From positions 1-64,000 of the forward strand of contig JAFRRP010000039.1 in assembly GCA_017428085.1 (NCBI GenBank): DNA of 64,000 nt. Direction: 5' to 3'. Under the pieces are notes generated by a model. That model was not told where the DNA came from. It saw only the letters and a program-made list of their open reading frames with translations, and did not search any database. Below, one piece after another: positions 1-64,000 of the stretch; position 1 is the stretch's first letter; every line of letters starts with the position of its first letter. Made by a program: the position numbers and the translations under genes. Origin of the DNA: Clostridia bacterium (GTDB lineage Bacteria; Bacillota; Clostridia; Oscillospirales; Acutalibacteraceae).

Positions 1-950
1 CCGGTCAATGGGGCACCGCGCTTTCCATGGCGTGCGCCTACTTCGAGCTGGACTGCAAGGTGTTCATGGTGAAGGTCAGCTACGAGCAGAAGCCCTTCCG
101 CCGCGAGGTCATGCGTACCTACGGCGCGTCCGTCACGCCCTCCCCGTCCACGGAGACGGAGATCGGCAAGAAGATTTTAGCGGAGCATCCCGGCACCACC
201 GGCAGCCTGGGCTGCGCGATCAGCGAGGCCGTGGAGGTGGCCGTGGGTTCCGAGGGCTACCGCTACGTGCTGGGCAGCGTGCTGAATCAGGTACTGCTGC
301 ACCAGTCGGTCATCGGCCTGGAGGCCAAGGCCGCGCTGGATAAATACGGCGTCAAGCCGGATATGATCATCGGCTGCGCCGGCGGCGGCTCCAACCTCGG
401 CGGCCTGATCGCCCCGTTCATGGGCGAAAAGCTCAAGGGCAACGCGGATTACCGCATCATCGCGGTGGAGCCCGCCTCCTGCCCCAGCTTCACCCGCGGC
501 CAATTCGCCTACGACTTTTGCGACACCGGCATGGTCTGCCCGCTGGCGAAGATGTATACGCTGGGCAGCGGCTTCATCCCGGCCCCCAACCACGCCGGCG
601 GCCTGCGCTACCACGGCATGAGCTCCACACTGAGCCAGCTCTATCACGACGGGTATATGGAGGCGGTCTCCGTGCCCCAGACCTCCGTGTTCGAGGCGGC
701 GGAGCAGTTCGCCCGCACCGAGGGCATCCTGCCCGCGCCGGAGAGCTCCCACGCCATCAAGGTCGCCATCGACGAGGCGAAGAAGTGCGCCGAGACCGGC
801 GAGGAGAAGACGATCCTCTTCGGCCTGACCGGCACCGGCTATTTCGACATGGTGGCCTACGAGAAGTTCCACGACGGCAAGATGGACGACTACGTCCCCA
901 CCGACGAGGAACTGGCGAAATACGCCGCCACCCTACCGAAGATGGACTGA
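1..950 (+). CDS. trpB: TrpB-like (TrpB2-type) PLP-dependent enzyme, 5' end missing
   Basis: The frame is open from the window edge, entering as GQWGTALSMACAYFEL, and ends with TGA at 948-950, so the N-terminal part with the PLP lysine lies outside. The visible part has the phosphate-binding loop CAGGGSNLGGL, the segment GSVLNQVLLHQSVIG and the C-terminal FGLTGTGYFDM, which fit the stand-alone TrpB2 branch better than the classical TrpB that pairs with TrpA. The family condenses indole with serine to give tryptophan. No trpA is next to it in the window, but it sits at the head of an aromatic amino-acid cluster, which suits a tryptophan-related role. A hairpin repeat begins 8 bp after the stop. 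An amino-acid deaminase-like activity cannot be excluded from this fragment. Confidence 0.85.
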   Translation, partial: GQWGTALSMACAYFELDCKVFMVKVSYEQKPFRREVMRTYGASVTPSPSTETEIGKKILAEHPGTTGSLGCAISEAVEVAVGSEGYRYVLGSVLNQVLLHQSVIGLEAKAALDKYGVKPDMIIGCAGGGSNLGGLIAPFMGEKLKGNADYRIIAVEPASCPSFTRGQFAYDFCDTGMVCPLAKMYTLGSGFIPAPNHAGGLRYHGMSSTLSQLYHDGYMEAVSVPQTSVFEAAEQFARTEGILPAPESSHAIKVAIDEAKKCAETGEEKTILFGLTGTGYFDMVAYEKFHDGKMDDYVPTDEELAKYAATLPKMD

Positions 951-958
951 GCGGGCCC

Positions 959-982
959 GTAGCGCGGCACCTCAGTGCCGCT
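959..982 (+). repeat. 24-bp hairpin repeat, GGCAC stem variant
   Basis: Copy of the dispersed repeat GTAGC-GCGGCAC-CTCA-GTGCCGC-T: a 7-bp stem with a CTCA loop. It is followed by an AGTCGGAAGTC tail repeated twice (to about 1010). It lies 8 bp past the trpB-like stop codon. Confidence 0.8.
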
Positions 983-1043
983 TCAGTCGGAAGTCATCAG
1001 TCGGAAGTCTTTGCAATTCATACGCTGTGAAAAGGAAAAACAC

Positions 1044-1220
1044 ATGGCAGACATGAAAAGACAGCAGGAAAATACTGTTCGCCGCGGTCAGGCAAACGGC
1101 CGCGGCCGTGCCGCCATGCGCTTTTGGTTTACGGACGCCGTGCGCTTTACCGCGTGCCGCGTCTATTTCTTTTATTATTATTTTACCGGTTTATTGAAAA
1201 TCCCGGAACCGATCACTTGA
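1044..1220 (+). CDS. Possible small protein of 58 aa, unknown
   Basis: ATG at 1044 follows AAAGGAAAAACAC, an acceptable ribosome site with AAGGA 7 bp upstream. The reading frame encodes a basic N-terminal half (MADMKRQQENTVRRGQ) and a more hydrophobic half rich in Phe and Tyr (VYFFYYYFTGLLKIP). The TGA stop overlaps the TTGACA of the promoter candidate at 1217. I do not recognise the product and composition could be chance, so it is offered only as a candidate. Otherwise the 406-bp gap 951-1356 holds repeats, a promoter and a hairpin. Confidence 0.25.
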   Translation: MADMKRQQENTVRRGQANGRGRAAMRFWFTDAVRFTACRVYFFYYYFTGLLKIPEPIT

Positions 1221-1246
1221 CATAGCGCACAGTTATTTGTTATGTT
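1217..1246 (+). promoter_or_regulatory. Candidate sigma-A promoter for the GNAT-pheA-aroB-aroC operon
   Basis: TTGACA at 1217-1222 and TATGTT at 1241-1246 are separated by 18 bp. The -35 is perfect and the -10 matches 4 of 6. The nearest downstream gene starts at 1357, leaving a leader of about 105 nt that contains two hairpins. Confidence 0.45.
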
Positions 1247-1249
1247 ATA

Positions 1250-1273
1250 GGCGGTTCCTTCCGGGGAGCCGCC
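1250..1273 (+). terminator. GC-rich hairpin in the leader, possible terminator or attenuator
   Basis: GGCGGTTCC pairs with GGAGCCGCC (9 bp with one G-U) across a short loop and is followed by GAAGTTTTATT, a weak U-tract. It may end transcription of the preceding small frame, or sit at the 5' end of the pheA transcript. Confidence 0.35.
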
Positions 1274-1288
1274 GAAGTTTTATTATCC

Positions 1289-1339
1289 GTAGCACGGAGC
1301 CTCAGCTCCGTTTTTACGCTGCTGAGGCTCCGTGCTGCG
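1289..1339. repeat. Inverted pair of hairpin repeats (51 bp)
   Basis: A forward copy with the CGGAGC-CTCA-GCTCCG stem at 1289-1312 is followed after a few bases by an inverted, slightly degenerate copy ending CTCCGTGCTGC. Together they form a near-perfect long stem in the leader just before the acetyltransferase ribosome site. Confidence 0.75.
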
Positions 1340-1356
1340 ATAAGAAGGTGACCGCC

Positions 1357-1839
1357 ATGCCCGTCCGTTTTGCCGAAAAAAAAGATCTGGAGCGCGTGAA
1401 TGAATTGCGCAGACAGGTCCACGGCCTGCACGCGGAAGGCAGGCCGGATATCTTCAAGCCCGGTTTTTCACAGGAGTTACAGGATTACATTTTTACGGTT
1501 TGGAACGACACGGACCGGGAGATCGTTGTCTGTGAGCGCGACGGCGCGATTGGCGGGTTCGCGGCGCTGCACCGTATCGCCAAACCGGAAAACCCGTATA
1601 TGCGTGAACGAACGTATCTGGATATCGACGAATTCGGCGTGGACGAGGCCTGCCGCAGAGAGGGCGTGGGGACGGAACTGATGGATTTTATCCGCCGATA
1701 CGCCAAAGAACAGGGGTATCGCCGGATCGAATTGAATATGTGGGAATTCAATCAGGACGCGCTGGCGTTTTATGAAGCCGTGGGATTTACCACTTACAGA
1801 AGATATATGGAACTGGATATCGGAAGGGAAGGATCATGA
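1357..1839 (+). CDS. GNAT-family N-acetyltransferase
   Basis: A 160-residue GCN5-related acetyltransferase. Acetyl-CoA motif A is visible as DEACRREGVGTELMDF followed by IELNMWEFNQDALAFYEAVGF, the usual motif B with the FYxxxGF ending. ATG 1357 is preferred because AAGAAGGTG lies just upstream and the protein then begins MPVRFAEKKDLERV, a normal GNAT start. A longer frame reaches back to 1237 only through repeat DNA. The stop overlaps the pheA start (ATGATGA), so the two genes are translationally coupled. The substrate is unknown; the position as first gene of an aromatic operon may be incidental. Confidence 0.85.
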   Translation: MPVRFAEKKDLERVNELRRQVHGLHAEGRPDIFKPGFSQELQDYIFTVWNDTDREIVVCERDGAIGGFAALHRIAKPENPYMRERTYLDIDEFGVDEACRREGVGTELMDFIRRYAKEQGYRRIELNMWEFNQDALAFYEAVGFTTYRRYMELDIGREGS

Positions 1840-2936
1840 TGACAGAACTGGAACTGGCCCGCGAGGACATTTCGCGGATCGACACAGAGATGGCGGCGCT
1901 GTTTGAAAAGCGCATGGACGCCGCGGCGCGCATCGCGGCCTACAAAAAGGAAAAATCGCTGGCGGTGCGGGACCCGGAGCGCGAGGCGCAGCTCATCGAC
2001 CGCAACGTGAAGCTGATCGGTTCAGACGCCGTGCGGCCCTATTACATCCGCTTTTTAGAGAACCTGTTTTCCCTGTCCAGCGACTACCAGCGGGGGCTGA
2101 TGGCGGGCATGAAGATCGCCTTCTGCGGCGCAAGAGGCGCGTTCTCACAGGCCGCGGCGGAAAAGATGTTCCCGCAGGCGCAGTACGTGCCCTTCGGCAG
2201 CTTCGCGGAGGCCTATTCAGCCGTGGAAAGCGGCGACTGCGACACGGCGGTGCTGCCCATCGAAAACAGCTACGAGGGCGAGGTCGGCGCGGTGCTGGAC
2301 CTGCTGTTCACCGGCCATCTGTATATCAACCGGGTGTTCAGCCTGCCCGTCAAGCACTGCCTGCTGGGCAAGCCCGGCGCGTCAGTCAGTGAGATAAAGA
2401 CCGTGGTCAGCCATCCGCAGGCGCTGGCCCAGTGCGCCGGATATATCGCCGCCCATGGGTTCGGTACCCGCCCCGGCGCCAACACCGCGCTGGCGGCCAA
2501 GGAGGTCAGCGAGCAGGACGACCTTACCGTGGCGGCCGTCGGCTCCGCGGAAAACGCGGCCCTGTACGGGCTGGAGGTGCTGGAAAGCGGCGTCAACGAC
2601 GTGGCCAACAACGCCACGCGGTTCGCGGCCCTGTCCCGTGTGCAGAACCAAAGCCACTATCAGAAGCAGGACGAGCGGGACACCTTTATGCTGGTGTTCA
2701 CGGTGCGCAATCAGGCGGGATCGCTGGCGCAGATGCTGAATATCCTCGGCGCCCACGGCTACAACATGCGCAGCCTGCATTCCCGCCCCATGAAGGACCT
2801 GCAGTGGAACTACTACTTTTATATCGAGGCCGAGGGCAACGTGAACAACCAGAACGGCCGGGATATGCTGCAGGAGATGAACGCGGTCTGCGCCCAGTTG
2901 AAGCTGGCGGGGGCCTTCCGGGAAGAGAGGGAATGA
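1836..2936 (+). CDS. pheA: Bifunctional chorismate mutase-prephenate dehydratase (P-protein)
   Basis: This 366-residue protein converts chorismate to prephenate and then to phenylpyruvate, the phenylalanine branch. Residues 1 to about 88 form an AroQ-class chorismate mutase (RIDTEMAALFEKRMDAAARI, YKKEKSLAVRDPERE). Prephenate dehydratase begins near residue 89 (MKIAFCGARGAFSQAAA), with ENSYEGEVGAVLDLL and the catalytic TRFAAL motif. An ACT domain occupies about residues 280-366 (TFMLVFTVRNQAGSLAQML), the usual site of phenylalanine feedback. The ATG overlaps the preceding stop. The aroB frame opens one base after the TGA, preceded by GAGAGGGA inside the pheA end. Domain order and length are standard. 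Confidence 0.95.
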   Translation: MMTELELAREDISRIDTEMAALFEKRMDAAARIAAYKKEKSLAVRDPEREAQLIDRNVKLIGSDAVRPYYIRFLENLFSLSSDYQRGLMAGMKIAFCGARGAFSQAAAEKMFPQAQYVPFGSFAEAYSAVESGDCDTAVLPIENSYEGEVGAVLDLLFTGHLYINRVFSLPVKHCLLGKPGASVSEIKTVVSHPQALAQCAGYIAAHGFGTRPGANTALAAKEVSEQDDLTVAAVGSAENAALYGLEVLESGVNDVANNATRFAALSRVQNQSHYQKQDERDTFMLVFTVRNQAGSLAQMLNILGAHGYNMRSLHSRPMKDLQWNYYFYIEAEGNVNNQNGRDMLQEMNAVCAQLKLAGAFREERE

Positions 2937-2937
2937 G

Positions 2938-4224
2938 ATGGTGGAACCCGTAGCACGGAGCCTCAGCTCCGTTCCGGTCGGAAGTGGAAAGTCGGAAGTC
3001 GGAAGTCAGGCAGCACGGCGCTCTGCGCCGTTGGTGAGCGGAGAGCGGAGCGGAAGCATACCGCCGCTGCCAGTGGCAAAAGAAGGCGGGATGCTGACGG
3101 GAGGAAATAAGGAGTATCGCGAAGCGCCCCAAGCGAGCGAGACGACTATATTTCCGACGTGTCAGGAGAGCGGAGAGGTAGCACGGAGCCTCAGCTCCGT
3201 TAAAATCGGTACGACCATTCGCGTGGGCGATGCGCCGCCCGCGCAGGGCTATGATACCGTCATTGCGTTCGGCGCGTTGCAGAAGGCCGGGGACTGTTTG
3301 GATCTGGACCGCAAGGTGATGATCGTCACGGACGACGGCGTACCGGCAGGGTACGCCCAAACGCTGGCGGCCCAGTGCAAAGAGGCGTATATCCACACCG
3401 TGCCGCAGGGTGAGGGGAGCAAGAGCCTTGCTGCCTTTGCGGAGCTGCTGTCCGCGCTGCTGGAAAAGGGCTTCACCCGGGGCGACTGCGTGGCGGCCGT
3501 GGGCGGCGGCGTGGTCGGCGACCTGGCGGGCTTTACGGCGGCAAGCTACCTGCGGGGCGTGGATTTCTACAACGTCCCCACCACGCTGCTGGCGCAGGTG
3601 GATTCCTCCGTGGGCGGCAAGACGGCGGTCAATTTCGGCGGGCTGAAAAACACCGTCGGCGCGTTTTATTTCCCCAAGAAGGTGCTGATCGACCCGGACC
3701 TGCTGGCGACATTGGACGCGAGGCTGCTGTCCGCGGGGCTGGCGGAGGCGATCAAGATGGCCGCCACGCTGGACGCGGCGTTATTGAAAAAAATAGAAAA
3801 CAGCGTTAATTTAACGGCGGACCTGCCGGCCATCGTCGCCCGCAGCGTGGAACTGAAACGGGACGTGGTCGAACGCGACCCCTATGAAACGGGGCTGCGG
3901 CGGGTGCTCAACTTCGGGCATACCGTGGGCCACGCCATCGAGAGCGCGCAGCCGGGCCGGTATTACCACGGCGAGTGCGTGGCCATGGGGATGCTGCCCC
4001 TGTGCGGCGACGGGCTGCGGGCGCGGCTGAAAGCCGTTCTGGAAAAATACGGCCTGCCCACGAGCTACGACGGCGACAGGGCGGCGCTGGTCCCGCTGCT
4101 GGCCAGGGACAAGAAACGGATCGGCGATACCGTCCGGACCGTGTACGCGGAGACGGCGGGGACGTTTGCGTTTATGGATATGACCCCGGAGGAGATCGGG
4201 GAAAGGATCGGGAGATACCTATGA
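2938..4224 (+). CDS. aroB: 3-dehydroquinate synthase with a repeat-derived N-terminal extension
   Basis: AroB closes DAHP to 3-dehydroquinate using NAD and a divalent metal. The core starts near residue 88 (VKIGTTIRVGDAPP) and has the NAD-binding GGGVVGDLAGFTAASYLRG, VPTTLLAQVDSSVGGKTAVN, and the metal ligand segment NFGHTVGHAIE with a later YHGECVAMGM. The frame is open from ATG 2938, one base after the pheA stop and with a good ribosome site, but residues 1-87 come from hairpin repeats and a second repeat family. ATG 3091 (residue 52) is the only other ATG before the core; no ATG, GTG or TTG lies at the expected family start near 3200. The start is therefore uncertain but the core is secure. 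It overlaps aroC by ATGA. Confidence 0.9.
   Translation: MVEPVARSLSSVPVGSGKSEVGSQAARRSAPLVSGERSGSIPPLPVAKEGGMLTGGNKEYREAPQASETTIFPTCQESGEVARSLSSVKIGTTIRVGDAPPAQGYDTVIAFGALQKAGDCLDLDRKVMIVTDDGVPAGYAQTLAAQCKEAYIHTVPQGEGSKSLAAFAELLSALLEKGFTRGDCVAAVGGGVVGDLAGFTAASYLRGVDFYNVPTTLLAQVDSSVGGKTAVNFGGLKNTVGAFYFPKKVLIDPDLLATLDARLLSAGLAEAIKMAATLDAALLKKIENSVNLTADLPAIVARSVELKRDVVERDPYETGLRRVLNFGHTVGHAIESAQPGRYYHGECVAMGMLPLCGDGLRARLKAVLEKYGLPTSYDGDRAALVPLLARDKKRIGDTVRTVYAETAGTFAFMDMTPEEIGERIGRYL
2950..3201 (+). repeat. Composite repeat block inside the aroB 5' end
   Basis: The block holds a hairpin repeat (2950-2973), three AGTCGGAAGT-type tails (about 2977-3007), a different hairpin CGGCGC-TCT-GCGCCG (3016-3030), the second repeat family (3081-3155) and another hairpin repeat (3178-3201). 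All are read without a stop in the aroB frame. Confidence 0.75.
3081..3155 (+). repeat. Second dispersed repeat family, copy 1
   Basis: About 75 bp that match the reverse complement of 12847-12923, sharing GAAGGCG, GCTGACG-GAGGAAA, GGAGTA-CGCGAAGCGC and GAGCG-GACGAC. It is read as coding in the aroB extension; the other copy lies just upstream of a minus-strand gene. Confidence 0.65.
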
Positions 4225-5324
4225 AAAACAGTTTCGGAAACAGTCTGACGGTCACGCTGTTCGGCGAAAGCCACGGCCCCGCGGTGGGCGCGGTGCTGGA
4301 CGGGCTCTGCCCCGGCCTGGCGGTGGACGAGGCGTATCTCGAGCGTCAATTGGCGCGCCGCCGCCCCGCCGGGGAGACGGACACCGCCCGGACGGAACCG
4401 GACCGGTTCCAGATCATCAGCGGCGTGTTCAACGGCAAAACCACCGGAACGCCGCTGTGCATCGTCATCCCCAACGAGAACGCCCGCAGCGGCGACTACG
4501 AATACGGCAAGGCAAGGCCCTCCCACGCGGATTACGCGGCCTTCGCCAAGTACCACGGCTGTGAGGACTACCGCGGCGGCGGTCACTTTTCCGGCCGGGT
4601 CACGGCGGCGCTGGTCGCGGCGGGGGCGGTCGTGCGGCCCGCGCTGGCAGGGCTGGGCGTGCGGCTGGGCACCCACATTCTGCAATGCGGCGGCGTGGAC
4701 GACGCTCCGTTCAACGAAAATGAGATCGAATATGAATTGACGCAATTGGAGCAGGCCGTGTTCCCGGTCCTCTCGGAGGAGGCGGGACGGCTGATGCGGG
4801 AGCGCATCGCCGCCGCGAAGGCGGAGGGCGACAGCGTGGGCGGCGCGACGCAGACGGCGGTCACGGGCCTGCCCGCGGGCCTCGGCGAGCCGTGGTTCGA
4901 CTCGGTGGAGGGCCTGCTCTCCCACGCGCTGTTCAGCGTCGGCGGCGTCAAGGGCGTGGCGTTCGGCGCGGGCTTCGCCGGAACGGACCTGCGGGGCAGC
5001 GAATACAACGACGCGCTGCGCATGGAAAACGGCGCGGTGAAGACCCTTACCAACCGCAACGGCGGCGTCAACGGCGGGATCACCAACGGCATGCCCGTGG
5101 TGTTCCGGTGCGCGGTCAAGCCCACGCCCTCCATCGCCAAAACACAACAGACGGTGGATTTTATCAACAACGAGAATACGGATATCGAAATCAAAGGAAG
5201 GCACGACCCGGCCATCCTGCGGCGCGTCTGCCCGGTGATCGACAGCGTCACGGCGCTGGTCCTGTACGACCTGATCGCCGGACGGTACGGGACGGATTGT
5301 TTCGTAAAAGGGATCGTGCCGTGA
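4221..5324 (+). CDS. aroC: Chorismate synthase
   Basis: A 367-residue enzyme that removes phosphate from EPSP to give chorismate, using reduced FMN. The N-terminus MKNSFGNSLTVTLFGESHGPAVGAVLDG is the family signature. RRRPAGETDTARTEPD, GKTTGTPLCIVIPNENARSGDY, the catalytic-loop region RPSHADYAAFAKYHG and GGGHFSGRVTAALVAAGAV all follow in the expected order. ATG 4221 overlaps the aroB stop. The protein is full length, ending near VKGIVP. It is the last gene of the pheA-aroB-aroC run; a hairpin repeat starts 26 bp after its stop. Confidence 0.96.
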   Translation: MKNSFGNSLTVTLFGESHGPAVGAVLDGLCPGLAVDEAYLERQLARRRPAGETDTARTEPDRFQIISGVFNGKTTGTPLCIVIPNENARSGDYEYGKARPSHADYAAFAKYHGCEDYRGGGHFSGRVTAALVAAGAVVRPALAGLGVRLGTHILQCGGVDDAPFNENEIEYELTQLEQAVFPVLSEEAGRLMRERIAAAKAEGDSVGGATQTAVTGLPAGLGEPWFDSVEGLLSHALFSVGGVKGVAFGAGFAGTDLRGSEYNDALRMENGAVKTLTNRNGGVNGGITNGMPVVFRCAVKPTPSIAKTQQTVDFINNENTDIEIKGRHDPAILRRVCPVIDSVTALVLYDLIAGRYGTDCFVKGIVP

Positions 5325-5349
5325 AATACGGATTTGGCGGTCTCACCCG

Positions 5350-5373
5350 GTAGCGCGGCACCTCAGTGCCGCT
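5350..5373 (+). repeat. 24-bp hairpin repeat, GGCAC stem variant
   Basis: Same sequence class as the copy at 959 (GCGGCAC-CTCA-GTGCCGC). It lies between the aroC stop and the aroE-aroK ribosome site and is outside coding sequence if translation starts at 5418. Confidence 0.8.
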
Positions 5374-5417
5374 GCAGACGAAAACAAGTTTTAATTGAAT
5401 TCAACAGGGGAGGACCC

Positions 5418-6650
5418 ATGAAATACGGCTTGATCGGCGAAAAGCTGGGGCACAGCTGGTCCTGCGAGATCCACGCCATGATCCCGCAGGATTACGAATA
5501 CGAATTGACGGAGCTGGCCCCCGACGAGGTGGGCGCGTTCGTGTCCGCGCGGGATTTCCGCGCCTTCAACGTCACCATCCCCTATAAAAAAACGGTGATC
5601 CCGTTTCTGGATCATCTGTCGGAGGAGGCACAGCTTACCGGCAGCGTGAACACCGTGGTCAACAAAGACGGCGTTCTGTACGGCTATAACACGGACGTGT
5701 ACGGCCTGACAGCCCAACTGCTGCGGGACGGCAACCCCATCCGGGGCAAAAACGCCTTCGTGCTGGGCACGGGCGGCGTGTCGCGATCGGCGGCGGAGGC
5801 GGCGAAACGGGCTGGCGCGAAAAGCGTGGCTTTCGTCTCCCGCGAAAAAAAAGACGGCGCGATCACCTATGCGGAGCTGCTTTCCCGCGCAAACGAGGCG
5901 GAATATCTCGTCAACGCCACGCCGGTGGGGATGTTCCCCAAAAACGGCGAAAGCCCCGTGCGCGTCGCGGACTATCCCAACCTGTGCGGCGTGACGGACC
6001 TGATCTACAACCCCCTACGCACGGAGCTGACGCGGCAGGCGCGCGCGCTGGGCGTCCCGGCGCAGAACGGGCTGTATATGCTCTGCGCTCAGGCGGTGAG
6101 GGCGGCGTCGCTGTTCTTTGACCGGGATTTCGACCCGGCACTGGCGGGGGAGATTTGCGAAACGCTGACGAAGCAAAAGGAAAATATCGTGCTGATCGGG
6201 ATGCCCGCCTGCGGCAAGACCACGGTGGGGCGGCTGCTGGCCGCGCGGCTGGGACGGCAATTTGTCGATACCGACGATTGGATCGTGGAACGGGCGGGGA
6301 AGTCTATCCCCGACGTCTTCGCGCAGGACGGCGAGGCGGCCTTCCGGCAGATCGAAAGCGACGTGATCCGCGAGGTCGGCGCGAAAACCGGCGCGGTGAT
6401 CGCCACCGGCGGCGGCGCGGTGCTGCGGCCCGAAAACGTGACCGCGCTGAAGCAGAACGGGCGGGTGGTGTTTCTCGACCGTTCGCCGGAGTTTTTGTCC
6501 CCCGGCACGGGGCGGCCCCTGTTCGCCGACCCGCGGCAGGCATTCCAACTGTACGCCCAGCGCGAGCCCCTCTACCGCGCCGCCGCGGATATCACGGTGG
6601 ACGCCAACGGCACGCCGGAGGAAACCGCGGAGGCGGTCCTGTCTCTGTAG
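5418..6650 (+). CDS. aroE-aroK: Fused shikimate dehydrogenase-shikimate kinase
   Basis: A 410-residue fusion of two successive pathway enzymes. Residues 1 to about 245 are AroE: GHSWSCEIHAMI for substrate binding, NVTIPYKK with the catalytic lysine, GYNTDVYG with the catalytic aspartate, the NADP loop LGTGGVSRSAAEAA, and LVNATPVGM. From about 255 it is AroK: Walker A GMPACGKTTVG, DTDDWIVE for shikimate and Mg, FRQIESDVI, GGGAVLRPEN and the lid arginine in GTGRPLF. ATG 5418 has GGGGAGG five bases upstream. A longer frame back to 5334 only reads repeat DNA. The TAG stop is the TAG of a hairpin repeat. Fusion should keep dehydrogenase and kinase in fixed 1:1 ratio. Confidence 0.94.
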   Translation: MKYGLIGEKLGHSWSCEIHAMIPQDYEYELTELAPDEVGAFVSARDFRAFNVTIPYKKTVIPFLDHLSEEAQLTGSVNTVVNKDGVLYGYNTDVYGLTAQLLRDGNPIRGKNAFVLGTGGVSRSAAEAAKRAGAKSVAFVSREKKDGAITYAELLSRANEAEYLVNATPVGMFPKNGESPVRVADYPNLCGVTDLIYNPLRTELTRQARALGVPAQNGLYMLCAQAVRAASLFFDRDFDPALAGEICETLTKQKENIVLIGMPACGKTTVGRLLAARLGRQFVDTDDWIVERAGKSIPDVFAQDGEAAFRQIESDVIREVGAKTGAVIATGGGAVLRPENVTALKQNGRVVFLDRSPEFLSPGTGRPLFADPRQAFQLYAQREPLYRAAADITVDANGTPEETAEAVLSL

Positions 6651-6765
6651 CACGGAGCCTCAGCTGCGTTTACAGTCGGAAGTCATCATGTAGCACGCAG
6701 CCTCAGCTGCGTTTCAGTCGGAAGTCGGAAGTCATCAGTCGGAAATCGGAAGTTACGGCGGGCGG
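6647..6765 (+). repeat. Two hairpin repeats with AGTCGGAAGTC tails
   Basis: The first copy (6647-6670) is a hybrid, CGGAGC-CTCA-GCTGCG, with one broken pair, and its TAG ends aroE-aroK. The second (6690-6713) is the CGCAGC-CTCA-GCTGCG variant. Each is followed by AGTCGGAAGTC-like tails, ending in TCAGTCGGAAATCGGAAGT. Confidence 0.8.
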
Positions 6766-6807
6766 CGCGGTGATCACATATGATCCGTATGCCGCAAGGC
6801 AGGATTT

Positions 6808-7314
6808 ATGAGGGTAATGATAATGAGAGCGCCTTTTCAGATATTGGCAATTCCATATAGGCGGGAACAGGATTTGCAATACTGTGTTTTGCGTCGTTCA
6901 GACGACGGCCGGTATCAGTTTGTGGCCGGCGGCGGCGAAGATGACGAAACGCCGGCAGAAGCCGCGGCAAGAGAGATCCGCGAAGAGACCTCCGTCAAAG
7001 CGGTACGTATCATGCCGCTGACTTCCATGGCGTACATTCCCGCCAACGTCATTTCCAAAAAACACAGAGATCAGTGGCCGCCTGATACGGTCGTGATACC
7101 GGAATACGCGTTTGGCTTTGAATGCGCTTCGGAAATGGTTCTTTCGGATGAGCATACCGGTTTTGAGTGGATGACTTACGAGGATGCCATGGCAAGGCTG
7201 ACATGGGATTCCAACAAAACCGCATTGTATGAATTAAATTGCCGCATAGCAGGATCAGGAGGAGAGAGATATGCTCGGTTTGCGGCGGGGGACGGTGGTA
7301 CTATACCCCCATGA
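6808..7314 (+). CDS. Nudix hydrolase
   Basis: A 168-residue hydrolase of nucleoside diphosphates linked to another moiety. The Nudix box is visible at about residues 41-63: GGGEDDETPAEAAAREIREETSV, matching G-x5-E-x7-REUxEExGU except for the last G. The start is uncertain among ATG codons at 6808, 6817 and 6823; GAGGG at 6811 would serve the last. The C-terminus overlaps the start of the next gene (7271). Resembles dATP pyrophosphohydrolase-type Nudix proteins with an N-terminal RAPFQILAIPYR, but the substrate is not determined. Codon use is less GC-rich than in the aro genes. Confidence 0.85.
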   Translation: MRVMIMRAPFQILAIPYRREQDLQYCVLRRSDDGRYQFVAGGGEDDETPAEAAAREIREETSVKAVRIMPLTSMAYIPANVISKKHRDQWPPDTVVIPEYAFGFECASEMVLSDEHTGFEWMTYEDAMARLTWDSNKTALYELNCRIAGSGGERYARFAAGDGGTIPP

Positions 7315-8134
7315 GACGGAATGGGAAGAGGAGGCGGCGCGGACGATCGCCTGCCTGAAAGCAATTCTCGGCGACGCCGCGCGGGATATCCAGCACGTAG
7401 GCAGCACGGCGGTGCGGTCCATCATGGCCAAGCCCATCGTGGATATCGCCGTGGCGGCGGACGATTTCGACCGGGTGCTGGCAAAGCGGGAGCCGCTGGA
7501 ACGGGCGGGCTTTTACTACCGCCCCGGCAGCCTGGAAGGGCAGCTCCTGTTTGCCCGCGGCAGCTTCTACGACGGCACGGGCGACTTACAGACCCACTTC
7601 ATCCACGTGGTAAAGGCGGGCGGCGCGGACTGGTTCAATTATATCCGCTTCCGGGATTATCTCAACGCCTGCCCAACGGCGGCGAAGGCCTATGAGGACT
7701 TGAAGGTCTCGCTGGCGCGGGAATGCCCCGTGGACGCGGGCCGGGAGCGCTATCTCGCCGGGAAGTACGACTTCATCCGCCGCACTTTGCGGGACGCCGC
7801 GGCGTGGGCGTTTTTGGGACGGAAGGTGCGTATCGTGATCGACCGCCCCATTGGGTACGTCCACCGGACGGGAGGATTTGAGACCGTCTACCCCGTCAAC
7901 TACGGTTATCTGCCCGGCGTGCCGGGCGGCGACGGCGAGGAGCAGGACGCGTACCTGCTGGGTGTGGACAAACCCGTGGCGGAGGCCGACGCGGTGGTGA
8001 TCGGGGTCGTCCGCCGTCATGACGACGCGGAGGACAAGCTGATCGCCGCGCCGGAGGGCGTGACCTTCACCAAAGAGCAGATGGCGGAGGCCGTGCGGTT
8101 TCAGGAGCAGTGGTTTGATTCGGAAATCCTGTAG
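7271..8134 (+). CDS. GrpB (UPF0157)-inorganic pyrophosphatase-like fusion
   Basis: A 287-residue two-domain protein. Residues 1 to about 175 are a GrpB/UPF0157 domain of the nucleotidyltransferase fold: VVLYPHETEWEEEA, IQHVGSTAVRSIMAKPIVDIAV and HFIHVV. From about 180 a shortened pyrophosphatase-like domain follows: VRIVIDRPIGYVHRTGG, YPVNYGYLPGVPGGDGEEQDAYLLGV. The NYGY and D-AYLLG motifs recall family I pyrophosphatases, but the domain is about half of the usual length, so catalysis is not assured. ATG 7271 follows AGGAGGAGAGAT. It overlaps the Nudix gene, suggesting a nucleotide-processing pair. The TAG stop is provided by the hairpin repeat that follows. Confidence 0.82.
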   Translation: MLGLRRGTVVLYPHETEWEEEAARTIACLKAILGDAARDIQHVGSTAVRSIMAKPIVDIAVAADDFDRVLAKREPLERAGFYYRPGSLEGQLLFARGSFYDGTGDLQTHFIHVVKAGGADWFNYIRFRDYLNACPTAAKAYEDLKVSLARECPVDAGRERYLAGKYDFIRRTLRDAAAWAFLGRKVRIVIDRPIGYVHRTGGFETVYPVNYGYLPGVPGGDGEEQDAYLLGVDKPVAEADAVVIGVVRRHDDAEDKLIAAPEGVTFTKEQMAEAVRFQEQWFDSEIL

Positions 8135-8154
8135 CACGGAGCCTCAGCTCCGTT
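8131..8154 (+). repeat. 24-bp hairpin repeat, GGAGC stem variant
   Basis: CGGAGC-CTCA-GCTCCG stem. Bases 8132-8134 of the repeat are the TAG stop of the GrpB fusion gene. A degenerate AGTCGCCAGTCGCCGG tail follows. Confidence 0.8.
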
Positions 8155-8244
8155 AAAGTCGCCAGTCGCCGGTCGGAAGTCCTTGAACTGCTCCGGTGAT
8201 TCCGGCGAAAACAAATCTGTTTGGTAATCATCCGCGAAAACGGA

Positions 8245-8703
8245 ATGGTGAAGAATATGGACGGGCAGCAAGAGAAAAAGAAGATATTGATCGAAAGCGC
8301 GGACCCCTATGACGAGGCGCTGGGGGAGTGGCTCGACCAGGCGTTCGACGGCTTTGCCGAGCAAAACGGTCTGGTCTGTCATTACGCGCCCTTCGCGTTC
8401 GCGGCGAAGCGGGACGGGGAGGTAGTCGGCGTCGTCAAGGGCTACTCCTTTTACCGGGAGGTCCACGTGGGCGAGCTGATCGTGGACGAGAATTTCCGCG
8501 GGCAGGGGATCGGCGCGCGGCTGCTGGCAGCAGTGGAAGCGCATTTTCAGGGCAGGGGCTTTGACAATATCAACCTGACCACCTACCGCTTTCAGGCCCC
8601 GGTGTTTTATCAGAAGAACGGCTTTACACTGGAATTTATCCGCGAGAACCCCGACTGCCCGAAGCTTGCCAAATACTTTTTTGTAAAGCAAATAAAACGA
8701 TGA
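8245..8703 (+). CDS. GNAT-family N-acetyltransferase
   Basis: About 152 residues with a clear acetyl-CoA site: VGELIVDENFRGQGIGARLLAAVEAH (motif A with RGQGIG), then INLTTYRFQAPVFYQKNGF (motif B with FYxxxGF). Candidate starts are ATG 8245 and ATG 8257; neither has a strong ribosome site, and an upstream TTG at 8221 is also in frame. The stop overlaps the ATG of the next acetyltransferase, so the two are co-translated. The sequence resembles small-molecule GNATs; the substrate is unknown. Confidence 0.85.
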   Translation: MVKNMDGQQEKKKILIESADPYDEALGEWLDQAFDGFAEQNGLVCHYAPFAFAAKRDGEVVGVVKGYSFYREVHVGELIVDENFRGQGIGARLLAAVEAHFQGRGFDNINLTTYRFQAPVFYQKNGFTLEFIRENPDCPKLAKYFFVKQIKR

Positions 8704-9329
8704 AACAGAAAACTTATCTCGCCGATCCATGCGGCGCGTCCTCGCTGTCGTTCTGGAAAACGGAGACGGTCATGATCCCCGCCGGATGGCGGATCGTAAA
8801 GGACGAAGCATACCGGAACGATCCGGCTGTTTATCAAAACAGTACGGACGAGCCCTATTTCAAGCTGATCCATCGGTTGAAGCGGCTTGACGCGCCCGTT
8901 CTGCCGGAAGGATTTATCCTGACGGAAATCGGCGTCAAGGACTTTGCCCGGCATATCGCGGAATGCTATGAAGAGGGCGGCATATCGGAAGAGGATTTGG
9001 AGGATTACAGGCGTCATCCGGCGTATGATCCGTCGCTATGGGTCGCCGTGGCGGATCAGCGCACGGGTCGGACCGTCGCAACCGGGATCGCGGAACTGGA
9101 CGCCCGGATCGGGGAGGGCATATTGGAGTGGATTCAGGTCTCTCCCGCCTGTCGCGAAAAGGGGTTGGGGACGTTCGTTGTGAATGAACTGCTGTCCCGG
9201 ATGAAAGACAAAGCCGGTTTTGTGACGGTCTCCGGCAAGGTCAACAATAAAACCAACCCGCTGGCGCTGTATGAGCGCTGCGGGTTCGCGGAGAAAGTGA
9301 TCTGGCATATTGTAACAGAGCAAAAATAA
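8700..9329 (+). CDS. GNAT-family N-acetyltransferase
   Basis: A 209-residue protein whose C-terminal half is a GNAT fold: EGILEWIQVSPACREKGLGTFVVNELLSRMKD and VNNKTNPLALYERCGF. The N-terminal 90 residues (PCGASSLSFWKTETVMIPAGWRIV) resemble the extra lobe of larger GNATs that begin with an LADPCGASSLPYWK-type segment. ATG 8700 overlaps the stop of the upstream GNAT, forming a coupled pair. It is not closely related to that neighbour, so this is not a recent duplication. Confidence 0.85.
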   Translation: MKQKTYLADPCGASSLSFWKTETVMIPAGWRIVKDEAYRNDPAVYQNSTDEPYFKLIHRLKRLDAPVLPEGFILTEIGVKDFARHIAECYEEGGISEEDLEDYRRHPAYDPSLWVAVADQRTGRTVATGIAELDARIGEGILEWIQVSPACREKGLGTFVVNELLSRMKDKAGFVTVSGKVNNKTNPLALYERCGFAEKVIWHIVTEQK

Positions 9330-9374
9330 CGGTTCCGGAGGCAAACAATAGCTTTTTACAGCATGGGAGAATCA

Positions 9375-10010
9375 ATGAAAATCCTGTTTGGAACAACAAA
9401 TCAAAGTAAGCTCCTGTCCATGCGGCGCATCACCGCGGATTTGGACGTTGAGTTGATAGGGTTATCGGAATTGGGTTTGCCGTTGCCGCAAATTGAAGAA
9501 TCCGGGAAGGATATCCTGCAAAATGCGGAGTTGAAAGCGCGCGCCTATTGGCAGGCGTTTCATATGCCAGTGTTTTCCTGTGACAGCGGCTTGTATTTTG
9601 ACGGTCTGCCGCCCTCGCTTCAACCGGGGACGCACATTCGCAGAGTGAACGGAAAAGAGCTGATCGACGAAGAAATGATTGCATATTACGGGGCGCTTGC
9701 ACACGAAAACGGCGGGACGCTTGTCGCAAGATACCGTAACGCGATTTGTTTCATTGCGGATGAAACCGCTGTTTTCAAAAGCGCCGACGATGTACTTGCA
9801 TCCGAGCCGTTCCTTCTGACGGACGTTCCGCATCCGAAGCGGGAAAAGGGCTACCCGCTGGACGCGTTGTCAAAAGAGATCCGTACCGGGCGGTATTATT
9901 ATGATCTTCCAAAGGCCTCCGTCGATCACTCCGAACGGAACTTGCGGAATTTTATTCAAAACGCGCTCCGCGAATGGCGGCAAAATGAGGAAAAGACCAA
10001 CGAAAAGTGA
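9375..10010 (+). CDS. Ham1/RdgB-like non-canonical purine NTP pyrophosphatase
   Basis: About 211 residues beginning MKILFGTTNQSKLLSMRRI, matching the Ham1/RdgB opening where the substrate phosphates bind. It continues with SGKDILQNAELKARAY and the conserved FSCDSGLYFDGLPPSLQPG. Ham1 proteins hydrolyse ITP, dITP and XTP, cleaning the nucleotide pool. ATG 9375 is chosen over 9363 because GGGAGAATCA lies directly in front of it. The usual C-terminal SHR motif is replaced by VDHSERNLRNF, so this is a diverged member. It precedes the ArsC-like gene by 10 bp. Confidence 0.8.
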   Translation: MKILFGTTNQSKLLSMRRITADLDVELIGLSELGLPLPQIEESGKDILQNAELKARAYWQAFHMPVFSCDSGLYFDGLPPSLQPGTHIRRVNGKELIDEEMIAYYGALAHENGGTLVARYRNAICFIADETAVFKSADDVLASEPFLLTDVPHPKREKGYPLDALSKEIRTGRYYYDLPKASVDHSERNLRNFIQNALREWRQNEEKTNEK

Positions 10011-10020
10011 GGAAAACAAT

Positions 10021-10371
10021 ATGCTGTTTGTATGCTATCCCAAATGCACCACCTGCCAGAAAGCGCAAAAGTGGCTGGACGAACACGGCGCGGTCTACGA
10101 CTTCCGGAACATCAGGGAAGAAAATCCCACGGAAAGCGAGCTGCGCGAGTGGCACGCCCGCAGCGGGCTGCCGCTGAAGCGGTTTTTCAACACCAGCGGC
10201 CTGCAGTACAAGGCGCTGGACCTCAAAAACCGCCTGCCGGAGATGAGCGAGGACGAACAGTTCGCCCTGCTGGCCTCCGACGGGATGCTGGTCAAGCGCC
10301 CGCTGCTGATTTCAGACAGCTTCGTGCTGGTGGGGTTCAAAGAGGCCGAATATCAGGCGCTGCTGAAATGA
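10021..10371 (+). CDS. ArsC/Spx/YffB-family thioredoxin-fold protein
   Basis: A 116-residue protein starting MLFVCYPKCTTCQKAQKWLDEH. It carries a CxxC pair (C9 and C12) at the position of the redox cysteine in ArsC/Spx-type proteins, then RNIREENPTESELREW, GLPLKRFFNTSG and the family motif GMLVKRPLLI near the end. Members are arsenate reductases or transcriptional partners such as Spx; without arsenic genes nearby, neither role can be assigned. GAGG overlapping the upstream stop serves ATG 10021. Confidence 0.88.
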   Translation: MLFVCYPKCTTCQKAQKWLDEHGAVYDFRNIREENPTESELREWHARSGLPLKRFFNTSGLQYKALDLKNRLPEMSEDEQFALLASDGMLVKRPLLISDSFVLVGFKEAEYQALLK

Positions 10372-10381
10372 GGTCAATACG

Positions 10382-10429
10382 ATGACGGAACGGGTGCGGG
10401 ATAAATTGGGATTTGGCGAAGAAATGTAG
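10382..10429 (+). pseudogene. 15-codon remnant frame ended by a repeat
   Basis: ATG 10382 with GAGG upstream encodes MTERVRDKLGFGEEM, then TAG supplied by the hairpin repeat. It may be the start of a gene cut off by the repeat, or a short chance frame. Confidence 0.2.
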
Positions 10430-10527
10430 CACGCAGCCTTAGCTGCGTTATCAGGCGGATGTTACTTTGAAAACAGTCTGATAATAGTTGTTTGTGCGGA
10501 TATGACGCAGCTGAGGCTGCGTGCTAC
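10426..10527. repeat. REPIN-like inverted pair (102 bp)
   Basis: Forward copy CGCAGC-CTTA-GCTGCG at 10426-10449, a 55-bp AT-rich spacer, and an inverted copy at 10505-10527 ending GCGTGCTAC. Outer ends are inverted repeats of about 24 bp. Confidence 0.75.
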
Positions 10528-10657
10528 GGGGTTCGCGTCAGCACGACAAACTCCAATTTGCCGCTATCTCACTTCTTTCCGTGATGATAAAAAACCAAAC
10601 GCCGGCGGTCGGGGACCGTCGGCGCTGACGTTTTAAAGATTTCGGGTGTGGCCGGAA

Positions 10658-10761
10658 ATGATATGCTGCCTTTCGGCAGCATGATATGCGCAACTGCGCC
10701 GCGCGTGAGATTCAGATGCTGCGCAATTGAATGATATGCTGTCCGCTGTCTGCGAGCAGCG
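10658..10761. repeat. Short palindromes spaced by ATGATAT
   Basis: ATGATAT occurs at 10658, 10681 and 10731, each followed by a palindrome: GCTGCC-TTTC-GGCAGC, GCGCA-ACT-TGCGC-like, and a GCTG...CAGC unit. The arrangement looks like a small array of hairpins. Confidence 0.55.
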
Positions 10762-10819
10762 TTATTCAGGATCATCACGGAGCATTGCGGGATTTGAAAC
10801 AGAGAGACAAACAGTTGTC

Positions 10820-10900
10820 AGTCGTTAGCAGCGGCGCTTCGCGCCGCAGTCGTTAGAAATGTTGTCTTCATAGGACCATCCGGAGGATTTCTAACGACTG
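10820..10900. repeat. Hairpin with AGTCGTTAG flanks
   Basis: GCGGCGC-TTC-GCGCCGC (10831-10847) lies between two direct AGTCGTTAG copies. The second, extended to 14 bp (10847-10860), is inverted at 10887-10900. This resembles the AGTCGGAAGTC tails of the other repeats. Confidence 0.5.
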
Positions 10901-10927
10901 ACGACTAAAAACTGACGACTGGATTTG

Positions 10928-12811
10928 TTATTTGTCTGTGCCCCAGGAATAGGGGCTGCGGAGGAAGTCCACCTCCTCCTTCGGCGGGATGGTCTTGAAG
11001 GAGGACACGCGGCCCACGTTGTGCGCGGCGAAGTCGTCGTAGAGTTTTTCGTTCTCCTTCATGCGCAGGGGGTTGACGGCGGCGTATCTGCCGATCAGCA
11101 GATTGGCCTTGTAATACTCCCAGCTCAGATGGGCGGTCTCCACCCGGAAACGCTCGTCGTCGGTGATATCCGCCTTCAGGGCGGCGTCCCACAGCCGGTC
11201 CAGCTTCGTCACGGTCAGCGGCGGCACGAAGCCCGCCTGATAGTACCAGTCAAAATCGAAATGGTGGGAGGTCTCCCGGGCGCAGGCGGTCATCAGGTCG
11301 AGGATCTCCCGCAGGTACGGCGCGGCGGCCTCGCCGTAGTACCCCGCCAGAAAGTCGTCCATGTGGTACGAAACGTCGGCGTCCACGTCCCACTGCACCT
11401 TGCGGTACAGGTAGTTGCGCAGTTCGTTGAACGCAGCGTAGTGCCCGTCGCCGCAGTTGTAGATGTACCCGGTGATCCCGATATCGTGCATGTATTTCAT
11501 GGTGGGCTGCAGCGTCTCCAGGTTGCTGAAAAACTGCGCCGTGTTCAGGAAATTGATGGTGTAGTCGTAGATGTAGGTCGTGTCGGCGACCTCGGTCCAG
11601 CGGACGAAATCCGCCGCCACCGTCGGCTCTGTCTCGCCGTAGAGGTTCAGGAAGCTGTCGTCGCCGTCCACCGCGCCGCACTCCGTCAGCGGATGGCTGC
11701 GGCAGGCCTTGTGCAGTTCGCACAGCACCGGAGCCACGTTGTCCCGGCAGCGCAGATCTCCCTTCGTCGGGGGGCGGTCCGTCTCGTTATAGGCGTAAAA
11801 GGTGAACGTGAAATCGGGGAACTCGCCCTCCAGCGCCTGCGCCAGCGCGTTGGTGAACAAAATCGTGGGGGCGCATACCGTGCCGTACTGTTCGTACAGT
11901 GCCTCGCAGGTGGGGCAGTGGCAGTAGTTCTCGTTGTCCTTCTGGCCCACGTGCAGGTATTTCGCGCTGCGTTCGCAGGTCTGAATGGCTTTGCGGGCGT
12001 TTTCGACCGCCACGGGCAGCACTTCCGGGTGGGACAGGCACACGTGGTCCGTGGAACGCGTCCCGTCCGGCTGCAGCGCGAAATAATCCGGGTGCTCGGC
12101 GAACAGCGCGTCGGGGACCAGGTCGGTCAGCGTCACGTCCCACAGCACGTAGGTCAGCGCGCCGCCGTAGTCCTCCATATCGTACCAGAAGCTGACGTTC
12201 ATGCGGGTGCGGGCGCGGTAGGCGTCGTTCGTCCCGGCGCAGTCGTTGCGCCGCACGGAAAACGACGGGTTTATCACCTTGTCCAGCGCGCCGTCCACGG
12301 TCAGGTCGGGGCTTTGCGGGACCTTTTCCACGTCGGGCGCATACCAGCGCACGCCGCAGTAATCCTCCAAAAAGGCGTAGACGCCGTACAGCGTCCCCCG
12401 GGGGCTGCCGCCCCGGATGAAGAACCGTTCGCCGTCGGCGTACCACCGGAAACCGTCCGCCTCCACAGTCTCCGCCGTGGCTGCCGTCGGCGTCAGCGCG
12501 GTCTCGCCCAGCACCACGGCTTTGCCGCCGGAAAAGGCGGATTCCGCCGTCACAGGCAGCGCCGCGCCGGTGCGCCGTTCCACGTAGTCCCGCAGCTCCT
12601 TCGCCGCGGTCGCGGTGCAGGCGTCCGCCCCGTCGGGGACCACGATGACGCAGCCGGTCCCGCCGTTCTTCACCAGCGCCATGGGCGAAGCGACAGCATG
12701 GGCCGCCCGCGGCGTTCCGCCGTAGTTCACGGCGGTGTTCATCGGCAGAAAGCCCACCGCCGTCAGAAAGATCTGGATAAAAGCCACGATCGCCTTGATA
12801 TATGACAACAT
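10928..12811 (-). CDS. DUF4838 / GH67 N-terminal-like protein, likely exported
   Basis: A 627-residue protein. The N-terminus MLSYIKAIVAFIQIFLTAVG is a hydrophobic export or anchor segment. Residues of about 55-170 (VIVVPDGADACTATAAKELRDYVERRTGAALPV, RGGSPRGTLYGVYAFLEDYCGVRWYAPD) match the alpha-glucuronidase N-terminal domain found before DUF4838. The DUF4838 part has HVGQKDNENYCHCPTCEALYEQYG. The family is thought to act on glycans but catalysis is largely untested. ATG 12811 has GGAGAAGATATT upstream; the frame can extend to 12853 only inside a repeat. It is the sole minus-strand gene in the aromatic region. Confidence 0.85.
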   Translation of the reverse strand: MLSYIKAIVAFIQIFLTAVGFLPMNTAVNYGGTPRAAHAVASPMALVKNGGTGCVIVVPDGADACTATAAKELRDYVERRTGAALPVTAESAFSGGKAVVLGETALTPTAATAETVEADGFRWYADGERFFIRGGSPRGTLYGVYAFLEDYCGVRWYAPDVEKVPQSPDLTVDGALDKVINPSFSVRRNDCAGTNDAYRARTRMNVSFWYDMEDYGGALTYVLWDVTLTDLVPDALFAEHPDYFALQPDGTRSTDHVCLSHPEVLPVAVENARKAIQTCERSAKYLHVGQKDNENYCHCPTCEALYEQYGTVCAPTILFTNALAQALEGEFPDFTFTFYAYNETDRPPTKGDLRCRDNVAPVLCELHKACRSHPLTECGAVDGDDSFLNLYGETEPTVAADFVRWTEVADTTYIYDYTINFLNTAQFFSNLETLQPTMKYMHDIGITGYIYNCGDGHYAAFNELRNYLYRKVQWDVDADVSYHMDDFLAGYYGEAAAPYLREILDLMTACARETSHHFDFDWYYQAGFVPPLTVTKLDRLWDAALKADITDDERFRVETAHLSWEYYKANLLIGRYAAVNPLRMKENEKLYDDFAAHNVGRVSSFKTIPPKEEVDFLRSPYSWGTDK

Positions 12812-12846
12812 AATATCTTCTCCGCCTGATTGTCTGTTTAACCTCG

Positions 12847-12923
12847 GGAACATGGTCGTCCCGCTCGTTTGGAGCGCTTCGCGGTACTCCCTGTTTCCTC
12901 ACGTCAGCGCTGCGCCTTCTTCG
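12847..12923 (-). repeat. Second dispersed repeat family, copy 2
   Basis: The reverse complement matches 3081-3155. It lies between the DUF4838 gene start and aroQ. A hairpin GCGTTTTTCTC / GAGAAAAATGC follows at 12983-13013. Confidence 0.65.
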
Positions 12924-13021
12924 CACACCGTGCGCGGCGCACCGCTTCCGCTGCTGCCTGTTGCCTACTGCCTATTATACCCGCGTTTTTCTCAAACGGC
13001 AAGAGAAAAATGCCGGTTTGC

Positions 13022-13051
13022 TTGACAAAAGGCGTATTCGGATTTTATAAT
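13022..13051 (+). promoter_or_regulatory. Strong sigma-A promoter for aroQ-aroA
   Basis: TTGACA at 13022-13027 and TATAAT at 13046-13051, both perfect, with an 18-bp spacer. aroQ starts 44 bp downstream. Confidence 0.8.
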
Positions 13052-13094
13052 ATCTTTTATCTGTAAAGAAATATAAAAGAAACGGAGACGCGGC

Positions 13095-13541
13095 ATGAAA
13101 CTGCTGGTCGTCAACGGTCCCAACCTCAACCTGCTGGGGATACGGGAGCCGGAGATCTACGGACGCAAAACCTATGAGGATCTGGTGGCGTATATCAAAG
13201 CCTGTGCCGAACAGGGCGGCGACGAGGTGTCCTTCTTCCAGTCCAACCACGAGGGCGCTCTCGTGGACGCCATCCAGCAGGCGTATTTCGACGGCGTGGA
13301 GGGCATCGTCATCAACCCCGCGGCCTACACCCACACCAGCGTCGCCCTTCTGGACGCGCTCAAGGGCGTGGGCATCCCCTTCGTGGAGGTACATATCAGC
13401 GCCGTGGACGAGCGCGAGGATTTCCGGCGGGTCAGCTACGTGCGGCAGGCGGCGCTTGCCTGCGTGGCGGGAAAGGGCTTCGACGGCTATCCGGAAGCGA
13501 TCGAAATATTGAGAGAGCATCATAAAGGATCGGTCAGATGA
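13095..13541 (+). CDS. aroQ: 3-dehydroquinate dehydratase, type II
   Basis: A 148-residue enzyme dehydrating 3-dehydroquinate to 3-dehydroshikimate. All type II signatures are present: NGPNLNLLGIREPEIYG with the catalytic tyrosine, QSNHEGALVD, NPAAYTHTS and VEVHISAVDEREDFR. The length is typical for this dodecameric family. ATG 13095 has GGAG 7 bp upstream and a strong promoter 44 bp away. The stop overlaps the aroA start by ATGA. Confidence 0.96.
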   Translation: MKLLVVNGPNLNLLGIREPEIYGRKTYEDLVAYIKACAEQGGDEVSFFQSNHEGALVDAIQQAYFDGVEGIVINPAAYTHTSVALLDALKGVGIPFVEVHISAVDEREDFRRVSYVRQAALACVAGKGFDGYPEAIEILREHHKGSVR

Positions 13542-14737
13542 ACGTAACCATTTTTCCCTCCGTCGCCCGGGGCGCGGTCAAAGCGCCCGCGTCCAAAAGC
13601 GTCGCCCACCGCATGTTGATCGGCGCGGCGCTGGCCGAAGGCGTCAGCGTGCTGCGGGGCGTGACGGACAGTCAGGATATGCTGGCCACGCTGGACGGTA
13701 TCGCGGCGCTGGGCGCGACGTATGAAAAAGACGGCGATACGCTGACGGTGTGCGGCGTTGGCGGCGACCTGTCGCGCTCCGCGGGGCGGTTCCCCTGCCG
13801 GGAAAGCGGCAGCACCCTGCGGTTTTTGGTGCCGTTGGCGCTGCTTCGGGAGGGGACCAGCGTCTTCACCGGCAGCGAACGGCTGCTGGCGCGCGGCGCG
13901 GACGTATACGCGGAGGCGTTCGCCGACAAGGGGATCACGATGCGAAAAACCGCCGGCAGCGTGAGCTTTACGGGAAAGCTGCTCCCCGGCGACTACGCCG
14001 TGCGCGGCGATATCAGCAGCCAGTATATTACGGGACTGTTGCTGGCGCTGCCGTTGACGGGCGGGGCGAGCGCGCTGCGGGTGACGTCCCCGGCGGAGAG
14101 CCGCCCGTACATTGACATCACCCTCGGCGTGCTGCGGCGGTTCGGGATCAATGTGGAAGAAACGCGGAAAAACGAATTTTTGATCTTGCCCGGCCGTTAT
14201 CGGGCGTTGACCGCCGACGTGGAGGGCGACTGGTCCAACGCGGCGTTCTTTTACGCGCTGAACGCCCTTGGCGGCGACGTGACGGTGACCGGTTTATCGC
14301 CGGACAGCTTACAGGGCGACCGGGCGTGCGCGGAGCTGCTGGAACAATTGAAACGCGGCTTTGCGGAGATCGACGTTTCCGATACGCCGGACCTCGGCCC
14401 CGTGCTGTTCGCCGCGGCGGCGGCCCTGCACGGCGGCAGATTTACCGGCACCCGGCGGCTGGCGGTCAAGGAGAGCGACCGGGCGGCGGCCATGGCTGCG
14501 GAGCTTGCCAAGTGCGGCGTGAAAACAGAAATTGAGGAAAACGCCGTCACGGTGTTCCCCGGCGGGCTGAAAAAGCCCACGGGACCCCTGCGCGGCCACA
14601 ACGACCACCGCATCGTCATGGCGCTGGCGGTCCTTCTGACCCGAACCGGCGGCAGCATCGAAGGCGCCGAGGCGGTGGGGAAGAGCTTCCCGGGGTTTTG
14701 GGAGGCGTTGGGACAATTGGGCGTCGGTATCACGTAG
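13538..14737 (+). CDS. aroA: 3-phosphoshikimate 1-carboxyvinyltransferase (EPSP synthase)
   Basis: A 399-residue enzyme that joins shikimate 3-phosphate and PEP. VKAPASKSVAHRMLIGAALAEG holds the Lys and Ser of the shikimate site, RESGSTLRFLVPLALL replaces the usual GNAGT-type loop, GDISSQYITGLLLALP contains the conserved Gln, and the C-terminal ESDRAAAMAAEL and GHNDHRIVMALAV motifs are intact. The variant SGST loop may matter for inhibitor response, but I cannot place the class from sequence alone. The start overlaps aroQ. The TAG stop belongs to a hairpin repeat. Confidence 0.95.
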   Translation: MNVTIFPSVARGAVKAPASKSVAHRMLIGAALAEGVSVLRGVTDSQDMLATLDGIAALGATYEKDGDTLTVCGVGGDLSRSAGRFPCRESGSTLRFLVPLALLREGTSVFTGSERLLARGADVYAEAFADKGITMRKTAGSVSFTGKLLPGDYAVRGDISSQYITGLLLALPLTGGASALRVTSPAESRPYIDITLGVLRRFGINVEETRKNEFLILPGRYRALTADVEGDWSNAAFFYALNALGGDVTVTGLSPDSLQGDRACAELLEQLKRGFAEIDVSDTPDLGPVLFAAAAALHGGRFTGTRRLAVKESDRAAAMAAELAKCGVKTEIEENAVTVFPGGLKKPTGPLRGHNDHRIVMALAVLLTRTGGSIEGAEAVGKSFPGFWEALGQLGVGIT

Positions 14738-14757
14738 CACGCAGCCTCATCTGCGTT
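14734..14757 (+). repeat. Hairpin repeat supplying the aroA stop
   Basis: CGCAGC-CTCA-TCTGCG variant with one mismatch. Its TAG at 14735-14737 ends aroA. Two AGTCGGAAGTC tails follow, leading into the next element. Confidence 0.78.
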
Positions 14758-14785
14758 TGAGTCGGAAGTCATCAGTCGGAAGTCG

Positions 14786-14941
14786 GTAGCGCGGCACCTC
14801 AGTGCCGCTATGAATTAAAGAAACTATTAATAATACTTTTGAGGTTATCGACTGCTTTTCTGACAGGATGAATGCCATCTGATCAGACAAATCGTTTCAA
14901 ATATTGTTTTTGCAAAGAGCGGCACTGAGGTGCCGCGCTAC
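14786..14941. repeat. REPIN-like inverted pair (156 bp)
   Basis: Perfect 24-bp arms of the GCGGCAC variant at 14786-14809 and, inverted, 14918-14941 enclose an AT-rich 108-bp spacer without a reading frame. The right arm ends 5 bp before the tyrA ribosome site. Confidence 0.82.
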
Positions 14942-14956
14942 AAGACGGGAGAACAC

Positions 14957-15811
14957 ATGGAAATCACCAAAAATGCAAAAATACTGATCGTCGGCACGGG
15001 GCTCATCGGCGGCAGCTACGCCCAGGGGCTGACTGAGGCGGGCTTTGAGGTCGGCGGCGTGGACAAAAAGGAATACAACCTGAACTATTGTCTGGAACGG
15101 GGCTGGCTGGCCCACGGCTCGACCGACCCGAAGCCTGACTACCTCGCGCAGTTCGATATCGTCATTCTGGCGCTGTACCCCCAGCGGGTGTACGACTGGA
15201 TCGTCGGCCACATGGACGCGCTGAAGCCCGGCGCGCTGCTGACCGATACGGCGGGCGTCAAGGGCAGCATCGTGTCGTCCATCCAGTCCGCGCTGCGGCC
15301 GGATCTGGAATTTGTCGGCGCGCACCCCATGGCGGGGCGCGAGCGCGGCGGCATGGAATACGCCGGGGCGGCGATTTTCAAAGGCGCGAATTTCATCGTC
15401 ACGCCCACGGAGAAAAACACGCCCGCCGGGATCGGGACGGCGGCGGAGATCGGCAGGGCGCTGGGCTTTAAGCAGATCGTGACCCTGTCCCCGGCGGAAC
15501 ACGACGAGATGATCGCCTTTTTGTCCCAGATGACGCACTGCGTGGCGGTGGCGCTGATGACCTGCAAAGAGTGCGACGGCTTTGAGAAATATTCCGGCGA
15601 CTCCTTCCGGGATCTGACCCGCATCGCCAAGATCGATGAGAAGATGTGGCCCAACCTGTTCGCGCTGAATAAAGAAGAGCTGGTGGCGCAGATGGATCTG
15701 TTCGAGGCGCAGTTCCGCCGCATACGGGATCTTATTCAGAACGACGAAAAAGACAAGCTGCGGGAGATGATGGTCCTCTCCACCCGGCGGCGGGAAAAAT
15801 TCGATTGGTAG
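14957..15811 (+). CDS. tyrA: Prephenate dehydrogenase
   Basis: A 284-residue oxidoreductase converting prephenate to 4-hydroxyphenylpyruvate, the tyrosine branch. The NAD fold opens with KILIVGTGLIGGSYAQGL and uses VDKKEYN after the second strand. GALLTDTAGVKGSIV and VGAHPMAGRERGGMEYA carry the substrate-site residues (the conserved His in HPMAG). There is no chorismate mutase or ACT domain, so mutase activity comes from PheA. ATG 14957 has GGGAGA 5 bp upstream; the frame upstream of it reads repeat DNA. The TAG stop is that of a hairpin repeat. Confidence 0.93.
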   Translation: MEITKNAKILIVGTGLIGGSYAQGLTEAGFEVGGVDKKEYNLNYCLERGWLAHGSTDPKPDYLAQFDIVILALYPQRVYDWIVGHMDALKPGALLTDTAGVKGSIVSSIQSALRPDLEFVGAHPMAGRERGGMEYAGAAIFKGANFIVTPTEKNTPAGIGTAAEIGRALGFKQIVTLSPAEHDEMIAFLSQMTHCVAVALMTCKECDGFEKYSGDSFRDLTRIAKIDEKMWPNLFALNKEELVAQMDLFEAQFRRIRDLIQNDEKDKLREMMVLSTRRREKFDW

Positions 15812-15831
15812 CACGCAGCCTTAGCTGCGTT
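15808..15831 (+). repeat. Hairpin repeat supplying the tyrA stop
   Basis: CGCAGC-CTTA-GCTGCG variant; bases 15809-15811 are the tyrA TAG. AGTCGACAGTC and AGTCGGAAGTC tails follow to about 15868. Confidence 0.8.
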
Positions 15832-15971
15832 TCAGTCGACAGTCATCAGTCGGAAGTCGGAAGTCATTAAGGCGGCAAAGCCGACGGGCGCGCTTGCGCG
15901 CGTCGGTGCGCCGTCTGCGCCGGAGTGATCATAATACGGAGCCGGGGATTCATGGTGCTGCCTTTCAGGTG

Positions 15972-16123
15972 GTAGCGCGGCACCTCAGTGCCGCTTCCGG
16001 CGCAAACAACATATCAGTCGAATCGTTCGGTTAGGATGACTCTTGTTCTGTCGGAATAACGGCCATTATCATCAAAATCCGTTTTCAAGGTTACAATTGT
16101 CAGGCACTGAGGTGCCGCGCTAC
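15972..16123. repeat. REPIN-like inverted pair (152 bp)
   Basis: Forward arm of the GCGGCAC variant at 15972-15995 and inverted arm at 16103-16123, enclosing an AT-rich spacer of 107 bp. The size and arms match the element at 14786, but the spacers differ. Confidence 0.8.
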
Positions 16124-16201
16124 AAATAAAACAAGCCCGAAGAGCTTCCGACTTCCGACTGACGGCTTCCCGCTAAGCAAACATCAGCGCATAATTGTAT
16201 T

Positions 16202-16225
16202 AACGGAGCTGAGGCTCCGTGATAC
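16202..16225 (-). repeat. Single inverted hairpin repeat before the DAHP synthase
   Basis: CGGAGC-TGAG-GCTCCG read on the plus strand, so this copy is inverted relative to most others. It is the last copy seen in the window. Confidence 0.78.
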
Positions 16226-16247
16226 GAAATATAAAGAGGTTACGACG

Positions 16248-17276
16248 ATGAACATGGAATTCAAACGCGAGCTGCCCAACGCAAGGGTAGTGAAGGAGAT
16301 GTACCCCGTCTCCGCGCAGGCGGCGGAGCGGAAACAGGAAAACGACGCCCAGATCCAGGAGATTTTCCGCGGCGAAAGCGACAAATTTGTGCTGGTGATA
16401 GGGCCCTGCTCCGCCGACCGGGAGGACGCGGTGCTGGAGTATATCTCACGGCTGGCGACGCTGCGGGAAAAGGTGAAGGAGAAAATCGTCATCATCCCGC
16501 GCATCTACACCAACAAGCCCCGCACCACCGGCGACGGCTACAAGGGGATGCTGCACCAGCCGGACCCCAACGCCAACCCGGACATGCTCAAGGGCGTCAT
16601 CGCCATCCGCAGGCTTCACCTGCGGGCGCTGGAGGAGACAGGCTTTTCCTGCGCGGACGAGATGCTGTACCCGGAGAACCACCCCTATCTGTCGGACGTG
16701 CTCTCCTACGTGGCGGTGGGGGCCCGTTCCGTGGAAAACCAGCAGCACCGGCTCACCGCCAGCGGGCTGGATATCCCGGTGGGCATGAAGAACCCCACCG
16801 GCGGCGACCTGTCCGTCATGATGAACGCCATCACCGCCGCCCAGCACCCCCACACCTTCGTATATACGGGCTGGGAGGTGACCAGCCGCGGCAACCCGCT
16901 GGCGCACGCCATCCTTCGCGGCAGCACGGACCGCAACGGTCTTACCTCCGCCAACTACCATTATGAGGACCTGATCCGGCTGGATGAGATCTATCAAAAA
17001 AGCGGCCTGCTGAACCCCGGCGTCATCATCGACGCCAACCACGCCAACTCCGGCAAAAAGTGGGACCAGCAGCCCCGCATCGCCAAGGAGATTTTGCACA
17101 GCATGCGGCTTTCTCCCGACGTGCGCCGTCTGGTGCGCGGCCTGATGATCGAATCCTATCTGGAGGACGGCTGCCAGAAGCCCGGCGAAGGCGTGTACGG
17201 CAAATCCATCACCGACCCCTGCCTCGGCTGGGACAAGACCGAACGCCTGATCCTCGATATCGCGGAGCTGGTGTAA
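16248..17276 (+). CDS. aroF: DAHP synthase, class I alpha (AroG/AroF type)
   Basis: A 342-residue enzyme condensing PEP and erythrose 4-phosphate, the first committed step. LVIGPCSADREDAVLEYI, IPRIYTNKPRTTGDGYKGMLHQPDPN, VGARSVENQQHR, GMKNPTGGD, DANHANSGKKWDQQ and SYLEDGCQ are hallmarks of the AroFGH-like class. The N-terminal extension used for feedback control is present (MNMEFKRELPNARVVKEMYP), so aromatic amino-acid inhibition is likely, but the effector cannot be read off. AGAGG lies 9 bp before ATG 16248. It is the last gene of the aromatic cluster. Confidence 0.95.
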   Translation: MNMEFKRELPNARVVKEMYPVSAQAAERKQENDAQIQEIFRGESDKFVLVIGPCSADREDAVLEYISRLATLREKVKEKIVIIPRIYTNKPRTTGDGYKGMLHQPDPNANPDMLKGVIAIRRLHLRALEETGFSCADEMLYPENHPYLSDVLSYVAVGARSVENQQHRLTASGLDIPVGMKNPTGGDLSVMMNAITAAQHPHTFVYTGWEVTSRGNPLAHAILRGSTDRNGLTSANYHYEDLIRLDEIYQKSGLLNPGVIIDANHANSGKKWDQQPRIAKEILHSMRLSPDVRRLVRGLMIESYLEDGCQKPGEGVYGKSITDPCLGWDKTERLILDIAELV

Positions 17277-17309
17277 TCATCCGTTTGCAATAACCCAGGT
17301 GCTTCCGCA

Positions 17310-17338
17310 TTGACAAAGTTCGCATTATTTGATAGAAT
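17310..17338 (+). promoter_or_regulatory. Sigma-A promoter for the first envelope operon
   Basis: TTGACA (17310-17315) and TAGAAT (17333-17338) with a 17-bp spacer. The first gene starts at 17523, so the leader is about 180 nt; no terminator hairpin was recognised between aroF and this promoter. Confidence 0.72.
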
Positions 17339-17522
17339 AGCAATAGTTTTTCTGCAGTTTGGCAGGAAATTGAGATGGTTCAAAGACTGTTTTTTTTGAT
17401 GGCAATTGTGTGAATAATCATCTTTTTGTCGTGCGCTGTCGTTGGAACGGTATGCGGGGACGTTGTTTTTCGGTCATGTTGGGAGCCAGCCTCAACAGAC
17501 ATAACGCTTCGGGAGGTATTTT

Positions 17523-18470
17523 ATGAAACCGGTATTGTGGATCGTATCCCCGTGCTACAACAGCACAGATGTTTTGCCGGATACCGTGCCAAGATTTTTG
17601 AAAAAACTTGGCGACCTTGTCGCCTGCGGGAGCATATCCGAAGAAAGCCGCCTGCTTCTTCTGGATGACGGCTCTCGTGACGGGACCTGGGATATGATAT
17701 TGCGGTTCCGTTCTGAAAATGCAAGGATCGCCGCAGTGAAGCTTGCGCACAATTCGGGAGAGCAGAACGCCTATCTTGCCGGGTTGTTTGTCGCTGCGGA
17801 CCATGCAGACGTGATCGTTTCCATGGATTGCGATCTTCAGGATGACCTGGAGATCCTCGACGATATGCTTCGCCATTATGCCGACGGCTGCGATATCGTT
17901 TACGGCGTACGGAGCGACAGAAGCGCCGACACGCCTTTATACCGCTTCCTGTCCGGCGGTTTCTATAAAGTGATGAAGTTGTGCAAAACGGAACTCGTAG
18001 AGCAGAATTCACAGTACCGTGCCATGTCGAAAAGGGCGGTGAAAATGCTGCAGGAATTTGGGGAAAACGAAGTGTTTTTGCCGGCTCTCGTTCCCCTTCT
18101 CGGGCTGAAAAGCGCCGTGGTGCCGTATGTTCGCCAGGAAAGGCCCGCAGGGGATTCCGGCTACTCGTTCGGCAGACTGTTCCGGCTTGCTTTTTCCGCC
18201 ATCAAATCGTATTCCTTCGCCCCTGTGGGGATCATAACGGCTCTCGCACTGCTTTCCGCCGTGATCACCGCAGTTTGCTTCATTGTTTTCGCGGTTGTTT
18301 CACTCCGCAGCGGCGAGTTCGACCGTTTTTCTCTGCTTATGACGTCTGTCTGGGGCATCGGCACGTTTCTGCTTGCATCGGCAAGGCTGATCGCCGGATA
18401 TCTCTGCTCAGTCTGCAGGGAAACAAAAAAACGTCCGAGATATCAGATCGACATAAGTCTGCTGGACTGA
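17523..18470 (+). CDS. GtrB-like polyprenyl-phosphate glycosyltransferase (GT2)
   Basis: A 315-residue family 2 glycosyltransferase of the GtrB/DPMS-like group, which moves a sugar from a nucleotide donor to a polyprenyl phosphate on the inner membrane face. WIVSPCYNSTDVLPDT opens the GT-A fold, LLLDDGSRDGTW and SMDCDLQDD carry the metal-binding acidic residues, and SQYRAMSKRAVKML fits the acceptor region. Two hydrophobic helices lie near residues 230-255 and 275-300. GGGAGG lies 5 bp before ATG 17523. It heads a probable operon with the GT-C-like gene 25 bp downstream and the DUF362 gene, which makes it a natural donor supplier for the GT-C family. Confidence 0.88.
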   Translation: MKPVLWIVSPCYNSTDVLPDTVPRFLKKLGDLVACGSISEESRLLLLDDGSRDGTWDMILRFRSENARIAAVKLAHNSGEQNAYLAGLFVAADHADVIVSMDCDLQDDLEILDDMLRHYADGCDIVYGVRSDRSADTPLYRFLSGGFYKVMKLCKTELVEQNSQYRAMSKRAVKMLQEFGENEVFLPALVPLLGLKSAVVPYVRQERPAGDSGYSFGRLFRLAFSAIKSYSFAPVGIITALALLSAVITAVCFIVFAVVSLRSGEFDRFSLLMTSVWGIGTFLLASARLIAGYLCSVCRETKKRPRYQIDISLLD

Positions 18471-18495
18471 CGTATTCATTCTGCGAGAGAGAAGT

Positions 18496-20361
18496 ATGCT
18501 TTCCGAAAACGTTTTCATCAAAAAACTCTGTAAAAACGAGAAACGCGTATGTGACGCCGCCTTCGCGTTTATGCTCGTTTTTTTTGTCCTGTACTTTATA
18601 GCAAGGGCGCAGAAGGGCATAAATACCATCGACGAAAGCTTTTACTATACGATCCCGCACAGGTTCTTTTCCGGCGACAGACTGATCGTTGACGAATGGC
18701 ACGTTTCGCAGTTTTCGGGGATCCTGCAATATCTGCCGTATTGTGTTTTTCGGTGGATAAACGGTTCCAACGATGGCGTTATCCTGTTTTTCCGGTATTT
18801 TTTCACCGTCGCCCATTGCCTTGTGGCGTCGGCGGTCTATTTCGCCCTGCGAAAAAAACGCCCCGCGGCGGCGCTTGTTTCTTCCTTTGTTTACACAGCC
18901 TATGTCCCTCTGTACATTCTTTCGGCAGATTATTATACACTTGCCATCGCTTTTTCGGTGTTGTTCTGTCTTCTGTTTTTTGTCAATGAACGCAAAAGCG
19001 CCTTGAAATATGTGCTGTGCGGCGTGCTGTTTTCGTGCGCGGTGCTTGCGGAGCCCCTTATCTCCCTGATATATGTCGGCTATTCCGCCGTCCTTCTCGT
19101 TTTTTGCGTCAGGAAAAAAACAGTAAGATATGCTTCCCCGAAGTACGGCTTTTTCGCCGACACGCGCGTATGGCTGTTCTTGAGCGTCGGTATCGTTCTC
19201 AGCGCCGCCGCTTTGCTGATCCCGTATTTCATATGCGTTCCTTTTGGTGATTTTTGCCGAACGGTTCCCTTCCTTTTCGGGGATTCCGAATACAACTTCG
19301 GTGCTTCCGGCAATATCATTGAGCTGTCGAGACTGTCAAGGATCGTGAAAGCGTATTCCCCCTTGGCTATCGTTCTTTGCGCCGTTTTGGCTGTTTTTCT
19401 GGTCGCAAAGAGAAAAAATATCGACAAAATGCGCCATGCTGTTCTTTCCCTTCTCGCCGCGGCATATGCGGCCGTTACCGTCTATTATCTTTGTTTCTGC
19501 TTTTTTTTCGACCGTCTCGGTTTTCATTATCAGCCCGTACTGCTTCAGTTCATCGCCGGACTGCTGCTTCTGACGTTGGAAAAAAGAGACGCCCGGCTTG
19601 TTTCGGTGTGGGTATTCGGATTGTGCTTCTCGGTGCTTGTCGATATCTCCTCCGCGACCACCGTCGCCAACACCATCGGTTTCGGCAGCATTATTTCCAA
19701 TACGGCGTCCGTAACGATCGTGTTTTCTGCCTGCGCTAGGGAAGTATTTGTCCCGCGCGTCACAGAGAAAAGAAAGAAAAAGACCTCTGCCGGAAAAGCG
19801 GAGACGTTCCTCGAAAAGCATGCCGCGTTCTTTGCGCGCACGGGCAAAGCCGCGTTCGCCGTGTTTATGTGTACGCTTATTGTAAGTGAAGTCTGCTTGC
19901 TTATCGAGCAGCAGCGTTTCAATGCCGTGGAGGGTTATTACTGTAAAAGCGAGCAACCGCTTGATACCGTGCTGGAAACGGGACCGTACAAGGGGATCAG
20001 GACGACGTCGGATATCTCAGAAAAATACGCCGCCTATCTGGAAGATCTCGACAGCATCCGTGAGGAATACGACGCGGCGATATGTATCGTCGGGCTGCAG
20101 CCGTGGCAGTATCTTTATCTGGATCTGCCCTACGGGACCTACTCCACGTGGTTCGTGGGAGCCGACTTCGCGGAGCGCAATTGGCAATACTGGTTGCTGC
20201 ATCCGGAAAAAACCCCCGCATTCTTTTATCTGCCGTATTACAGCAGCTATAATTGGGAAAAGGACGAAAAAACGTTTGAAGCAAGGCAGCGAGATCTGAA
20301 TGAGATGTTCTCTCTTTCCCGCACGGAGGGGAAGGCCGGATACATCTTTTATGTCAAGTAA
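18496..20361 (+). CDS. GT-C-like polytopic membrane protein, paralog A
   Basis: 621 residues, one of eleven paralogs. A first membrane helix (about 19-38) is followed by an extracytoplasmic loop with the acidic pair DE (46-47), GD (60-61), DEWH (66-69) and R100. This layout recalls ArnT/PMT-type GT-C glycosyltransferases, where a loop-1 acidic residue is catalytic. About ten more hydrophobic segments follow to residue 475. The C-terminal 128 residues begin ETGPYKGIRTT and contain QYLYLDLPYGTYSTWF and LLHPEKTPAFFYLP, shared by the whole family. Glycosyl transfer from a lipid-linked sugar is inferred. It follows a GtrB-like gene by 25 bp. Confidence 0.8.
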   Translation: MLSENVFIKKLCKNEKRVCDAAFAFMLVFFVLYFIARAQKGINTIDESFYYTIPHRFFSGDRLIVDEWHVSQFSGILQYLPYCVFRWINGSNDGVILFFRYFFTVAHCLVASAVYFALRKKRPAAALVSSFVYTAYVPLYILSADYYTLAIAFSVLFCLLFFVNERKSALKYVLCGVLFSCAVLAEPLISLIYVGYSAVLLVFCVRKKTVRYASPKYGFFADTRVWLFLSVGIVLSAAALLIPYFICVPFGDFCRTVPFLFGDSEYNFGASGNIIELSRLSRIVKAYSPLAIVLCAVLAVFLVAKRKNIDKMRHAVLSLLAAAYAAVTVYYLCFCFFFDRLGFHYQPVLLQFIAGLLLLTLEKRDARLVSVWVFGLCFSVLVDISSATTVANTIGFGSIISNTASVTIVFSACAREVFVPRVTEKRKKKTSAGKAETFLEKHAAFFARTGKAAFAVFMCTLIVSEVCLLIEQQRFNAVEGYYCKSEQPLDTVLETGPYKGIRTTSDISEKYAAYLEDLDSIREEYDAAICIVGLQPWQYLYLDLPYGTYSTWFVGADFAERNWQYWLLHPEKTPAFFYLPYYSSYNWEKDEKTFEARQRDLNEMFSLSRTEGKAGYIFYVK

Positions 20362-20455
20362 TGAAAAACGACGTCTTCGATGCCGATATGACTGCCGAAG
20401 CCAACTCCGGAACGGCTGTAAGCGACAGTGAATTCTTGAAACAGGACGGGACGAT

Positions 20456-21628
20456 ATGACAGAGCAAAAAGATGATGCTTTCTATCTGCAAACGTTGGAA
20501 TGTGTGCCGACGTACGACGTTGACGCTGTTCGGAACGCGGTGGATGAGCAGCTGACGTTTCTGAGAATCGAAGAAGACGTCGCCCCGGAGATGAAAGTGT
20601 TGATCAAACCGAATCTGGTGGGGGATTATCATCCGTACTTTGCAACAACGACACATCCCGTGGTCGTAGAGGCGATTGCGGATTGGTTGATCCGGCACGG
20701 CTGCCGTAACGTGTGTATCGCGGACAGCCCCGCCGGAGCTGTGAGTACGATGTCCAATTTTGATTACGACCGTTTTTATCAAAAGGTGGGATATGATCAT
20801 CTTGAGCGCAAAGGCATTCAATTGAACAGAGATACGGGTTGGGGCGAAAGGCGATCGCCGGAAGGCTGCAAAAACAAATCCTTCCACCTGTTGAACGCTG
20901 TGTTGAACGCGGATTATATCATCAACGTTCCCAAACTGAAAACGCATAATACGACGACCGTCTCGTTCGGCATCAAGAATCTGTTTGGTTGTGTGCCGGA
21001 TATTCAAAAGCCTGTTTTTCACGCCAGGTATCCCCGGCAAAAGGATTTCTGCAATATGCTCGTTGAGCTTGCAATGACGGTCAAGCCGTCGCTGACGGTC
21101 GTTGACGGAATAGAGATCATGGAAGGGAACGGACCTGTCGCGGGGGAAAAAAGAAATCTCGGTATGTTGTTCGCGGCAAAGGACGTGTTTTCTCAGGACC
21201 GGGTCCTGGCAGAGCTGCTCGGTGTGCCTCCCGACAAAATCGGTATGATACAGGCGGCAGAACAAAAGGGGTTGCTTCACAGTCCGGTCGTCGCCAGCCG
21301 CACCTTCGTTGAAAACACGCCGATCCCTCCCCTGAAGCTACCGGACGTAAAGACTTCGCATACAGTAAAAGAAAGACTGGCGGCCGCATATCATGTGTTG
21401 GCAAAAAAAGGGGAGAAAGCGATCCTGACGGTTCAGCCGACACATGTTCCTCAGAATTGCGATCTTTGTCTGCGATGTGTCAATTCCTGTCCCGTTCACG
21501 CTATTTCCGCAGAGAACGGGAAGATCGCGTTTCAGTACGACAAATGTATCGGCTGCCTTTGCTGCCATGAAACATGCTCCAATCACGCGATCGGGACGCA
21601 GAAACAGCTTAAAATGAAAAAAAATTGA
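20456..21628 (+). CDS. DUF362 protein with two [4Fe-4S] clusters
   Basis: A 390-residue protein. Residues of about 45-300 are a DUF362 domain (MKVLIKPNLVG, HPVVVEAIADWLIRHG, INVPKLKTHNTTTVSFGIKNLFGCVPD, VVDGIEIMEGNGPVAG). The C-terminus is a two-cluster ferredoxin: CDLCLRCVNSCPVHAI and CIGCLCCHETCSNHAI, each C-x2-C-x2-C-x3-C. DUF362 proteins are cytosolic and of unknown function. It lies 94 bp after paralog A and is probably co-transcribed, so it may pass electrons to the radical SAM enzymes of this island; that is inference. A terminator for the opposite operon lies 12 bp past its stop. Confidence 0.88.
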   Translation: MTEQKDDAFYLQTLECVPTYDVDAVRNAVDEQLTFLRIEEDVAPEMKVLIKPNLVGDYHPYFATTTHPVVVEAIADWLIRHGCRNVCIADSPAGAVSTMSNFDYDRFYQKVGYDHLERKGIQLNRDTGWGERRSPEGCKNKSFHLLNAVLNADYIINVPKLKTHNTTTVSFGIKNLFGCVPDIQKPVFHARYPRQKDFCNMLVELAMTVKPSLTVVDGIEIMEGNGPVAGEKRNLGMLFAAKDVFSQDRVLAELLGVPPDKIGMIQAAEQKGLLHSPVVASRTFVENTPIPPLKLPDVKTSHTVKERLAAAYHVLAKKGEKAILTVQPTHVPQNCDLCLRCVNSCPVHAISAENGKIAFQYDKCIGCLCCHETCSNHAIGTQKQLKMKKN

Positions 21629-21640
21629 CAGAAAAAAACC

Positions 21641-21671
21641 AATTCCTTCGGCGCCGTTCACCGAAGGAATT
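21641..21671 (-). terminator. Rho-independent terminator between convergent operons
   Basis: AATTCCTTCGG pairs with CCGAAGGAATT (11 bp) across a 9-nt loop. On the minus strand the hairpin is followed by GGTTTTTTTC, so it mainly ends the GT2 operon; it may also slow the DUF362 transcript. Confidence 0.82.
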
Positions 21672-21748
21672 ATTTGTTGTTGACATAATGAGAATCGCCG
21701 TTCATTTTCTGCCGCCGAAGGCGCACGGTTTTTATCAACGGCCCTGTT

Positions 21749-22591
21749 TCAGGTCTGTTCTTTTATAAAAAGAGAGGGGGCGATCTTTTTTGGGGGAGTG
21801 GCCCGTATGATCAGAGCCTGTTTTAGATATCCGATCTTGCAAAGCGCGGAATTGCGCGATACGCCCTGCGCTCTCCCGTAACAGTCGGCGGGCACTTCGA
21901 TATACCGGCAGCCGAGCCGCATAGGACGAAGCACCAGCTCGATGAGAAAGGCATAGCCGTCCTCTTTCCAGCGAATGCTTTTCAGTATCTTTGAAGGCGC
22001 GATCTGCCCCGCGTCGGTCATGTCGGTACAGCGGTTGCCGTATAGGGCTTTGAGAAATACCTGCGCAAGACTGTTAAAAAGGTACCGGACTTTGCTGTAG
22101 TTGTGAAAACTGTCACGGGTCATCCTGCGGGAGAATTTACAAATGGCTTCGGGGTTTACCTTTACTATTTCTATCATACCCGGAACGACAGAAAAATCAT
22201 GCGACCAGTCGGCGTCAGTCATCATGACATGGGAGGAGGTCACTCCGGCGAGCGCCTGTTTTGCTCCCGCGCCGAACCCGCGTTTTTCCTGTCGCAGCAA
22301 AGTCACCGGCACCGCGGCATAGGTATCGCGAAGTCCTTCTGCTGTTGTAAGGCACTCGTCGGTCACAAAGTCAGGATATACTATGACGATTTCTGACAGG
22401 TCCTCTTTTTTGCAGCCTTCAACGAACGTGGTCACTGTGCGAACGAGCGAATCTGTTTCGTTGGTGGCAAAAATGATCAGCGTCAGCCCGGTAAATGCAT
22501 AATCGCTCAAAGGCCGCCCGCTTTTGTCGCTCGAATCGGTCGCGGTCACAGGCGCATCGCTGTGATGTACAGAATCAATCTTTTTTTTCAT
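21749..22591 (-). CDS. Family 2 glycosyltransferase
   Basis: A 280-residue GT-A enzyme: FTGLTLIIFATNETDSLVRTV at the N-terminal strand, KRGFGAGAKQALAGV, and the DxD-type MTDADWSHDF. FLKALYGNRCTDMTDAGQIAPSKIL resembles the acceptor region of dolichol-phosphate mannosyltransferase-like proteins. It lacks the C-terminal membrane helices of the two GtrB-like enzymes, so it is probably soluble or peripheral. It starts 9 bp after the radical SAM gene at 22601 without a clear ribosome site, indicating coupling. The first 30 residues are polar and low in conservation; the true start could be later. Confidence 0.85.
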   Translation of the reverse strand: MKKKIDSVHHSDAPVTATDSSDKSGRPLSDYAFTGLTLIIFATNETDSLVRTVTTFVEGCKKEDLSEIVIVYPDFVTDECLTTAEGLRDTYAAVPVTLLRQEKRGFGAGAKQALAGVTSSHVMMTDADWSHDFSVVPGMIEIVKVNPEAICKFSRRMTRDSFHNYSKVRYLFNSLAQVFLKALYGNRCTDMTDAGQIAPSKILKSIRWKEDGYAFLIELVLRPMRLGCRYIEVPADCYGRAQGVSRNSALCKIGYLKQALIIRATPPKKIAPSLFIKEQT

Positions 22592-22600
22592 GGCAATAGC

Positions 22601-24511
22601 TTATTTGTCGTTGGATACCGACGTTATTACGGAAAACAAATTTTTATCGGCGGTCTTTTTGCCGTACCATACCACATATCTTGCGTAATCCTCTGTCCGG
22701 TAATATGCCGGAGACACTGTATAGCGGATCTTTTTCTTTGCGGGAGCCGATACTTCTTTTCCCGTAAAAATATCGGTAAACCATGTCAGAAAATCGTATT
22801 CGCAGTCAAATTCGAAAGGCTGCAGTTCCGGACGGTTCAGCATGTTTTTCTGGAAACCGATGAGAGAACGAAATTCGTCGCTGTCGGAAAAATCAAGAAG
22901 AAAACCGTTCACACTTTCATAGAAGGCACTGGCATTTTTAACAACGGAGAGCAAAAGATATTCGTCCGCCGAAAGCGTAAAGCCGACGAGATCCGGGACA
23001 AAGAAGGTCAGCTCCGAATGCTTGTCCGGGATCCCCGCCAGACGTTCGTATATCGCTTTTAAGGCGGATCCGTCCGTCTGGTCAAGCAGGTGTTCGAGAA
23101 GTTTTGTGTAAAAGCCCCGGTAGCTTACCCCGGCGCGGAGGAACAGCCATATCGCCGCAAGCTTCAGCGGACCCCCGAAATGAAACGCCTGAACAACGGC
23201 GGAAAACATATTGAGCCATACCCAGTCCTCTTTTGACAGCGTATTGGTGGACGTTACAATGTAAGAGTATTCCGGAATGCCGGTCGGGTCGTCGATATCC
23301 CGGTGCGGCTGGTTCAGCAGGATCCGGTCCGCATGGATACCGAACTTCTCCCTATATTCCCGCTGTGCCATCGGCGAACAGGGAAGGAGTTCGCAGACGT
23401 GAATATAAATACAGGTATGCTGACCGAGAGTCAACAGCGTATTGATCCCGTCTGCAAAGCTATCCCTTGTTTCGCCCGGCAGCCCCATGATGAGCTCGGA
23501 ATATACGGTTATGCCGTTGGCTTTGTAAAAATCAAGCGCACGTGAGAAATTTTGGAGAGAAAGATTTTTTCGTCCGATGTTTTTCAGCGCATCGTCATTC
23601 AAGGACTGTAAAGACAGCGTTACGCCTTTGTTGATCCCTGCGTCCTCCAGCTTTTTCGAGATATCGAACACTCTTTGCGAAACACCCTCGAAAAAGGAGG
23701 TCTGGAAAGAGCGGATGCTGCCGGTCTGCCGGTGTGCTTCAACGATATAGTCCGTTATCTGAGAGTCTCTTTCAAACATTCCGAAATTGGCGTCGCAGAT
23801 CCCGAAAAGATCGATGTCGTGCGTCGCAGCCCAGTCGATCTCCGCTTTTACTCTCTCCATCGGAAACAGTTTTACGCCGTTTTTGGTACAGCCCCAGTCG
23901 CAGTAGGCGCAGGAGAACGGACAGCCGCGGTTCGTTTCAATATACATGTTCCGAAAAATGTTCTCGTTTTCCTCGATCAGCGCGTCAAAACATCCCGTCA
24001 GATAGGGCGACGGATAATCGGTCCCCGTCATTCTTTCGCGCCGGGTGGAAACGATTTCGTTTCCGCGGCGGAAACGGATATTCGGGATCGTTCCGAGATC
24101 ATTCTGTTTTGCCAGGGCGTCAAGCACGGCGGCGAATATCTCCTCGCCCTCTCCGTAAATAAGGCAGTCGATAAACGGATACGCTGCCAGAAGGTCGTCG
24201 TCCGGCGAAACGTGATGTCCTCCGAAAACAATAAAGCAGTCCGGATATTTTTCTTTCAGCTTTTCGGCAAGCGCTTTGTTGAACTCAAAATTCCAAAGGT
24301 AACAGGAAAAGGCGACCACGGCAGGGGAATCCAGCTTTTCGGCAAGCGCTTCGGTATCTTCCCTGCGAAAAATGATGTTTTCAAAGGTATAAGAGTCCCG
24401 TATGCTTTGTTGGGCGAGTGCGTATGCCATAAGCGATCCGGCGGCAAGCGGAAAAAAGGACTCGCTTCCCTGAAGGAACCCTACCTGTATCAAACAGACC
24501 TTTTTTTTCAT
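22601..24511 (-). CDS. B12-binding radical SAM protein 1
   Basis: 636 residues. The N-terminal B12-binding-like fold spans about 1-135 (MKKKVCLIQVGFLQG, VVAFSCYLWNFEFNKALAEKL, IVFGGHHVSPDDD, IYGEGEE). The radical SAM core starts at ETNRGCPFSCAYCDWGC with C197, C201, C204, and continues with GICDANFG and ELIMGLPGETRDSF. A C-terminal domain of about 250 residues is shared only with the proteins at 26743 and 54768. Such enzymes often methylate unreactive carbons or phosphorus; the substrate is unknown. It has its own strong promoter, diverges from GT-C paralog B and is followed by a GT2. Confidence 0.88.
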   Translation of the reverse strand: MKKKVCLIQVGFLQGSESFFPLAAGSLMAYALAQQSIRDSYTFENIIFRREDTEALAEKLDSPAVVAFSCYLWNFEFNKALAEKLKEKYPDCFIVFGGHHVSPDDDLLAAYPFIDCLIYGEGEEIFAAVLDALAKQNDLGTIPNIRFRRGNEIVSTRRERMTGTDYPSPYLTGCFDALIEENENIFRNMYIETNRGCPFSCAYCDWGCTKNGVKLFPMERVKAEIDWAATHDIDLFGICDANFGMFERDSQITDYIVEAHRQTGSIRSFQTSFFEGVSQRVFDISKKLEDAGINKGVTLSLQSLNDDALKNIGRKNLSLQNFSRALDFYKANGITVYSELIMGLPGETRDSFADGINTLLTLGQHTCIYIHVCELLPCSPMAQREYREKFGIHADRILLNQPHRDIDDPTGIPEYSYIVTSTNTLSKEDWVWLNMFSAVVQAFHFGGPLKLAAIWLFLRAGVSYRGFYTKLLEHLLDQTDGSALKAIYERLAGIPDKHSELTFFVPDLVGFTLSADEYLLLSVVKNASAFYESVNGFLLDFSDSDEFRSLIGFQKNMLNRPELQPFEFDCEYDFLTWFTDIFTGKEVSAPAKKKIRYTVSPAYYRTEDYARYVVWYGKKTADKNLFSVITSVSNDK

Positions 24512-24561
24512 GTAACGTCCTCTTATCGCAAGGTTGAAAAAACAAATGATATATGGATATC

Positions 24562-24590
24562 ATTATATCAAAACAAGCGAAATGTGTCAA
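24562..24590 (-). promoter_or_regulatory. Sigma-A promoter for the radical SAM-GT2 operon
   Basis: Minus-strand TTGACA (24590-24585) and TATAAT (24567-24562), both perfect, with a 17-bp spacer. The start codon at 24511 lies about 45 nt downstream of the expected transcript start. Confidence 0.82.
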
Positions 24591-24648
24591 TCTGCAATCT
24601 GCCTACCGCTTTTCCGTAAAATAATAAGAGGTCAATTCCTTTTGTTTA

Positions 24649-24677
24649 TTGATTTAAGAGATAAGATACATTATAAT
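24649..24677 (+). promoter_or_regulatory. Sigma-A promoter for GT-C paralog B
   Basis: TTGATT (24649-24654) and TATAAT (24672-24677), 17-bp spacer. The two divergent promoters are 58 bp apart, close enough for shared control. Confidence 0.72.
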
Positions 24678-24728
24678 AGGACTGTTAACAAATGTTTTTT
24701 TTGCAACGTATGTAAGAGGGTATCCGGC

Positions 24729-26612
24729 ATGAAAGAAAAACAAATAGGGATCCAAACGGAACAAAGAAAAAAGTCGTTGTCTGTTATTATCACAGCAGCC
24801 GGGTTAATGGCAATCGCAGGCGCCTGCGTTTACTGTTTTTTCAGAGCTTCCCGCGGCATCTGTTCTTCCGAAGAAGCATGTTTCGTTTCGATTCCGTTCC
24901 GTTTTGTGCTCGGAGATCATATTGCGGCGGACGAATGGCATGTGACACAATTGGCCGCTTTGTTCCAGCTTCTTCCCGTCAAACTGTTTATGACGGCGAC
25001 AAGCTCCACGGAAGGCATCATTCTTTTTCTCCGGTATTTCTACGTTGTCTGTCTTGCGGCGTCGGCATTGTTTTTGATCCTTCTTCTTCCGAAGGAGAAC
25101 AGACGGGTAGGAATGGTGTATGCTTTTTTCCTGTGCGCGTATATACCGTATATCGCACTTGACTTAAATCATCTTACCGTATATATTCTGTCTTTCTGTC
25201 TTGTGGGTGTTCTCCTTTTTCCACAGGAGGATCCCGGAAAAATAAGATTGTTTTTCGCAGGGGCGCTTTGGGCGATTTCGGTTTTGGCGCAGCCTTATAC
25301 GGCGCTAACATTTTTCATTTATTCCGCGGTCGTTCTGTATTATTTTCTTTTTCGCCGTCGAACAACCGGGTCATCCCCGAATGGTACTGAGATTTTCCGT
25401 CCGACCTTCTGGGCATCCGTCGCCGCAGGAATACTGATCGTCGTATTCGGTTTTCTTTTTGTGCTTTTAAAAGATTCGGATATTTCAAAAATATTTGCCT
25501 CGATTCCGTATATATTATCAGATCCGGAACACCCACTTTTCCTACACGATCTGCCCTCTTTTTTTGAGGTTTTATGCGAAACGTATACGATCCCGATCAT
25601 GCTTATTGATTTTCTGTGTCTCCTGATGGTTATTTTTTGCCGTGTCCGGCAATCGCAGCGGAAGCGTCATACGGAAATCTGCATCGTGATCAGCGCGACA
25701 GTATTCTGCGTATCGGAAATCGTGTTTTACGGTAAATCATTATCCGCTTCCGGAGTTCAGTATTTTCCGTTGCTGTTCAGAGAATACCCTTTTATCCTGT
25801 TCGGCGTCGAATGTCTGCTTCTCACAAAGAAGAAGGATCCCCGTCTGAAATGTTGGTTTGCCGCAGGGATAGTGAATTCCGCTTTGATCGACTGCAGTGT
25901 TGATTCATCCGCCGGATTGGGAGAGTGCGTCACGGTCCTTCCGGCGATGCTTGCGGTAAGCGATCTTTTCCATGAGTTGAAAGACGACAGGTCTGATTGC
26001 AAATATAAAAAACATCGTAAAATAATAACAACGGCGATATGCGGCATACTTGCTTCTGCCTGCGTATTCACGGCGTATCGCTTTGTATATATTCTTTATT
26101 TTGACAAGCATACCATTCCGGAGATGATCCTATCCGGGAAAGAGGCCGGTTTTTCCGTTTGCGATACGGAAATAGAAACAGGACCATTAAAGGGGATATA
26201 TACCGTTCCGGAAATCGCCAAAGACTATTATCGCATATGTTCCGATCTGGACATCATGAAAGATGACGGGCAAGGTCTTGTGTACGTCATGGACAACAAC
26301 GCCCTTTGTTATCTTTATCTGGAAAGGGAGATCCCCATATCAAGCACATGGTATATCCCGGACTATCTTGACAGAGAATGTTATTATCTGTCGATGCATC
26401 CGGAAAAACAGCCCGCTTATATCTATATCACTTACGATTCGCTGCTGAGCGGAATAGATTTTGAAGATGATTTCAACATTGAAAACGACAAACGCCTTGC
26501 ATGGGTCAAAGAACACTATGTTTTTGAGACGCGGGAAGCCGACGCGGGGCTGATATGCCGTATTCTGTCTGTGAAGGAGAGCACGTTCGGTTTGGAAAGA
26601 CCGGGGGGCTGA
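24729..26612 (+). CDS. GT-C-like polytopic membrane protein, paralog B
   Basis: 627 residues. ATG 24729 has AAGAGGG 8 bp upstream; the frame upstream to 24534 runs through the promoter and is not coding. Loop 1 after the first helix has EE (48-49) instead of DE, GD (62-63) and DEWH (68-71). The C-terminal domain has ETGPLKGIYTVPEI, ALCYLYLEREIPISSTWY and SMHPEKQPAYIYI. With F it forms the EE subgroup, and both end in a CRI or CRV-V-VKE-TF tail. Codon use is more AT-rich than in the other members. It is monocistronic, with a terminator 50 bp downstream. Confidence 0.8.
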   Translation: MKEKQIGIQTEQRKKSLSVIITAAGLMAIAGACVYCFFRASRGICSSEEACFVSIPFRFVLGDHIAADEWHVTQLAALFQLLPVKLFMTATSSTEGIILFLRYFYVVCLAASALFLILLLPKENRRVGMVYAFFLCAYIPYIALDLNHLTVYILSFCLVGVLLFPQEDPGKIRLFFAGALWAISVLAQPYTALTFFIYSAVVLYYFLFRRRTTGSSPNGTEIFRPTFWASVAAGILIVVFGFLFVLLKDSDISKIFASIPYILSDPEHPLFLHDLPSFFEVLCETYTIPIMLIDFLCLLMVIFCRVRQSQRKRHTEICIVISATVFCVSEIVFYGKSLSASGVQYFPLLFREYPFILFGVECLLLTKKKDPRLKCWFAAGIVNSALIDCSVDSSAGLGECVTVLPAMLAVSDLFHELKDDRSDCKYKKHRKIITTAICGILASACVFTAYRFVYILYFDKHTIPEMILSGKEAGFSVCDTEIETGPLKGIYTVPEIAKDYYRICSDLDIMKDDGQGLVYVMDNNALCYLYLEREIPISSTWYIPDYLDRECYYLSMHPEKQPAYIYITYDSLLSGIDFEDDFNIENDKRLAWVKEHYVFETREADAGLICRILSVKESTFGLERPGG

Positions 26613-26663
26613 TTCCGGTATTGCGATCCTTTTCATTGCGGAGTTTTTGCGATAATAAAACAT

Positions 26664-26701
26664 AGACCTTTACCGTTTTTTTTCGGCAAAGGTCTTTTTT
26701 T
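26664..26701 (+). terminator. Rho-independent terminator after paralog B
   Basis: AGACCTTTACCG pairs with CGGCAAAGGTCT (12 bp, one G-U) across a T8 loop, followed by a run of T. It sits between the convergent ends of paralog B and radical SAM protein 2. Confidence 0.85.
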
Positions 26702-26742
26702 CCTGATAAAGATACGGGAGCTCCCATATATAAAACGGATAT

Positions 26743-28680
26743 TTATTTTTCAAAAAAATGCTGTTCGACGGGGTAATGCGTCGCCGTGTAGTCGGTGGCG
26801 CGGCGGTTGCGCCCGTACCAAAGCACCTCGCGGGCAAAATCCCCCATAGTATAAACGGGACTGTCATCCTTTATCGTAATCGTATTTTTAATCTTGCGCA
26901 GCGGCGTAGGCGTATTCAGGAAGATCCCGTTGAAATAGCCGTAAAAGTCATATCCCGACGTAATTTCGGGCGCAGGCTCGCCGATTTTTTTAACGACGGC
27001 TTTCTGATAAGCCACAAGTTCCGAAAGAACGTCGTCCTCCGGGGATATGCCGAGTGCGTCGAAAATCTCTTCGTAGAAACGGTCCAGTTCCTTGTACAGA
27101 TTGAGATAAAACAACTCATCGAAGCCCCACAGTACGCCGGGAATATCGTCAAACAGCGTCACCATTCCGTTCTTTCCTAGCGGCACCCCCCTTACGAGTT
27201 TGATGATCCGGGTGTACGCATCGTTGAGTACGCTGCCCGCTTTTTTTTTTGCGGAATCCAGTATCCTGTTATAGAAATCCAGATAGGATAATCCCTTTTC
27301 ATAGCGGAAAAACACGGCAAGGCAGCGCAGCAGGCCCAGATTGTGAAGTACCTGAATGATAATACCGAACATCATGGTGTTCACCCAGTCGTCCGTGGAC
27401 ATGGAATATGTGGCAACCACGCATTCCGAGTATTCCGTGATCTCTCCCTCATGCTGAGACGCATCGGAATGGATAAGCCTGAACGGGAGGCGGACGCTTT
27501 TGATCCCGTATTTTTCCTTATAATCCTTTTGTCCCATCAAAGAGTTCGGAAGCAGCTCACAGCAATAAATATTGATTGAAAAATGCTGACCGTTTTCAAT
27601 GAGCGAGCACACGCCGCAGCAGAAGGACTCATACGTTTCACCGGGGAGCCCGATGATCAGCTCGGTGTGTGTGTTGATATGCAGGTCGTTGTACCGGATC
27701 ATGAGATTGCGGAAGAAATCAAGAGAAATATTTCTTCTGCCGATATTTTCAAGCGTTTGGGGGTCAGTTGACTGAAAGGATACCGTCTGTGCTCTGTCCA
27801 GCCCGTTATCCGCGAGTTTTTTTCCGATGCGAAGCACCGAATCGAACTTGTTTTTTGTAAAACACACCCGGAAAGAACGCGGATAGCCCTTCGTCTTTTT
27901 CGATTCCACGATATAATCCGCGATCTCCTCGTCACGGCTGAAAAGGCAGAAGTTTGCGTCGGTGCACAGGACGTATTCCACCTTGTGTTCTGCGAACCAG
28001 TCGATCTCCGCCTTGACTCGTTCCATGGGAAACAGACGGACCTTTGACTTAAGCGATCCCCAGTCGCAGAACGCGCACCTGTTCGGACAGCCTCGATTGG
28101 TTTCAAACAGCGCGGAAAACCGGACGCCGTCGGCGAGCAGGTCGTCGAAAATACCGGTCAGATAGGGCGACGGATAGTCGCACCCGGTTTGCGGGACCTC
28201 CTGTGTCGTTACAACATCGTTTCCGGAACGGAACGAGATATTCGGCACATCCTTTAGTTCCCCGCCGGTCAGCAGACATTCGATAAGGTCGGCGGTAGGC
28301 TCCTCGCCGAAGCGGTGCGTGATAAAATCAACGTACGGACAGGCGGAAAGATCCTCTCCCTGTGCCGCAACGCTGTGTCCGCCGAAAACAATATAACAGC
28401 CGGGGTACTTTTCTTTGATCCGTGCGGCAGTATATTTATTATACTCAAAATTCCACACGCTGCAGGAAAACAAAACCATAAACGGCTCGGACAGAAGCTC
28501 GTCAAGCTCCTCAAACGCCATTCTGGAATAAACGATCTTTGTGAATCCGCATTCGTTTTTTATCAAAGGCCTGGTCAGGCAGTAGGCTTCTATACAGCCC
28601 GCCGAATAAGGGATATAAGTCGTCTTTTCCGTTTCCCCGTATACGTTGTTTGCCTGAACGAAGCAGATTTGTTTTTTCAT
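26743..28680 (-). CDS. B12-binding radical SAM protein 2
   Basis: 645 residues and paralogous to the proteins at 22601 and 54768. It opens MKKQICFVQANNVYG with IVFGGHSVAAQGED in the B12-like fold; the GEGE segment is RFGEE here. Cluster cysteines C198, C202 and C205 lie in ETNRGCPNRCAFCDWGS, followed by CTDANFC and ELIIGLPGETYESF. The C-terminal domain (YSECVVATYSMSTDDWVNTMMFG) matches its paralogs. ATG 28680 has GGGAGG 9 bp upstream; an ATG at 28707 is in frame but lacks a site. It is the last gene of the ten-gene minus-strand operon, 48 bp after paralog C. Confidence 0.88.
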   Translation of the reverse strand: MKKQICFVQANNVYGETEKTTYIPYSAGCIEAYCLTRPLIKNECGFTKIVYSRMAFEELDELLSEPFMVLFSCSVWNFEYNKYTAARIKEKYPGCYIVFGGHSVAAQGEDLSACPYVDFITHRFGEEPTADLIECLLTGGELKDVPNISFRSGNDVVTTQEVPQTGCDYPSPYLTGIFDDLLADGVRFSALFETNRGCPNRCAFCDWGSLKSKVRLFPMERVKAEIDWFAEHKVEYVLCTDANFCLFSRDEEIADYIVESKKTKGYPRSFRVCFTKNKFDSVLRIGKKLADNGLDRAQTVSFQSTDPQTLENIGRRNISLDFFRNLMIRYNDLHINTHTELIIGLPGETYESFCCGVCSLIENGQHFSINIYCCELLPNSLMGQKDYKEKYGIKSVRLPFRLIHSDASQHEGEITEYSECVVATYSMSTDDWVNTMMFGIIIQVLHNLGLLRCLAVFFRYEKGLSYLDFYNRILDSAKKKAGSVLNDAYTRIIKLVRGVPLGKNGMVTLFDDIPGVLWGFDELFYLNLYKELDRFYEEIFDALGISPEDDVLSELVAYQKAVVKKIGEPAPEITSGYDFYGYFNGIFLNTPTPLRKIKNTITIKDDSPVYTMGDFAREVLWYGRNRRATDYTATHYPVEQHFFEK

Positions 28681-28728
28681 AAACGGTATCCTCCCGTTAA
28701 ATAACATGGAACACGTTGCGCCGCGGAC

Positions 28729-30597
28729 TTACCCCGAAAAGATGATATAACCGAAGTCGGTTTCCTTTATTCCGGCGTTCTCAATAACAGAAGCAAATTT
28801 ATCCAGATTGTCTTCCACGAATTTTTCGGAAAACGCGTATGTTTCAACAGATAATTTCTGCAGATAAATGATCGACGGTTTTTTCCCCGGATGCAGCTCC
28901 CACCATCGCATATTCCTTGTGAAAGCATCAGCCTGAATGAAATATGTGGAGTAAGCGGACATGGGACGGTTCAGATACAGATAAGCCCAGGAGGCGTCGC
29001 CGCAGATATACACCGGACCGTCGGATATGGTTTTCATTGCCTCCAGATCCCGAAGCATACCGAGATATCTTTCTTTTATCAGCGGCGTCGTTCGGATCCC
29101 CTTGTACGGTCCCTCGTCGATTTTTTCAAAGGAAGCTTTGCCGGTATCGGTTTCCTCCTTGCGGAAACGGGAATGGAAATTCTCCACAACAAACCACTGC
29201 CCGCGCAGGATAAATCTTGCGCTCTCCGAGCCCGCCGCGATGAAAAGCGCCGCCGCTGCGATCACTGCCGCCGCTTTGCGCGGGATCCCGCGGTTTTTCT
29301 TTTTGGTTTTCGCGATATCCGCGGGTGCGTCTTTTCCCGTGGCGCGCAGGTGTTTCAGACTTGAGCCGAACATCGGTACGGTGGCAAGACACAAGAGCTG
29401 CAAACCGCCGGCGATAAGACAGTTTGAAAAAAAGTCCGCCGCAAACGAAAACGCAAGTCCCGCCAGCCAGAAACGCAGGAGTCTTTTATCTTTTTTCAGG
29501 GCGAGAAGCATACAGGCCGGTCCGTAAAACGCAAAAAACAGAGGCAGATATAAGAGATAGTCCGCGGGAGCAGCGGTAACGGCTTTTACCGCCATGACGG
29601 CGACTGAAACGATAAACGAAACGGATACCGCCGTGAACGCAGCGGCATAGCCGATCTTTCCCTTTTTACGGCCGATCAGGACGGCGATGAACACCGCGGC
29701 GCTTGCGGCGCAAACCGGGATGCTGAGCGAGGATAACAGGTCGGCAAGCCTTACCGACATGCTTTCTTCCCCAAAGAACAGGTTTGACCCGTGCACGGAA
29801 TCGGTAAACAGTTCCGGGATGTATTTTATAAAATCCGGGAACCCGGAGATCCCGATCAGCATGGCGAGAAATCCCGCGGCGCACACTGCGACGCCAGAAG
29901 TGACGGATATAAAATCGGCGGGAGAAAGCAGGAACGGGTACTGTGTTCCGACGTTTTTGTTTTTAATAAGAAAAACAAAAAATACGGCGGCGTAAATAAA
30001 GTACAAAAGCGAAACGGAGGGCTCGTTGATGACGCAGCAGGCGAAAATGAAGCCCGCCGCACCGAGACGAAGCTTTCCCGGCTTTTTACCGATAAAAAGG
30101 ATACACGTGCATACTGCCGCCGCCATCGCAGCCATATTATAGTAATTCAGCGTTGTGATGCCGAAAAGATCGTAGGTCGTGAAAGCGGAGGCCCCCAACA
30201 CGCCCCAGATCCCGTACCGCCGGAAATAAGCGTACAGAACGAAGAATACCGCCAGTTTTACCACGCAGTAGAGCTGGCGCATGAAAAGGATGATCCCCTC
30301 TGTGCTCCCCGTGAGCGCAAGGAAGAGCTTTACCGGCAGGATCTGAAAAACCGCGCTGAACTGCGTAAGATGCCATTCATCCGTAATAAGCGCGTCTCCG
30401 TTCAGGATACGCAGCGGTATCGTCCAGTAAAAACCGTCGTCGCTTGACAGTACGGAATAGCGGACAAAATAAAGACAATAGAAGAATATCCCCGCTCCGA
30501 TCAGCAGCGCAAGCGCGTCGTTTAACGCGCCGGGGGAGTCTAAACGCCCGAAAACGGAGCCGCCCGTTTTTTTTGCGGAAGCAGACGTGTTTTTCAT
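28729..30597 (-). CDS. GT-C-like polytopic membrane protein, paralog C
   Basis: 622 residues. Loop 1 has DD (53-54), GD (67-68) and DEWH (73-76), then QILPVKLFLALTGSTEGIILFMR. The C-terminal domain has DEGPYKGIRTTPLI, WAYLYLNRPMSAYSTYFI and WWELHPGKKPSIIYL. The start ATG lies one base past the stop of paralog D, whose last codons carry the ribosome site GGAGG. The start region MKNTSASA is matched by a short out-of-frame leader before paralog D. It is the last GT-C gene in the array and precedes radical SAM protein 2. Confidence 0.8.
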   Translation of the reverse strand: MKNTSASAKKTGGSVFGRLDSPGALNDALALLIGAGIFFYCLYFVRYSVLSSDDGFYWTIPLRILNGDALITDEWHLTQFSAVFQILPVKLFLALTGSTEGIILFMRQLYCVVKLAVFFVLYAYFRRYGIWGVLGASAFTTYDLFGITTLNYYNMAAMAAAVCTCILFIGKKPGKLRLGAAGFIFACCVINEPSVSLLYFIYAAVFFVFLIKNKNVGTQYPFLLSPADFISVTSGVAVCAAGFLAMLIGISGFPDFIKYIPELFTDSVHGSNLFFGEESMSVRLADLLSSLSIPVCAASAAVFIAVLIGRKKGKIGYAAAFTAVSVSFIVSVAVMAVKAVTAAPADYLLYLPLFFAFYGPACMLLALKKDKRLLRFWLAGLAFSFAADFFSNCLIAGGLQLLCLATVPMFGSSLKHLRATGKDAPADIAKTKKKNRGIPRKAAAVIAAAALFIAAGSESARFILRGQWFVVENFHSRFRKEETDTGKASFEKIDEGPYKGIRTTPLIKERYLGMLRDLEAMKTISDGPVYICGDASWAYLYLNRPMSAYSTYFIQADAFTRNMRWWELHPGKKPSIIYLQKLSVETYAFSEKFVEDNLDKFASVIENAGIKETDFGYIIFSG

Positions 30598-30598
30598 C

Positions 30599-32467
30599 TC
30601 AATCCTCCGGGATGACCATGATCCATCCGGTGTTCACTCTCGTGATTTCCGCGTTGGGGAATACCTGCTTCATCCGTTCAAGGTTATTCTCTGCCTGTTC
30701 CGGGAAAACGCCGTAGCATTCCGTATTTATTTCGGAAACAAATACGATCGTCGGCGTCTGATCGGGATGGAGCTCCCACCACCGGGTGTTGCGCGAAACG
30801 GCATCTGCGTCAACATAACAGGTCGAATATACCGAATACGGCAGGTCGAGATACAGATAATACCACGCGCCGTCGCCGCATATATACACCGGCCCGTCCG
30901 TCAGCTCTTTGATTTTGTCCAGGTCTGAGAGTGTCTCATCGTATTTTTTCGCAATGAACGCCGTTGTAGCAATTCCTTTGTGCGGGCCGCGGGAAAGCAC
31001 AGCGTCAAGCGGATCATCGGGTGAGGAATCACAGTGATCGGCATACTGTTGCGTAAAGCCGTCCTCCAAAAGGAACCATTCGCTTCTCATATAAAGCGCG
31101 AAGCCCTGTATGAAAATTGCAGCGGCAACGGTGATCGGAACGACGGCGCGCAGCATCCCCTTTACAAATCTGCCGCCTTTTCCGTTTTTCACAAAGGCTT
31201 CGTCGGTGAGGAACTCGTACAGGCAATCGGCAAACAGAGGAACGCCGGCAAAGGCGCACGCCTGTAACCCGGTAGCTTTGGTGCTTTCGGAGGAGATATC
31301 CACCACTACGGTGAACGCAAAGCCGGCCAGCCAGAACAGGAACGCGCCGCGGTTTCTGTGTTTCGTGATAAAAGCGCATTCAAACCCGAAAACGGCGAAA
31401 TAAATGGGATGCCATAACGAGAATATGGCAAGAGCGTCGTCGAACGAAGCGATAAACGCAGGAAGAAAAATGTAGTTTACCGCAAAAAGATAACACAGGG
31501 AGAACAGCAAAAACGCCCGTTCCCGGTTTACGCCTTTCAGTTTCTTTTTTATTAACACGGCGGCAAAGACCGAGCCTCCAATGATAAGAGCGGGAATACC
31601 GAGCGCGCTCAGAAATTCAATATACTGGTCAATATCTATTATGTTCCCGCCCGAAAGAGAGAAATTGTATTCGGAATCCGTCATCAGCTCCGGCAACGCT
31701 TTTATCACGTTTCCGAGACCCGCGGTAAGGTGGAGATACACAAAGAACGCTGCGGCGCATACGCCGATCCCGGCGGTGACGCACCCCCACGCTTTCTTTG
31801 AGCAGAGATACGGCGGATGGTAAGCTTTCTTCTTTTCCTTCAGAAGCATGACGGCGCAGGCGGCGGTGTAACCGAAATACAGAAACGCGGCAAACGGCTC
31901 GTTCACTACGCAGCAGGCAAACACCGCCCCCGCGAAAACCAGACGAAACGCCCCGGGCCGCTCGTTGAGGAACAGCACCGACGCGCAGAGCGCAAAGCTC
32001 ATCACAGCCATCTCATAGTAATTGAACGCCGCAATGAAAAGCACGTCATAGGAGGCAAAAGCGATCGCTGCGAAAACGGCGGCAAGTCCGTATTTCCTTA
32101 ATTTTCCGTAAAGGTAAAAATAAAAAATGATTTTTGCGATACAAAACAGATGACGGAGGAACAGGATGATCCCGTCAGTTCCCCCGGTGACCGCCATGAA
32201 GAACTTTACCGGCAGGAGCTGGAACACGGCGCAGAGCTGACAAAGATGCCATTCCTCGGTTATCAGATTATCCCCGAGCAGAAGGCGGTGAGGAATGGTG
32301 AAATATACCGCCTCGTCCCTCGATTGTACCGAAAAAGCGGTAAAATACAGATAGTAGATCAGCAACGCGATGCCGACCGCGACGGCAACGCAGTCCAAAA
32401 TGATTATTGTCTTCTTTTTCTGCGGTCTGATAAGTTCCGCCGCAAGAGACCTGACGCCTTTATTCAA
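30599..32467 (-). CDS. GT-C-like polytopic membrane protein, paralog D
   Basis: 622 residues from TTG 32467, chosen because AAGGAG lies 8 bp upstream and the product then begins MNKGVRSLAAELIRPQKKK, aligning with paralog E (MNHLSSFAAELIRPQKKN). The frame extends to ATG 32542 but that lies within the end of paralog E. Loop 1 has DE (51-52), GD (65-66) and EEWH (71-74). The C-terminal domain has SRGPHKGIATTAFIAKKYD, WYYLYLDLPYSVYSTCYV and WWELHPDQTPTIVFV. It is nearly identical to E over long stretches, a recent tandem duplicate. Confidence 0.8.
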   Translation of the reverse strand: MNKGVRSLAAELIRPQKKKTIIILDCVAVAVGIALLIYYLYFTAFSVQSRDEAVYFTIPHRLLLGDNLITEEWHLCQLCAVFQLLPVKFFMAVTGGTDGIILFLRHLFCIAKIIFYFYLYGKLRKYGLAAVFAAIAFASYDVLFIAAFNYYEMAVMSFALCASVLFLNERPGAFRLVFAGAVFACCVVNEPFAAFLYFGYTAACAVMLLKEKKKAYHPPYLCSKKAWGCVTAGIGVCAAAFFVYLHLTAGLGNVIKALPELMTDSEYNFSLSGGNIIDIDQYIEFLSALGIPALIIGGSVFAAVLIKKKLKGVNRERAFLLFSLCYLFAVNYIFLPAFIASFDDALAIFSLWHPIYFAVFGFECAFITKHRNRGAFLFWLAGFAFTVVVDISSESTKATGLQACAFAGVPLFADCLYEFLTDEAFVKNGKGGRFVKGMLRAVVPITVAAAIFIQGFALYMRSEWFLLEDGFTQQYADHCDSSPDDPLDAVLSRGPHKGIATTAFIAKKYDETLSDLDKIKELTDGPVYICGDGAWYYLYLDLPYSVYSTCYVDADAVSRNTRWWELHPDQTPTIVFVSEINTECYGVFPEQAENNLERMKQVFPNAEITRVNTGWIMVIPED

Positions 32468-32513
32468 AGCAGGCACTCCTTCCTGCAGACGTGGAAGCAG
32501 AAGCGTTGTCCAT
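32460..32513 (-). other. 17-codon leader frame before paralog D
   Basis: ATG 32513 has GGAGG upstream (inside the end of paralog E) and encodes MDNASASTSAGRSACFE, then TAA overlapping the TTG start of paralog D in another frame. Its start matches the MKNTSASA start of paralog C. Confidence 0.4.
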
Positions 32514-32514
32514 T

Positions 32515-34383
32515 TTAATCCTCCGGGATCTCCATGATCCATCCGGTGTTTACTCTCGTGATTTTCGCGTTAGGGAACACCTGTTTCATGTGTTCAAGGT
32601 CATTCTCGGCATGCTCCGTGAAAACGCCGTAGCATTCCGTACTTACGTCGGCAACGAATACGATCTCCGGCGTCTGATCGGGATGGAGCTCCCACCACCG
32701 GATATCGCGCGAAACGATATCACCGGGGACATAATAGGTGGAATATACCGAATACGGCAGGCCGAGATACAGATAATACCACGAGCCGTCGCCTCCTATA
32801 CAAACGGGGCCGGTCGTCAGCTCTTTGATTGTATCCAGATCTGAGAGTATCTCATCGTATTTTTCCGCAATAAACGCCGTAGTGACAATGCCCTTGTGCG
32901 GACCGCCGGAGATCACGGTGTCAAGCGGGTCGTCGGGCGTGGAATCGCAGTGATCGGCATACTGCTCCGTATAGCCGTCCTCTACGAGGAACCATTCGCT
33001 TCTCATATAAAGAGCGAACCCCTGTGCAAAAACCGCGGCGGCAACAGTGACCGGAATGACGGCGCGCAGCAGTCCCTTTACGAACCTGCCGGTTTTTCCG
33101 TTTCTCACAAAGTCGCCGCCATCGGTAAGGATCTCGTGCAGGCAATCGGCAAACAGGGGCACTCCGGCAAGGATGCATACCTGTACGCCGGTTGCGCTGG
33201 AACAGGCGGAGGAGATGTCCACCACCACGGTGAATGCGAAGCCAGCCAGCCAGAAAAGGAACAAACCACGGTTTCTTTTCTCCGTGATAATAGCACATTC
33301 GAAACCGAAAACAGCGAGATAGACGGAATACCATTTCGTGAATATGGCGAGACCGCCGTCGAACGAAGCAAAAAACGCCGGAAGAAAAGCGCAGCCCATC
33401 GCGAAAAGGTAACACAGGGAGAACAAAAGAAACGCACGCTCCCGGCTTACCCCTTTCAGCTTCTTCTTTATTAACACGGCGGCAAAGGCCGAGCCGCCGA
33501 GGATAAGCGCGGGAACGCCGAGCTCGATCAGGAATTCGGCAAGCTTGGCAAAATCGATTATGTTGCCGCCCGAAAGGGAAAAATCATATTCGGCATCCGT
33601 CGTCAGCTCCGGTATAGCCTTTATCACGTTCCCAAGTCCGGCGGTAAGCTGGAGATACAGGAGAAACGCCGCAGCGCACAAGCCGATCCCGGCGGTGATG
33701 CATCCCCACGCTTTCCGTGAGCAGAGATACGGCGGCCGGTAAGATTTCTTCTTTTCCATCAAAAGCATGACCGCGCAGACGGCGGTGTAGCCGAAATACA
33801 GAAACGCGGCAAACGGCTCGTTCAGTACGCAGCAGGCAAACACCGCCCCCGCGAAAACCAGACGAAGCGCCCCGGGCCGCTCGTTGAGGAACAGTACCGA
33901 CGCGCAGAGCGCAAAGCTCATCACGGACATCTCGTAGTAATTGAACGCCGCAATGAAAAACAGATCGTAGGAGGTAAAAGCGACCGAGGCGAAAACGGCG
34001 GCAAGCCCGTGTTTCCTCAGTTTTCCGTAAAAGTAGAAATAAAAAATGATCTTTGCGATACAAAACAGATGGCGGAGAAACAGGATGATCCCGTCGGTGC
34101 CGCCAGTGACCGCCATGAAGAACTTCACGGGCAGGATCTGGAACACGGCGCTGAACTGCGAAAGATGCCATTCGTCGGTTATCATATGATCCCCGAGCAG
34201 AAAGCGGTGGGGAATGGTGAAATAAAATGCCTCGTCTCTCGTCTGCACTGATAAGGCGGTAAAATACAGATAGTAGATCAGCAGTGCGGCGCCGACCGCG
34301 GCGGCAACGCAGTCCAAAATGATTCTTGTATTCTTTTTCTGCGGTCTGATAAGCTCCGCCGCAAAAGAACTGAGATGATTCAT
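32515..34383 (-). CDS. GT-C-like polytopic membrane protein, paralog E
   Basis: 622 residues with ATG 34383 and AAAGGAT 8 bp upstream. Loop 1 has DE (50-51), GD (64-65) and DEWH (70-73), then QILPVKFFMAVTGGTDGIILFLR. The C-terminal domain has GGPHKGIVTTAFIAEKYD, WYYLYLGLPYSVYSTYYV and WWELHPDQTPEIVFV. Closest relative is D, with conserved third positions along much of the middle region. One difference is the C-terminal CIGGDGS versus CGDGA. The order of genes (F upstream, D downstream) and very short gaps place it in the same operon. Confidence 0.82.
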   Translation of the reverse strand: MNHLSSFAAELIRPQKKNTRIILDCVAAAVGAALLIYYLYFTALSVQTRDEAFYFTIPHRFLLGDHMITDEWHLSQFSAVFQILPVKFFMAVTGGTDGIILFLRHLFCIAKIIFYFYFYGKLRKHGLAAVFASVAFTSYDLFFIAAFNYYEMSVMSFALCASVLFLNERPGALRLVFAGAVFACCVLNEPFAAFLYFGYTAVCAVMLLMEKKKSYRPPYLCSRKAWGCITAGIGLCAAAFLLYLQLTAGLGNVIKAIPELTTDAEYDFSLSGGNIIDFAKLAEFLIELGVPALILGGSAFAAVLIKKKLKGVSRERAFLLFSLCYLFAMGCAFLPAFFASFDGGLAIFTKWYSVYLAVFGFECAIITEKRNRGLFLFWLAGFAFTVVVDISSACSSATGVQVCILAGVPLFADCLHEILTDGGDFVRNGKTGRFVKGLLRAVIPVTVAAAVFAQGFALYMRSEWFLVEDGYTEQYADHCDSTPDDPLDTVISGGPHKGIVTTAFIAEKYDEILSDLDTIKELTTGPVCIGGDGSWYYLYLGLPYSVYSTYYVPGDIVSRDIRWWELHPDQTPEIVFVADVSTECYGVFTEHAENDLEHMKQVFPNAKITRVNTGWIMEIPED

Positions 34384-34395
34384 GTCGGATATCCT

Positions 34396-36276
34396 TTATG
34401 CTTCTTTTTCGGGAAGGCTGAAAGTGTCCTCTTTTACCGCATCAACGCGGCACAGGATGCCGGCTTTTCCCTCGGTGCGGGAATACGCGTAATGTCTGTC
34501 TATGAAAGCAAGCCTTGCCGCCAGTGTTTCGTCTTCGTCGTCCGTCCCCTCGGAAAAGGAAGACTCATACGGAATATAAATGTAAGCGGGCTGCTTTTCC
34601 GGATGCAGCGCAAGATAAGTCTCCTGCCGGGAAAGATGCGCGTCGCGGTACCACATCGAATATGTAGGATATGGTCTTCCCACATACAGATAACAAAGTG
34701 AATTGCAATCCATTACATAGATTTCACCATCAGCTTGTTTCATGATGCGGTCCAGATCGGCGCACATATCCTCATAGGTGCTTTTCAGCTCAGGGGACGT
34801 CCGTACCCCCTTCAGCGGTCCGAAGACCAGTTCCTCGCTGCAGCCGAAGGCTTCGGTCTGTTCCGCGGCCGGATCAGCTTCAAGGGTGCTGTATTTGTCG
34901 GTGTAGAAGAAATAGAAAGTCTCGCACGCAAACACAAAGCAGGCGCATACAGCTATACAATAAACAGAGGCAAAAACGGTTTTCAGTGGTTTTTTCCTCT
35001 TTTTGCCGTCGGCAAACGCATTTTTCTCCGCCCGCAGCTCACGGTTCAGATCGCTCATGCAGAGCACGGCGGGAAGCACCGAAACAACGGCGCCCATCCC
35101 GATGGCGCAGTTGGAGGCGATACTGACAAGCGTGGAACCGGCGATCGCGGTCACAAGAAACGCCGCCTTGCGCGGATCCTTTTTTTCCGTCATAATGTAA
35201 CACTCAATCCCGAAAAGGATCAGAGGAAATTCCCGGAATACGAACAGCAGATTCACGAATACGCTTAAGTCGGTGATCCGGAAAAAGAAAACAGCCTCAG
35301 CCAGGATAAAAGCCGCACACGAAGCGAAAAACATCAGGCGGCGCTTTTTCTTTCCGAATATGACTGCCGCAACGAACACAAGCGCGAGAATGACGCACAC
35401 GGCGGGAGAAAGCACTTTGAAAAGAACGGCCGGGAAGGGCTCGAGAATGTTGCCTCCGGACACGGAAAAATCATATTCCGGGTCGGAAAAAATATACGGC
35501 AGCGAGGCAATGACATCCTTCAATGACGCGCCGCGCAGTATAAACGCAAAAAACGCCGACGCGCAAACGGCGATCCCGACAGAAAGAAAGCCCCAGCTTT
35601 TTCCGTTGAGTATAAACCCGTATTTCTCGAAAAAGCGGTTCTGCTTTTTTCTGAAAACACAACGGAGAAACACGAGAAACGTATACGCGGCGTACAGCAG
35701 CGCCGTAAACGGCTGCGTCAGCACCGACAGCGCCGTAAGCGCGCCGCATAGCACGAGCCCGGGAACAGACGTTTTTTCGTTGAGGAACAGATAAACGCAT
35801 ACCGGGGTAAACAAAAGTATATAGGCGGAAAAATAGCCCACCGCAAGTATGGTGAGGGGAACGTAGGTCAGGAAGAACAGAGAATACAAAAGCGCGCCCG
35901 CCCCCCGTTTGCGCAGCATACAGTAGATGATCGCCGTGACCGCCGTATGAACGGCGACGTAAAAAAATCTGCTGAACAGTATGATCCCCGTGCTGTTTCC
36001 GGTGATCTCCCAAAAAAGCTTCACCGGCAGATACTGCACAAATGCGGTGAGCTGTGACGGCTGCCATTCGTTCACGATCAGGCTGTCGCCGAGCGCCACA
36101 CGGAACGGGATACTGAGGTAGAACCCTTCTTCCGGGGTGGGTATCCCGTATTGGGCGCGAAATACAAAATAAAGGGTGAGCAGAGTAAAACAGATCGCCG
36201 CCGCCACGTCAAGAAGCGCGGCGCTTTTTTTTCTGTCCGTGTACAAGGAGCTGATACTGTTTCTTATTTCTTTCAT
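34396..36276 (-). CDS. GT-C-like polytopic membrane protein, paralog F
   Basis: 626 residues. Loop 1 has EE (49-50), GD (63-64) and, uniquely, NEWQ (69-72) in place of DEWH, so if the His or Asp of that motif is catalytic this copy differs in activity or specificity. The C-terminal domain has VFGPLKGVRTSPELKSTYE, SLCYLYVGRPYPTYSMWY and ALHPEKQPAYIYIPYES, and ends CRVDAVKEDTFSLPEKEA, like paralog B. The start overlaps the stop of G by ATGA. Confidence 0.8.
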   Translation of the reverse strand: MKEIRNSISSLYTDRKKSAALLDVAAAICFTLLTLYFVFRAQYGIPTPEEGFYLSIPFRVALGDSLIVNEWQPSQLTAFVQYLPVKLFWEITGNSTGIILFSRFFYVAVHTAVTAIIYCMLRKRGAGALLYSLFFLTYVPLTILAVGYFSAYILLFTPVCVYLFLNEKTSVPGLVLCGALTALSVLTQPFTALLYAAYTFLVFLRCVFRKKQNRFFEKYGFILNGKSWGFLSVGIAVCASAFFAFILRGASLKDVIASLPYIFSDPEYDFSVSGGNILEPFPAVLFKVLSPAVCVILALVFVAAVIFGKKKRRLMFFASCAAFILAEAVFFFRITDLSVFVNLLFVFREFPLILFGIECYIMTEKKDPRKAAFLVTAIAGSTLVSIASNCAIGMGAVVSVLPAVLCMSDLNRELRAEKNAFADGKKRKKPLKTVFASVYCIAVCACFVFACETFYFFYTDKYSTLEADPAAEQTEAFGCSEELVFGPLKGVRTSPELKSTYEDMCADLDRIMKQADGEIYVMDCNSLCYLYVGRPYPTYSMWYRDAHLSRQETYLALHPEKQPAYIYIPYESSFSEGTDDEDETLAARLAFIDRHYAYSRTEGKAGILCRVDAVKEDTFSLPEKEA

Positions 36277-38108
36277 CTCTTTGTCTTTCCGTTCACGTGA
36301 ATGATGAAGCCGGCTTTCCCGTCTGTCAGCGTGTAATCGAAAAGCCCGTCAAGGAATTCGATCTTATCATCGTACAGATACGCCTTTTTATCCTCACTGA
36401 TGATATTGAACCCGTTTGCCTTCGGGATATAAACATATTCCGGGACTCTGTTTTCAAAAAGCTCAAAATACCGCGTCTGCCTTGCCCAGTCGTTATCCTC
36501 ATACCATGTGGAAAACGTTGCGTAGGGCAGATCAAGGTAGAGGTAATACCATGAATTCAGACTCATGATATAGACAGGCCCCGTGCAGGTTTCTTTTATG
36601 ACGTCAAGATCCTTCAGAATGAGCGTGTAGTCCCGTTTTGTTTCCGCCGTGGTCTTGAGTCCCTTGAGAGGCCCCTCGGTCATCACCTCGGTGGGGTGCC
36701 GCACGTTTTCGGTGACCAGCAAATCAAAAAACACCGAATTCCACAGGGATTCCGTGACAAGCGCGCAGCAGACGACGGACATGAGGCACGCCGTCACAGA
36801 TCGGGCGCTGATCCCCGCTTTATCGCGGCTCTTTTTCTTTGTCGGCGCGGTCTGTTCGCTTTTCAGCTCCCGCAGATAGCGCGAGATCATCAGTACCGAT
36901 GGGATCATCGCGGCGGGAGCGCAGAGAGCGATGCTCCACGCGGACGCGTAATCGACGATGAGCGTGGCCACGAGCGTGGATCCCCAGAAAACGAGGAGTC
37001 TTTTCTCCCTGTTTCGGGTGTATGCATAACAGACGATCCCGAAAAACAGTAACGGAACGGCCCTGTACATCCGCAGAAAACAAGCATCCTCAAAAAACAT
37101 CCAATTGACCACCGATACGGCAAACGCCGCTGCCGTGGTAAGCGATGCGAGTATCATCCCCGCGCGTTGGTTCTTTTTTTTCAGCACCGTCAGGCACAAA
37201 CAGAACGCGGCGGCAGCGAAAACGAGGAAGTACGGGGTATAGCAGTCAACTACCGCCATGATCTGAACGGGGTCGAGCATGTTGCCGGAGGTAACGGAAA
37301 AATTATATTCCGGGTCGGTAAACAGCTCCGGCAGCACGGCGAAGATCTCTCCGAGGCTGACGCGGGAAAAAACGAAATACAGCGTTCCCGCAAGGCACGG
37401 CGCGATCCCCGCCGAAAGCAGGCGCCACGTCCGGGAATTGATAAGAAATGCGGCGCCGCCGAAGCGGTCTTTCCCCTTTTTCAGTCCCACGGCTCTTACG
37501 ATGACCGCGGCGGTATAAAAAACGTAGAGAAACGCAAGCAGCGGTTCCGACAAAACAAGGCAGGAGAGAATGACGCCCGCGAAGACCGTTTGGAACGCGT
37601 TTGGCTTTTCTTTGAGGAACAGAACACAGCACAGCACCGTGAGAGACATGATGCAGATGGTGTTGTAACAAAGCTGGTAGATGTTGAAACAGAAATAGGA
37701 ACAGAACATTACGGAGGCAAACAGCCCCGCAAGACGTTCCTTCCGGAGATGGAGATACAGATAAACGCTGACGCATAAATGGCAGATCACCGCCAGATAC
37801 CTGTTCCAGAGAATGATACCTTCCACGCCTCCGGTCAGTTTGGTATAGGCGTAAAACGGAAGCATCTGCAAAAGAGCGGTGAGTTGAGAAACGTGCCATT
37901 CCTCCGTAAACGGTTTATCGCCCATAAGGAATCTGTGCGGAATGGTCAGATAATACCCTTCGTCCACGATATACGAGGCGGTACGGCACTGAAGCAGATA
38001 GTACACGGCAAACCCCGCGAAGAGCAGCAGCGCGGCGGCGTCGATCACGGTCAGGCCGTCTTTTTTCTTCAGCAGATCCGCGGTTTTTCCTGCGGACGTT
38101 TTTTTCAT
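36273..38108 (-). CDS. GT-C-like polytopic membrane protein, paralog G
   Basis: 611 residues from ATG 38108, which overlaps the stop of paralog H (ATGA) and has AAAAAGGAG 7 bp upstream. The frame is open to 38399, but that part is antisense-like shadow of H's coding end and is not used. Loop 1 has DE (49-50), GD (63-64) and EEWH (69-72), then LTGGVEGIILWNR. The C-terminal domain has TEGPLKGLKTTAETKRDYT, WYYLYLDLPYATFSTWYE and ENRVPEYVYIPKA in place of the usual HPEK segment. The final residues TDGKAGFIIHVNGKTKR match the family ending. Confidence 0.8.
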   Translation of the reverse strand: MKKTSAGKTADLLKKKDGLTVIDAAALLLFAGFAVYYLLQCRTASYIVDEGYYLTIPHRFLMGDKPFTEEWHVSQLTALLQMLPFYAYTKLTGGVEGIILWNRYLAVICHLCVSVYLYLHLRKERLAGLFASVMFCSYFCFNIYQLCYNTICIMSLTVLCCVLFLKEKPNAFQTVFAGVILSCLVLSEPLLAFLYVFYTAAVIVRAVGLKKGKDRFGGAAFLINSRTWRLLSAGIAPCLAGTLYFVFSRVSLGEIFAVLPELFTDPEYNFSVTSGNMLDPVQIMAVVDCYTPYFLVFAAAAFCLCLTVLKKKNQRAGMILASLTTAAAFAVSVVNWMFFEDACFLRMYRAVPLLFFGIVCYAYTRNREKRLLVFWGSTLVATLIVDYASAWSIALCAPAAMIPSVLMISRYLRELKSEQTAPTKKKSRDKAGISARSVTACLMSVVCCALVTESLWNSVFFDLLVTENVRHPTEVMTEGPLKGLKTTAETKRDYTLILKDLDVIKETCTGPVYIMSLNSWYYLYLDLPYATFSTWYEDNDWARQTRYFELFENRVPEYVYIPKANGFNIISEDKKAYLYDDKIEFLDGLFDYTLTDGKAGFIIHVNGKTKR

Positions 38109-40000
38109 CGCGAAGCTCCTTTTTGCGGAATGCGGCAATCCGTGACCTTCAGGATCCATCCCGCCTCTCCCTCGGTCTTTGTAAACGTGAAATACTCTTC
38201 CAACGCCCGCAGGTCTTCGACGATCTCCTCTTCCGGCGCTTCGACTTTCTCCCACAGATAGGGAACGACAAGTGGAACGTAGATATACTCCGGCACTTTT
38301 TCGGGATGCGTCTGCCAATAATTGACCTGCCTGTCGACTGTGCCGTTGACATACCACGTCGAATACGCGGCGCAGTCGATGCCGGGGAACAGATAGCACA
38401 GGCAGAAGCGGGAGGCAACGTAGACCGGAGCGTCGGTGTTCTCCGCGATATAGTGCATATCCGCGGATATCAGCGCATAGTTTGACGAGGTTATTTTTGA
38501 AAGTCTCATTCCTTTATACGGGCCTTCCTCCAGTTTTACGTCAAGCTCGCTTATGTGTTCGACGGAATTCACGACCAGATAGAAGGTCAAGTCCACATAT
38601 TGACAGGCGACCTCCGCCATAGGAACGGTGATAAATAGCAAGGCAAGGCAGAGAAACGCTGCGGAAGCGGAACGCGATTTCTTTTTTTGGCATTTTTTGT
38701 TGGTTGAACAAGCACTTTTTTCCTGTTTTAGTTCCGCGAAAAAAGCACCTGCCATCAGCACGGCGGGGATCACCGTTACCGCCTCGAACATTGCCAGGCT
38801 CAAATATGAGCAGACGTCCACGAGAAGAGAAGATACAATACCGGCAATATAGGCGCCGAACAGACGTCTTTCTTTTTTTTGTGTAAGAATGAAATACACC
38901 GCCGCAGCCGGGATCAGTGGGAAAAACCGGTAGGTAAAGATGAAGTAACTGGTTTTGTACGGACTGGAAAAATGCCCCGCAAACGAATACACTATCGTGA
39001 TAACGGTCACGATAGAAGTCAGCGCGCCGATCAGATGTCGGGCGGCGCTTTTTTTCATAAAGAACGCCGCAGCGATCAGCACCGCAAAGGCGATCAGCAA
39101 GGGCGGGGGAAACGCCCGGAAAAACTGTTTCATACACTCCGGTGCGATGATGCTGCCGTTTCGGAATAAAAAATCATGCTCCGGGTCAGTGAAAAGCTGC
39201 GGAAACGCAGCGATGATGTTTTTTAGACCGTATACGGACACCAGAGGGATCGTGACCGCTGCGGCGGGAACGGCCACACCGGCGGTCACACCCGCCCAGG
39301 TCCCGGAAAAAAGCTTCTCCGCATTCTCAGGTGCGGCGCCTTTTTTGTTGCGCAAGAAGCCGACGGCGCATATAGCCGTAAAAAACGCGTAAAGCAGAGC
39401 CAGCTCCGGCTGCGCAAGGACCGCGCAGGCCAGCAGTACGCCGCAGACGAATAGAGTGAAGGGTTTTCTGGAACAAAAAAAGAAGATCACCAAGCACGGG
39501 GCAAGCGCCTGAAGCGCCATCGTGTTATAGCTCCAGGAATAAATGCCATAGGGCGCGTAGCCGCAGAAAAGCGCGCAGGCGATAACAGCATAGTATCCGT
39601 ATCTTCTGAGGCGGGAATACAGGAAGACAGAACAGGCAAGCTGAAAGAAAGCGTACAAATTACGGAATAACAGAGAGATACCGTCGACCGAGCCGGTGAG
39701 CCATATAAATATTCGGAGCGGGATATACTGGAGCAGCGCGCAGACCTGGGAAACGTGCCACTCGTCGAGAATCAGCCGGTCTCCCTGGATCAGGCGGTAT
39801 GCCACCGTGGGATAACAGGTTTCGTCATCTAATACCTGTATGCCGAAATTGACGAAAAAGAAAAAGATGAGGCTGTAAAACAGGAATACCGCAAGGGCCG
39901 CTTTGTCGGCATTGTTAAGTCGGCAGAATCTTTTTTTTCCTTTGGAATCATTCCGCAAGCGGTTTTTTTTCATTGCCGTTATTCCGTCCGTTTTTTTCAT
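38105..40000 (-). CDS. GT-C-like polytopic membrane protein, paralog H
   Basis: 631 residues from ATG 40000, overlapping the stop of paralog I. Loop 1 has DDE (58-60), GD (73-74) and DEWH (79-82), but the usual IPHR is VAYR, as in I. The C-terminal domain has EEGPYKGMRLSKITSSNYA, FCLCYLFPGIDCAAYSTWYVNG and THPEKVPEYIYVPLV, ending CRIPQKGASR. H and I form a recent duplicate pair, sharing even the ribosome site and start context. A basic, Lys- and Arg-rich N-terminus of about 30 residues precedes the first helix. Confidence 0.8.
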   Translation of the reverse strand: MKKTDGITAMKKNRLRNDSKGKKRFCRLNNADKAALAVFLFYSLIFFFFVNFGIQVLDDETCYPTVAYRLIQGDRLILDEWHVSQVCALLQYIPLRIFIWLTGSVDGISLLFRNLYAFFQLACSVFLYSRLRRYGYYAVIACALFCGYAPYGIYSWSYNTMALQALAPCLVIFFFCSRKPFTLFVCGVLLACAVLAQPELALLYAFFTAICAVGFLRNKKGAAPENAEKLFSGTWAGVTAGVAVPAAAVTIPLVSVYGLKNIIAAFPQLFTDPEHDFLFRNGSIIAPECMKQFFRAFPPPLLIAFAVLIAAAFFMKKSAARHLIGALTSIVTVITIVYSFAGHFSSPYKTSYFIFTYRFFPLIPAAAVYFILTQKKERRLFGAYIAGIVSSLLVDVCSYLSLAMFEAVTVIPAVLMAGAFFAELKQEKSACSTNKKCQKKKSRSASAAFLCLALLFITVPMAEVACQYVDLTFYLVVNSVEHISELDVKLEEGPYKGMRLSKITSSNYALISADMHYIAENTDAPVYVASRFCLCYLFPGIDCAAYSTWYVNGTVDRQVNYWQTHPEKVPEYIYVPLVVPYLWEKVEAPEEEIVEDLRALEEYFTFTKTEGEAGWILKVTDCRIPQKGASR

Positions 40001-41874
40001 CGCGAAGCTCCTTTTCGCGGGATGCGGCAATCCGTGACCTTCAGAATCCATCCCGCCTCTCCTTCGATCTTTGTAAATGTGAAATACTCTTCCAACGCCC
40101 GCAGGTCTTTGGCAATCTCCTCATCCGGCGCTTCGGCTTTCTCCCACAGGAAGGCGTCCACAAGCGGTACGTAGATATACTCCGGCACTTTTTCGGGATG
40201 TGTCTCCCAATAATAGATCTGTTTGTCGACCGTGTCGTTGATATACCACGTCGAATACGCCGCGCAGTCGATGCCGGGAAACAGATAGCACAGGCAAAAG
40301 CGGTCGGAAACGTAGACCGGAGCGTCGGTATTCTCCGCGATATAGCGCAGGTCTTCGATCACCTGTGCATAGTTGGATGAGGTGTGTTTTGAAAGAATGA
40401 TCCCCTTGTACGGACCTTCCTCCGTCTTTACGTTAAGCTCGCTCAGGCGCCCGACGGAATTCATGATCAGATAGGTCGTCAGGTTTACGCCCTGCCAGGC
40501 GGCCTCCGCTGTGGGAACGGAAAAATAGAGTACGGCAAGACAGATCAATGCCGTGGAGACGGATTGTATTCTTTTTTTTTTGTGTTTATTTTTTTTGCCG
40601 GTCGTCCCGGCGTCTTTTTCACGGTTCAATTCTTCGAAAAAGACGCCTGCCATCAGCACAGCGGGGATCACCGTGATCGCCTCAAACATAGCAAGGCTCC
40701 CATCTGAGCTTACGTCAACAAGGAGAGAGGACACGATACCGGCTGCGTAGGCGCCGAGCAGACGGCTATCTTTTTTCTGTGTAAGGATGTAAAACACTGC
40801 CGAGGCCGGGATCAGCGGGAAAAACCGGTAGGTATAGCTGAAGCAGCTGTCATCCAGTTTGGAAAAATGCATCGTGAACGAGTATAATACCGTAAATGCG
40901 GTCACTATGGAAGTCAGCGTGCCGATCAGATACCGGTAGGTGCTTTTCCTCTTAAATAACGCCGCAGCGATCAGCAGCGCGAAGGCGATAAGCACGGGCA
41001 GGGGAAATGCCCGCAGAAACCATTCTGTGCTCTTTGGCACGAGCGCGCTGTTGTTTCCCAATGAATAGATATGCTCCGGGTCGTTGAAAAGCTGTGGGAA
41101 GGCAGCGATCATGTCTTTCAGGCCGCACACGGCCACACAGGGTATCGTGACCGCGGCGGCGGAAACGGCGACACCTGCAGTTACCCCCACCCAAGCCCCG
41201 GAAAACAGGTTTTCCGCATTCCCTGGGACGGTGCCTTTTCTGCCGCGCAAGAAACAAACGGCGCATATGACCGTAAACAGCGCGTAAAGCAGCGCCATTC
41301 CCGGCTCCGCAATTACCGCGCAGGCCAGCAGCACGCCGCAGAAAAACAGTGTGAAGGGGTTTCTGCGACAAAAAAAGAAAATCACAAAACACAGGGCAAG
41401 GGCCTGAAGCGCCATCGTGTTATAACTCAGAGACAAAATGCCGTAGGGCGCGTAGCCGCAGAACAGCGCGCAGGCGACAAGAGCGTAGTATCCGTATCCT
41501 CTGAGCCGGGAGTATATGAACACGGAACAGGAAAGCTGGGAAAAAGCGTACAGATTCCGATACAGCAGGATGACGCCCTCGACCGATCCGGTGAGCAGTG
41601 TAAATACGCGGAGCGGGATATACTGCAGCAGTGCGCTGAACTGGGAAATGTGCCACTCGTCGAGGATCAGCCGGTCTCCCCGGATCAAACGGTAGGCGAT
41701 CGTCGGATATTGGCTTTCGTCCACGATCTGCAATCCGAAATGGATGAGGAAGAAAAAGATAAAAGCGTAAAGCAGAAACACCGCAATGGCTGCTTTGTCG
41801 ACGTTATTCAACCGGAAGGCTCTTCTTTTTGCCGTTTCGGAACTGTCTGCGATCGTTTTTCTCATTACCGTCAT
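39997..41874 (-). CDS. GT-C-like polytopic membrane protein, paralog I
   Basis: 625 residues. Loop 1 has DE (52-53), GD (66-67) and DEWH (72-75), followed by QYIPLRVFTLLTGSVEGVILLYR. The C-terminal domain has EEGPYKGIILSKHTSSNYA, FCLCYLFPGIDCAAYSTWYIND and THPEKVPEYIYVPLV, ending CRIPRKGASR. It is close to H throughout. ATG 41874 and ATG 41865 are both possible; neither has a strong site, and translation probably continues from paralog J, whose stop is 14 bp upstream. Confidence 0.8.
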   Translation of the reverse strand: MTVMRKTIADSSETAKRRAFRLNNVDKAAIAVFLLYAFIFFFLIHFGLQIVDESQYPTIAYRLIRGDRLILDEWHISQFSALLQYIPLRVFTLLTGSVEGVILLYRNLYAFSQLSCSVFIYSRLRGYGYYALVACALFCGYAPYGILSLSYNTMALQALALCFVIFFFCRRNPFTLFFCGVLLACAVIAEPGMALLYALFTVICAVCFLRGRKGTVPGNAENLFSGAWVGVTAGVAVSAAAVTIPCVAVCGLKDMIAAFPQLFNDPEHIYSLGNNSALVPKSTEWFLRAFPLPVLIAFALLIAAALFKRKSTYRYLIGTLTSIVTAFTVLYSFTMHFSKLDDSCFSYTYRFFPLIPASAVFYILTQKKDSRLLGAYAAGIVSSLLVDVSSDGSLAMFEAITVIPAVLMAGVFFEELNREKDAGTTGKKNKHKKKRIQSVSTALICLAVLYFSVPTAEAAWQGVNLTTYLIMNSVGRLSELNVKTEEGPYKGIILSKHTSSNYAQVIEDLRYIAENTDAPVYVSDRFCLCYLFPGIDCAAYSTWYINDTVDKQIYYWETHPEKVPEYIYVPLVDAFLWEKAEAPDEEIAKDLRALEEYFTFTKIEGEAGWILKVTDCRIPRKGASR

Positions 41875-41888
41875 TTCGTCCGTTTTCG

Positions 41889-43730
41889 TTAAAACCGTTT
41901 TTCTTTCACTTTGAGCAGATAACCGGTGGTCAGCTCCTCCGCCTCCCCGTCAAACAGCACAAGTAGTTTTGTCAGTCTGTCATGGGCTTCCTTCTCGAAA
42001 ACCCCGTAGGATTCGCAGTCCACCTTCGATACAAATACGGCTTCCGGAAGCTTATCCGGATGCAGCAGCCACCAGTCGCGGTTCCTTTCGATCATATCCG
42101 CATCCACAAAAAAGGTGGAATAGGTAGAATACGGAAGACCGAGCCTGAGATAATACCAGGAGCAGCTTCCCGCCACATAAACAGGGCCGGTGCATACCGC
42201 ACGTATATAGTCGAGATCGTCAAGGATATCCGAATAGATCCCGGCATGATAAGCCGTTGTATAGACGCCCTTGTGAGGGCCGTCGGAAATTTTTACGTCA
42301 AGAGACGCACCGGTGTCCGTGCCCACATGTTCCGCATCCTCCGCCGTGTAGTAGTCCTCAACGAAGAACCAGTTTTCCCGGAATGCCGCATAGGCGCCGT
42401 CCGATATGAGCGTAACGCACAGGGCCGACACGGCAAACGCGAAAGCGGTCTTGCGAAGCTTTTCTCCGTTTTTTTTCGGTTTTGCTCCGGAAGGGAGCCC
42501 GCTCCTCAGATTCTTCGCAAATTCCGAAATCAGGATCACCGCGCAGGGCAGACCGATCGCAAAACCGCTGGTGATCGAGGCTTCGGACGAGATGTCCACC
42601 ACGACGGAATAGAAAAGCGCATAAAAGAGAAAGGCCAAAAGGCGTTTGTCATACCCGGGATCGAGAGCAGCGCAGCCAAAGGCGAGAAAAACGGGAAAAA
42701 CCGGAACAAGCACCGTGAGCGAGATATAATTGCACGAAGGGGCGTTGATCCAAAAAGCGGCGGTAACCGCGATATACGCCGCGAAGATCAGAACCGCGCC
42801 CGTATACGGGCAGATGCCGCCGAAGCGTTTTTTGATCAGCACAAACGCCAGAACACATAAAGCCGCCGCCGACAGTACGGGTCCCGTTACCATAAAACCG
42901 AGCAGCAGCCGCGCCGGATCGAAGATCGGGCTGCCTCCGTCCGAATGGAAATCGTATTCGGAGTCCGTAAACATCTGAGGAAGATTTCTGAAAAACGCGT
43001 TGAAATCAGTGACCAGAACGAACGAAACGGCAAAAATAACAAAACAGACGAGTATCCCTATTGAAACGAAGAACCATATTCTGACGTCTGTAATAAAACC
43101 GTACGAAGAGACCTTTCCTTTTTTTTGGCGAAAGCGTACAACGGCAACAGATATGCTCCAAAGGAAATAAAGCACCGCGAGAGCCGGTTCACTCAGCACG
43201 GCGCAGGCAAAAATGAACCCGGCGGCTGCCAGCCGCAACATGCCGGGCCTCTCGGTGAGAAACAAAATCGAACAAAAGATCACCGAGAAAATGATCGCCG
43301 CGTTATAATAATTCAGCGCCTCGAACGTAAAATACTCAAACAGCATATACGATCCCGCTGCTGCGACCGCCGCAAAGCGGTAGCGACGGAGCTTCACATA
43401 AAGATAGCAATACACCGCGGCTTTTACCACGCAGTAGAACTGCCGAAAAAAAAGGATCACACCGTCGGCGGAACCAGCGAGCAGCAGATAGAGCTTCATC
43501 GGAACAAGCTGAAACAGCGATGAAAGCTGAGAAACGTGCCATTCATCGATAAACAGCCGGTCTCCGGCGAGAAGCCTGTAAGGGATCGTATAATAAAAGC
43601 TCTCGTCTACCGTCTGTATGCCCTTCCGGGAAAGATGCAGACAAAACGCAAACAGAACGACCCCCACGGCGATCGCGGCGACATCCGGAAGAAGATATTC
43701 GTTTTTTCTTTTTTTTGCTGCGGTATCCAA
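41889..43730 (-). CDS. GT-C-like polytopic membrane protein, paralog J
   Basis: 613 residues from TTG 43730, served by AGAGGAAAAG right after the upstream stop. Loop 1 has DE (42-43), GD (56-57) and DEWH (62-65), then QLVPMKLYLLLAGSADGVILFFR. The C-terminal domain has SDGPHKGVYTTAYHAGIYSD, WYYLRLGLPYSTYSTFFV and WLLHPDKLPEAVFVSKV. It is the first GT-C gene of the array and lies 15 bp after the SPASM-type radical SAM gene, so the eight-gene array J-C is probably one transcript with that enzyme at its head. Confidence 0.82.
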   Translation of the reverse strand: MDTAAKKRKNEYLLPDVAAIAVGVVLFAFCLHLSRKGIQTVDESFYYTIPYRLLAGDRLFIDEWHVSQLSSLFQLVPMKLYLLLAGSADGVILFFRQFYCVVKAAVYCYLYVKLRRYRFAAVAAAGSYMLFEYFTFEALNYYNAAIIFSVIFCSILFLTERPGMLRLAAAGFIFACAVLSEPALAVLYFLWSISVAVVRFRQKKGKVSSYGFITDVRIWFFVSIGILVCFVIFAVSFVLVTDFNAFFRNLPQMFTDSEYDFHSDGGSPIFDPARLLLGFMVTGPVLSAAALCVLAFVLIKKRFGGICPYTGAVLIFAAYIAVTAAFWINAPSCNYISLTVLVPVFPVFLAFGCAALDPGYDKRLLAFLFYALFYSVVVDISSEASITSGFAIGLPCAVILISEFAKNLRSGLPSGAKPKKNGEKLRKTAFAFAVSALCVTLISDGAYAAFRENWFFVEDYYTAEDAEHVGTDTGASLDVKISDGPHKGVYTTAYHAGIYSDILDDLDYIRAVCTGPVYVAGSCSWYYLRLGLPYSTYSTFFVDADMIERNRDWWLLHPDKLPEAVFVSKVDCESYGVFEKEAHDRLTKLLVLFDGEAEELTTGYLLKVKEKRF

Positions 43731-43745
43731 GCTTTCTTTTCCTCT

Positions 43746-44699
43746 TCAGCCGAAATAAGGCCTTTCGCCTCGGATTTTCCTTTTGATTGCCTTCAATCGG
43801 GTGTTCGAGCGGCCGACAAAATCACACACCTCGCAGATCCCGCAGTCCGGGCGCCCCGTTTTTATCACACTCTCCCGCATCCGCGCATACTTCTCGCCGT
43901 TGAACAGCTCGATCACGTTGCTCTCCTTCACATTTCCGAGCGTCAGCACGCCGCTGAAATCGCAGCTGCAAATGCCGACGCTGCCATCGGAATAGATCGC
44001 AATATCGGAAAAGGGCATCACGCAGGGATACTTTTGTTGGCGTACGGCCTTTTTATTTGGGGATAGCCCCCCTCTGTTGGAAAGCACCGCGTTCCGGTAC
44101 CGTATTTCGACGATGATCTGAGTCCCGGAAAACTGCTCCGGTTCGTCGTTTACCTTTTCCACAAGCTTCCGGATGTTTTTATTCAGCGCGTATTCCTCGG
44201 TGTAGTTGTTGATGATGATTTTATCGACCAGCCCCCGAAATTCGTCGAGCTTTTCGGGCGTCAGCAGCGACCCGTTGGTGTAGATCTGTATTTTGGCGTC
44301 CGGCAAAGCCCTGCGCGCTTTCTCCAGCCGCTCGGTCAACAAAGGATCGAGAAGAGGCTCATTGTTGATGCACATGACCAGATTCGCGTTGAATCCCGCG
44401 TTTTTCAGATCGTCGATCGCCTTGTCAAAGATCTCCGGCGGCATCACGGTACGTTCTCTTTTGTCGAAAGCAGTGTTGGCGGGACAAAACGCGCAGGTGC
44501 CGTTGCATTTGTTGATCGTTTCAAAAGAAACGCACAATGGCAGCTTCGGTCCTTTCTCCGCGGAAAAATTCCGGATATAGCGCTTGATATACGGGTGCTG
44601 TACCGATTTTTGTACGGTAAGATAACAGTATGCACAAAACCGTGGGAAGGCCTTTTGCAGATAGAAGCCGGGTTTTCCAAAAAAGGATCGTATCTTCAT
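43746..44699 (-). CDS. SPASM/twitch-type radical SAM protein
   Basis: 317 residues without a B12 domain. SFETINKCNGTCAFCPANTAF holds the cluster cysteines C65, C69 and C72; INNEPLLDPLL and IYTNGSLLTPEKL follow as in SPASM enzymes. The C-terminal part has QKYPCVMPFSDIAIYSDGSVGICSCDFSG and DCGICEVCDF, cysteines for auxiliary clusters. Relatives act as peptide- or sugar-modifying dehydrogenases, epimerases or maturases. It heads the minus-strand array of eight GT-C genes, which suggests action on a shared acceptor or sugar. AAGGAAAG lies upstream of ATG 44699; no confident promoter was found. Confidence 0.85.
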   Translation of the reverse strand: MKIRSFFGKPGFYLQKAFPRFCAYCYLTVQKSVQHPYIKRYIRNFSAEKGPKLPLCVSFETINKCNGTCAFCPANTAFDKRERTVMPPEIFDKAIDDLKNAGFNANLVMCINNEPLLDPLLTERLEKARRALPDAKIQIYTNGSLLTPEKLDEFRGLVDKIIINNYTEEYALNKNIRKLVEKVNDEPEQFSGTQIIVEIRYRNAVLSNRGGLSPNKKAVRQQKYPCVMPFSDIAIYSDGSVGICSCDFSGVLTLGNVKESNVIELFNGEKYARMRESVIKTGRPDCGICEVCDFVGRSNTRLKAIKRKIRGERPYFG

Positions 44700-45092
44700 T
44701 TATTTCTTTCTTTCCTTAACAAGATGCTTTTATGATTCGTTCAAGTATCAATACTATCTTTCCGGTGAAGTTTCCTCTGCCGCCCTGTTTTTGTTTTTGT
44801 ATTCCTCTGACTTTCGTTCTTTCCTTGCAAAAGAAAACTTTTAGAAAACTGAGGATAAAGAAATGCATACCGTCTTTCCGACATCCTTAAAAAATCCGCT
44901 TCGACCTTGTGGCTGCGTATGTGGTTGCGAAGCTGCGGAATGGCGCAGCAGATGCAGCCGTCCGAAATCGTCAGGGATGCTCACCACGGGGCGAGGTGAC
45001 AAGCTTCTCGCGGCACAGGGGTAACTCGTTCTTGGGCAGACAGACGCTAACGGTTTTGTCCGTAAGGACCTCAGCCCCGGTTCTTTTTGAAC
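44700..45092. other. 393-bp gap with a GC-rich, structured-looking block
   Basis: The first 190 bp (44700-44890) are AT-rich upstream sequence. From about 44905 to 45085 the block is GC-rich and full of hairpins on the plus strand: GCTGCG-GAATGG-CGCAGC, GCGAG...CTCGC, and GTCC-GTAA-GGAC with a GNRA-type loop. A 63-codon frame at 44909 is probably chance. It might be the 5' part of a group II intron whose tail lies at 47.1 kb. Confidence 0.4.
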
Positions 45093-46559
45093 TCACTTGA
45101 GATCATATTTTGCTCTTATTTTTGGATACATATGGGAATAGAAAAAGGTACTCAAAAACTCTTTCAGTGCCGTAAAACCGTTGACGATAAAATTCAAAAA
45201 TCCTTTTCTGGAAATAAAACTCAGTCCGTTGATAATCGTTGCTCGGGCAAATTCAAACGGTTTTCCGTTGGTTATCGCGGTTCTTTTGCTGAAGCTCTTC
45301 CATATGAACCAGTTTTTTACTACTTTCAGGTCTTTGTCCGGCACACGAGAATAATTGATCCCAAGGGTTTCCGTTTCGACAACGCGTGAAAGCTCCTCAA
45401 GACTTTGCGGTTCTTTCAATTTTTCTTCGTCGACCAAACGCTGATACAACTCCGTTCCGGGCAAGGGGGTAAAATGGAAAATCGATGACATACTGAGAGG
45501 AGCTTCGTTGATCAGTTTTGCCGTATCTCGAAGTTGATCCTCCGTTTCGTCCGGGAACCCGACGATGAAAGAACCAACTATCGTAAAGCCGATCTGATTT
45601 AACAATTCCAATGTCGGCTTTATGATATCATAGTTAATACCCTTATGGACCTGCCTTTGCATTTCTTTGGAACCGCTTTCTATCCCGAAATAGATCCATC
45701 GGCATCCTGCTTGATACATCAGCCGGTAGTCCTCTTCGTTAAAGAAGCCGAGCCTTAAATTGATACCCCATCTAAAGTGCAGCCCTTCCTTTTTAACGCG
45801 GGAACAAAAGTCCTGTAAGTCGGAGCGTTTTATGCACCAAAGTTCGTCAGAAAAAAAGACGCCATCCATTCCGTAATTCTCAATCAGGTATTTGATTTCC
45901 CTGATGACGATTTCGTTTGGTCGCTTTCTGTGAGTGCTTTTGTGGAAGGTGACATTTGAACAAAATGCGCAATTTCCCGGACACCCTTTGGAGGAATAGA
46001 GATAGAGCATCTTTTTACAGCCGAAATTCTGCGTCATGTATTTATTCGGATCCACTAAAGACCAATCAATATCAGGCAGTATTCCCAGATCGGTGAAAGG
46101 TCTGTCCGGATTGAGAATAACATTTCCGTCCTTTTTATAAGCGATCCCGAGCACGTCTGCAATGTCTTTGCCGTCAGAAAGGCGGTCTAATAATTCTTTC
46201 CACGTTTCTTCTCCCTCGCCGATGGAAACGATATCGACATAGTCGTTCGCAATGACAAGATCCAACTGCAGAGAGGGAAGCTGTCCTCCCCACACAACCG
46301 GCACCCCACGCTGCTTCAGTTCCTTTGAAATGGCGATGGCATCTTTTAATCCTCTTGATGACATGACGGAAATACCGGCAATATCAGGTGAAAACTCTGA
46401 TAAGACCGTTTTTAGTTTTGTTTTCTCCACGCATCTGTCATAAAGCCTGACCTTATGGCCAAACTGCTCCAGATATGATCCAATAGAAAGCAATCCAAGC
46501 GGGTTGACCATTGTCAGGTTATAATATCCGATTGAGGGATTAATCAGTAAAACATTCAT
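45093..46559 (-). CDS. B12-binding radical SAM protein 4 (distinct lineage)
   Basis: 488 residues. MNVLLINPSIGYYNLTMVNPLGLLSIGSYL starts the B12-binding fold, with VVWGGQLPSLQLD and SIGEGEE. Cluster cysteines C193, C197 and C200 are in SSKGCPGNCAFCSN; GIESGSKEMQRQVHKG and FIVGFPDETEDQL complete the core. It belongs to the general BchE-like group rather than the 640-residue family of the other three proteins, and its codons are more AT-rich. ATG 46559 has ACAGGAGA 7 bp upstream. It is bounded by remnants on both sides and may have entered separately. Confidence 0.88.
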   Translation of the reverse strand: MNVLLINPSIGYYNLTMVNPLGLLSIGSYLEQFGHKVRLYDRCVEKTKLKTVLSEFSPDIAGISVMSSRGLKDAIAISKELKQRGVPVVWGGQLPSLQLDLVIANDYVDIVSIGEGEETWKELLDRLSDGKDIADVLGIAYKKDGNVILNPDRPFTDLGILPDIDWSLVDPNKYMTQNFGCKKMLYLYSSKGCPGNCAFCSNVTFHKSTHRKRPNEIVIREIKYLIENYGMDGVFFSDELWCIKRSDLQDFCSRVKKEGLHFRWGINLRLGFFNEEDYRLMYQAGCRWIYFGIESGSKEMQRQVHKGINYDIIKPTLELLNQIGFTIVGSFIVGFPDETEDQLRDTAKLINEAPLSMSSIFHFTPLPGTELYQRLVDEEKLKEPQSLEELSRVVETETLGINYSRVPDKDLKVVKNWFIWKSFSKRTAITNGKPFEFARATIINGLSFISRKGFLNFIVNGFTALKEFLSTFFYSHMYPKIRAKYDLK

Positions 46560-46573
46560 CGCTATTCTCCTGT

Positions 46574-46981
46574 TTGATCCAACATGCGTTTTACTTCAAA
46601 AAAACCATAGCCCACGTTCAGCAGGCGGCGGACGGCGCGGGCTTTGTCTTTCCCGGGGCTGTCGTCCGTGATCCGCGTTTTCTCCAACAGTACTATGATA
46701 ACAGAATCTCGGTCGATGTCAAGGACGGAAACCGCGTTTTCGGCAGTTATTTCATCTGCGCCGCGAAAGCGCTGATACAGAAAAACCAAAAACGACGAAC
46801 CGGAATTTGCCATTGGGATACATATTGAATCTGCCGTTTTTCCCAACGTCGCAGAAAGATCTGTCCGATCAGTCCGCCGCAACGTCGCTCTTGATAGTGG
46901 GTAGTCAGCCTTCTTTGGAAGCAATGAAAAAAAGAACCCATAGGGAATATTTGAAAAAAGACGGATTTTCTCCGGTTTGAT
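46574..46981 (+). pseudogene. Frameshifted gene remnant, unknown
   Basis: The plus strand reads GAGFVFPGAVVRDPRF and QQYYDNRISVDVKDGNRVFG in one frame to a stop at 46828, then SLLIVGSQPSLEAMKKRTHR and EYLKKDGFSPV in another to 46981. Codon choice looks like genuine coding sequence. A competing minus-strand frame (47014-46562, 150 codons) ends 2 bp before the radical SAM start and is also possible. I recognise neither product. Confidence 0.25.
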
Positions 46982-47244
46982 AGTTTTGTATTGATCCCTT
47001 TGTGGAATACTCACAAAAAATCAAGCAGTCAAGCAGGGCATATCAGCCGGATGCAGATCTGTAAGCGCAAAAATCATATTCAATATTCAGTTTTCCGATC
47101 TGTTTTCGCAGCCCCTTGTCTTGTTGTATGATTGAACCGACGTGTACCGATCCGTACGCACGGCGATGTGAGAGGTCTGCTGCTCAACTAACGGGCAGCT
47201 ACCCATTCGATCACGTGGCAAATTCGGTTTTTTCACACTAAACT
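46982..47244. other. Non-coding scar with group II intron tail
   Basis: No credible gene. It contains the domain V/VI-like segment listed next and AT-rich flanks. No terminator was recognised for the minus-strand operon that ends at 47245. Confidence 0.5.
47133..47222 (+). mobile_element. Group II intron 3' end remnant (domains V and VI)
   Basis: TTGAACCGACGTGTACC, GTACGCACGG and TGTGAGAGGTC resemble domain V of bacterial group II introns: CGTG-TAC pairs with GTA-CG-CACG leaving the usual 2-nt bulge. A domain VI-like stem (GCTGC / GGCAGC) and an ending like the TACTCGAT 3' consensus (CCATTCGAT) follow. Two stem mismatches suggest decay. No reverse transcriptase frame is present nearby. Confidence 0.5.
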
Positions 47245-48006
47245 TCATTCAAACACCGACATAGCCTTTCCGGCGAAGGAGTGCAGAAGCGGGTCGCCGT
47301 CGTAATACAGGGCAAGGATAAACGCCGCGAAGGCAAAAAACGAGGTCGAAGAAGCCCACTTGTTGCCAAACACAAACAGATATACGCATCCACGCAGCAA
47401 AGCGGCAGAGCAGAGCAGAAAAAAGGTATTATAACTCTCTCTTGCGAAACCTTCGCCACTGCCGGCTTTGTTTGTTTTGTTTTTCCCTGTTTTTTGTTTT
47501 TTTTGCACAAAGGAAAAACTATTGAAAAAACAGAAAATGAAAAAAAAGCATACCGTCGCGCAAACTGCCTTGAAGAATATCGCTAACGGCGGGAGGTTTT
47601 CAGCGAGGGAATACTGCGAAAGCGAAAAGCCTCGGTATAGTTTTATGAACCATGGAATAATTGACGTCCCCGAAAGCAAAGCGCAGACCCAAAACAGTTT
47701 CCCTGTTTTTTTGTTATGCGAGACAAGAGCGGAATGAGCACACAAAAGCAGAGGAAGAGGAAGGATCAGGAAATACTCCTCCGTGAACACGCAAGTCACC
47801 GTGCCTGCTATGGCGCAAAGCGGCAGACATACGCAGGGGCGTCCGATCAGAAGGACGGCTGCCGACAGAACGGTGAAAACAAACAGAGGAAGGATGGAGC
47901 TGAAATACTGACCGAACAAATATCTTCTGCCGGAATAATAATTTGCCGCGTATGCCGCCGTAGCGACGGCAAGAAGAATTGCGGCGGAAAGAATCTTTTT
48001 CCTCAT
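47245..48006 (-). CDS. Multi-pass membrane protein, unknown
   Basis: 253 residues from ATG 48006 (MRKKILSAAILLAVATAAYAANYY), 19 bp after the stop of the neighbouring gene; GAGGG lies upstream at a rather long distance. There are about seven hydrophobic segments, interrupted by a Lys-rich loop (KKQKTGKNKTNKAG). FTEEYFLILPLPLLL might sit in an outer loop. No family is recognised. As last gene of the minus-strand GT2-rfbF operon it could assist polymer transport or chain control, but nothing in the sequence proves this. The longer frame to 48150 overlaps the neighbour and is not used. Confidence 0.6.
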   Translation of the reverse strand: MRKKILSAAILLAVATAAYAANYYSGRRYLFGQYFSSILPLFVFTVLSAAVLLIGRPCVCLPLCAIAGTVTCVFTEEYFLILPLPLLLCAHSALVSHNKKTGKLFWVCALLSGTSIIPWFIKLYRGFSLSQYSLAENLPPLAIFFKAVCATVCFFFIFCFFNSFSFVQKKQKTGKNKTNKAGSGEGFARESYNTFFLLCSAALLRGCVYLFVFGNKWASSTSFFAFAAFILALYYDGDPLLHSFAGKAMSVFE

Positions 48007-48025
48007 ACGCTGGTATTTCCCTCGG

Positions 48026-49336
48026 TCACACGTACGGGTCAAGGACCGTAAGTGCGTAGATGACAAAATAGACGGTAAAAGCAAAAGATGGGATGGCGGC
48101 AAAAACGTCGTTAAAGTACGCGAGCCCCTTGCCTTTTCCGCGGAAAACAATGTATAGTATCAGGATGAAAAACGACATGAAACCGTGAGAGATCCATCTT
48201 ATCGAGTCGGTCGAAATGATTACGGAACAAAGCGCGGTAATTGGAAATACGGTAAGCGCGCAAACATAAAAAAGCATCATGCCAGTGTTGTTTTTTGTTT
48301 GTTTTATTCTGTTTAGGATAAAGCCTGCAAGGATAACGACGGCCGGTGAAATAACAATGAGAAGCAAACCGGCGTAGATGAACACTCTGTTATAATCCCC
48401 CGAGCGGTACAGCGCCAGATGCCCCTGTATCTGGAACCAGATCCCGTCCAGCAGGCGGAGAAGAAACGGGGAATCTTCCGTCACGTTAAAAAGATGGGAA
48501 ACGTTGGCAAATATGTCGTAATTGCCGGAAACTTTGAGATAATCGTCCATTTCCGTGCCGTTGCTGAACAGCGCGTAATCAAAATATCTCGTCATTTCCG
48601 AACCGCGTTCCTTTATCAGCCGGTCAAAGGTATAGATGTCGTATCGGATGTTGTATTTATCGAAAATCATGAAATAGACAAAAGCACCTGCCGCGGCCGC
48701 GCATGAAACGGCAAAGACAACCATCCATATCTTTTTTTCTTTTTGTTTTTCCGCCGCAAGCGCTTCATAAAGCAAAAGCAGAGCGAAAAGGGGAGCGTAA
48801 TTCAGCATGGCGCCGTAATGCACGGCAACACATAAAAACATCACGACGGGGATGAAAAACCTGCCCGCGCGGTTCTGAATGAGGAAAAGAACCAGAATGG
48901 AAAAAAGCAGCCAGTACACGTCGAGCATGCCGATCTCACACGAAAAAACGGCGAAGGTACATGAGCCTGTCATAAAAAAGAGCAGCAGCTTCATCGCTGC
49001 GGAGCCGTACTCCGTCTGTGTTCGGACACAGACGTACCATTTAGCGAGCAGAAACGCGGAGATGCCGAGAAGGAGCAAAAGCAGGATTGTTTCGAATACG
49101 GTCGCCGAACCTCTTGACGGGGTGTCGACAAAGATCCCGTACACTGCGCCGGGAAGGAATTTAGAGCAAAAGCCGAAAGAATAGTCAACACAATGAAAGA
49201 GATAGGCGACGTTCCCGATGGCGGGCAATTCGAATTTTCTTGCCGACGTAAATGCGTAAACGACAAGTACGGAAAAGAAAATGCCGGTAAATTTTATTAA
49301 CTTTTTCCCGTCTTCCGCTGCACCTTTTGCTGACAT
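48026..49336 (-). CDS. Polytopic membrane protein, unknown (possible GT-C or polymerase-like)
   Basis: 436 residues with about eleven hydrophobic segments. TTG 49339 directly precedes ATG 49336 and either could be used; GGGAGA lies upstream. A large extracytoplasmic loop around residues 45-80 (FHCVDYSFGFCSKFLPGAVYG) and another around 225-290 (SNGTEMDDYLKVSGNYDIF) are visible. It lacks the DEWH motif and is not a member of the eleven-paralog family. The genomic setting next to RfbF, an epimerase and a GtrB-like enzyme suggests envelope-glycan assembly. No specific function can be given. Confidence 0.7.
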   Translation of the reverse strand: MSAKGAAEDGKKLIKFTGIFFSVLVVYAFTSARKFELPAIGNVAYLFHCVDYSFGFCSKFLPGAVYGIFVDTPSRGSATVFETILLLLLLGISAFLLAKWYVCVRTQTEYGSAAMKLLLFFMTGSCTFAVFSCEIGMLDVYWLLFSILVLFLIQNRAGRFFIPVVMFLCVAVHYGAMLNYAPLFALLLLYEALAAEKQKEKKIWMVVFAVSCAAAAGAFVYFMIFDKYNIRYDIYTFDRLIKERGSEMTRYFDYALFSNGTEMDDYLKVSGNYDIFANVSHLFNVTEDSPFLLRLLDGIWFQIQGHLALYRSGDYNRVFIYAGLLLIVISPAVVILAGFILNRIKQTKNNTGMMLFYVCALTVFPITALCSVIISTDSIRWISHGFMSFFILILYIVFRGKGKGLAYFNDVFAAIPSFAFTVYFVIYALTVLDPYV

Positions 49337-49366
49337 CAAGGCAATCGTTCTCCCCGGTCTTATTTG

Positions 49367-50242
49367 TTATTTCAACGTCATGTATTCATACGTTTTTCTT
49401 ATGCCTTCCTCAAACGGAACTGCCGGCAGAAAACCGCATTCTTCTCTTAGCGGCGATATATCGAAGGCGCTTTCCGGCAGCATATCTCCCCTGTACGTCA
49501 AGGCGCCGAACGCGGGAACGCAGGAACTGCCGCAGGCGTGAAGGAGCCGGTTTATAAAGCTTCGGAGGGGCGCGGCCTTCCCGCTCCCTATCACATAACG
49601 GGAAGACGGTCGGCCCTTTTCCGCGATAAGAAACAAGGCCTCGGCAACGTCGGCCACATAAACAAAATCATATAGCTGTACAGCGGATGTAAAAAGAAGA
49701 GGCTCGCTTCTTAATATTTTTTTTAGTACGGAATCAACAAAACCCTTCTCTGCCCCCGGTCCGTATGCATTGGTGAGCAAAGGACGGATGTATTCCACCC
49801 CAAGTTCGACCGATAACTTGCGGCACAAATCCGCGCCGTCCTTTTTCGCCGCCGAATAAGCGGTATCCGGTTGAGAAAAAAGCTCGGTGATCGAACCGAG
49901 ATCCACAAATCTGCGGCAGCCGAGCCTTGCGGCCGCGGAAAGCGAAGCCGCGACGCCTTTCATGTTTTTCGCCTGTACACCGGGATCCTCTTTTTGGGGG
50001 CCGTCCAATCCACGCCATGCGAGAGAAATGAACGTGTCGTATTCCGTTCTCCCGGCCATATCGATCGTTTGACCGGCAGCGAAAACGTCGCAGGAGCGGT
50101 AAGTGACGAGTTCGCTTTCGTGGAGCTTCGCCGGCTTTCCCGGCAGATCAAGCGCGAGCACGTTCACGCCTCTGCGCGCGAATGTTTCGGTAACGTAACT
50201 GCCGATGAAACCGTCGGCGCCGGTAATAATAACGTTTTTCAT
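49367..50242 (-). CDS. NAD-dependent epimerase/dehydratase (extended SDR)
   Basis: 291 residues. The nucleotide-binding GADGFIGSYV (GxxGxxG) is at the N-terminus, LDLPGK follows the second strand, and YSAAKKDGADL carries the YxxxK catalytic pair preceded by SITELF. RPLLTNAYGPGAEKGFVD and DFVYVADVAEAL are typical of nucleotide-sugar SDRs. With RfbF directly upstream (39 bp), a CDP-sugar reductase or epimerase of the paratose/abequose synthase kind is possible, but the 4,6-dehydratase (RfbG) needed in between is not in the window. UDP- or dTDP-sugars remain alternatives. Confidence 0.83.
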   Translation of the reverse strand: MKNVIITGADGFIGSYVTETFARRGVNVLALDLPGKPAKLHESELVTYRSCDVFAAGQTIDMAGRTEYDTFISLAWRGLDGPQKEDPGVQAKNMKGVAASLSAAARLGCRRFVDLGSITELFSQPDTAYSAAKKDGADLCRKLSVELGVEYIRPLLTNAYGPGAEKGFVDSVLKKILRSEPLLFTSAVQLYDFVYVADVAEALFLIAEKGRPSSRYVIGSGKAAPLRSFINRLLHACGSSCVPAFGALTYRGDMLPESAFDISPLREECGFLPAVPFEEGIRKTYEYMTLK

Positions 50243-50281
50243 ATGCCGCTTTCTTTGGGATAACAGAAGCCCGGGCAGAAC

Positions 50282-51067
50282 TTATCGGTTGTCCCACACT
50301 TTCCACGGTGCGCCGCCGCTTTGCCAAAGCTTTTCAAGCTTGTTTTTTTCTCTTAGCGTGTCCATACACTGCCAAAAGCCCCTGTGGACGTAAGCCTGCA
50401 CCTGCCGTTCGTCTACAAGCTCACTGATGGTATGTCGTTCGAATTCGTCTTCGTCACCGCGGATATGGTCAAACACTTCCTTTTCCAGAACGTAGAAGCC
50501 AATGTTGATCAGATTGCCGTCAAAATCGGATTTTTCACGGAAATCAGTTACGGAATTTGTTGTCTTGTCTATTTCAAGCACACCCTTGGTCTGCCCGTAA
50601 TTGTACACCGAAACGGTGGCGGTTTTCCCGTGGCTGCGGTGATAGGCAAGCAGCTCCGCAATGTTGATGTCCCCGACCGCGTCGCCGTAATTCAGCATAA
50701 AGGTCTCGTCACCCACATACTGCTGCACCCGTTTGAGTCTGCCGCCGGTCTGCGTTTCCAGCCCGGTGTCGATCACCGTGACCTTCCACGGTTCGGTGTT
50801 GCGGTTATGAACGATAATGCTGTCCGGAACGGTAAAATCGAAGGTGATGTCGGAGGTATAAAGAAAATAATCCGAAAACCACTGCTTGATCATATGCTGC
50901 TTGTAACCCGCGCATATAATAAACTCGTTGAATCCGTAATATGAGTATATTTTCATGAGATGCCACAAAATAGGCATCTCTCCTATTTCGATCATCGGTT
51001 TGGGCCTTTTTACCGATTCCTCGGATATCCTTGATCCGACGCCGCCCGCGAGTATGACGACCTTCAT
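50282..51067 (-). CDS. rfbF: Glucose-1-phosphate cytidylyltransferase
   Basis: 261 residues. It joins glucose 1-phosphate and CTP to CDP-glucose, the entry to 3,6-dideoxyhexoses. MKVVILAGGVGSRISEESVKRPKPMIEIG is the RfbF signature, then PILWHLMKIYSYYGFNEFIIC, NYGDAVGDINI and GFWQCMDTLREKN near the end. ATG 51067 is chosen over 51076 because GGGAGATGAATAAA then gives 8-bp spacing and the protein starts as the family does. It overlaps or abuts the GT2 stop, so the genes are co-translated. RfbG and RfbH homologues are absent here. Confidence 0.93.
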   Translation of the reverse strand: MKVVILAGGVGSRISEESVKRPKPMIEIGEMPILWHLMKIYSYYGFNEFIICAGYKQHMIKQWFSDYFLYTSDITFDFTVPDSIIVHNRNTEPWKVTVIDTGLETQTGGRLKRVQQYVGDETFMLNYGDAVGDINIAELLAYHRSHGKTATVSVYNYGQTKGVLEIDKTTNSVTDFREKSDFDGNLINIGFYVLEKEVFDHIRGDEDEFERHTISELVDERQVQAYVHRGFWQCMDTLREKNKLEKLWQSGGAPWKVWDNR

Positions 51068-51068
51068 T

Positions 51069-52037
51069 TTATTCATCTCCCATGCCGATTTTATTCTCTA
51101 TGATATAACGGGGCCGTCCCTTCGCCTCCTCATACGTTTTCCCGATGTAAACGGCGGCAATGCCGAGCAACAGGGTGTTGATCCCCGAAATCAATAAAAA
51201 CAGAGAAGCGATCGGCCAATAGGGGAGCCCTTGCGTTCCTCCTCCGCCAAAGCAGCCGACAAGAAGAAGGATCGCTCCGGCAAGAAGCTCAAGCGCGCCG
51301 ACGAGAGGAATGAGACGAAGGGGGGCGGTGCTGAACGAAACGATGGCGCTTGCCGCTAAAGCGAACAGGTTCTTTACGGAGTATTTGCTTTTTCCGGCAA
51401 ATCTTTTTGCCCTTTTATATGTCACGACGGAGGAAGGGTAGCCCGTCAGCGGAAGGATACCGCGCAGGAAAAGATCTTTTTCGCGGAATTCTTCCAGCGA
51501 CTTGGTTGCGCGTGCGCTCATAAGACGGTAATCGGCGTGATTGGGCACAAGCTCCACGCCGATCAGATCCATAAAGCGGTAAAACATCGACGCGCTCGTC
51601 CTTTTGAAGAAGGAATCGTTTTCTCTTGACGAGCGAACGCCGTAAACGATATCGGAACCGCCGTAGTACTCGTCTATCATCCGGTCTGCCGCATCCACGT
51701 CGTCCTGCAGATCAGCGTCCATGGTTATGACGAAATCGGCATGGGCGGAGGCAGCGCGAATGCCTGCCGCAAGTCCGTTCTGATGCCCGCAGTTTTTTGA
51801 CAATTTCAGTCCCGAAACAAGCTGCGGGGCGCTTTTGTGGAATTCGTTTATCAATTGCCATGTGCCGTCCGAAGAGCCGTTGTCAACAAAAAGGATCTTG
51901 CTTTTTTCCGAGACCTTGCCTTTCGCGGCAAGATCTTTCATTTTTTGCGACAGCCGACGGAAGGTTTCCGGCAGGACCTCTTCTTCATTGAAGCAGGGGA
52001 TCACTATGTATAAAGCACCGCATTCCATTTTTGTCAT
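51069..52037 (-). CDS. GtrB-like polyprenyl-phosphate glycosyltransferase (GT2)
   Basis: 322 residues. YIVIPCFNEEEVLPETFRRL, FVDNGSSDGTW and ITMDADLQDD define the GT-A domain; GHQNGLAAGI and NHADYRLMSARATKSLEEF fit the GtrB/ArnC group. Two C-terminal helices lie near 240-265 and 275-300 and the tail GKTYEEAKGRPRYII is the usual cytosolic end. It loads a sugar on a polyprenyl carrier. It shares this role with the enzyme at 17523 but is not a recent duplicate. First gene of the minus-strand operon GT2-rfbF-SDR-two membrane proteins, with a strong promoter and an operator-like palindrome. Confidence 0.9.
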   Translation of the reverse strand: MTKMECGALYIVIPCFNEEEVLPETFRRLSQKMKDLAAKGKVSEKSKILFVDNGSSDGTWQLINEFHKSAPQLVSGLKLSKNCGHQNGLAAGIRAASAHADFVITMDADLQDDVDAADRMIDEYYGGSDIVYGVRSSRENDSFFKRTSASMFYRFMDLIGVELVPNHADYRLMSARATKSLEEFREKDLFLRGILPLTGYPSSVVTYKRAKRFAGKSKYSVKNLFALAASAIVSFSTAPLRLIPLVGALELLAGAILLLVGCFGGGGTQGLPYWPIASLFLLISGINTLLLGIAAVYIGKTYEEAKGRPRYIIENKIGMGDE

Positions 52038-52080
52038 CTTTCTATTTGATCCTCTTTATTTTTTTGTCTGCTGAAAGAAC

Positions 52081-52098
52081 AATAATATGCATATTATT
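52081..52098. promoter_or_regulatory. 18-bp perfect palindrome, possible operator
   Basis: AATAATATGCATATTATT lies in the leader of the GT2-rfbF operon, about 20-35 nt after the expected transcript start. Its symmetry and position suit a repressor site; no regulator gene is nearby. Confidence 0.45.
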
Positions 52099-52123
52099 TT
52101 AGATAAAACACTTATACAGAATC

Positions 52124-52152
52124 ATTGTAACAATATCTTTTAATATTGTCAA
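52124..52152 (-). promoter_or_regulatory. Sigma-A promoter for the GT2-rfbF operon
   Basis: Minus-strand TTGACA (52152-52147) and TACAAT (52129-52124) with a 17-bp spacer. Confidence 0.8.
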
Positions 52153-52264
52153 GCACATAATTTTCTTCAGCTTCCGCGGCAGGAAACAGAGGCAATGGCA
52201 GGGTGAATGGCATTCACTTTCTTTTCTTTTTATGCGCATGCGGAAACTCAGGCAGAATTTCCGG

Positions 52265-52293
52265 TTGAAATATCGCGGTACTTATGATATCAT
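52265..52293 (+). promoter_or_regulatory. Candidate sigma-A promoter for GT-C paralog K
   Basis: TTGAAA (52265-52270), 17 bp, TATCAT (52288-52293). The gene starts at 52520, so the leader would be about 220 nt. The rest of the gap 52038-52519 holds no recognisable gene. Confidence 0.55.
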
Positions 52294-52519
52294 CTGTTTT
52301 GAAAAACAAAGTCAAACCGTCCGAAAGAGCGCGGCCGTGTCCGTGCGGCCAAGCGGCAAAGCGCCCCGGACCGAAGCGCAGCGTGGTCCCCGGCTCCCTG
52401 CGAGGCGTTTCGCGGCGTGTTTTCTCTCCTATCAAATTCTGCAAGAAAGGCGGCCGCCTGTCCGACACTCTTTTCTTCTTGTTTGTGCCGGACCCACAAC
52501 GACCGGTAAGGATCATCAT

Positions 52520-54421
52520 ATGTCCGGCGTTTTCCAAAGGGAACCGAAAACACCGAAGAACCGTAGCATTCCCAGGCAGGACATTGCGGCAGCGGTAATG
52601 ATCGCCGTTTTTTTCTGTTGGTTTTTTTACCTTGTTCAGCGAGGTTTCAACACGGTGGACGAGGGATTTTACTATACGCTCCCCTGGAGGCTTCTCAACG
52701 GGGATAAGCTGTTTGTCGATGAATGGCACGTTTCCCAGCTCACTTCCCTGTTTACGCTGCTTCCCATGAAGCTTTTTTATGCTGTGACCGGCTCTTTTGA
52801 CGGTCTCATTCTGTTTTTCCGCCGTTTTTATCTGCTGACGCACACCGCCGCCGCAGTATATCTTTATGCGGCCGTACGGCGGTACGGCTATCGTTCTTTG
52901 GGGGCGGTGACGGTTTTTTACGTATTCGCTCCGTTCAACATCTATGCGTTCAACTACTATAATATTTTTCTTATGCTTTCGGCCGTCATTGCCGCAGTGA
53001 TCTTTTTCAGGGAAAAGCCCCGGCAGGCGGAATATGTCGCCTGCGGTTTTCTGTTCGCGTGCGCCGTTGTAGACGAGCCGTTTGTCGCCCCGGTATATTT
53101 TTTGTATACCGCGGCGGTCCTTTTTCTTAAAATCAGAAAGAAAACGGTTGTTCCCGAAAAATATGAACTGCTGGATTTCAGGATCTGGGGAATGCTGACC
53201 GTGGGCATCGTCGCCGCAATTGCGGTGTTTGTTCCGGTGTTTTTGTGCTTCACCGATCTCAGCAGACTGCCGCTGACGTTTTCCGAGTTATTCAACGATT
53301 CGGAGTACGCTTTTATTATGCCTGACGGCACCGTCTCGGTGCTTCGCTTCCTTGCGGATACGGTCAAATATTACGGAGCGCCCTGCACCGTCTGTTTCTT
53401 TTTGTGGTTTGTGCTTTGCGGCATCATAAAAAAGCGTGCGCGGAAGCTTTCTCCTGTTTTGCTTCCCGCGGCGTTTGTCATTGCCGTGGCGGCGAGCGTT
53501 TCGCTGCTGATCCGTGTGATGCACGGTTCGCCGATAAGATCGTCCGTGTACAGGCTCGTTTTGCTTTTCCTTGGCGGGGCGGCATTGTGCTGTATGAAAA
53601 AGAGAAACCCGAAGCTTACCGCCTGCTGGTTTTTCGGTTTCGTTTCCACAGTGTTGCTTGATATCAGCTCCGATGTGTCCGTCGCGTTCTTTTCCGGTGT
53701 TTCCGATATCGCGCTTATGCTCATGCTTCCCGACATGGCGGAGCAGGCGCGCAGCGATGCGGTTGCCCTGAAACGGTATTCCCGGTATGCACATCTTTCC
53801 GTCGCGGGGTTCCTTCGCATAAAAAAGGTCCCCGCAAAAGCAAAGCTCGGCGTGGCTATGCCCTGCGTCATTTTCGCGTTCGTGTGCGCTTTATGCCTCA
53901 CTGTGTCGGCAGGCTCAGCGTTTTATTACTTTGCGGAAACAAGTACGTTGACCGTTCCCTCCGCGTTCAACGTAACGCTTGCAAGCGGGCCTTATAAAGG
54001 CATCCGCACAACGGAAGAAGTACGCGCAGTGTATGAGGGCGAGCTGCGCGACTACGCCATGATCGCCGAAAACTCCGAGGGCGGATACCTGTATGTGATC
54101 AGCGATGAATCGTGGCCCTATATTTATGCCGGAATGCCCTGCAGCGCCTATTCGACGTGGTTTGTGGACCAGGATTATTATTTCCGGCAGCCTGTTTACT
54201 GGAGCATCTTTCCCGAAAAGCTCCCGGCGTATATGTATCTGCCGAAATACAATCGTTTTAAGCAAAACAAGGAGATCATTCTGAACGACGCGCTGCGGTT
54301 CGCTTCCTGCTGCTGCGAATGCGAAGTGACGGAAACCGAAACGGGCTATATGATAAAAACAGGAGAATGGCATCTGGACCGCCTTGCGGATTTCAAACCC
54401 GACTATAATGAATTTGAGTAG
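52520..54421 (+). CDS. GT-C-like polytopic membrane protein, paralog K
   Basis: 633 residues from ATG 52520, with TAAGGA 8 bp upstream. The frame is open back to 52232, but that part is Arg-rich, overlaps the promoter candidate and is unlike any paralog. Loop 1 has DE (47-48), GD (61-62) and DEWH (67-70), then TLLPMKLFYAVTGSFDGLILFFR; the usual Q before LLP is T. The C-terminal domain has ASGPYKGIRTTEEVRAVYE, WPYIYAGMPCSAYSTWFVDQ and SIFPEKLPAYMYLP (HPEK becomes FPEK). Closest to J by eye. It faces away from the GT2-rfbF operon. Confidence 0.8.
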   Translation: MSGVFQREPKTPKNRSIPRQDIAAAVMIAVFFCWFFYLVQRGFNTVDEGFYYTLPWRLLNGDKLFVDEWHVSQLTSLFTLLPMKLFYAVTGSFDGLILFFRRFYLLTHTAAAVYLYAAVRRYGYRSLGAVTVFYVFAPFNIYAFNYYNIFLMLSAVIAAVIFFREKPRQAEYVACGFLFACAVVDEPFVAPVYFLYTAAVLFLKIRKKTVVPEKYELLDFRIWGMLTVGIVAAIAVFVPVFLCFTDLSRLPLTFSELFNDSEYAFIMPDGTVSVLRFLADTVKYYGAPCTVCFFLWFVLCGIIKKRARKLSPVLLPAAFVIAVAASVSLLIRVMHGSPIRSSVYRLVLLFLGGAALCCMKKRNPKLTACWFFGFVSTVLLDISSDVSVAFFSGVSDIALMLMLPDMAEQARSDAVALKRYSRYAHLSVAGFLRIKKVPAKAKLGVAMPCVIFAFVCALCLTVSAGSAFYYFAETSTLTVPSAFNVTLASGPYKGIRTTEEVRAVYEGELRDYAMIAENSEGGYLYVISDESWPYIYAGMPCSAYSTWFVDQDYYFRQPVYWSIFPEKLPAYMYLPKYNRFKQNKEIILNDALRFASCCCECEVTETETGYMIKTGEWHLDRLADFKPDYNEFE

Positions 54422-54767
54422 CGGCGAAAAGTGTTCCGTTCTTCTGAACAAGCCGACCGGGGCGGTCTTTGCGCTGCGGTCCCGTTTACGGGAAGCGACG
54501 GAGCTGATCCGCGCCGTTGAAAAAGGGACCGGACGGGCAGGAGCGCACCGGACAAACCGATGTGCTCCATTCGCGGTTGACTTTTTTATTTCAGTATGAT
54601 AAATTGATTGGTACAGAAAAAACAGTGGGAAATCGTTTTTTTTCTGCGGGACCAGTCGAAAAGCCGTTATGAGAACAGAAGAGCCTTTCCCGGTCGGTTT
54701 TTCCGCCCGTTCGCGGAGCGCTGCACGCAAAAAAACCGACAAAGAAGCTCAGGAAGGAGGCGTTCGG
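54422..54767. other. 346-bp gap between paralog K and radical SAM protein 3
   Basis: No gene is recognised. It contains a promoter candidate at 54577 and the ribosome site of the radical SAM gene. An upstream ATG at 54669 is in frame with that gene but gives an Arg- and Lys-rich lead not found in its paralogs. Confidence 0.5.
54577..54605 (+). promoter_or_regulatory. Candidate sigma-A promoter for radical SAM protein 3
   Basis: TTGACT (54577-54582), 17-bp spacer, TAAATT (54600-54605). The TTG start codon is at 54768. Confidence 0.5.
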
Positions 54768-56762
54768 TTGAAAAACGTGTATTTCGTGCTCGCCAACCAG
54801 AGGATCGGATATTCCATGTATCTGCCGTATGCTTCCGGTTGCCTTGCCGCTTACGCGTGGCAGTCCCCACAGATCCGCGAAGAGTTCCGCTGCGCCGGTT
54901 TTTTTTACAAACGGGAACCGATCGCGGACGTGATCGCCGAAATGGACGACCCGGACGTGGTGGCTTTCTCCAGTTATATGTGGACGCGTGAATACAACGT
55001 TCTCCTGGCCCGCGCCATCCGGGAAAAGTATCCCGATTGCCTGCTGGTGTTCGGAGGGCACGAGATCGCGGAACAGGCGAAGCCCGACGAGCGGTTCCCG
55101 GATGCCGATCTCTTCATCGTCGGCGAGGGAGAAGAACCCTTCCGCGAGATCCTGCTGGCCCGCTGCGGCGGGAACGATTATTCCGCCGTGCCGAACATCG
55201 CTTACCGGACGGACGCCGGACTTGTTTTTACCCCTCAAAAAACGTACGATACGTTGGACTACCCCTCGCCGTATCTGACCGGGATGTTCGATGAGATCAT
55301 CGCGCGGGAACCGGGCGTCGATTTCTGTATCACGATCGAGACCAACCGAGGCTGCCCGTACCAGTGCGCGTATTGCGACTGGTGTTTCACCTCATCCATT
55401 CGCGAGTTCCCGCTGGAAAAGGTCTTCGCCGAAATAGAATGGTGCGCGCAGCACCGCATCGACTACGTCTACTGCGCCGACGGGAATTTCGGGATCCTTC
55501 CGCGGGACTATCAGATCGCGGAATTTGCGGTCAACGTAAAAAAACGCTGCGGTTACCCGAGAGTATTCAATGCGTGCTACGCAAAAAACAGCAACGAAAA
55601 CGTATTCCGCATTTCAAAACTGCTGTTCGACAACCGGATGAACAAGGCTATTACGCTGGCGTTTCAGACGCTGTGTCCCACAGCGTTGGAAAACATAAAC
55701 CGGCAAAACTTTACGCTTGAAAAATTTTCTGAGCTGATCGACCGTTATAATCAATGCGGGATCCCCACATACACCGAAATGATCCTCGGCCTGCCCGGCG
55801 AAACAAAGCAGAGCTTTTGCGAAGGCATCTGCCAGTTGGTGGAAGCCGGTCAGCACAACGCCCTGACCGTATACGACTGTCAGGTGTTCCCCAATTCCCT
55901 TATGGGCAACAAAACGTACCAGGATCGGTTCGGGATCGAATCCGCCCATGTGAAGCAGGTCTATATCCATCTTCCCGCTCCGGGGGACGATGAGATCATC
56001 GAATATACCGATATGGTGACCGCCACGAAAGACATGTCCTTTGCCGACATGGTGGATTCGCTGCTGTTTTCCGTCTGTGTGCAGTGCTTTCACCACATCG
56101 GCATGCTGCGTTATTTCGCGATCTTCGTCAGGCGGGAGCTGCAGGTCTCCTATTATGTTTTTTATTCCTCTCTGTTCGATTATATCGAAAATGCGGAGGG
56201 CACGCTGATCCACTCCCTGCTCCGGCAGTTCCGGGCGGAATGCACCGATCTTTCCCGGGGGGAATGGACGTATTTCAACGAAAAGTTCGGCAACATCGGG
56301 TGGTACTACGAAGAGGGCCTGTTTATGGAGCTCGCCAGCGAGCTGGATCGGTTCAGCGAAGAGATACGGCCTTTCCTCGCTTCGTTCCCGATCGAAAAAG
56401 ACCTGCTGGAAGAGCTGTGCCGGTACCAGAAATTCGTGATCCGGCAGGCGGGCCAGACGGTTGTGAAAGGTTCGTTCCGGTACGATTTTTTCCGCTATTT
56501 TTCCTCTAACGATCCGCGCAGTTATGAAAAACTCAGAAAGATCGGCAACGAACTGGAAATAACCGTTCCGGAATTTGTTCCCTGCTGGCAGGATTACGGA
56601 AAGGTCATGCTTTTCGCCAAGAAAAAGGGCGCCACGCTTCTGACGACCGATCCGGCTCACGTTCGCATCACCTATGGCGGAAGAACGGCGGAGCAAGCCG
56701 GTCTGCCGCCGCTGCCGGTCCGGCAGAATGGAGGGCAAACGATGAAAACCGAACGCAGCTGA
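54768..56762 (+). CDS. B12-binding radical SAM protein 3
   Basis: 664 residues from TTG 54768, preceded by AGGAAGGAGG 7 bp upstream; the product then begins MKNVYFVLANQRIG, like its two paralogs. The B12-like fold has VVAFSSYMWTREYNVLLARAI, VFGGHEIAEQ and VGEGEE. Cysteines C196, C200 and C203 are in ETNRGCPYQCAYCDW, followed by CADGNFGILPRDYQ and EMILGLPGETKQSF. The shared C-terminal domain has IIEYTDMVTATKDMSFADMV. Downstream come FdtB- and FdtA-like genes, so an amino-deoxysugar may be connected with its substrate. Confidence 0.88.
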   Translation: MKNVYFVLANQRIGYSMYLPYASGCLAAYAWQSPQIREEFRCAGFFYKREPIADVIAEMDDPDVVAFSSYMWTREYNVLLARAIREKYPDCLLVFGGHEIAEQAKPDERFPDADLFIVGEGEEPFREILLARCGGNDYSAVPNIAYRTDAGLVFTPQKTYDTLDYPSPYLTGMFDEIIAREPGVDFCITIETNRGCPYQCAYCDWCFTSSIREFPLEKVFAEIEWCAQHRIDYVYCADGNFGILPRDYQIAEFAVNVKKRCGYPRVFNACYAKNSNENVFRISKLLFDNRMNKAITLAFQTLCPTALENINRQNFTLEKFSELIDRYNQCGIPTYTEMILGLPGETKQSFCEGICQLVEAGQHNALTVYDCQVFPNSLMGNKTYQDRFGIESAHVKQVYIHLPAPGDDEIIEYTDMVTATKDMSFADMVDSLLFSVCVQCFHHIGMLRYFAIFVRRELQVSYYVFYSSLFDYIENAEGTLIHSLLRQFRAECTDLSRGEWTYFNEKFGNIGWYYEEGLFMELASELDRFSEEIRPFLASFPIEKDLLEELCRYQKFVIRQAGQTVVKGSFRYDFFRYFSSNDPRSYEKLRKIGNELEITVPEFVPCWQDYGKVMLFAKKKGATLLTTDPAHVRITYGGRTAEQAGLPPLPVRQNGGQTMKTERS

Positions 56763-56812
56763 CCGGCTCCTTCTTTTTTAAACATATTTGCTTATTCAGA
56801 AAGAGGCTTCTT

Positions 56813-57916
56813 ATGCAGATCGCTTGCAACCGGCTGGACCGGTTATTTGCCATGCACCAGACCGAATACGAGAAAAAGGCAGTCGAGGTGCTGCGCTCCG
56901 GCTACTATATCATGGGGAAGGAAACCGCCGCGTTCGAACGCGAGTTCGCCGCGTTTTTGGGCGGCGGGTTCGTCATCGGCGTCGGCTGTGGGCTGGACGC
57001 GATCCGTATCGCGCTGCACGTGCTGGGCGTTGGGGCAGGAGACGAGGTCGTTATACAGGGCAACACATTCATTGCGGCGGTGCTTGCGATTTTGCAAAAC
57101 GGCGCGACTCCCGTTTTCGCGGAGCCGGACGACGGCTTCAGTCTGTTCGCCGGCAGCATCAAAAAGGTCCTCACCGAAAAGACAAAGGCGGTGATCGTTA
57201 CCCATCTGTATGGCATGATGACGCCGATGGCGCCGATCGTTGCCCTTTGCCGTGAACGGGGGCTGCTGCTGCTGGAAGACGCGGCGCAGGCGCACGGCGC
57301 GGCGGACGGAGGGAAAAAGGCCGGTACCTTCGGCGACGCGGGCTGTTTTTCGTTCTATCCCACGAAAAACCTCGGCGGATTCGGAGACGGCGGCGCGATC
57401 TTCGTCAGGGATCCCGTTTTGGCGCAAACGATGCAGACCTATAAGAATTACGGCAGCGATCACAAATACCACTATGCGATGGCAGGAATCAATTCCCGGC
57501 TGGACGAGATGCAGGCGGGGCTGCTGCGCGTTCGTCTGCGCCATCTGGATGAGATCAACGCGGATAAGGCGGCCGCGGCGGATCATTACACGGCCAACCT
57601 GCAAAATCCTTACGTCGTCAAACCGGTCCCCGCAAAAGGGACGGACTGCGTATGGCATCAGTACGTGATCCGCTGCGAAACGCGGGACGAACTGGCGGCG
57701 CATCTGCGGGAAAAGGGGATATCGACGGATATCCACTACCCCGTACCGCCGCACCTTTCCGACGCATGTCGTTTTCTGGGCGTAAAAAAGGGCGATCTCC
57801 CGCTCACCGAGCGTCTGGCGGAAACCGTATTATCGCTTCCGCTGTACGTCGGCATCTCACGGGAGGAGCAGGACGAAGTAATCCGGGCGATCAACGGTTA
57901 TCGTCCGGTGCAATAA
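56813..57916 (+). CDS. DegT/DnrJ/EryC1-type sugar aminotransferase (FdtB/QdtB-like)
   Basis: 367 residues. A PLP enzyme adding an amino group to a keto-sugar nucleotide. VEVLRSGYYIMGKETAAFEREFA, GVGCGLDAIRIALHVLG and GDEVVIQGNTFIAAVLAI are family motifs; LLEDAAQAHGA binds the cofactor ring and SFYPTKNLGGFGDGGA contains the Schiff-base lysine. With a WxcM/FdtA-like cupin immediately downstream it fits dTDP-Fuc3N or dTDP-Qui3N synthesis, where the 3-keto sugar is aminated. RmlA and RmlB, which make the precursor, are not in the window. GAGG lies 6 bp before ATG 56813. Confidence 0.9.
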   Translation: MQIACNRLDRLFAMHQTEYEKKAVEVLRSGYYIMGKETAAFEREFAAFLGGGFVIGVGCGLDAIRIALHVLGVGAGDEVVIQGNTFIAAVLAILQNGATPVFAEPDDGFSLFAGSIKKVLTEKTKAVIVTHLYGMMTPMAPIVALCRERGLLLLEDAAQAHGAADGGKKAGTFGDAGCFSFYPTKNLGGFGDGGAIFVRDPVLAQTMQTYKNYGSDHKYHYAMAGINSRLDEMQAGLLRVRLRHLDEINADKAAAADHYTANLQNPYVVKPVPAKGTDCVWHQYVIRCETRDELAAHLREKGISTDIHYPVPPHLSDACRFLGVKKGDLPLTERLAETVLSLPLYVGISREEQDEVIRAINGYRPVQ

Positions 57917-57933
57917 CAAGGAGTTTACAAAAA

Positions 57934-58347
57934 ATGGATCGATCTTTCGGCGGGTTCATCCCGCTGCCCACCTTTACGGAAGAGCGGGGCAGTCTTTCCG
58001 TCGTCGATTTTGCGGAATTTGCCCCTTTTGCCGTTAAACGGTTTTTTTATATTTACGGCGTCCCTTCCGACGCCGTACGCGGGAACCACGCGACTTACAG
58101 CCCGGAATTCATCATATGTATTTCCGGCGGCTGCCGCCTGCGCCTCCATGACGGGGATCGGGAGACCGCCGTTACGTTCTCTTCCCCGCGGGAAGGGTAT
58201 TACGTTCCCCCGTTGACGTGGCGTTCGCTTGACGGTTTTTCCAAAGACTGCATCCTGCTTTGCTTCTCGGACCGGCCTTACAGCACCGGGGATCTTATCG
58301 AGAGCTTTACGGAGTTTCTGGCACTGAAGCGGGGATCTGATATGTAA
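57934..58347 (+). CDS. FdtA/WxcM-like sugar 3,4-ketoisomerase (cupin)
   Basis: 137 residues. TFTEERGSLSVVDFAEFAPFAVKRFFYIYGVPSDAVRGNHA matches the start of FdtA/QdtA cupins, which move the keto group of dTDP-4-keto-6-deoxyglucose from C4 to C3. FIICISGGCRLRLHDGD and GYYVPPLTWRSLDGFS are further cupin strands. The usual RGxHAH is RGNHAT here, so one of two conserved histidines is missing. ATG 57934 has AAGGAG 10 bp upstream; a longer frame overlaps the aminotransferase. Pairing with that aminotransferase supports the call; altered specificity or loss of activity is possible. Confidence 0.8.
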   Translation: MDRSFGGFIPLPTFTEERGSLSVVDFAEFAPFAVKRFFYIYGVPSDAVRGNHATYSPEFIICISGGCRLRLHDGDRETAVTFSSPREGYYVPPLTWRSLDGFSKDCILLCFSDRPYSTGDLIESFTEFLALKRGSDM

Positions 58348-58479
58348 ACGCTGTATTTTTGCCGCAACTTTGTTCTGTGGTTTTTACGAAAATGAACAAA
58401 AAATGAACAGCCGTGTTTTTGGTGGATTATTTGCATTTTTTCAACAAAGATATGGGTGAATGTTTGTTGAAATTCACAA

Positions 58480-58508
58480 TTGCAGTTGCCTGCAAATGTT
58501 GGTAAAAT
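58480..58508 (+). promoter_or_regulatory. Candidate promoter for the giant surface protein
   Basis: TTGCAG (58480-58485), 17 bp, TAAAAT (58503-58508). The -35 is weak. A small hairpin GGGCA-GTA-TGCCC followed by TTTTG lies at about 58533-58549 in the leader. Confidence 0.4.
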
Positions 58509-58587
58509 AATAATGACTATAAGTCTCATTGGGGCAGTATGCCCTTTTGAGGCGTATCAGGAAATATCTGCGAAGGAGAGATTTTTC

Positions 58588-61500
58588 ATGACAAGAAGAA
58601 AAGCCTACGCGCGGAAGGTATTGAGCCTTGTATTAACGGCGCTCATGTGCCTGTCCGTCTGCCTGCTGGACTGGTCGGCGCTTGTGCCCGAGGCCGAAGC
58701 CCAGAGCAACGGCAGCCACAGCTTCCGGATCCAAGCTAACGTTGACGATTCCGACGGTGACGCCTGGATGTCGATCTCCATCAGCGGCATCGGCAGCTTC
58801 AGCGTCAGCTGCGGCAGCGGCGGCTGGCAGACGTCCACCACCTGGAGTTCTACCAGCTGGCCCGGTACGTGCAGCGCGTCCGGCGGCACCACTAACCCTG
58901 ACGTTCGTATCTATTGGTATTGTCAGGTGTATAACAACAACAGCGGCGGTTGGGTGAATATCGCCAGCGGTACCTGGGATGATTTCCGCGGCAAGGACGG
59001 TTCTGAAGATCGTTCTGCCAGTTACAGCTCCGGCAACGTCGGCACCGGCGGCACGCCCTATGTCGATGCCATCTCCTGGTCGACGAACAACACGTCCGTC
59101 ACCGTGCCCACTTCCGGCACCGCCACGCTGGGCAACACCGCCATCCAGAAGGACCAGTACGGCGTGGCGTGGGGCGGCAACCCCACCTACTCGCTGAGCT
59201 CCACCCCCACGGGTATTTCCGTCGCCTCCTCCGGCGGCACCGGCACCATCAGCGTGACCAACGCCGCGAAGGACTGGGTCTCCAACAACAAGGACGGCAC
59301 CACCTATCAGCGTACCCTGACGCTGACGGCCACCAGCTCCGCCAACAGCAAGACCTGCACCAAGACGATCACGTTTACCAACTGCCAGTATTATCTTGAT
59401 CTGAACGGTTACGTGACGAACGAATATCCCCTCAATTATGGCAGCTCCGGCAGCATCAGCGGTTACGGCACGGTGGACGTCTATAACCGCGGCAGCCGTG
59501 TGGCCGACGACGTGGCGGATTATTATACGGCGTTGTACTACGGCACCAGCTATTCGATCTCGGACCGCAAGGACGCGACCGGTATGATCTACGACGGCGT
59601 GTATTCCGGTTCCCTGTCGGGCACGATCACCGGCGCCACGACGGTGGTGCTGAAATACCACAAGGCGTATTCCACGCTGACCGTCAAACCCAATTCCGGC
59701 ACGTGGAACAATTCCACGTCAGATCAATCCTTCACAAAGGTCTACGGCTCCACCCAGTCCGTGCCGCTGCCCACCAAGAGCTACTGGACCTTCACCGGGT
59801 GGGAAAAGAGCAGCACGTTCAACGGCTCCGGCTTTAACGCCAACGCCGCGTTCACCTATACCTATTCCACTGCGAATAACAAGACCGATACCATCACCGC
59901 CACGTGGAAGAGGGATATGTCCGCGACCTATCATTTCTACGCCGCGGACGCCGCTACCGATCAGACGGTCAAGCGGACCGCCACTGTGTATAATGCCACC
60001 ACGGAGAAGGCGTTTACCACTCCTTCCTCTTCCGAAGCCCCCACTACGGTCAGCAAGTTTGACAAGACCTGGACCCTGAAGGGCTGGTCCACCTCCGCGA
60101 CGTCGACCCTGCTGGGCGGCGCTACGGCTGCCGCAAACGTCGGCATAGGCACTTCCCATAACGTGTCAACCACGACCGCGACGTCGAACTATGCATTCTA
60201 CGCGGTATACGCGCTGGCCACCACCAAGTTCAAAGCCAATTATAATTATTATGCCGACGAGGCCTCCTCTTACAGCTATCAGCAGAAGGAGAAGACCGTG
60301 AACGGCGACGCAACGACCGGCGTGATGGACGTGCCGGCGGTGACGGAAGACGGCGCCAACAGCACCATTGCGCGTTACTTTACCAAGGACGGCATCGTGT
60401 ATGAGCTGCAGGGCTGGTCCCTGACGCAGCCTTCGGCGCTCGGTCAGGGCACGGCGACCATCGCTTATAACGCCTCCACTGCCACCCTGAACGTGCCCGG
60501 CGCGGGTACGCCCACCTCCAACGCAAATATGACCCCCATCGAACTGTATCCCGTCTATACGCAGTACGCGACGGCTATCCACGCGCACTTCAATTACTAC
60601 ACGGACGGCGAAGCGCCCACGTTCCTGGACGTTTCCGGCCGCGCGATGGGTACGAATACTTCCGGCACCGTGAAATTCCCCGACAGCTCCAACGTGGCGA
60701 CCTCCTATACCAAGGACGGCGTTACCTATACTTTGGTGGGTTGGAACGCGGCTAACAATACAGAAGACTACAGCCCGTTCAACACGTCGGTCACGCTGGC
60801 CGTGAAGGCGAATCCGGCAACCGATTACTATACTTATTATCCGGTGTATGAATGCACCACCACCGCAAGGTACTATACTTATACCGCCGCCGGCGCGCGT
60901 ACGTCCCTGACCAAGAGCACCACGCTTATAAAATATGATACCTTCAGACCCACCGCCATGGACGTGACGGTTCCCACCAGCGGCTTCAACAAGACCATCA
61001 CGCTGAACGGCAGAACCTTCACCTTCAGCGGCTGGCGGACGGATACCACGACAAACCAGGCGGCAACGGTAGCCACTACGGTGACCAGCGAGAACCACGC
61101 GACCCGCGACGCCGAGTATATCTATCACGCGATCTATCAGAACGACGTGCTGGCGCTGAGCTACGATACCACGCATTCGGGCATTACGGCTGTTCCCACG
61201 CCCGCCACGCAGTATAAGACGCAGTATATCAGCACCTCCACGGGCGCGACCGCGAGCATCAACAACGTGGCGGAGATCACGTTTGATATCAACCCGAACG
61301 GCGACGTACCCGCCAAGAAGGGCTATACCTTCATCGGCTGGGGTAACAACGATTCCGAGTCGGAGACCTATGATTATGCCAAGACAGGCGTCACGCTGCA
61401 GACCCGCATCGACAAGACCCTGTATGCGCGGTTCAGCGTGAACAACCAGACCGTTACCTTCAAGTATTATGACGGCAGCGATCTGGAGGGCGGCTACAAG

Positions 61501-64000
61501 ACCTTGACCAAGCAGGTCTCCTACGACGATCTGCTGCGCGCCGATACCAACTCCAACACCAGATACGTCGTCACCGCTCCCACCGTGAAGATCCTCGGCA
61601 AAGACAGGCTTGTGAACACGAGCAACATCGTCCATGCCAACGACAAGTACCATCTCGTGTTCAAGGAGTGGGTGCGTACAGACGGAAATGACGGCTACAA
61701 GGCAGTGCTCAATCCTGTTTCCACAGAAGCGCTTTCCGGCACCTCCTTTGCCGCCAAGTTCAAGAACGTGGAAGACGATATCACCGTTCAGGCGACTTAC
61801 AACGCGTTCCCGCACCATTATGAGTCGCTGACCAACGCCGAAGTACAGGCGCTTCCTGTCAGGTATAATCCCGACCATGACCAGACGGCGGCGAAAGACG
61901 CCACCTGTACGGCGGACGGCTATCAGTTCCTGAAGTGCGTGGACTGCGGCCACGTCTATAAGAAGATCCTGCCGAAGTTCGACCACAAGGATGAGCAGGG
62001 CAACCCCGTTGTGACCTACTCCGGTTACAAGGCGCCCACCTGCGAAGGCACCGGTAAATATGCCACTGCCTCCTGCGCGCTTTGCGGCGATACCGTGAGG
62101 ATGGAAGATAATATTTCCATCCAGTATTTTGATATCGTAGACGGCGCTTATGTGAAGGTCAATTCTGCCGACGGTATCATTCCCGCTGCCGGGCATGTCT
62201 GGCCGACGGTGCCGGAGACGGCGCCCGCCACGGGAACGGACGCAGAACCGCTTCCGGAAGGAGTTGAGTGGCACGCCGCCAACTGCACGGAGAACGGTTA
62301 TTATCTGTGTACCTGCGCGAACAACTCGCTGCATACCATGAAGGTGGAGACCAACGAGGAGACCGGCGAGCTGTATGAAGCGGCGCTGGACCACGATCCG
62401 GTCGTTACGCCGGAAGTTCCCGCCACCTGCACAACGGACGGTATGTCTGAAAAGAGCGTGTGCCGCCGCTGCAGCTTTGTGATCGTGGATTCTTACGTCA
62501 TCCCGGCGCTTGGCCATAACACGGTCAAGGTCCTGGCAAAGGCGCCCACCTGTGAGGATGCCGGCAACATTGAATACTACAAGTGCACCAATGAGGGCTG
62601 CGGCAAGTATTTCACCGATAAGGCCGGTACGAATGAGATCGCCCTGTCGGCCACCGTGCTGAACGCGCTTGGCCATGATTGGGTGGAAACGACCGAACAG
62701 TCCGCCACCTGTACCACAGCCGGTCATACGGCAGGTATCGCGTGTTCGCGCTGCGGCAAGGTTCAGGAAGGCAGTTCCGCCGTGGAAACGCGGCCGGCTC
62801 TCGGCCATGACCTTGACGACGGCGTACATCACGATTCGCCCAGCGGTAAGGCCTGTGTGGATCCCGGTTATACCGTCTACACCTGCCAGCGTGACAACTG
62901 CGATTACACGGAGACCGTGTATGACGAGTTGGCTGACCACGTAGAGAAAGAGATCGCGGCGGTTCCCGCCACCTGCACCGAGATGGGTAAATCCTCCTAT
63001 AAGGTCTGCGACGTCTGCGGCAAGGTGCTTACCAACTATAAGTGGCTGCCGGTTACCTCTCACAAATATACTGTGGTAGTGACGCCCGAAACGCCCGCCA
63101 CCTGCACTGCTGCAGGCGTCAGCGCCAAGATGAAGTGCGCCAACTGCGACGCCACCATCGGCGGTGATCCCATTGACGCTCTCGGCCACAACTACAGCGA
63201 TTGGGTCATAACGGCCGCCACCTGCGAAGTCGACGGTTCTCAAACGAAGTTCTGCAGACGCTGCGGCGATACAGTGACCGAGGTGATCGAGCATACCGGC
63301 CACGTGGCGACGGAGACCGATGCGGTTCCTGCGACCTGTACCGAAGAAGGTAAGACGGAAGGTACCGTCTGCGAGAAGTGCGGCAAGGTGCTCAGCGGCT
63401 GTGAGCCTGTGGAGATGATTCCTCACGATTTCGGCGAGTATCAGATCGTAAGAGAAGCCACCTGTAAACTGGCAGGTCTGAAGTACAAGGAATGCTCTAT
63501 GTGCCACTTCAAGGTATACGAGCAGATCGAAAAGCTTCCGCATACTGAGACCGTCACAAAGGAAGGGGTTTCTGCAACCTGTACCGCCGCCGGTCTTACC
63601 GCTGAGATCTCCTGCTCCGTATGCGGCGAGGTGATCCAGGCGCAGACCAGCATCACCAAGCTGGAGCACGTATGGCAGACTATTCCTCAGGTCAATCCGA
63701 CCTGCACCGCAAAGGGCACCACGGCCTATGAGAAGTGCGTCAACTGCCAGACGCGCCTGTCTGAACCCAGAGATATTCCGGCAACGGGACATCAGTGGGG
63801 CGAGTGGCAGCTTGTAAGCGCGGCTACCTGCACGGCAGACGGCGCCCGCGTACGGTATTGTACGGTGGAGGGCTGTCCCGCAGCTACGGAAATCAAAGAC
63901 GCGGATGCCCAGCAAAAGGTGCTGACCAAGCTTGGCCACCACATGAGCAAGGTTGACGCGGTTGAGCCCGCCTGCGGTGTGGAAGGCAACGTGGAATACT
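58588..64000 (+). CDS. Giant secreted protein with InlB-like and Cys-rich repeats, 3' end missing
   Basis: At least 1,804 residues, open to the window end. ATG 58588 has AAGGAG 9 bp upstream. The signal peptide is MTRRKAYARK followed by LSLVLTALMCLSVCLLDW, with a likely cut after AEA near residue 38. Residues of about 360-1085 are InlB-type beta repeats with aromatic-GW cores (WTFTGW, WTLKGWS, YELQGWS, YTLVGWN, GYTFIGWG) each ending in YPVY- or ARF-like strands. From about 1095 there are at least 15 Cys repeats of the form ATCT-x2-G...C-x2-CG...LGH. Such proteins are surface-exposed adhesin- or wall-associated proteins; no anchor is visible because the C-terminus is outside. A minus-strand frame over much of it is a codon-bias shadow. 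Confidence 0.92.
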   Translation, partial: MTRRKAYARKVLSLVLTALMCLSVCLLDWSALVPEAEAQSNGSHSFRIQANVDDSDGDAWMSISISGIGSFSVSCGSGGWQTSTTWSSTSWPGTCSASGGTTNPDVRIYWYCQVYNNNSGGWVNIASGTWDDFRGKDGSEDRSASYSSGNVGTGGTPYVDAISWSTNNTSVTVPTSGTATLGNTAIQKDQYGVAWGGNPTYSLSSTPTGISVASSGGTGTISVTNAAKDWVSNNKDGTTYQRTLTLTATSSANSKTCTKTITFTNCQYYLDLNGYVTNEYPLNYGSSGSISGYGTVDVYNRGSRVADDVADYYTALYYGTSYSISDRKDATGMIYDGVYSGSLSGTITGATTVVLKYHKAYSTLTVKPNSGTWNNSTSDQSFTKVYGSTQSVPLPTKSYWTFTGWEKSSTFNGSGFNANAAFTYTYSTANNKTDTITATWKRDMSATYHFYAADAATDQTVKRTATVYNATTEKAFTTPSSSEAPTTVSKFDKTWTLKGWSTSATSTLLGGATAAANVGIGTSHNVSTTTATSNYAFYAVYALATTKFKANYNYYADEASSYSYQQKEKTVNGDATTGVMDVPAVTEDGANSTIARYFTKDGIVYELQGWSLTQPSALGQGTATIAYNASTATLNVPGAGTPTSNANMTPIELYPVYTQYATAIHAHFNYYTDGEAPTFLDVSGRAMGTNTSGTVKFPDSSNVATSYTKDGVTYTLVGWNAANNTEDYSPFNTSVTLAVKANPATDYYTYYPVYECTTTARYYTYTAAGARTSLTKSTTLIKYDTFRPTAMDVTVPTSGFNKTITLNGRTFTFSGWRTDTTTNQAATVATTVTSENHATRDAEYIYHAIYQNDVLALSYDTTHSGITAVPTPATQYKTQYISTSTGATASINNVAEITFDINPNGDVPAKKGYTFIGWGNNDSESETYDYAKTGVTLQTRIDKTLYARFSVNNQTVTFKYYDGSDLEGGYKTLTKQVSYDDLLRADTNSNTRYVVTAPTVKILGKDRLVNTSNIVHANDKYHLVFKEWVRTDGNDGYKAVLNPVSTEALSGTSFAAKFKNVEDDITVQATYNAFPHHYESLTNAEVQALPVRYNPDHDQTAAKDATCTADGYQFLKCVDCGHVYKKILPKFDHKDEQGNPVVTYSGYKAPTCEGTGKYATASCALCGDTVRMEDNISIQYFDIVDGAYVKVNSADGIIPAAGHVWPTVPETAPATGTDAEPLPEGVEWHAANCTENGYYLCTCANNSLHTMKVETNEETGELYEAALDHDPVVTPEVPATCTTDGMSEKSVCRRCSFVIVDSYVIPALGHNTVKVLAKAPTCEDAGNIEYYKCTNEGCGKYFTDKAGTNEIALSATVLNALGHDWVETTEQSATCTTAGHTAGIACSRCGKVQEGSSAVETRPALGHDLDDGVHHDSPSGKACVDPGYTVYTCQRDNCDYTETVYDELADHVEKEIAAVPATCTEMGKSSYKVCDVCGKVLTNYKWLPVTSHKYTVVVTPETPATCTAAGVSAKMKCANCDATIGGDPIDALGHNYSDWVITAATCEVDGSQTKFCRRCGDTVTEVIEHTGHVATETDAVPATCTEEGKTEGTVCEKCGKVLSGCEPVEMIPHDFGEYQIVREATCKLAGLKYKECSMCHFKVYEQIEKLPHTETVTKEGVSATCTAAGLTAEISCSVCGEVIQAQTSITKLEHVWQTIPQVNPTCTAKGTTAYEKCVNCQTRLSEPRDIPATGHQWGEWQLVSAATCTADGARVRYCTVEGCPAATEIKDADAQQKVLTKLGHHMSKVDAVEPACGVEGNVEY
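61870..64000 (+). repeat. Cys-rich protein repeat array (at least 15 units)
   Basis: Each unit is about 40-55 residues: PATCT or APTCE, then C-x2-CG, then LGH or similar. Clear units begin with DATCTADG, APTCEGTG, PATCTTDG, APTCEDAG, SATCTTAG, KACVDPG, PATCTEMG, PATCTAAG, AATCEVDG, PATCTEEG, EATCKLAG, SATCTAAG, NPTCTAKG and AATCTADG. The DNA copies are diverged, so the array is old rather than freshly amplified. Confidence 0.85.

Follow-up and report, generated by a model that had tools for sequence, protein, structure and literature searches.

A tandem array of eight GT-C-type genes with radical SAM companions in a Clostridia bacterium

Gene content of the array and its surroundings

We analyzed a 64,000-nucleotide stretch of a Clostridia bacterium contig (the window), in which ten minus-strand genes run from 44699 to 26743: first a SPASM radical SAM gene, then eight paralogous genes (43730–28729) for proteins of about 620 amino acids, and last a B12 radical SAM gene. 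A preliminary description of this DNA had reported a closely spaced ten-gene run with overlapping junctions, and we confirmed both points. We recovered all ten ORFs of the minus strand as open frames, the eight paralog frames are full-length and stop-free, and Pfam recognizes radical SAM domains at both ends. The nine junctions, with starts picked through their Shine-Dalgarno motifs, measure in transcription order +15, +14, −4, −4, −4, +12, −28 or +47, +1 and +48 nt, where −28 applies if paralog 7 starts at its first ATG; apart from that value, they range from −4 to +48 nt. The three 4-nt overlaps lie at the junctions of paralogs 2 and 3, 3 and 4, and 4 and 5. Longer starts in the ORF list for paralog 3 (40051) and paralog 4 (38399) were rejected as mechanical, as they fall within the preceding gene and are not needed. 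The genes of the run, in transcription order, are:

43746..44699, minus: SPASM/twitch radical SAM protein, BtrN-like (Radical_SAM 2e-12, SPASM 8e-10; BtrN 4e-20)
41889..43730, minus: GT-C paralog 1 (TTG start)
39997..41874, minus: GT-C paralog 2 (70–71% identity with paralog 3)
38105..40000, minus: GT-C paralog 3 (ATG at 40000 with AAAGGA; 4-nt overlap with paralog 2)
36273..38108, minus: GT-C paralog 4 (ATG at 38108 with AAAGGA; 4-nt overlap with paralog 3)
34396..36276, minus: GT-C paralog 5 (the one with a predicted structure)
32515..34383, minus: GT-C paralog 6 (80% identity with paralog 7)
30599..32542, minus: GT-C paralog 7 (TTG at 32467 with AAGGAG as alternative start)
28729..30597, minus: GT-C paralog 8
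26743..28707, minus: cobalamin-dependent radical SAM protein, TokK/CysS-like (TokK 2e-92, CysS 1e-44; better start at 28680 with GGAGG)

Around this run, the window holds three further GT-C paralogs, three further B12 radical SAM genes and genes for the supply of sugar donors:

17523..18470, plus: second GtrB/ArnC-type polyprenyl-phosphate glycosyltransferase (GtrB 3e-31)
18496..20361, plus: GT-C paralog outside the array, immediately 3′ of the GtrB-like gene
22601..24511, minus: second TokK/CysS-like B12 radical SAM protein
24534..26612, plus: GT-C paralog outside the array, sister of paralog 5 and convergent with the array
45093..46559, minus: B12-binding radical SAM protein (Pfam Radical_SAM 3.9e-21, B12-binding 5.2e-16)
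49367..50242, minus: NAD-dependent sugar epimerase/dehydratase (PF01370 2e-27)
50282..51076, minus: glucose-1-phosphate cytidylyltransferase, for CDP-sugar supply (TIGR02623 357.5 bits, cut-off 300.25)
51069..52037, minus: GtrB/ArnC-type polyprenyl-phosphate glycosyltransferase, a donor maker (GtrB sll0501 8e-45; phrog_841 9e-75)
52232..54421, plus: GT-C paralog outside the array, divergent from the GtrB-like gene
54669..56762, plus: third TokK/CysS-like B12 radical SAM protein

Both GT2 proteins of the window align end to end with GtrB and ArnC, and one of the two genes lies immediately 5′ of a GT-C gene. The window also encodes a DegT aminotransferase and an FdtA-type protein. We found no GtrA-type flippase within the window; the genome has two GtrA matches over the cut-off and one below it, all on other contigs.

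We also noted several features of the wider region. GC content is mostly 0.55–0.65 in positions 1–17300 of the window and mostly 0.46–0.54 across the glycan cluster (17500–58000), a drop that suggests that the cluster is an island. The high-GC flank carries aroA-like and DAHP-synthase-like genes, named by eye from the sequence. A DUF362 iron-sulfur protein is encoded at 20456–21628 (plus strand), between GT-C and GT2 genes of the cluster. At 58633–63942, the ORFs listed on the minus strand are rich in Gly, Arg and His and not protein-like; they probably lie antisense to a plus-strand gene that is long and repetitive. To the right of the window (G000:C28:64001-80000) are two further tandem TokK/CysS-like radical SAM genes, a YfhO-family protein and a CotH-kinase protein.

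Extent of the probable transcription unit

Two signals mark the likely ends of the transcript:

46695..46722, minus: putative promoter, TTGACA-16-TATCAT with an extended −10, near-consensus, preceding the B12 radical SAM gene at 46559–45093
26664..26695, minus: strong rho-independent terminator, a 12-pair hairpin followed by ATGTTTTATT (T-rich tail), 48 nt past the last array stop

Between 26.5 and 52.4 kb, only two minus-strand sites match the promoter consensus at 11/12 or better (52152–52124 and 46722–46695), compared to 0.06 expected in shuffled sequence, and both have an extended −10; the first lies upstream of the GtrB-like gene at 51069–52037. Since only these two sites reach this score and one of them precedes the gene at 46559–45093, it is likely that 11 genes, including three radical SAM genes, form a single unit from ~46.7 to 26.66 kb. 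There is no clear transcription end between this promoter candidate and the array, and the array transcript probably starts at ~46.7 kb, ~2 kb above 44699. An upstream limit at 44699 itself is unsupported, because the best promoter-like match in the 393-nt gap above the SPASM gene is 8/12, whereas the 11/12 sites with an extended −10 lie further up. This gap could hold an unrecognized promoter. A search for copies of its DNA in 23 relatives found none elsewhere. Rfam, run on the whole window and on 44.6–47.4 kb, gave no match that would mark either this gap or the 685-nt gap further up as a riboswitch or intron. Part of the 685-nt gap (46560–47245) looks by eye like a group II intron 3′ end, and Rfam has no match there.

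We looked within the run for signals that would split it into independent units. Promoter-like sites are at background (16 on both strands versus 15.1 ± 4.0 in shuffles), which speaks for one unit, whereas terminator-like matches within the coding run exceed shuffles (60 versus 29), although most are short, weak intragenic stems. Thus, at the level of gene anatomy, the earlier proposal of a single transcript is well supported by the tight and overlapping junctions, the lack of an internal promoter excess and the closing terminator, but its start would probably lie about 2 kb higher than proposed. Likewise, the two radical SAM enzymes said to frame the operon do not mark its true boundary, which is probably higher, since a third radical SAM gene (46559–45093) sits inside the probable transcript.

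Fold, divergence and distribution of the GT-C family

The eight paralogs match no model in Pfam or NCBIfam, so that the family is nameless in these libraries, and a profile search of PDB chains gave no sequence match to them. We take the fold from a predicted structure, an AlphaFold2 model of paralog 5 built from 11 window sequences (mean pLDDT 73.7). In a VIA-align search with this model, PDB ranks 1–46 were all GT-C transferases or subunits with a GT-C fold (Z 15.2–8.4), with matches that span roughly 280–460 residues and include OST, PMT, ALG9, ArnT, DPY19 and Emb/Aft. Foldseek gave three matches at E ≤ 0.001, ArnT and two entries that contain oligosaccharyltransferase. Each array protein has 9–12 hydrophobic segments by hydropathy, where GT-C enzymes have 8–13 transmembrane helices and an acidic, DxD-like motif in the first external loop. 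Of 74 family sequences, 97% retain an acidic pair after TM1 (D/E49-E/D50), which fits the modified DxD described for enzymes of this kind (PMC8035078). Thus, the paralogs carry a predicted GT-C fold, and their first assignment to this class was right.

Since the top structural scores are those of OST and PMT, within about 2 Z units of those of ALG9 and ArnT, we considered that the paralogs might transfer whole glycans or modify proteins, with the radical SAM genes belonging to an unrelated peptide or cofactor pathway. However, the paralogs have GtrB-like donor makers and nucleotide-sugar genes as neighbors, and the substrates of BtrN and of TokK/CysS are small molecules. We regard this explanation as decidedly unlikely.

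The eight array paralogs are far apart in sequence, with a median pairwise identity of 28% and most pairs at 26–39%; the exceptions are two recent tandem pairs, 2/3 and 6/7. The dN/dS ratios of these pairs (omega 0.32 for 2/3 and 0.28 for 6/7) indicate purifying selection, and thus both copies of each pair are maintained as working proteins. In AU tests, a single clade for all eight array members was rejected (p-AU 0.00013), which speaks against a simple burst from a single lineage as the origin of the array, while a single clade for all 12 family members in the source genome was not rejected (p 0.24). By this phylogenetic criterion, the array members descend from more than one older lineage. 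Paralogs 2 and 3 are 90% identical over their last 300 nt compared to about 75% elsewhere, but synonymous differences fall only modestly at the 3′ ends, too little for strong gene conversion as the driver.

The family is unevenly distributed. Beyond the array, the source genome has three extra copies in the window, plus one or two more on a different contig. The family is present in 19 of the 26 genomes of the genus, with copy numbers from 0 to 12, and strong matches were found in 4 of 394 genomes across the order, source genome included, in a scan that scored just three candidates in each genome. In the Ruminococcus group, many relatives have a single GT-C copy 3′ of a GtrB-like GT2; in Ruminococcus bromii, the one single-copy GT-C examined is fused to an acyltransferase domain. 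No GT-C family members were found in viral contigs or plasmids.

The largest arrays occur in a related genus. A goat-omasum MAG (G041) has 34 family matches; 21 of these genes stand head to tail in a single array of 39 kb, whose junctions measure −4 to +56 nt, bar one uncertain case. A second species of that genus (G045) has 24 matches, including at least 14 tandem genes split over two contigs and collinear with G041: order is kept in 8 of 9 reciprocal best pairs on the larger contig (P 0.0003), and the four reciprocal best pairs on the other contig are all in order. No member of the window array has a one-to-one ortholog in that of G041, the best identities being 28–34%. Expansion of the GT-C family into tandem operons is seen in at least two lineages. 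The G041 and G045 arrays each end in a co-directional radical SAM gene that differs from that of the window, so that tandem arrays are again found next to a radical SAM gene, here for a different enzyme. Homologs of this protein are found at L100:10489-11745 (G018:C2) and also in G040 and L020; the G018 copy, the one checked for this motif, lacks CxxxCxxC and may be a non-catalytic relative.

These patterns bear on what the copies are for. The preliminary description had proposed coordinated dosage of all eight transferases, such that eight copies would run the same reaction and duplication would lift total activity. One likely transcript and two recent pairs at 70–80% identity are compatible with this idea, but the remaining pairs are just 26–39% identical, the array has more than one older lineage behind it, and two other species keep diverged orthologs in the same order. 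Since identity is low, several lineages are represented and the recent pairs are under purifying selection, distinct specificities are favored over dosage, which we now hold to be very improbable; the array has the look of eight distinct enzymes rather than of one enzyme in eight doses. We also considered that the locus might be a store of alternative serotype-type transferases that are reshuffled by recombination for surface variation, comparable to phage-driven O-antigen conversion. The swings in copy number, which spans 0 to 12 among genomes of the genus and exceeds 30 in the related genus, would agree with such a store, as would the likeness of tandem copies at their 3′ ends. In contrast, all copies look co-transcribed, neither a silent cassette nor an invertible promoter was seen, the searched viral contigs and plasmids lack the family, array order is conserved across species, and the 3′ fall in synonymous differences is modest; this function therefore strikes us as quite unlikely.

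Radical SAM enzymes and a proposed external glycosylation system

The radical SAM proteins of the run resemble enzymes that act on small molecules. BtrN is a radical SAM 2-deoxy-scyllo-inosamine dehydrogenase, and the protein at 43746–44699 shares with it CxxxCxxC, the auxiliary-cluster cysteines and an LSNRGG motif. It is a putative ring-alcohol dehydrogenase and, unlike BtrN, sits in a locus of the surface-glycan type. The protein at 26743–28707 aligns with TokK over residues 29–597, spanning the B12-binding domain, and contains CxxxCxxC; Pfam detects Radical_SAM, while the Pfam B12-binding match is weak and below cut-off. Since it scores 229.3 bits against the KedN5 family (NF033712), under the 700-bit cut-off, we label it TokK/CysS-like and not KedN5 family. 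Like TokK, CysS and KedN5, it combines B12-binding and radical SAM domains, but its gene lies in a glycan cluster and theirs lie in antibiotic clusters. CysS and TokK perform iterative methylations (PMC12846815). Of the 70 GT-C genes across the genus, 26 have a TokK/CysS-like gene no more than 10 kb away, compared to 2.0 expected under random placement. This proximity shows shared clusters, not a shared pathway, and the association may only reflect joint residence in polysaccharide clusters. Elsewhere, two TokK/CysS-like B12 radical SAM enzymes are fused in a frame of ~1330–1350 amino acids (L020:669-4658; also G018:C2, G020:C1 and G040:C28).

The closest known systems are the multi-component transmembrane glycosylation systems of Gram-positives, CsbB/GtcA/YfhO and lactococcal CsdAB/CD/EF (PMC8035078), and GtrA/GtrB/Gtr of Shigella (PMC11127046). 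As in these, a GtrB-type polyprenyl-phosphate sugar synthase adjoins a transferase with a (here predicted) GT-C fold. The locus differs in having 8 tandem GT-C genes in the window, and ~21 in its relative, compared to one or a few; in the lack of a GtrA flippase in the cluster; in a GT-C family outside Pfam and NCBIfam; and in radical SAM genes within the probable unit. To our knowledge, external glycosylation systems use one or few GT-C enzymes per glycan. Among the mycobacterial Emb/Aft arabinosyltransferases, several GT-Cs work on the same cell-wall glycan, on the outer side of the membrane and from polyprenyl-phosphate donors. The predicted structure matches these enzymes at Z 8–12, and action of several GT-Cs on one external glycan is what we propose for the array, but the profile search matched no PDB chain and no arabinan pathway genes were recognized in the window. 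Our literature search, in which subscription journals were thinly covered, found no precedent for tandem GT-C arrays, nor for radical SAM enzymes in connection with a surface polysaccharide.

We think it reasonably probable that the locus encodes a multi-component transmembrane glycosylation system on a greatly expanded scale, with eight specialized GT-Cs and radical SAM tailoring in one unit from 46.7 to 26.66 kb. By analogy with the systems above (PMC8035078; PMC11127046), the GtrB-like GT2 enzymes would charge polyprenyl phosphate with sugars in the cell interior, a flippase would carry the polyprenyl-phosphate sugars across the membrane, and the GT-C paralogs, which would differ from one another in sugar or acceptor specificity, would transfer the sugars to a surface glycan on the outside. 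On the same analogy, we infer polyprenyl-phosphate sugars as the donors of the paralogs, and the neighboring genes suggest that the acceptor is probably a surface polysaccharide. Before or after loading, the sugars may be tailored by the BtrN-like protein, through oxidation of a ring carbon, and by the TokK/CysS-like protein, through C-methylation, possibly repeated.

A more specific version is an external assembly line, in which 8 to ~21 different GT-Cs would add single sugars successively from polyprenyl-phosphate donors. The product would be a long surface glycan, for the most part without repeats, with radically C-methylated or oxidized sugars. We consider this version unlikely; if true, it would be a mode for which no bacterial precedent at such scale has been described.

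The interest of the locus is greater in the pattern of the family than in gene dosage: the system would work like known ones, at a scale without precedent in the papers searched. In this gut- or rumen-type Clostridia bacterium, the genes suggest a surface sugar coat that takes an unusually large set of external glycosyltransferases to build. Diverged tandem GT-C arrays of 8 to ~21 genes, with order kept in two species, indicate a glycan to which many different sugars are added externally, and the recurring company of B12 and SPASM radical SAM genes would predict C-methyl or radically oxidized sugars in the coats of rumen Clostridia.
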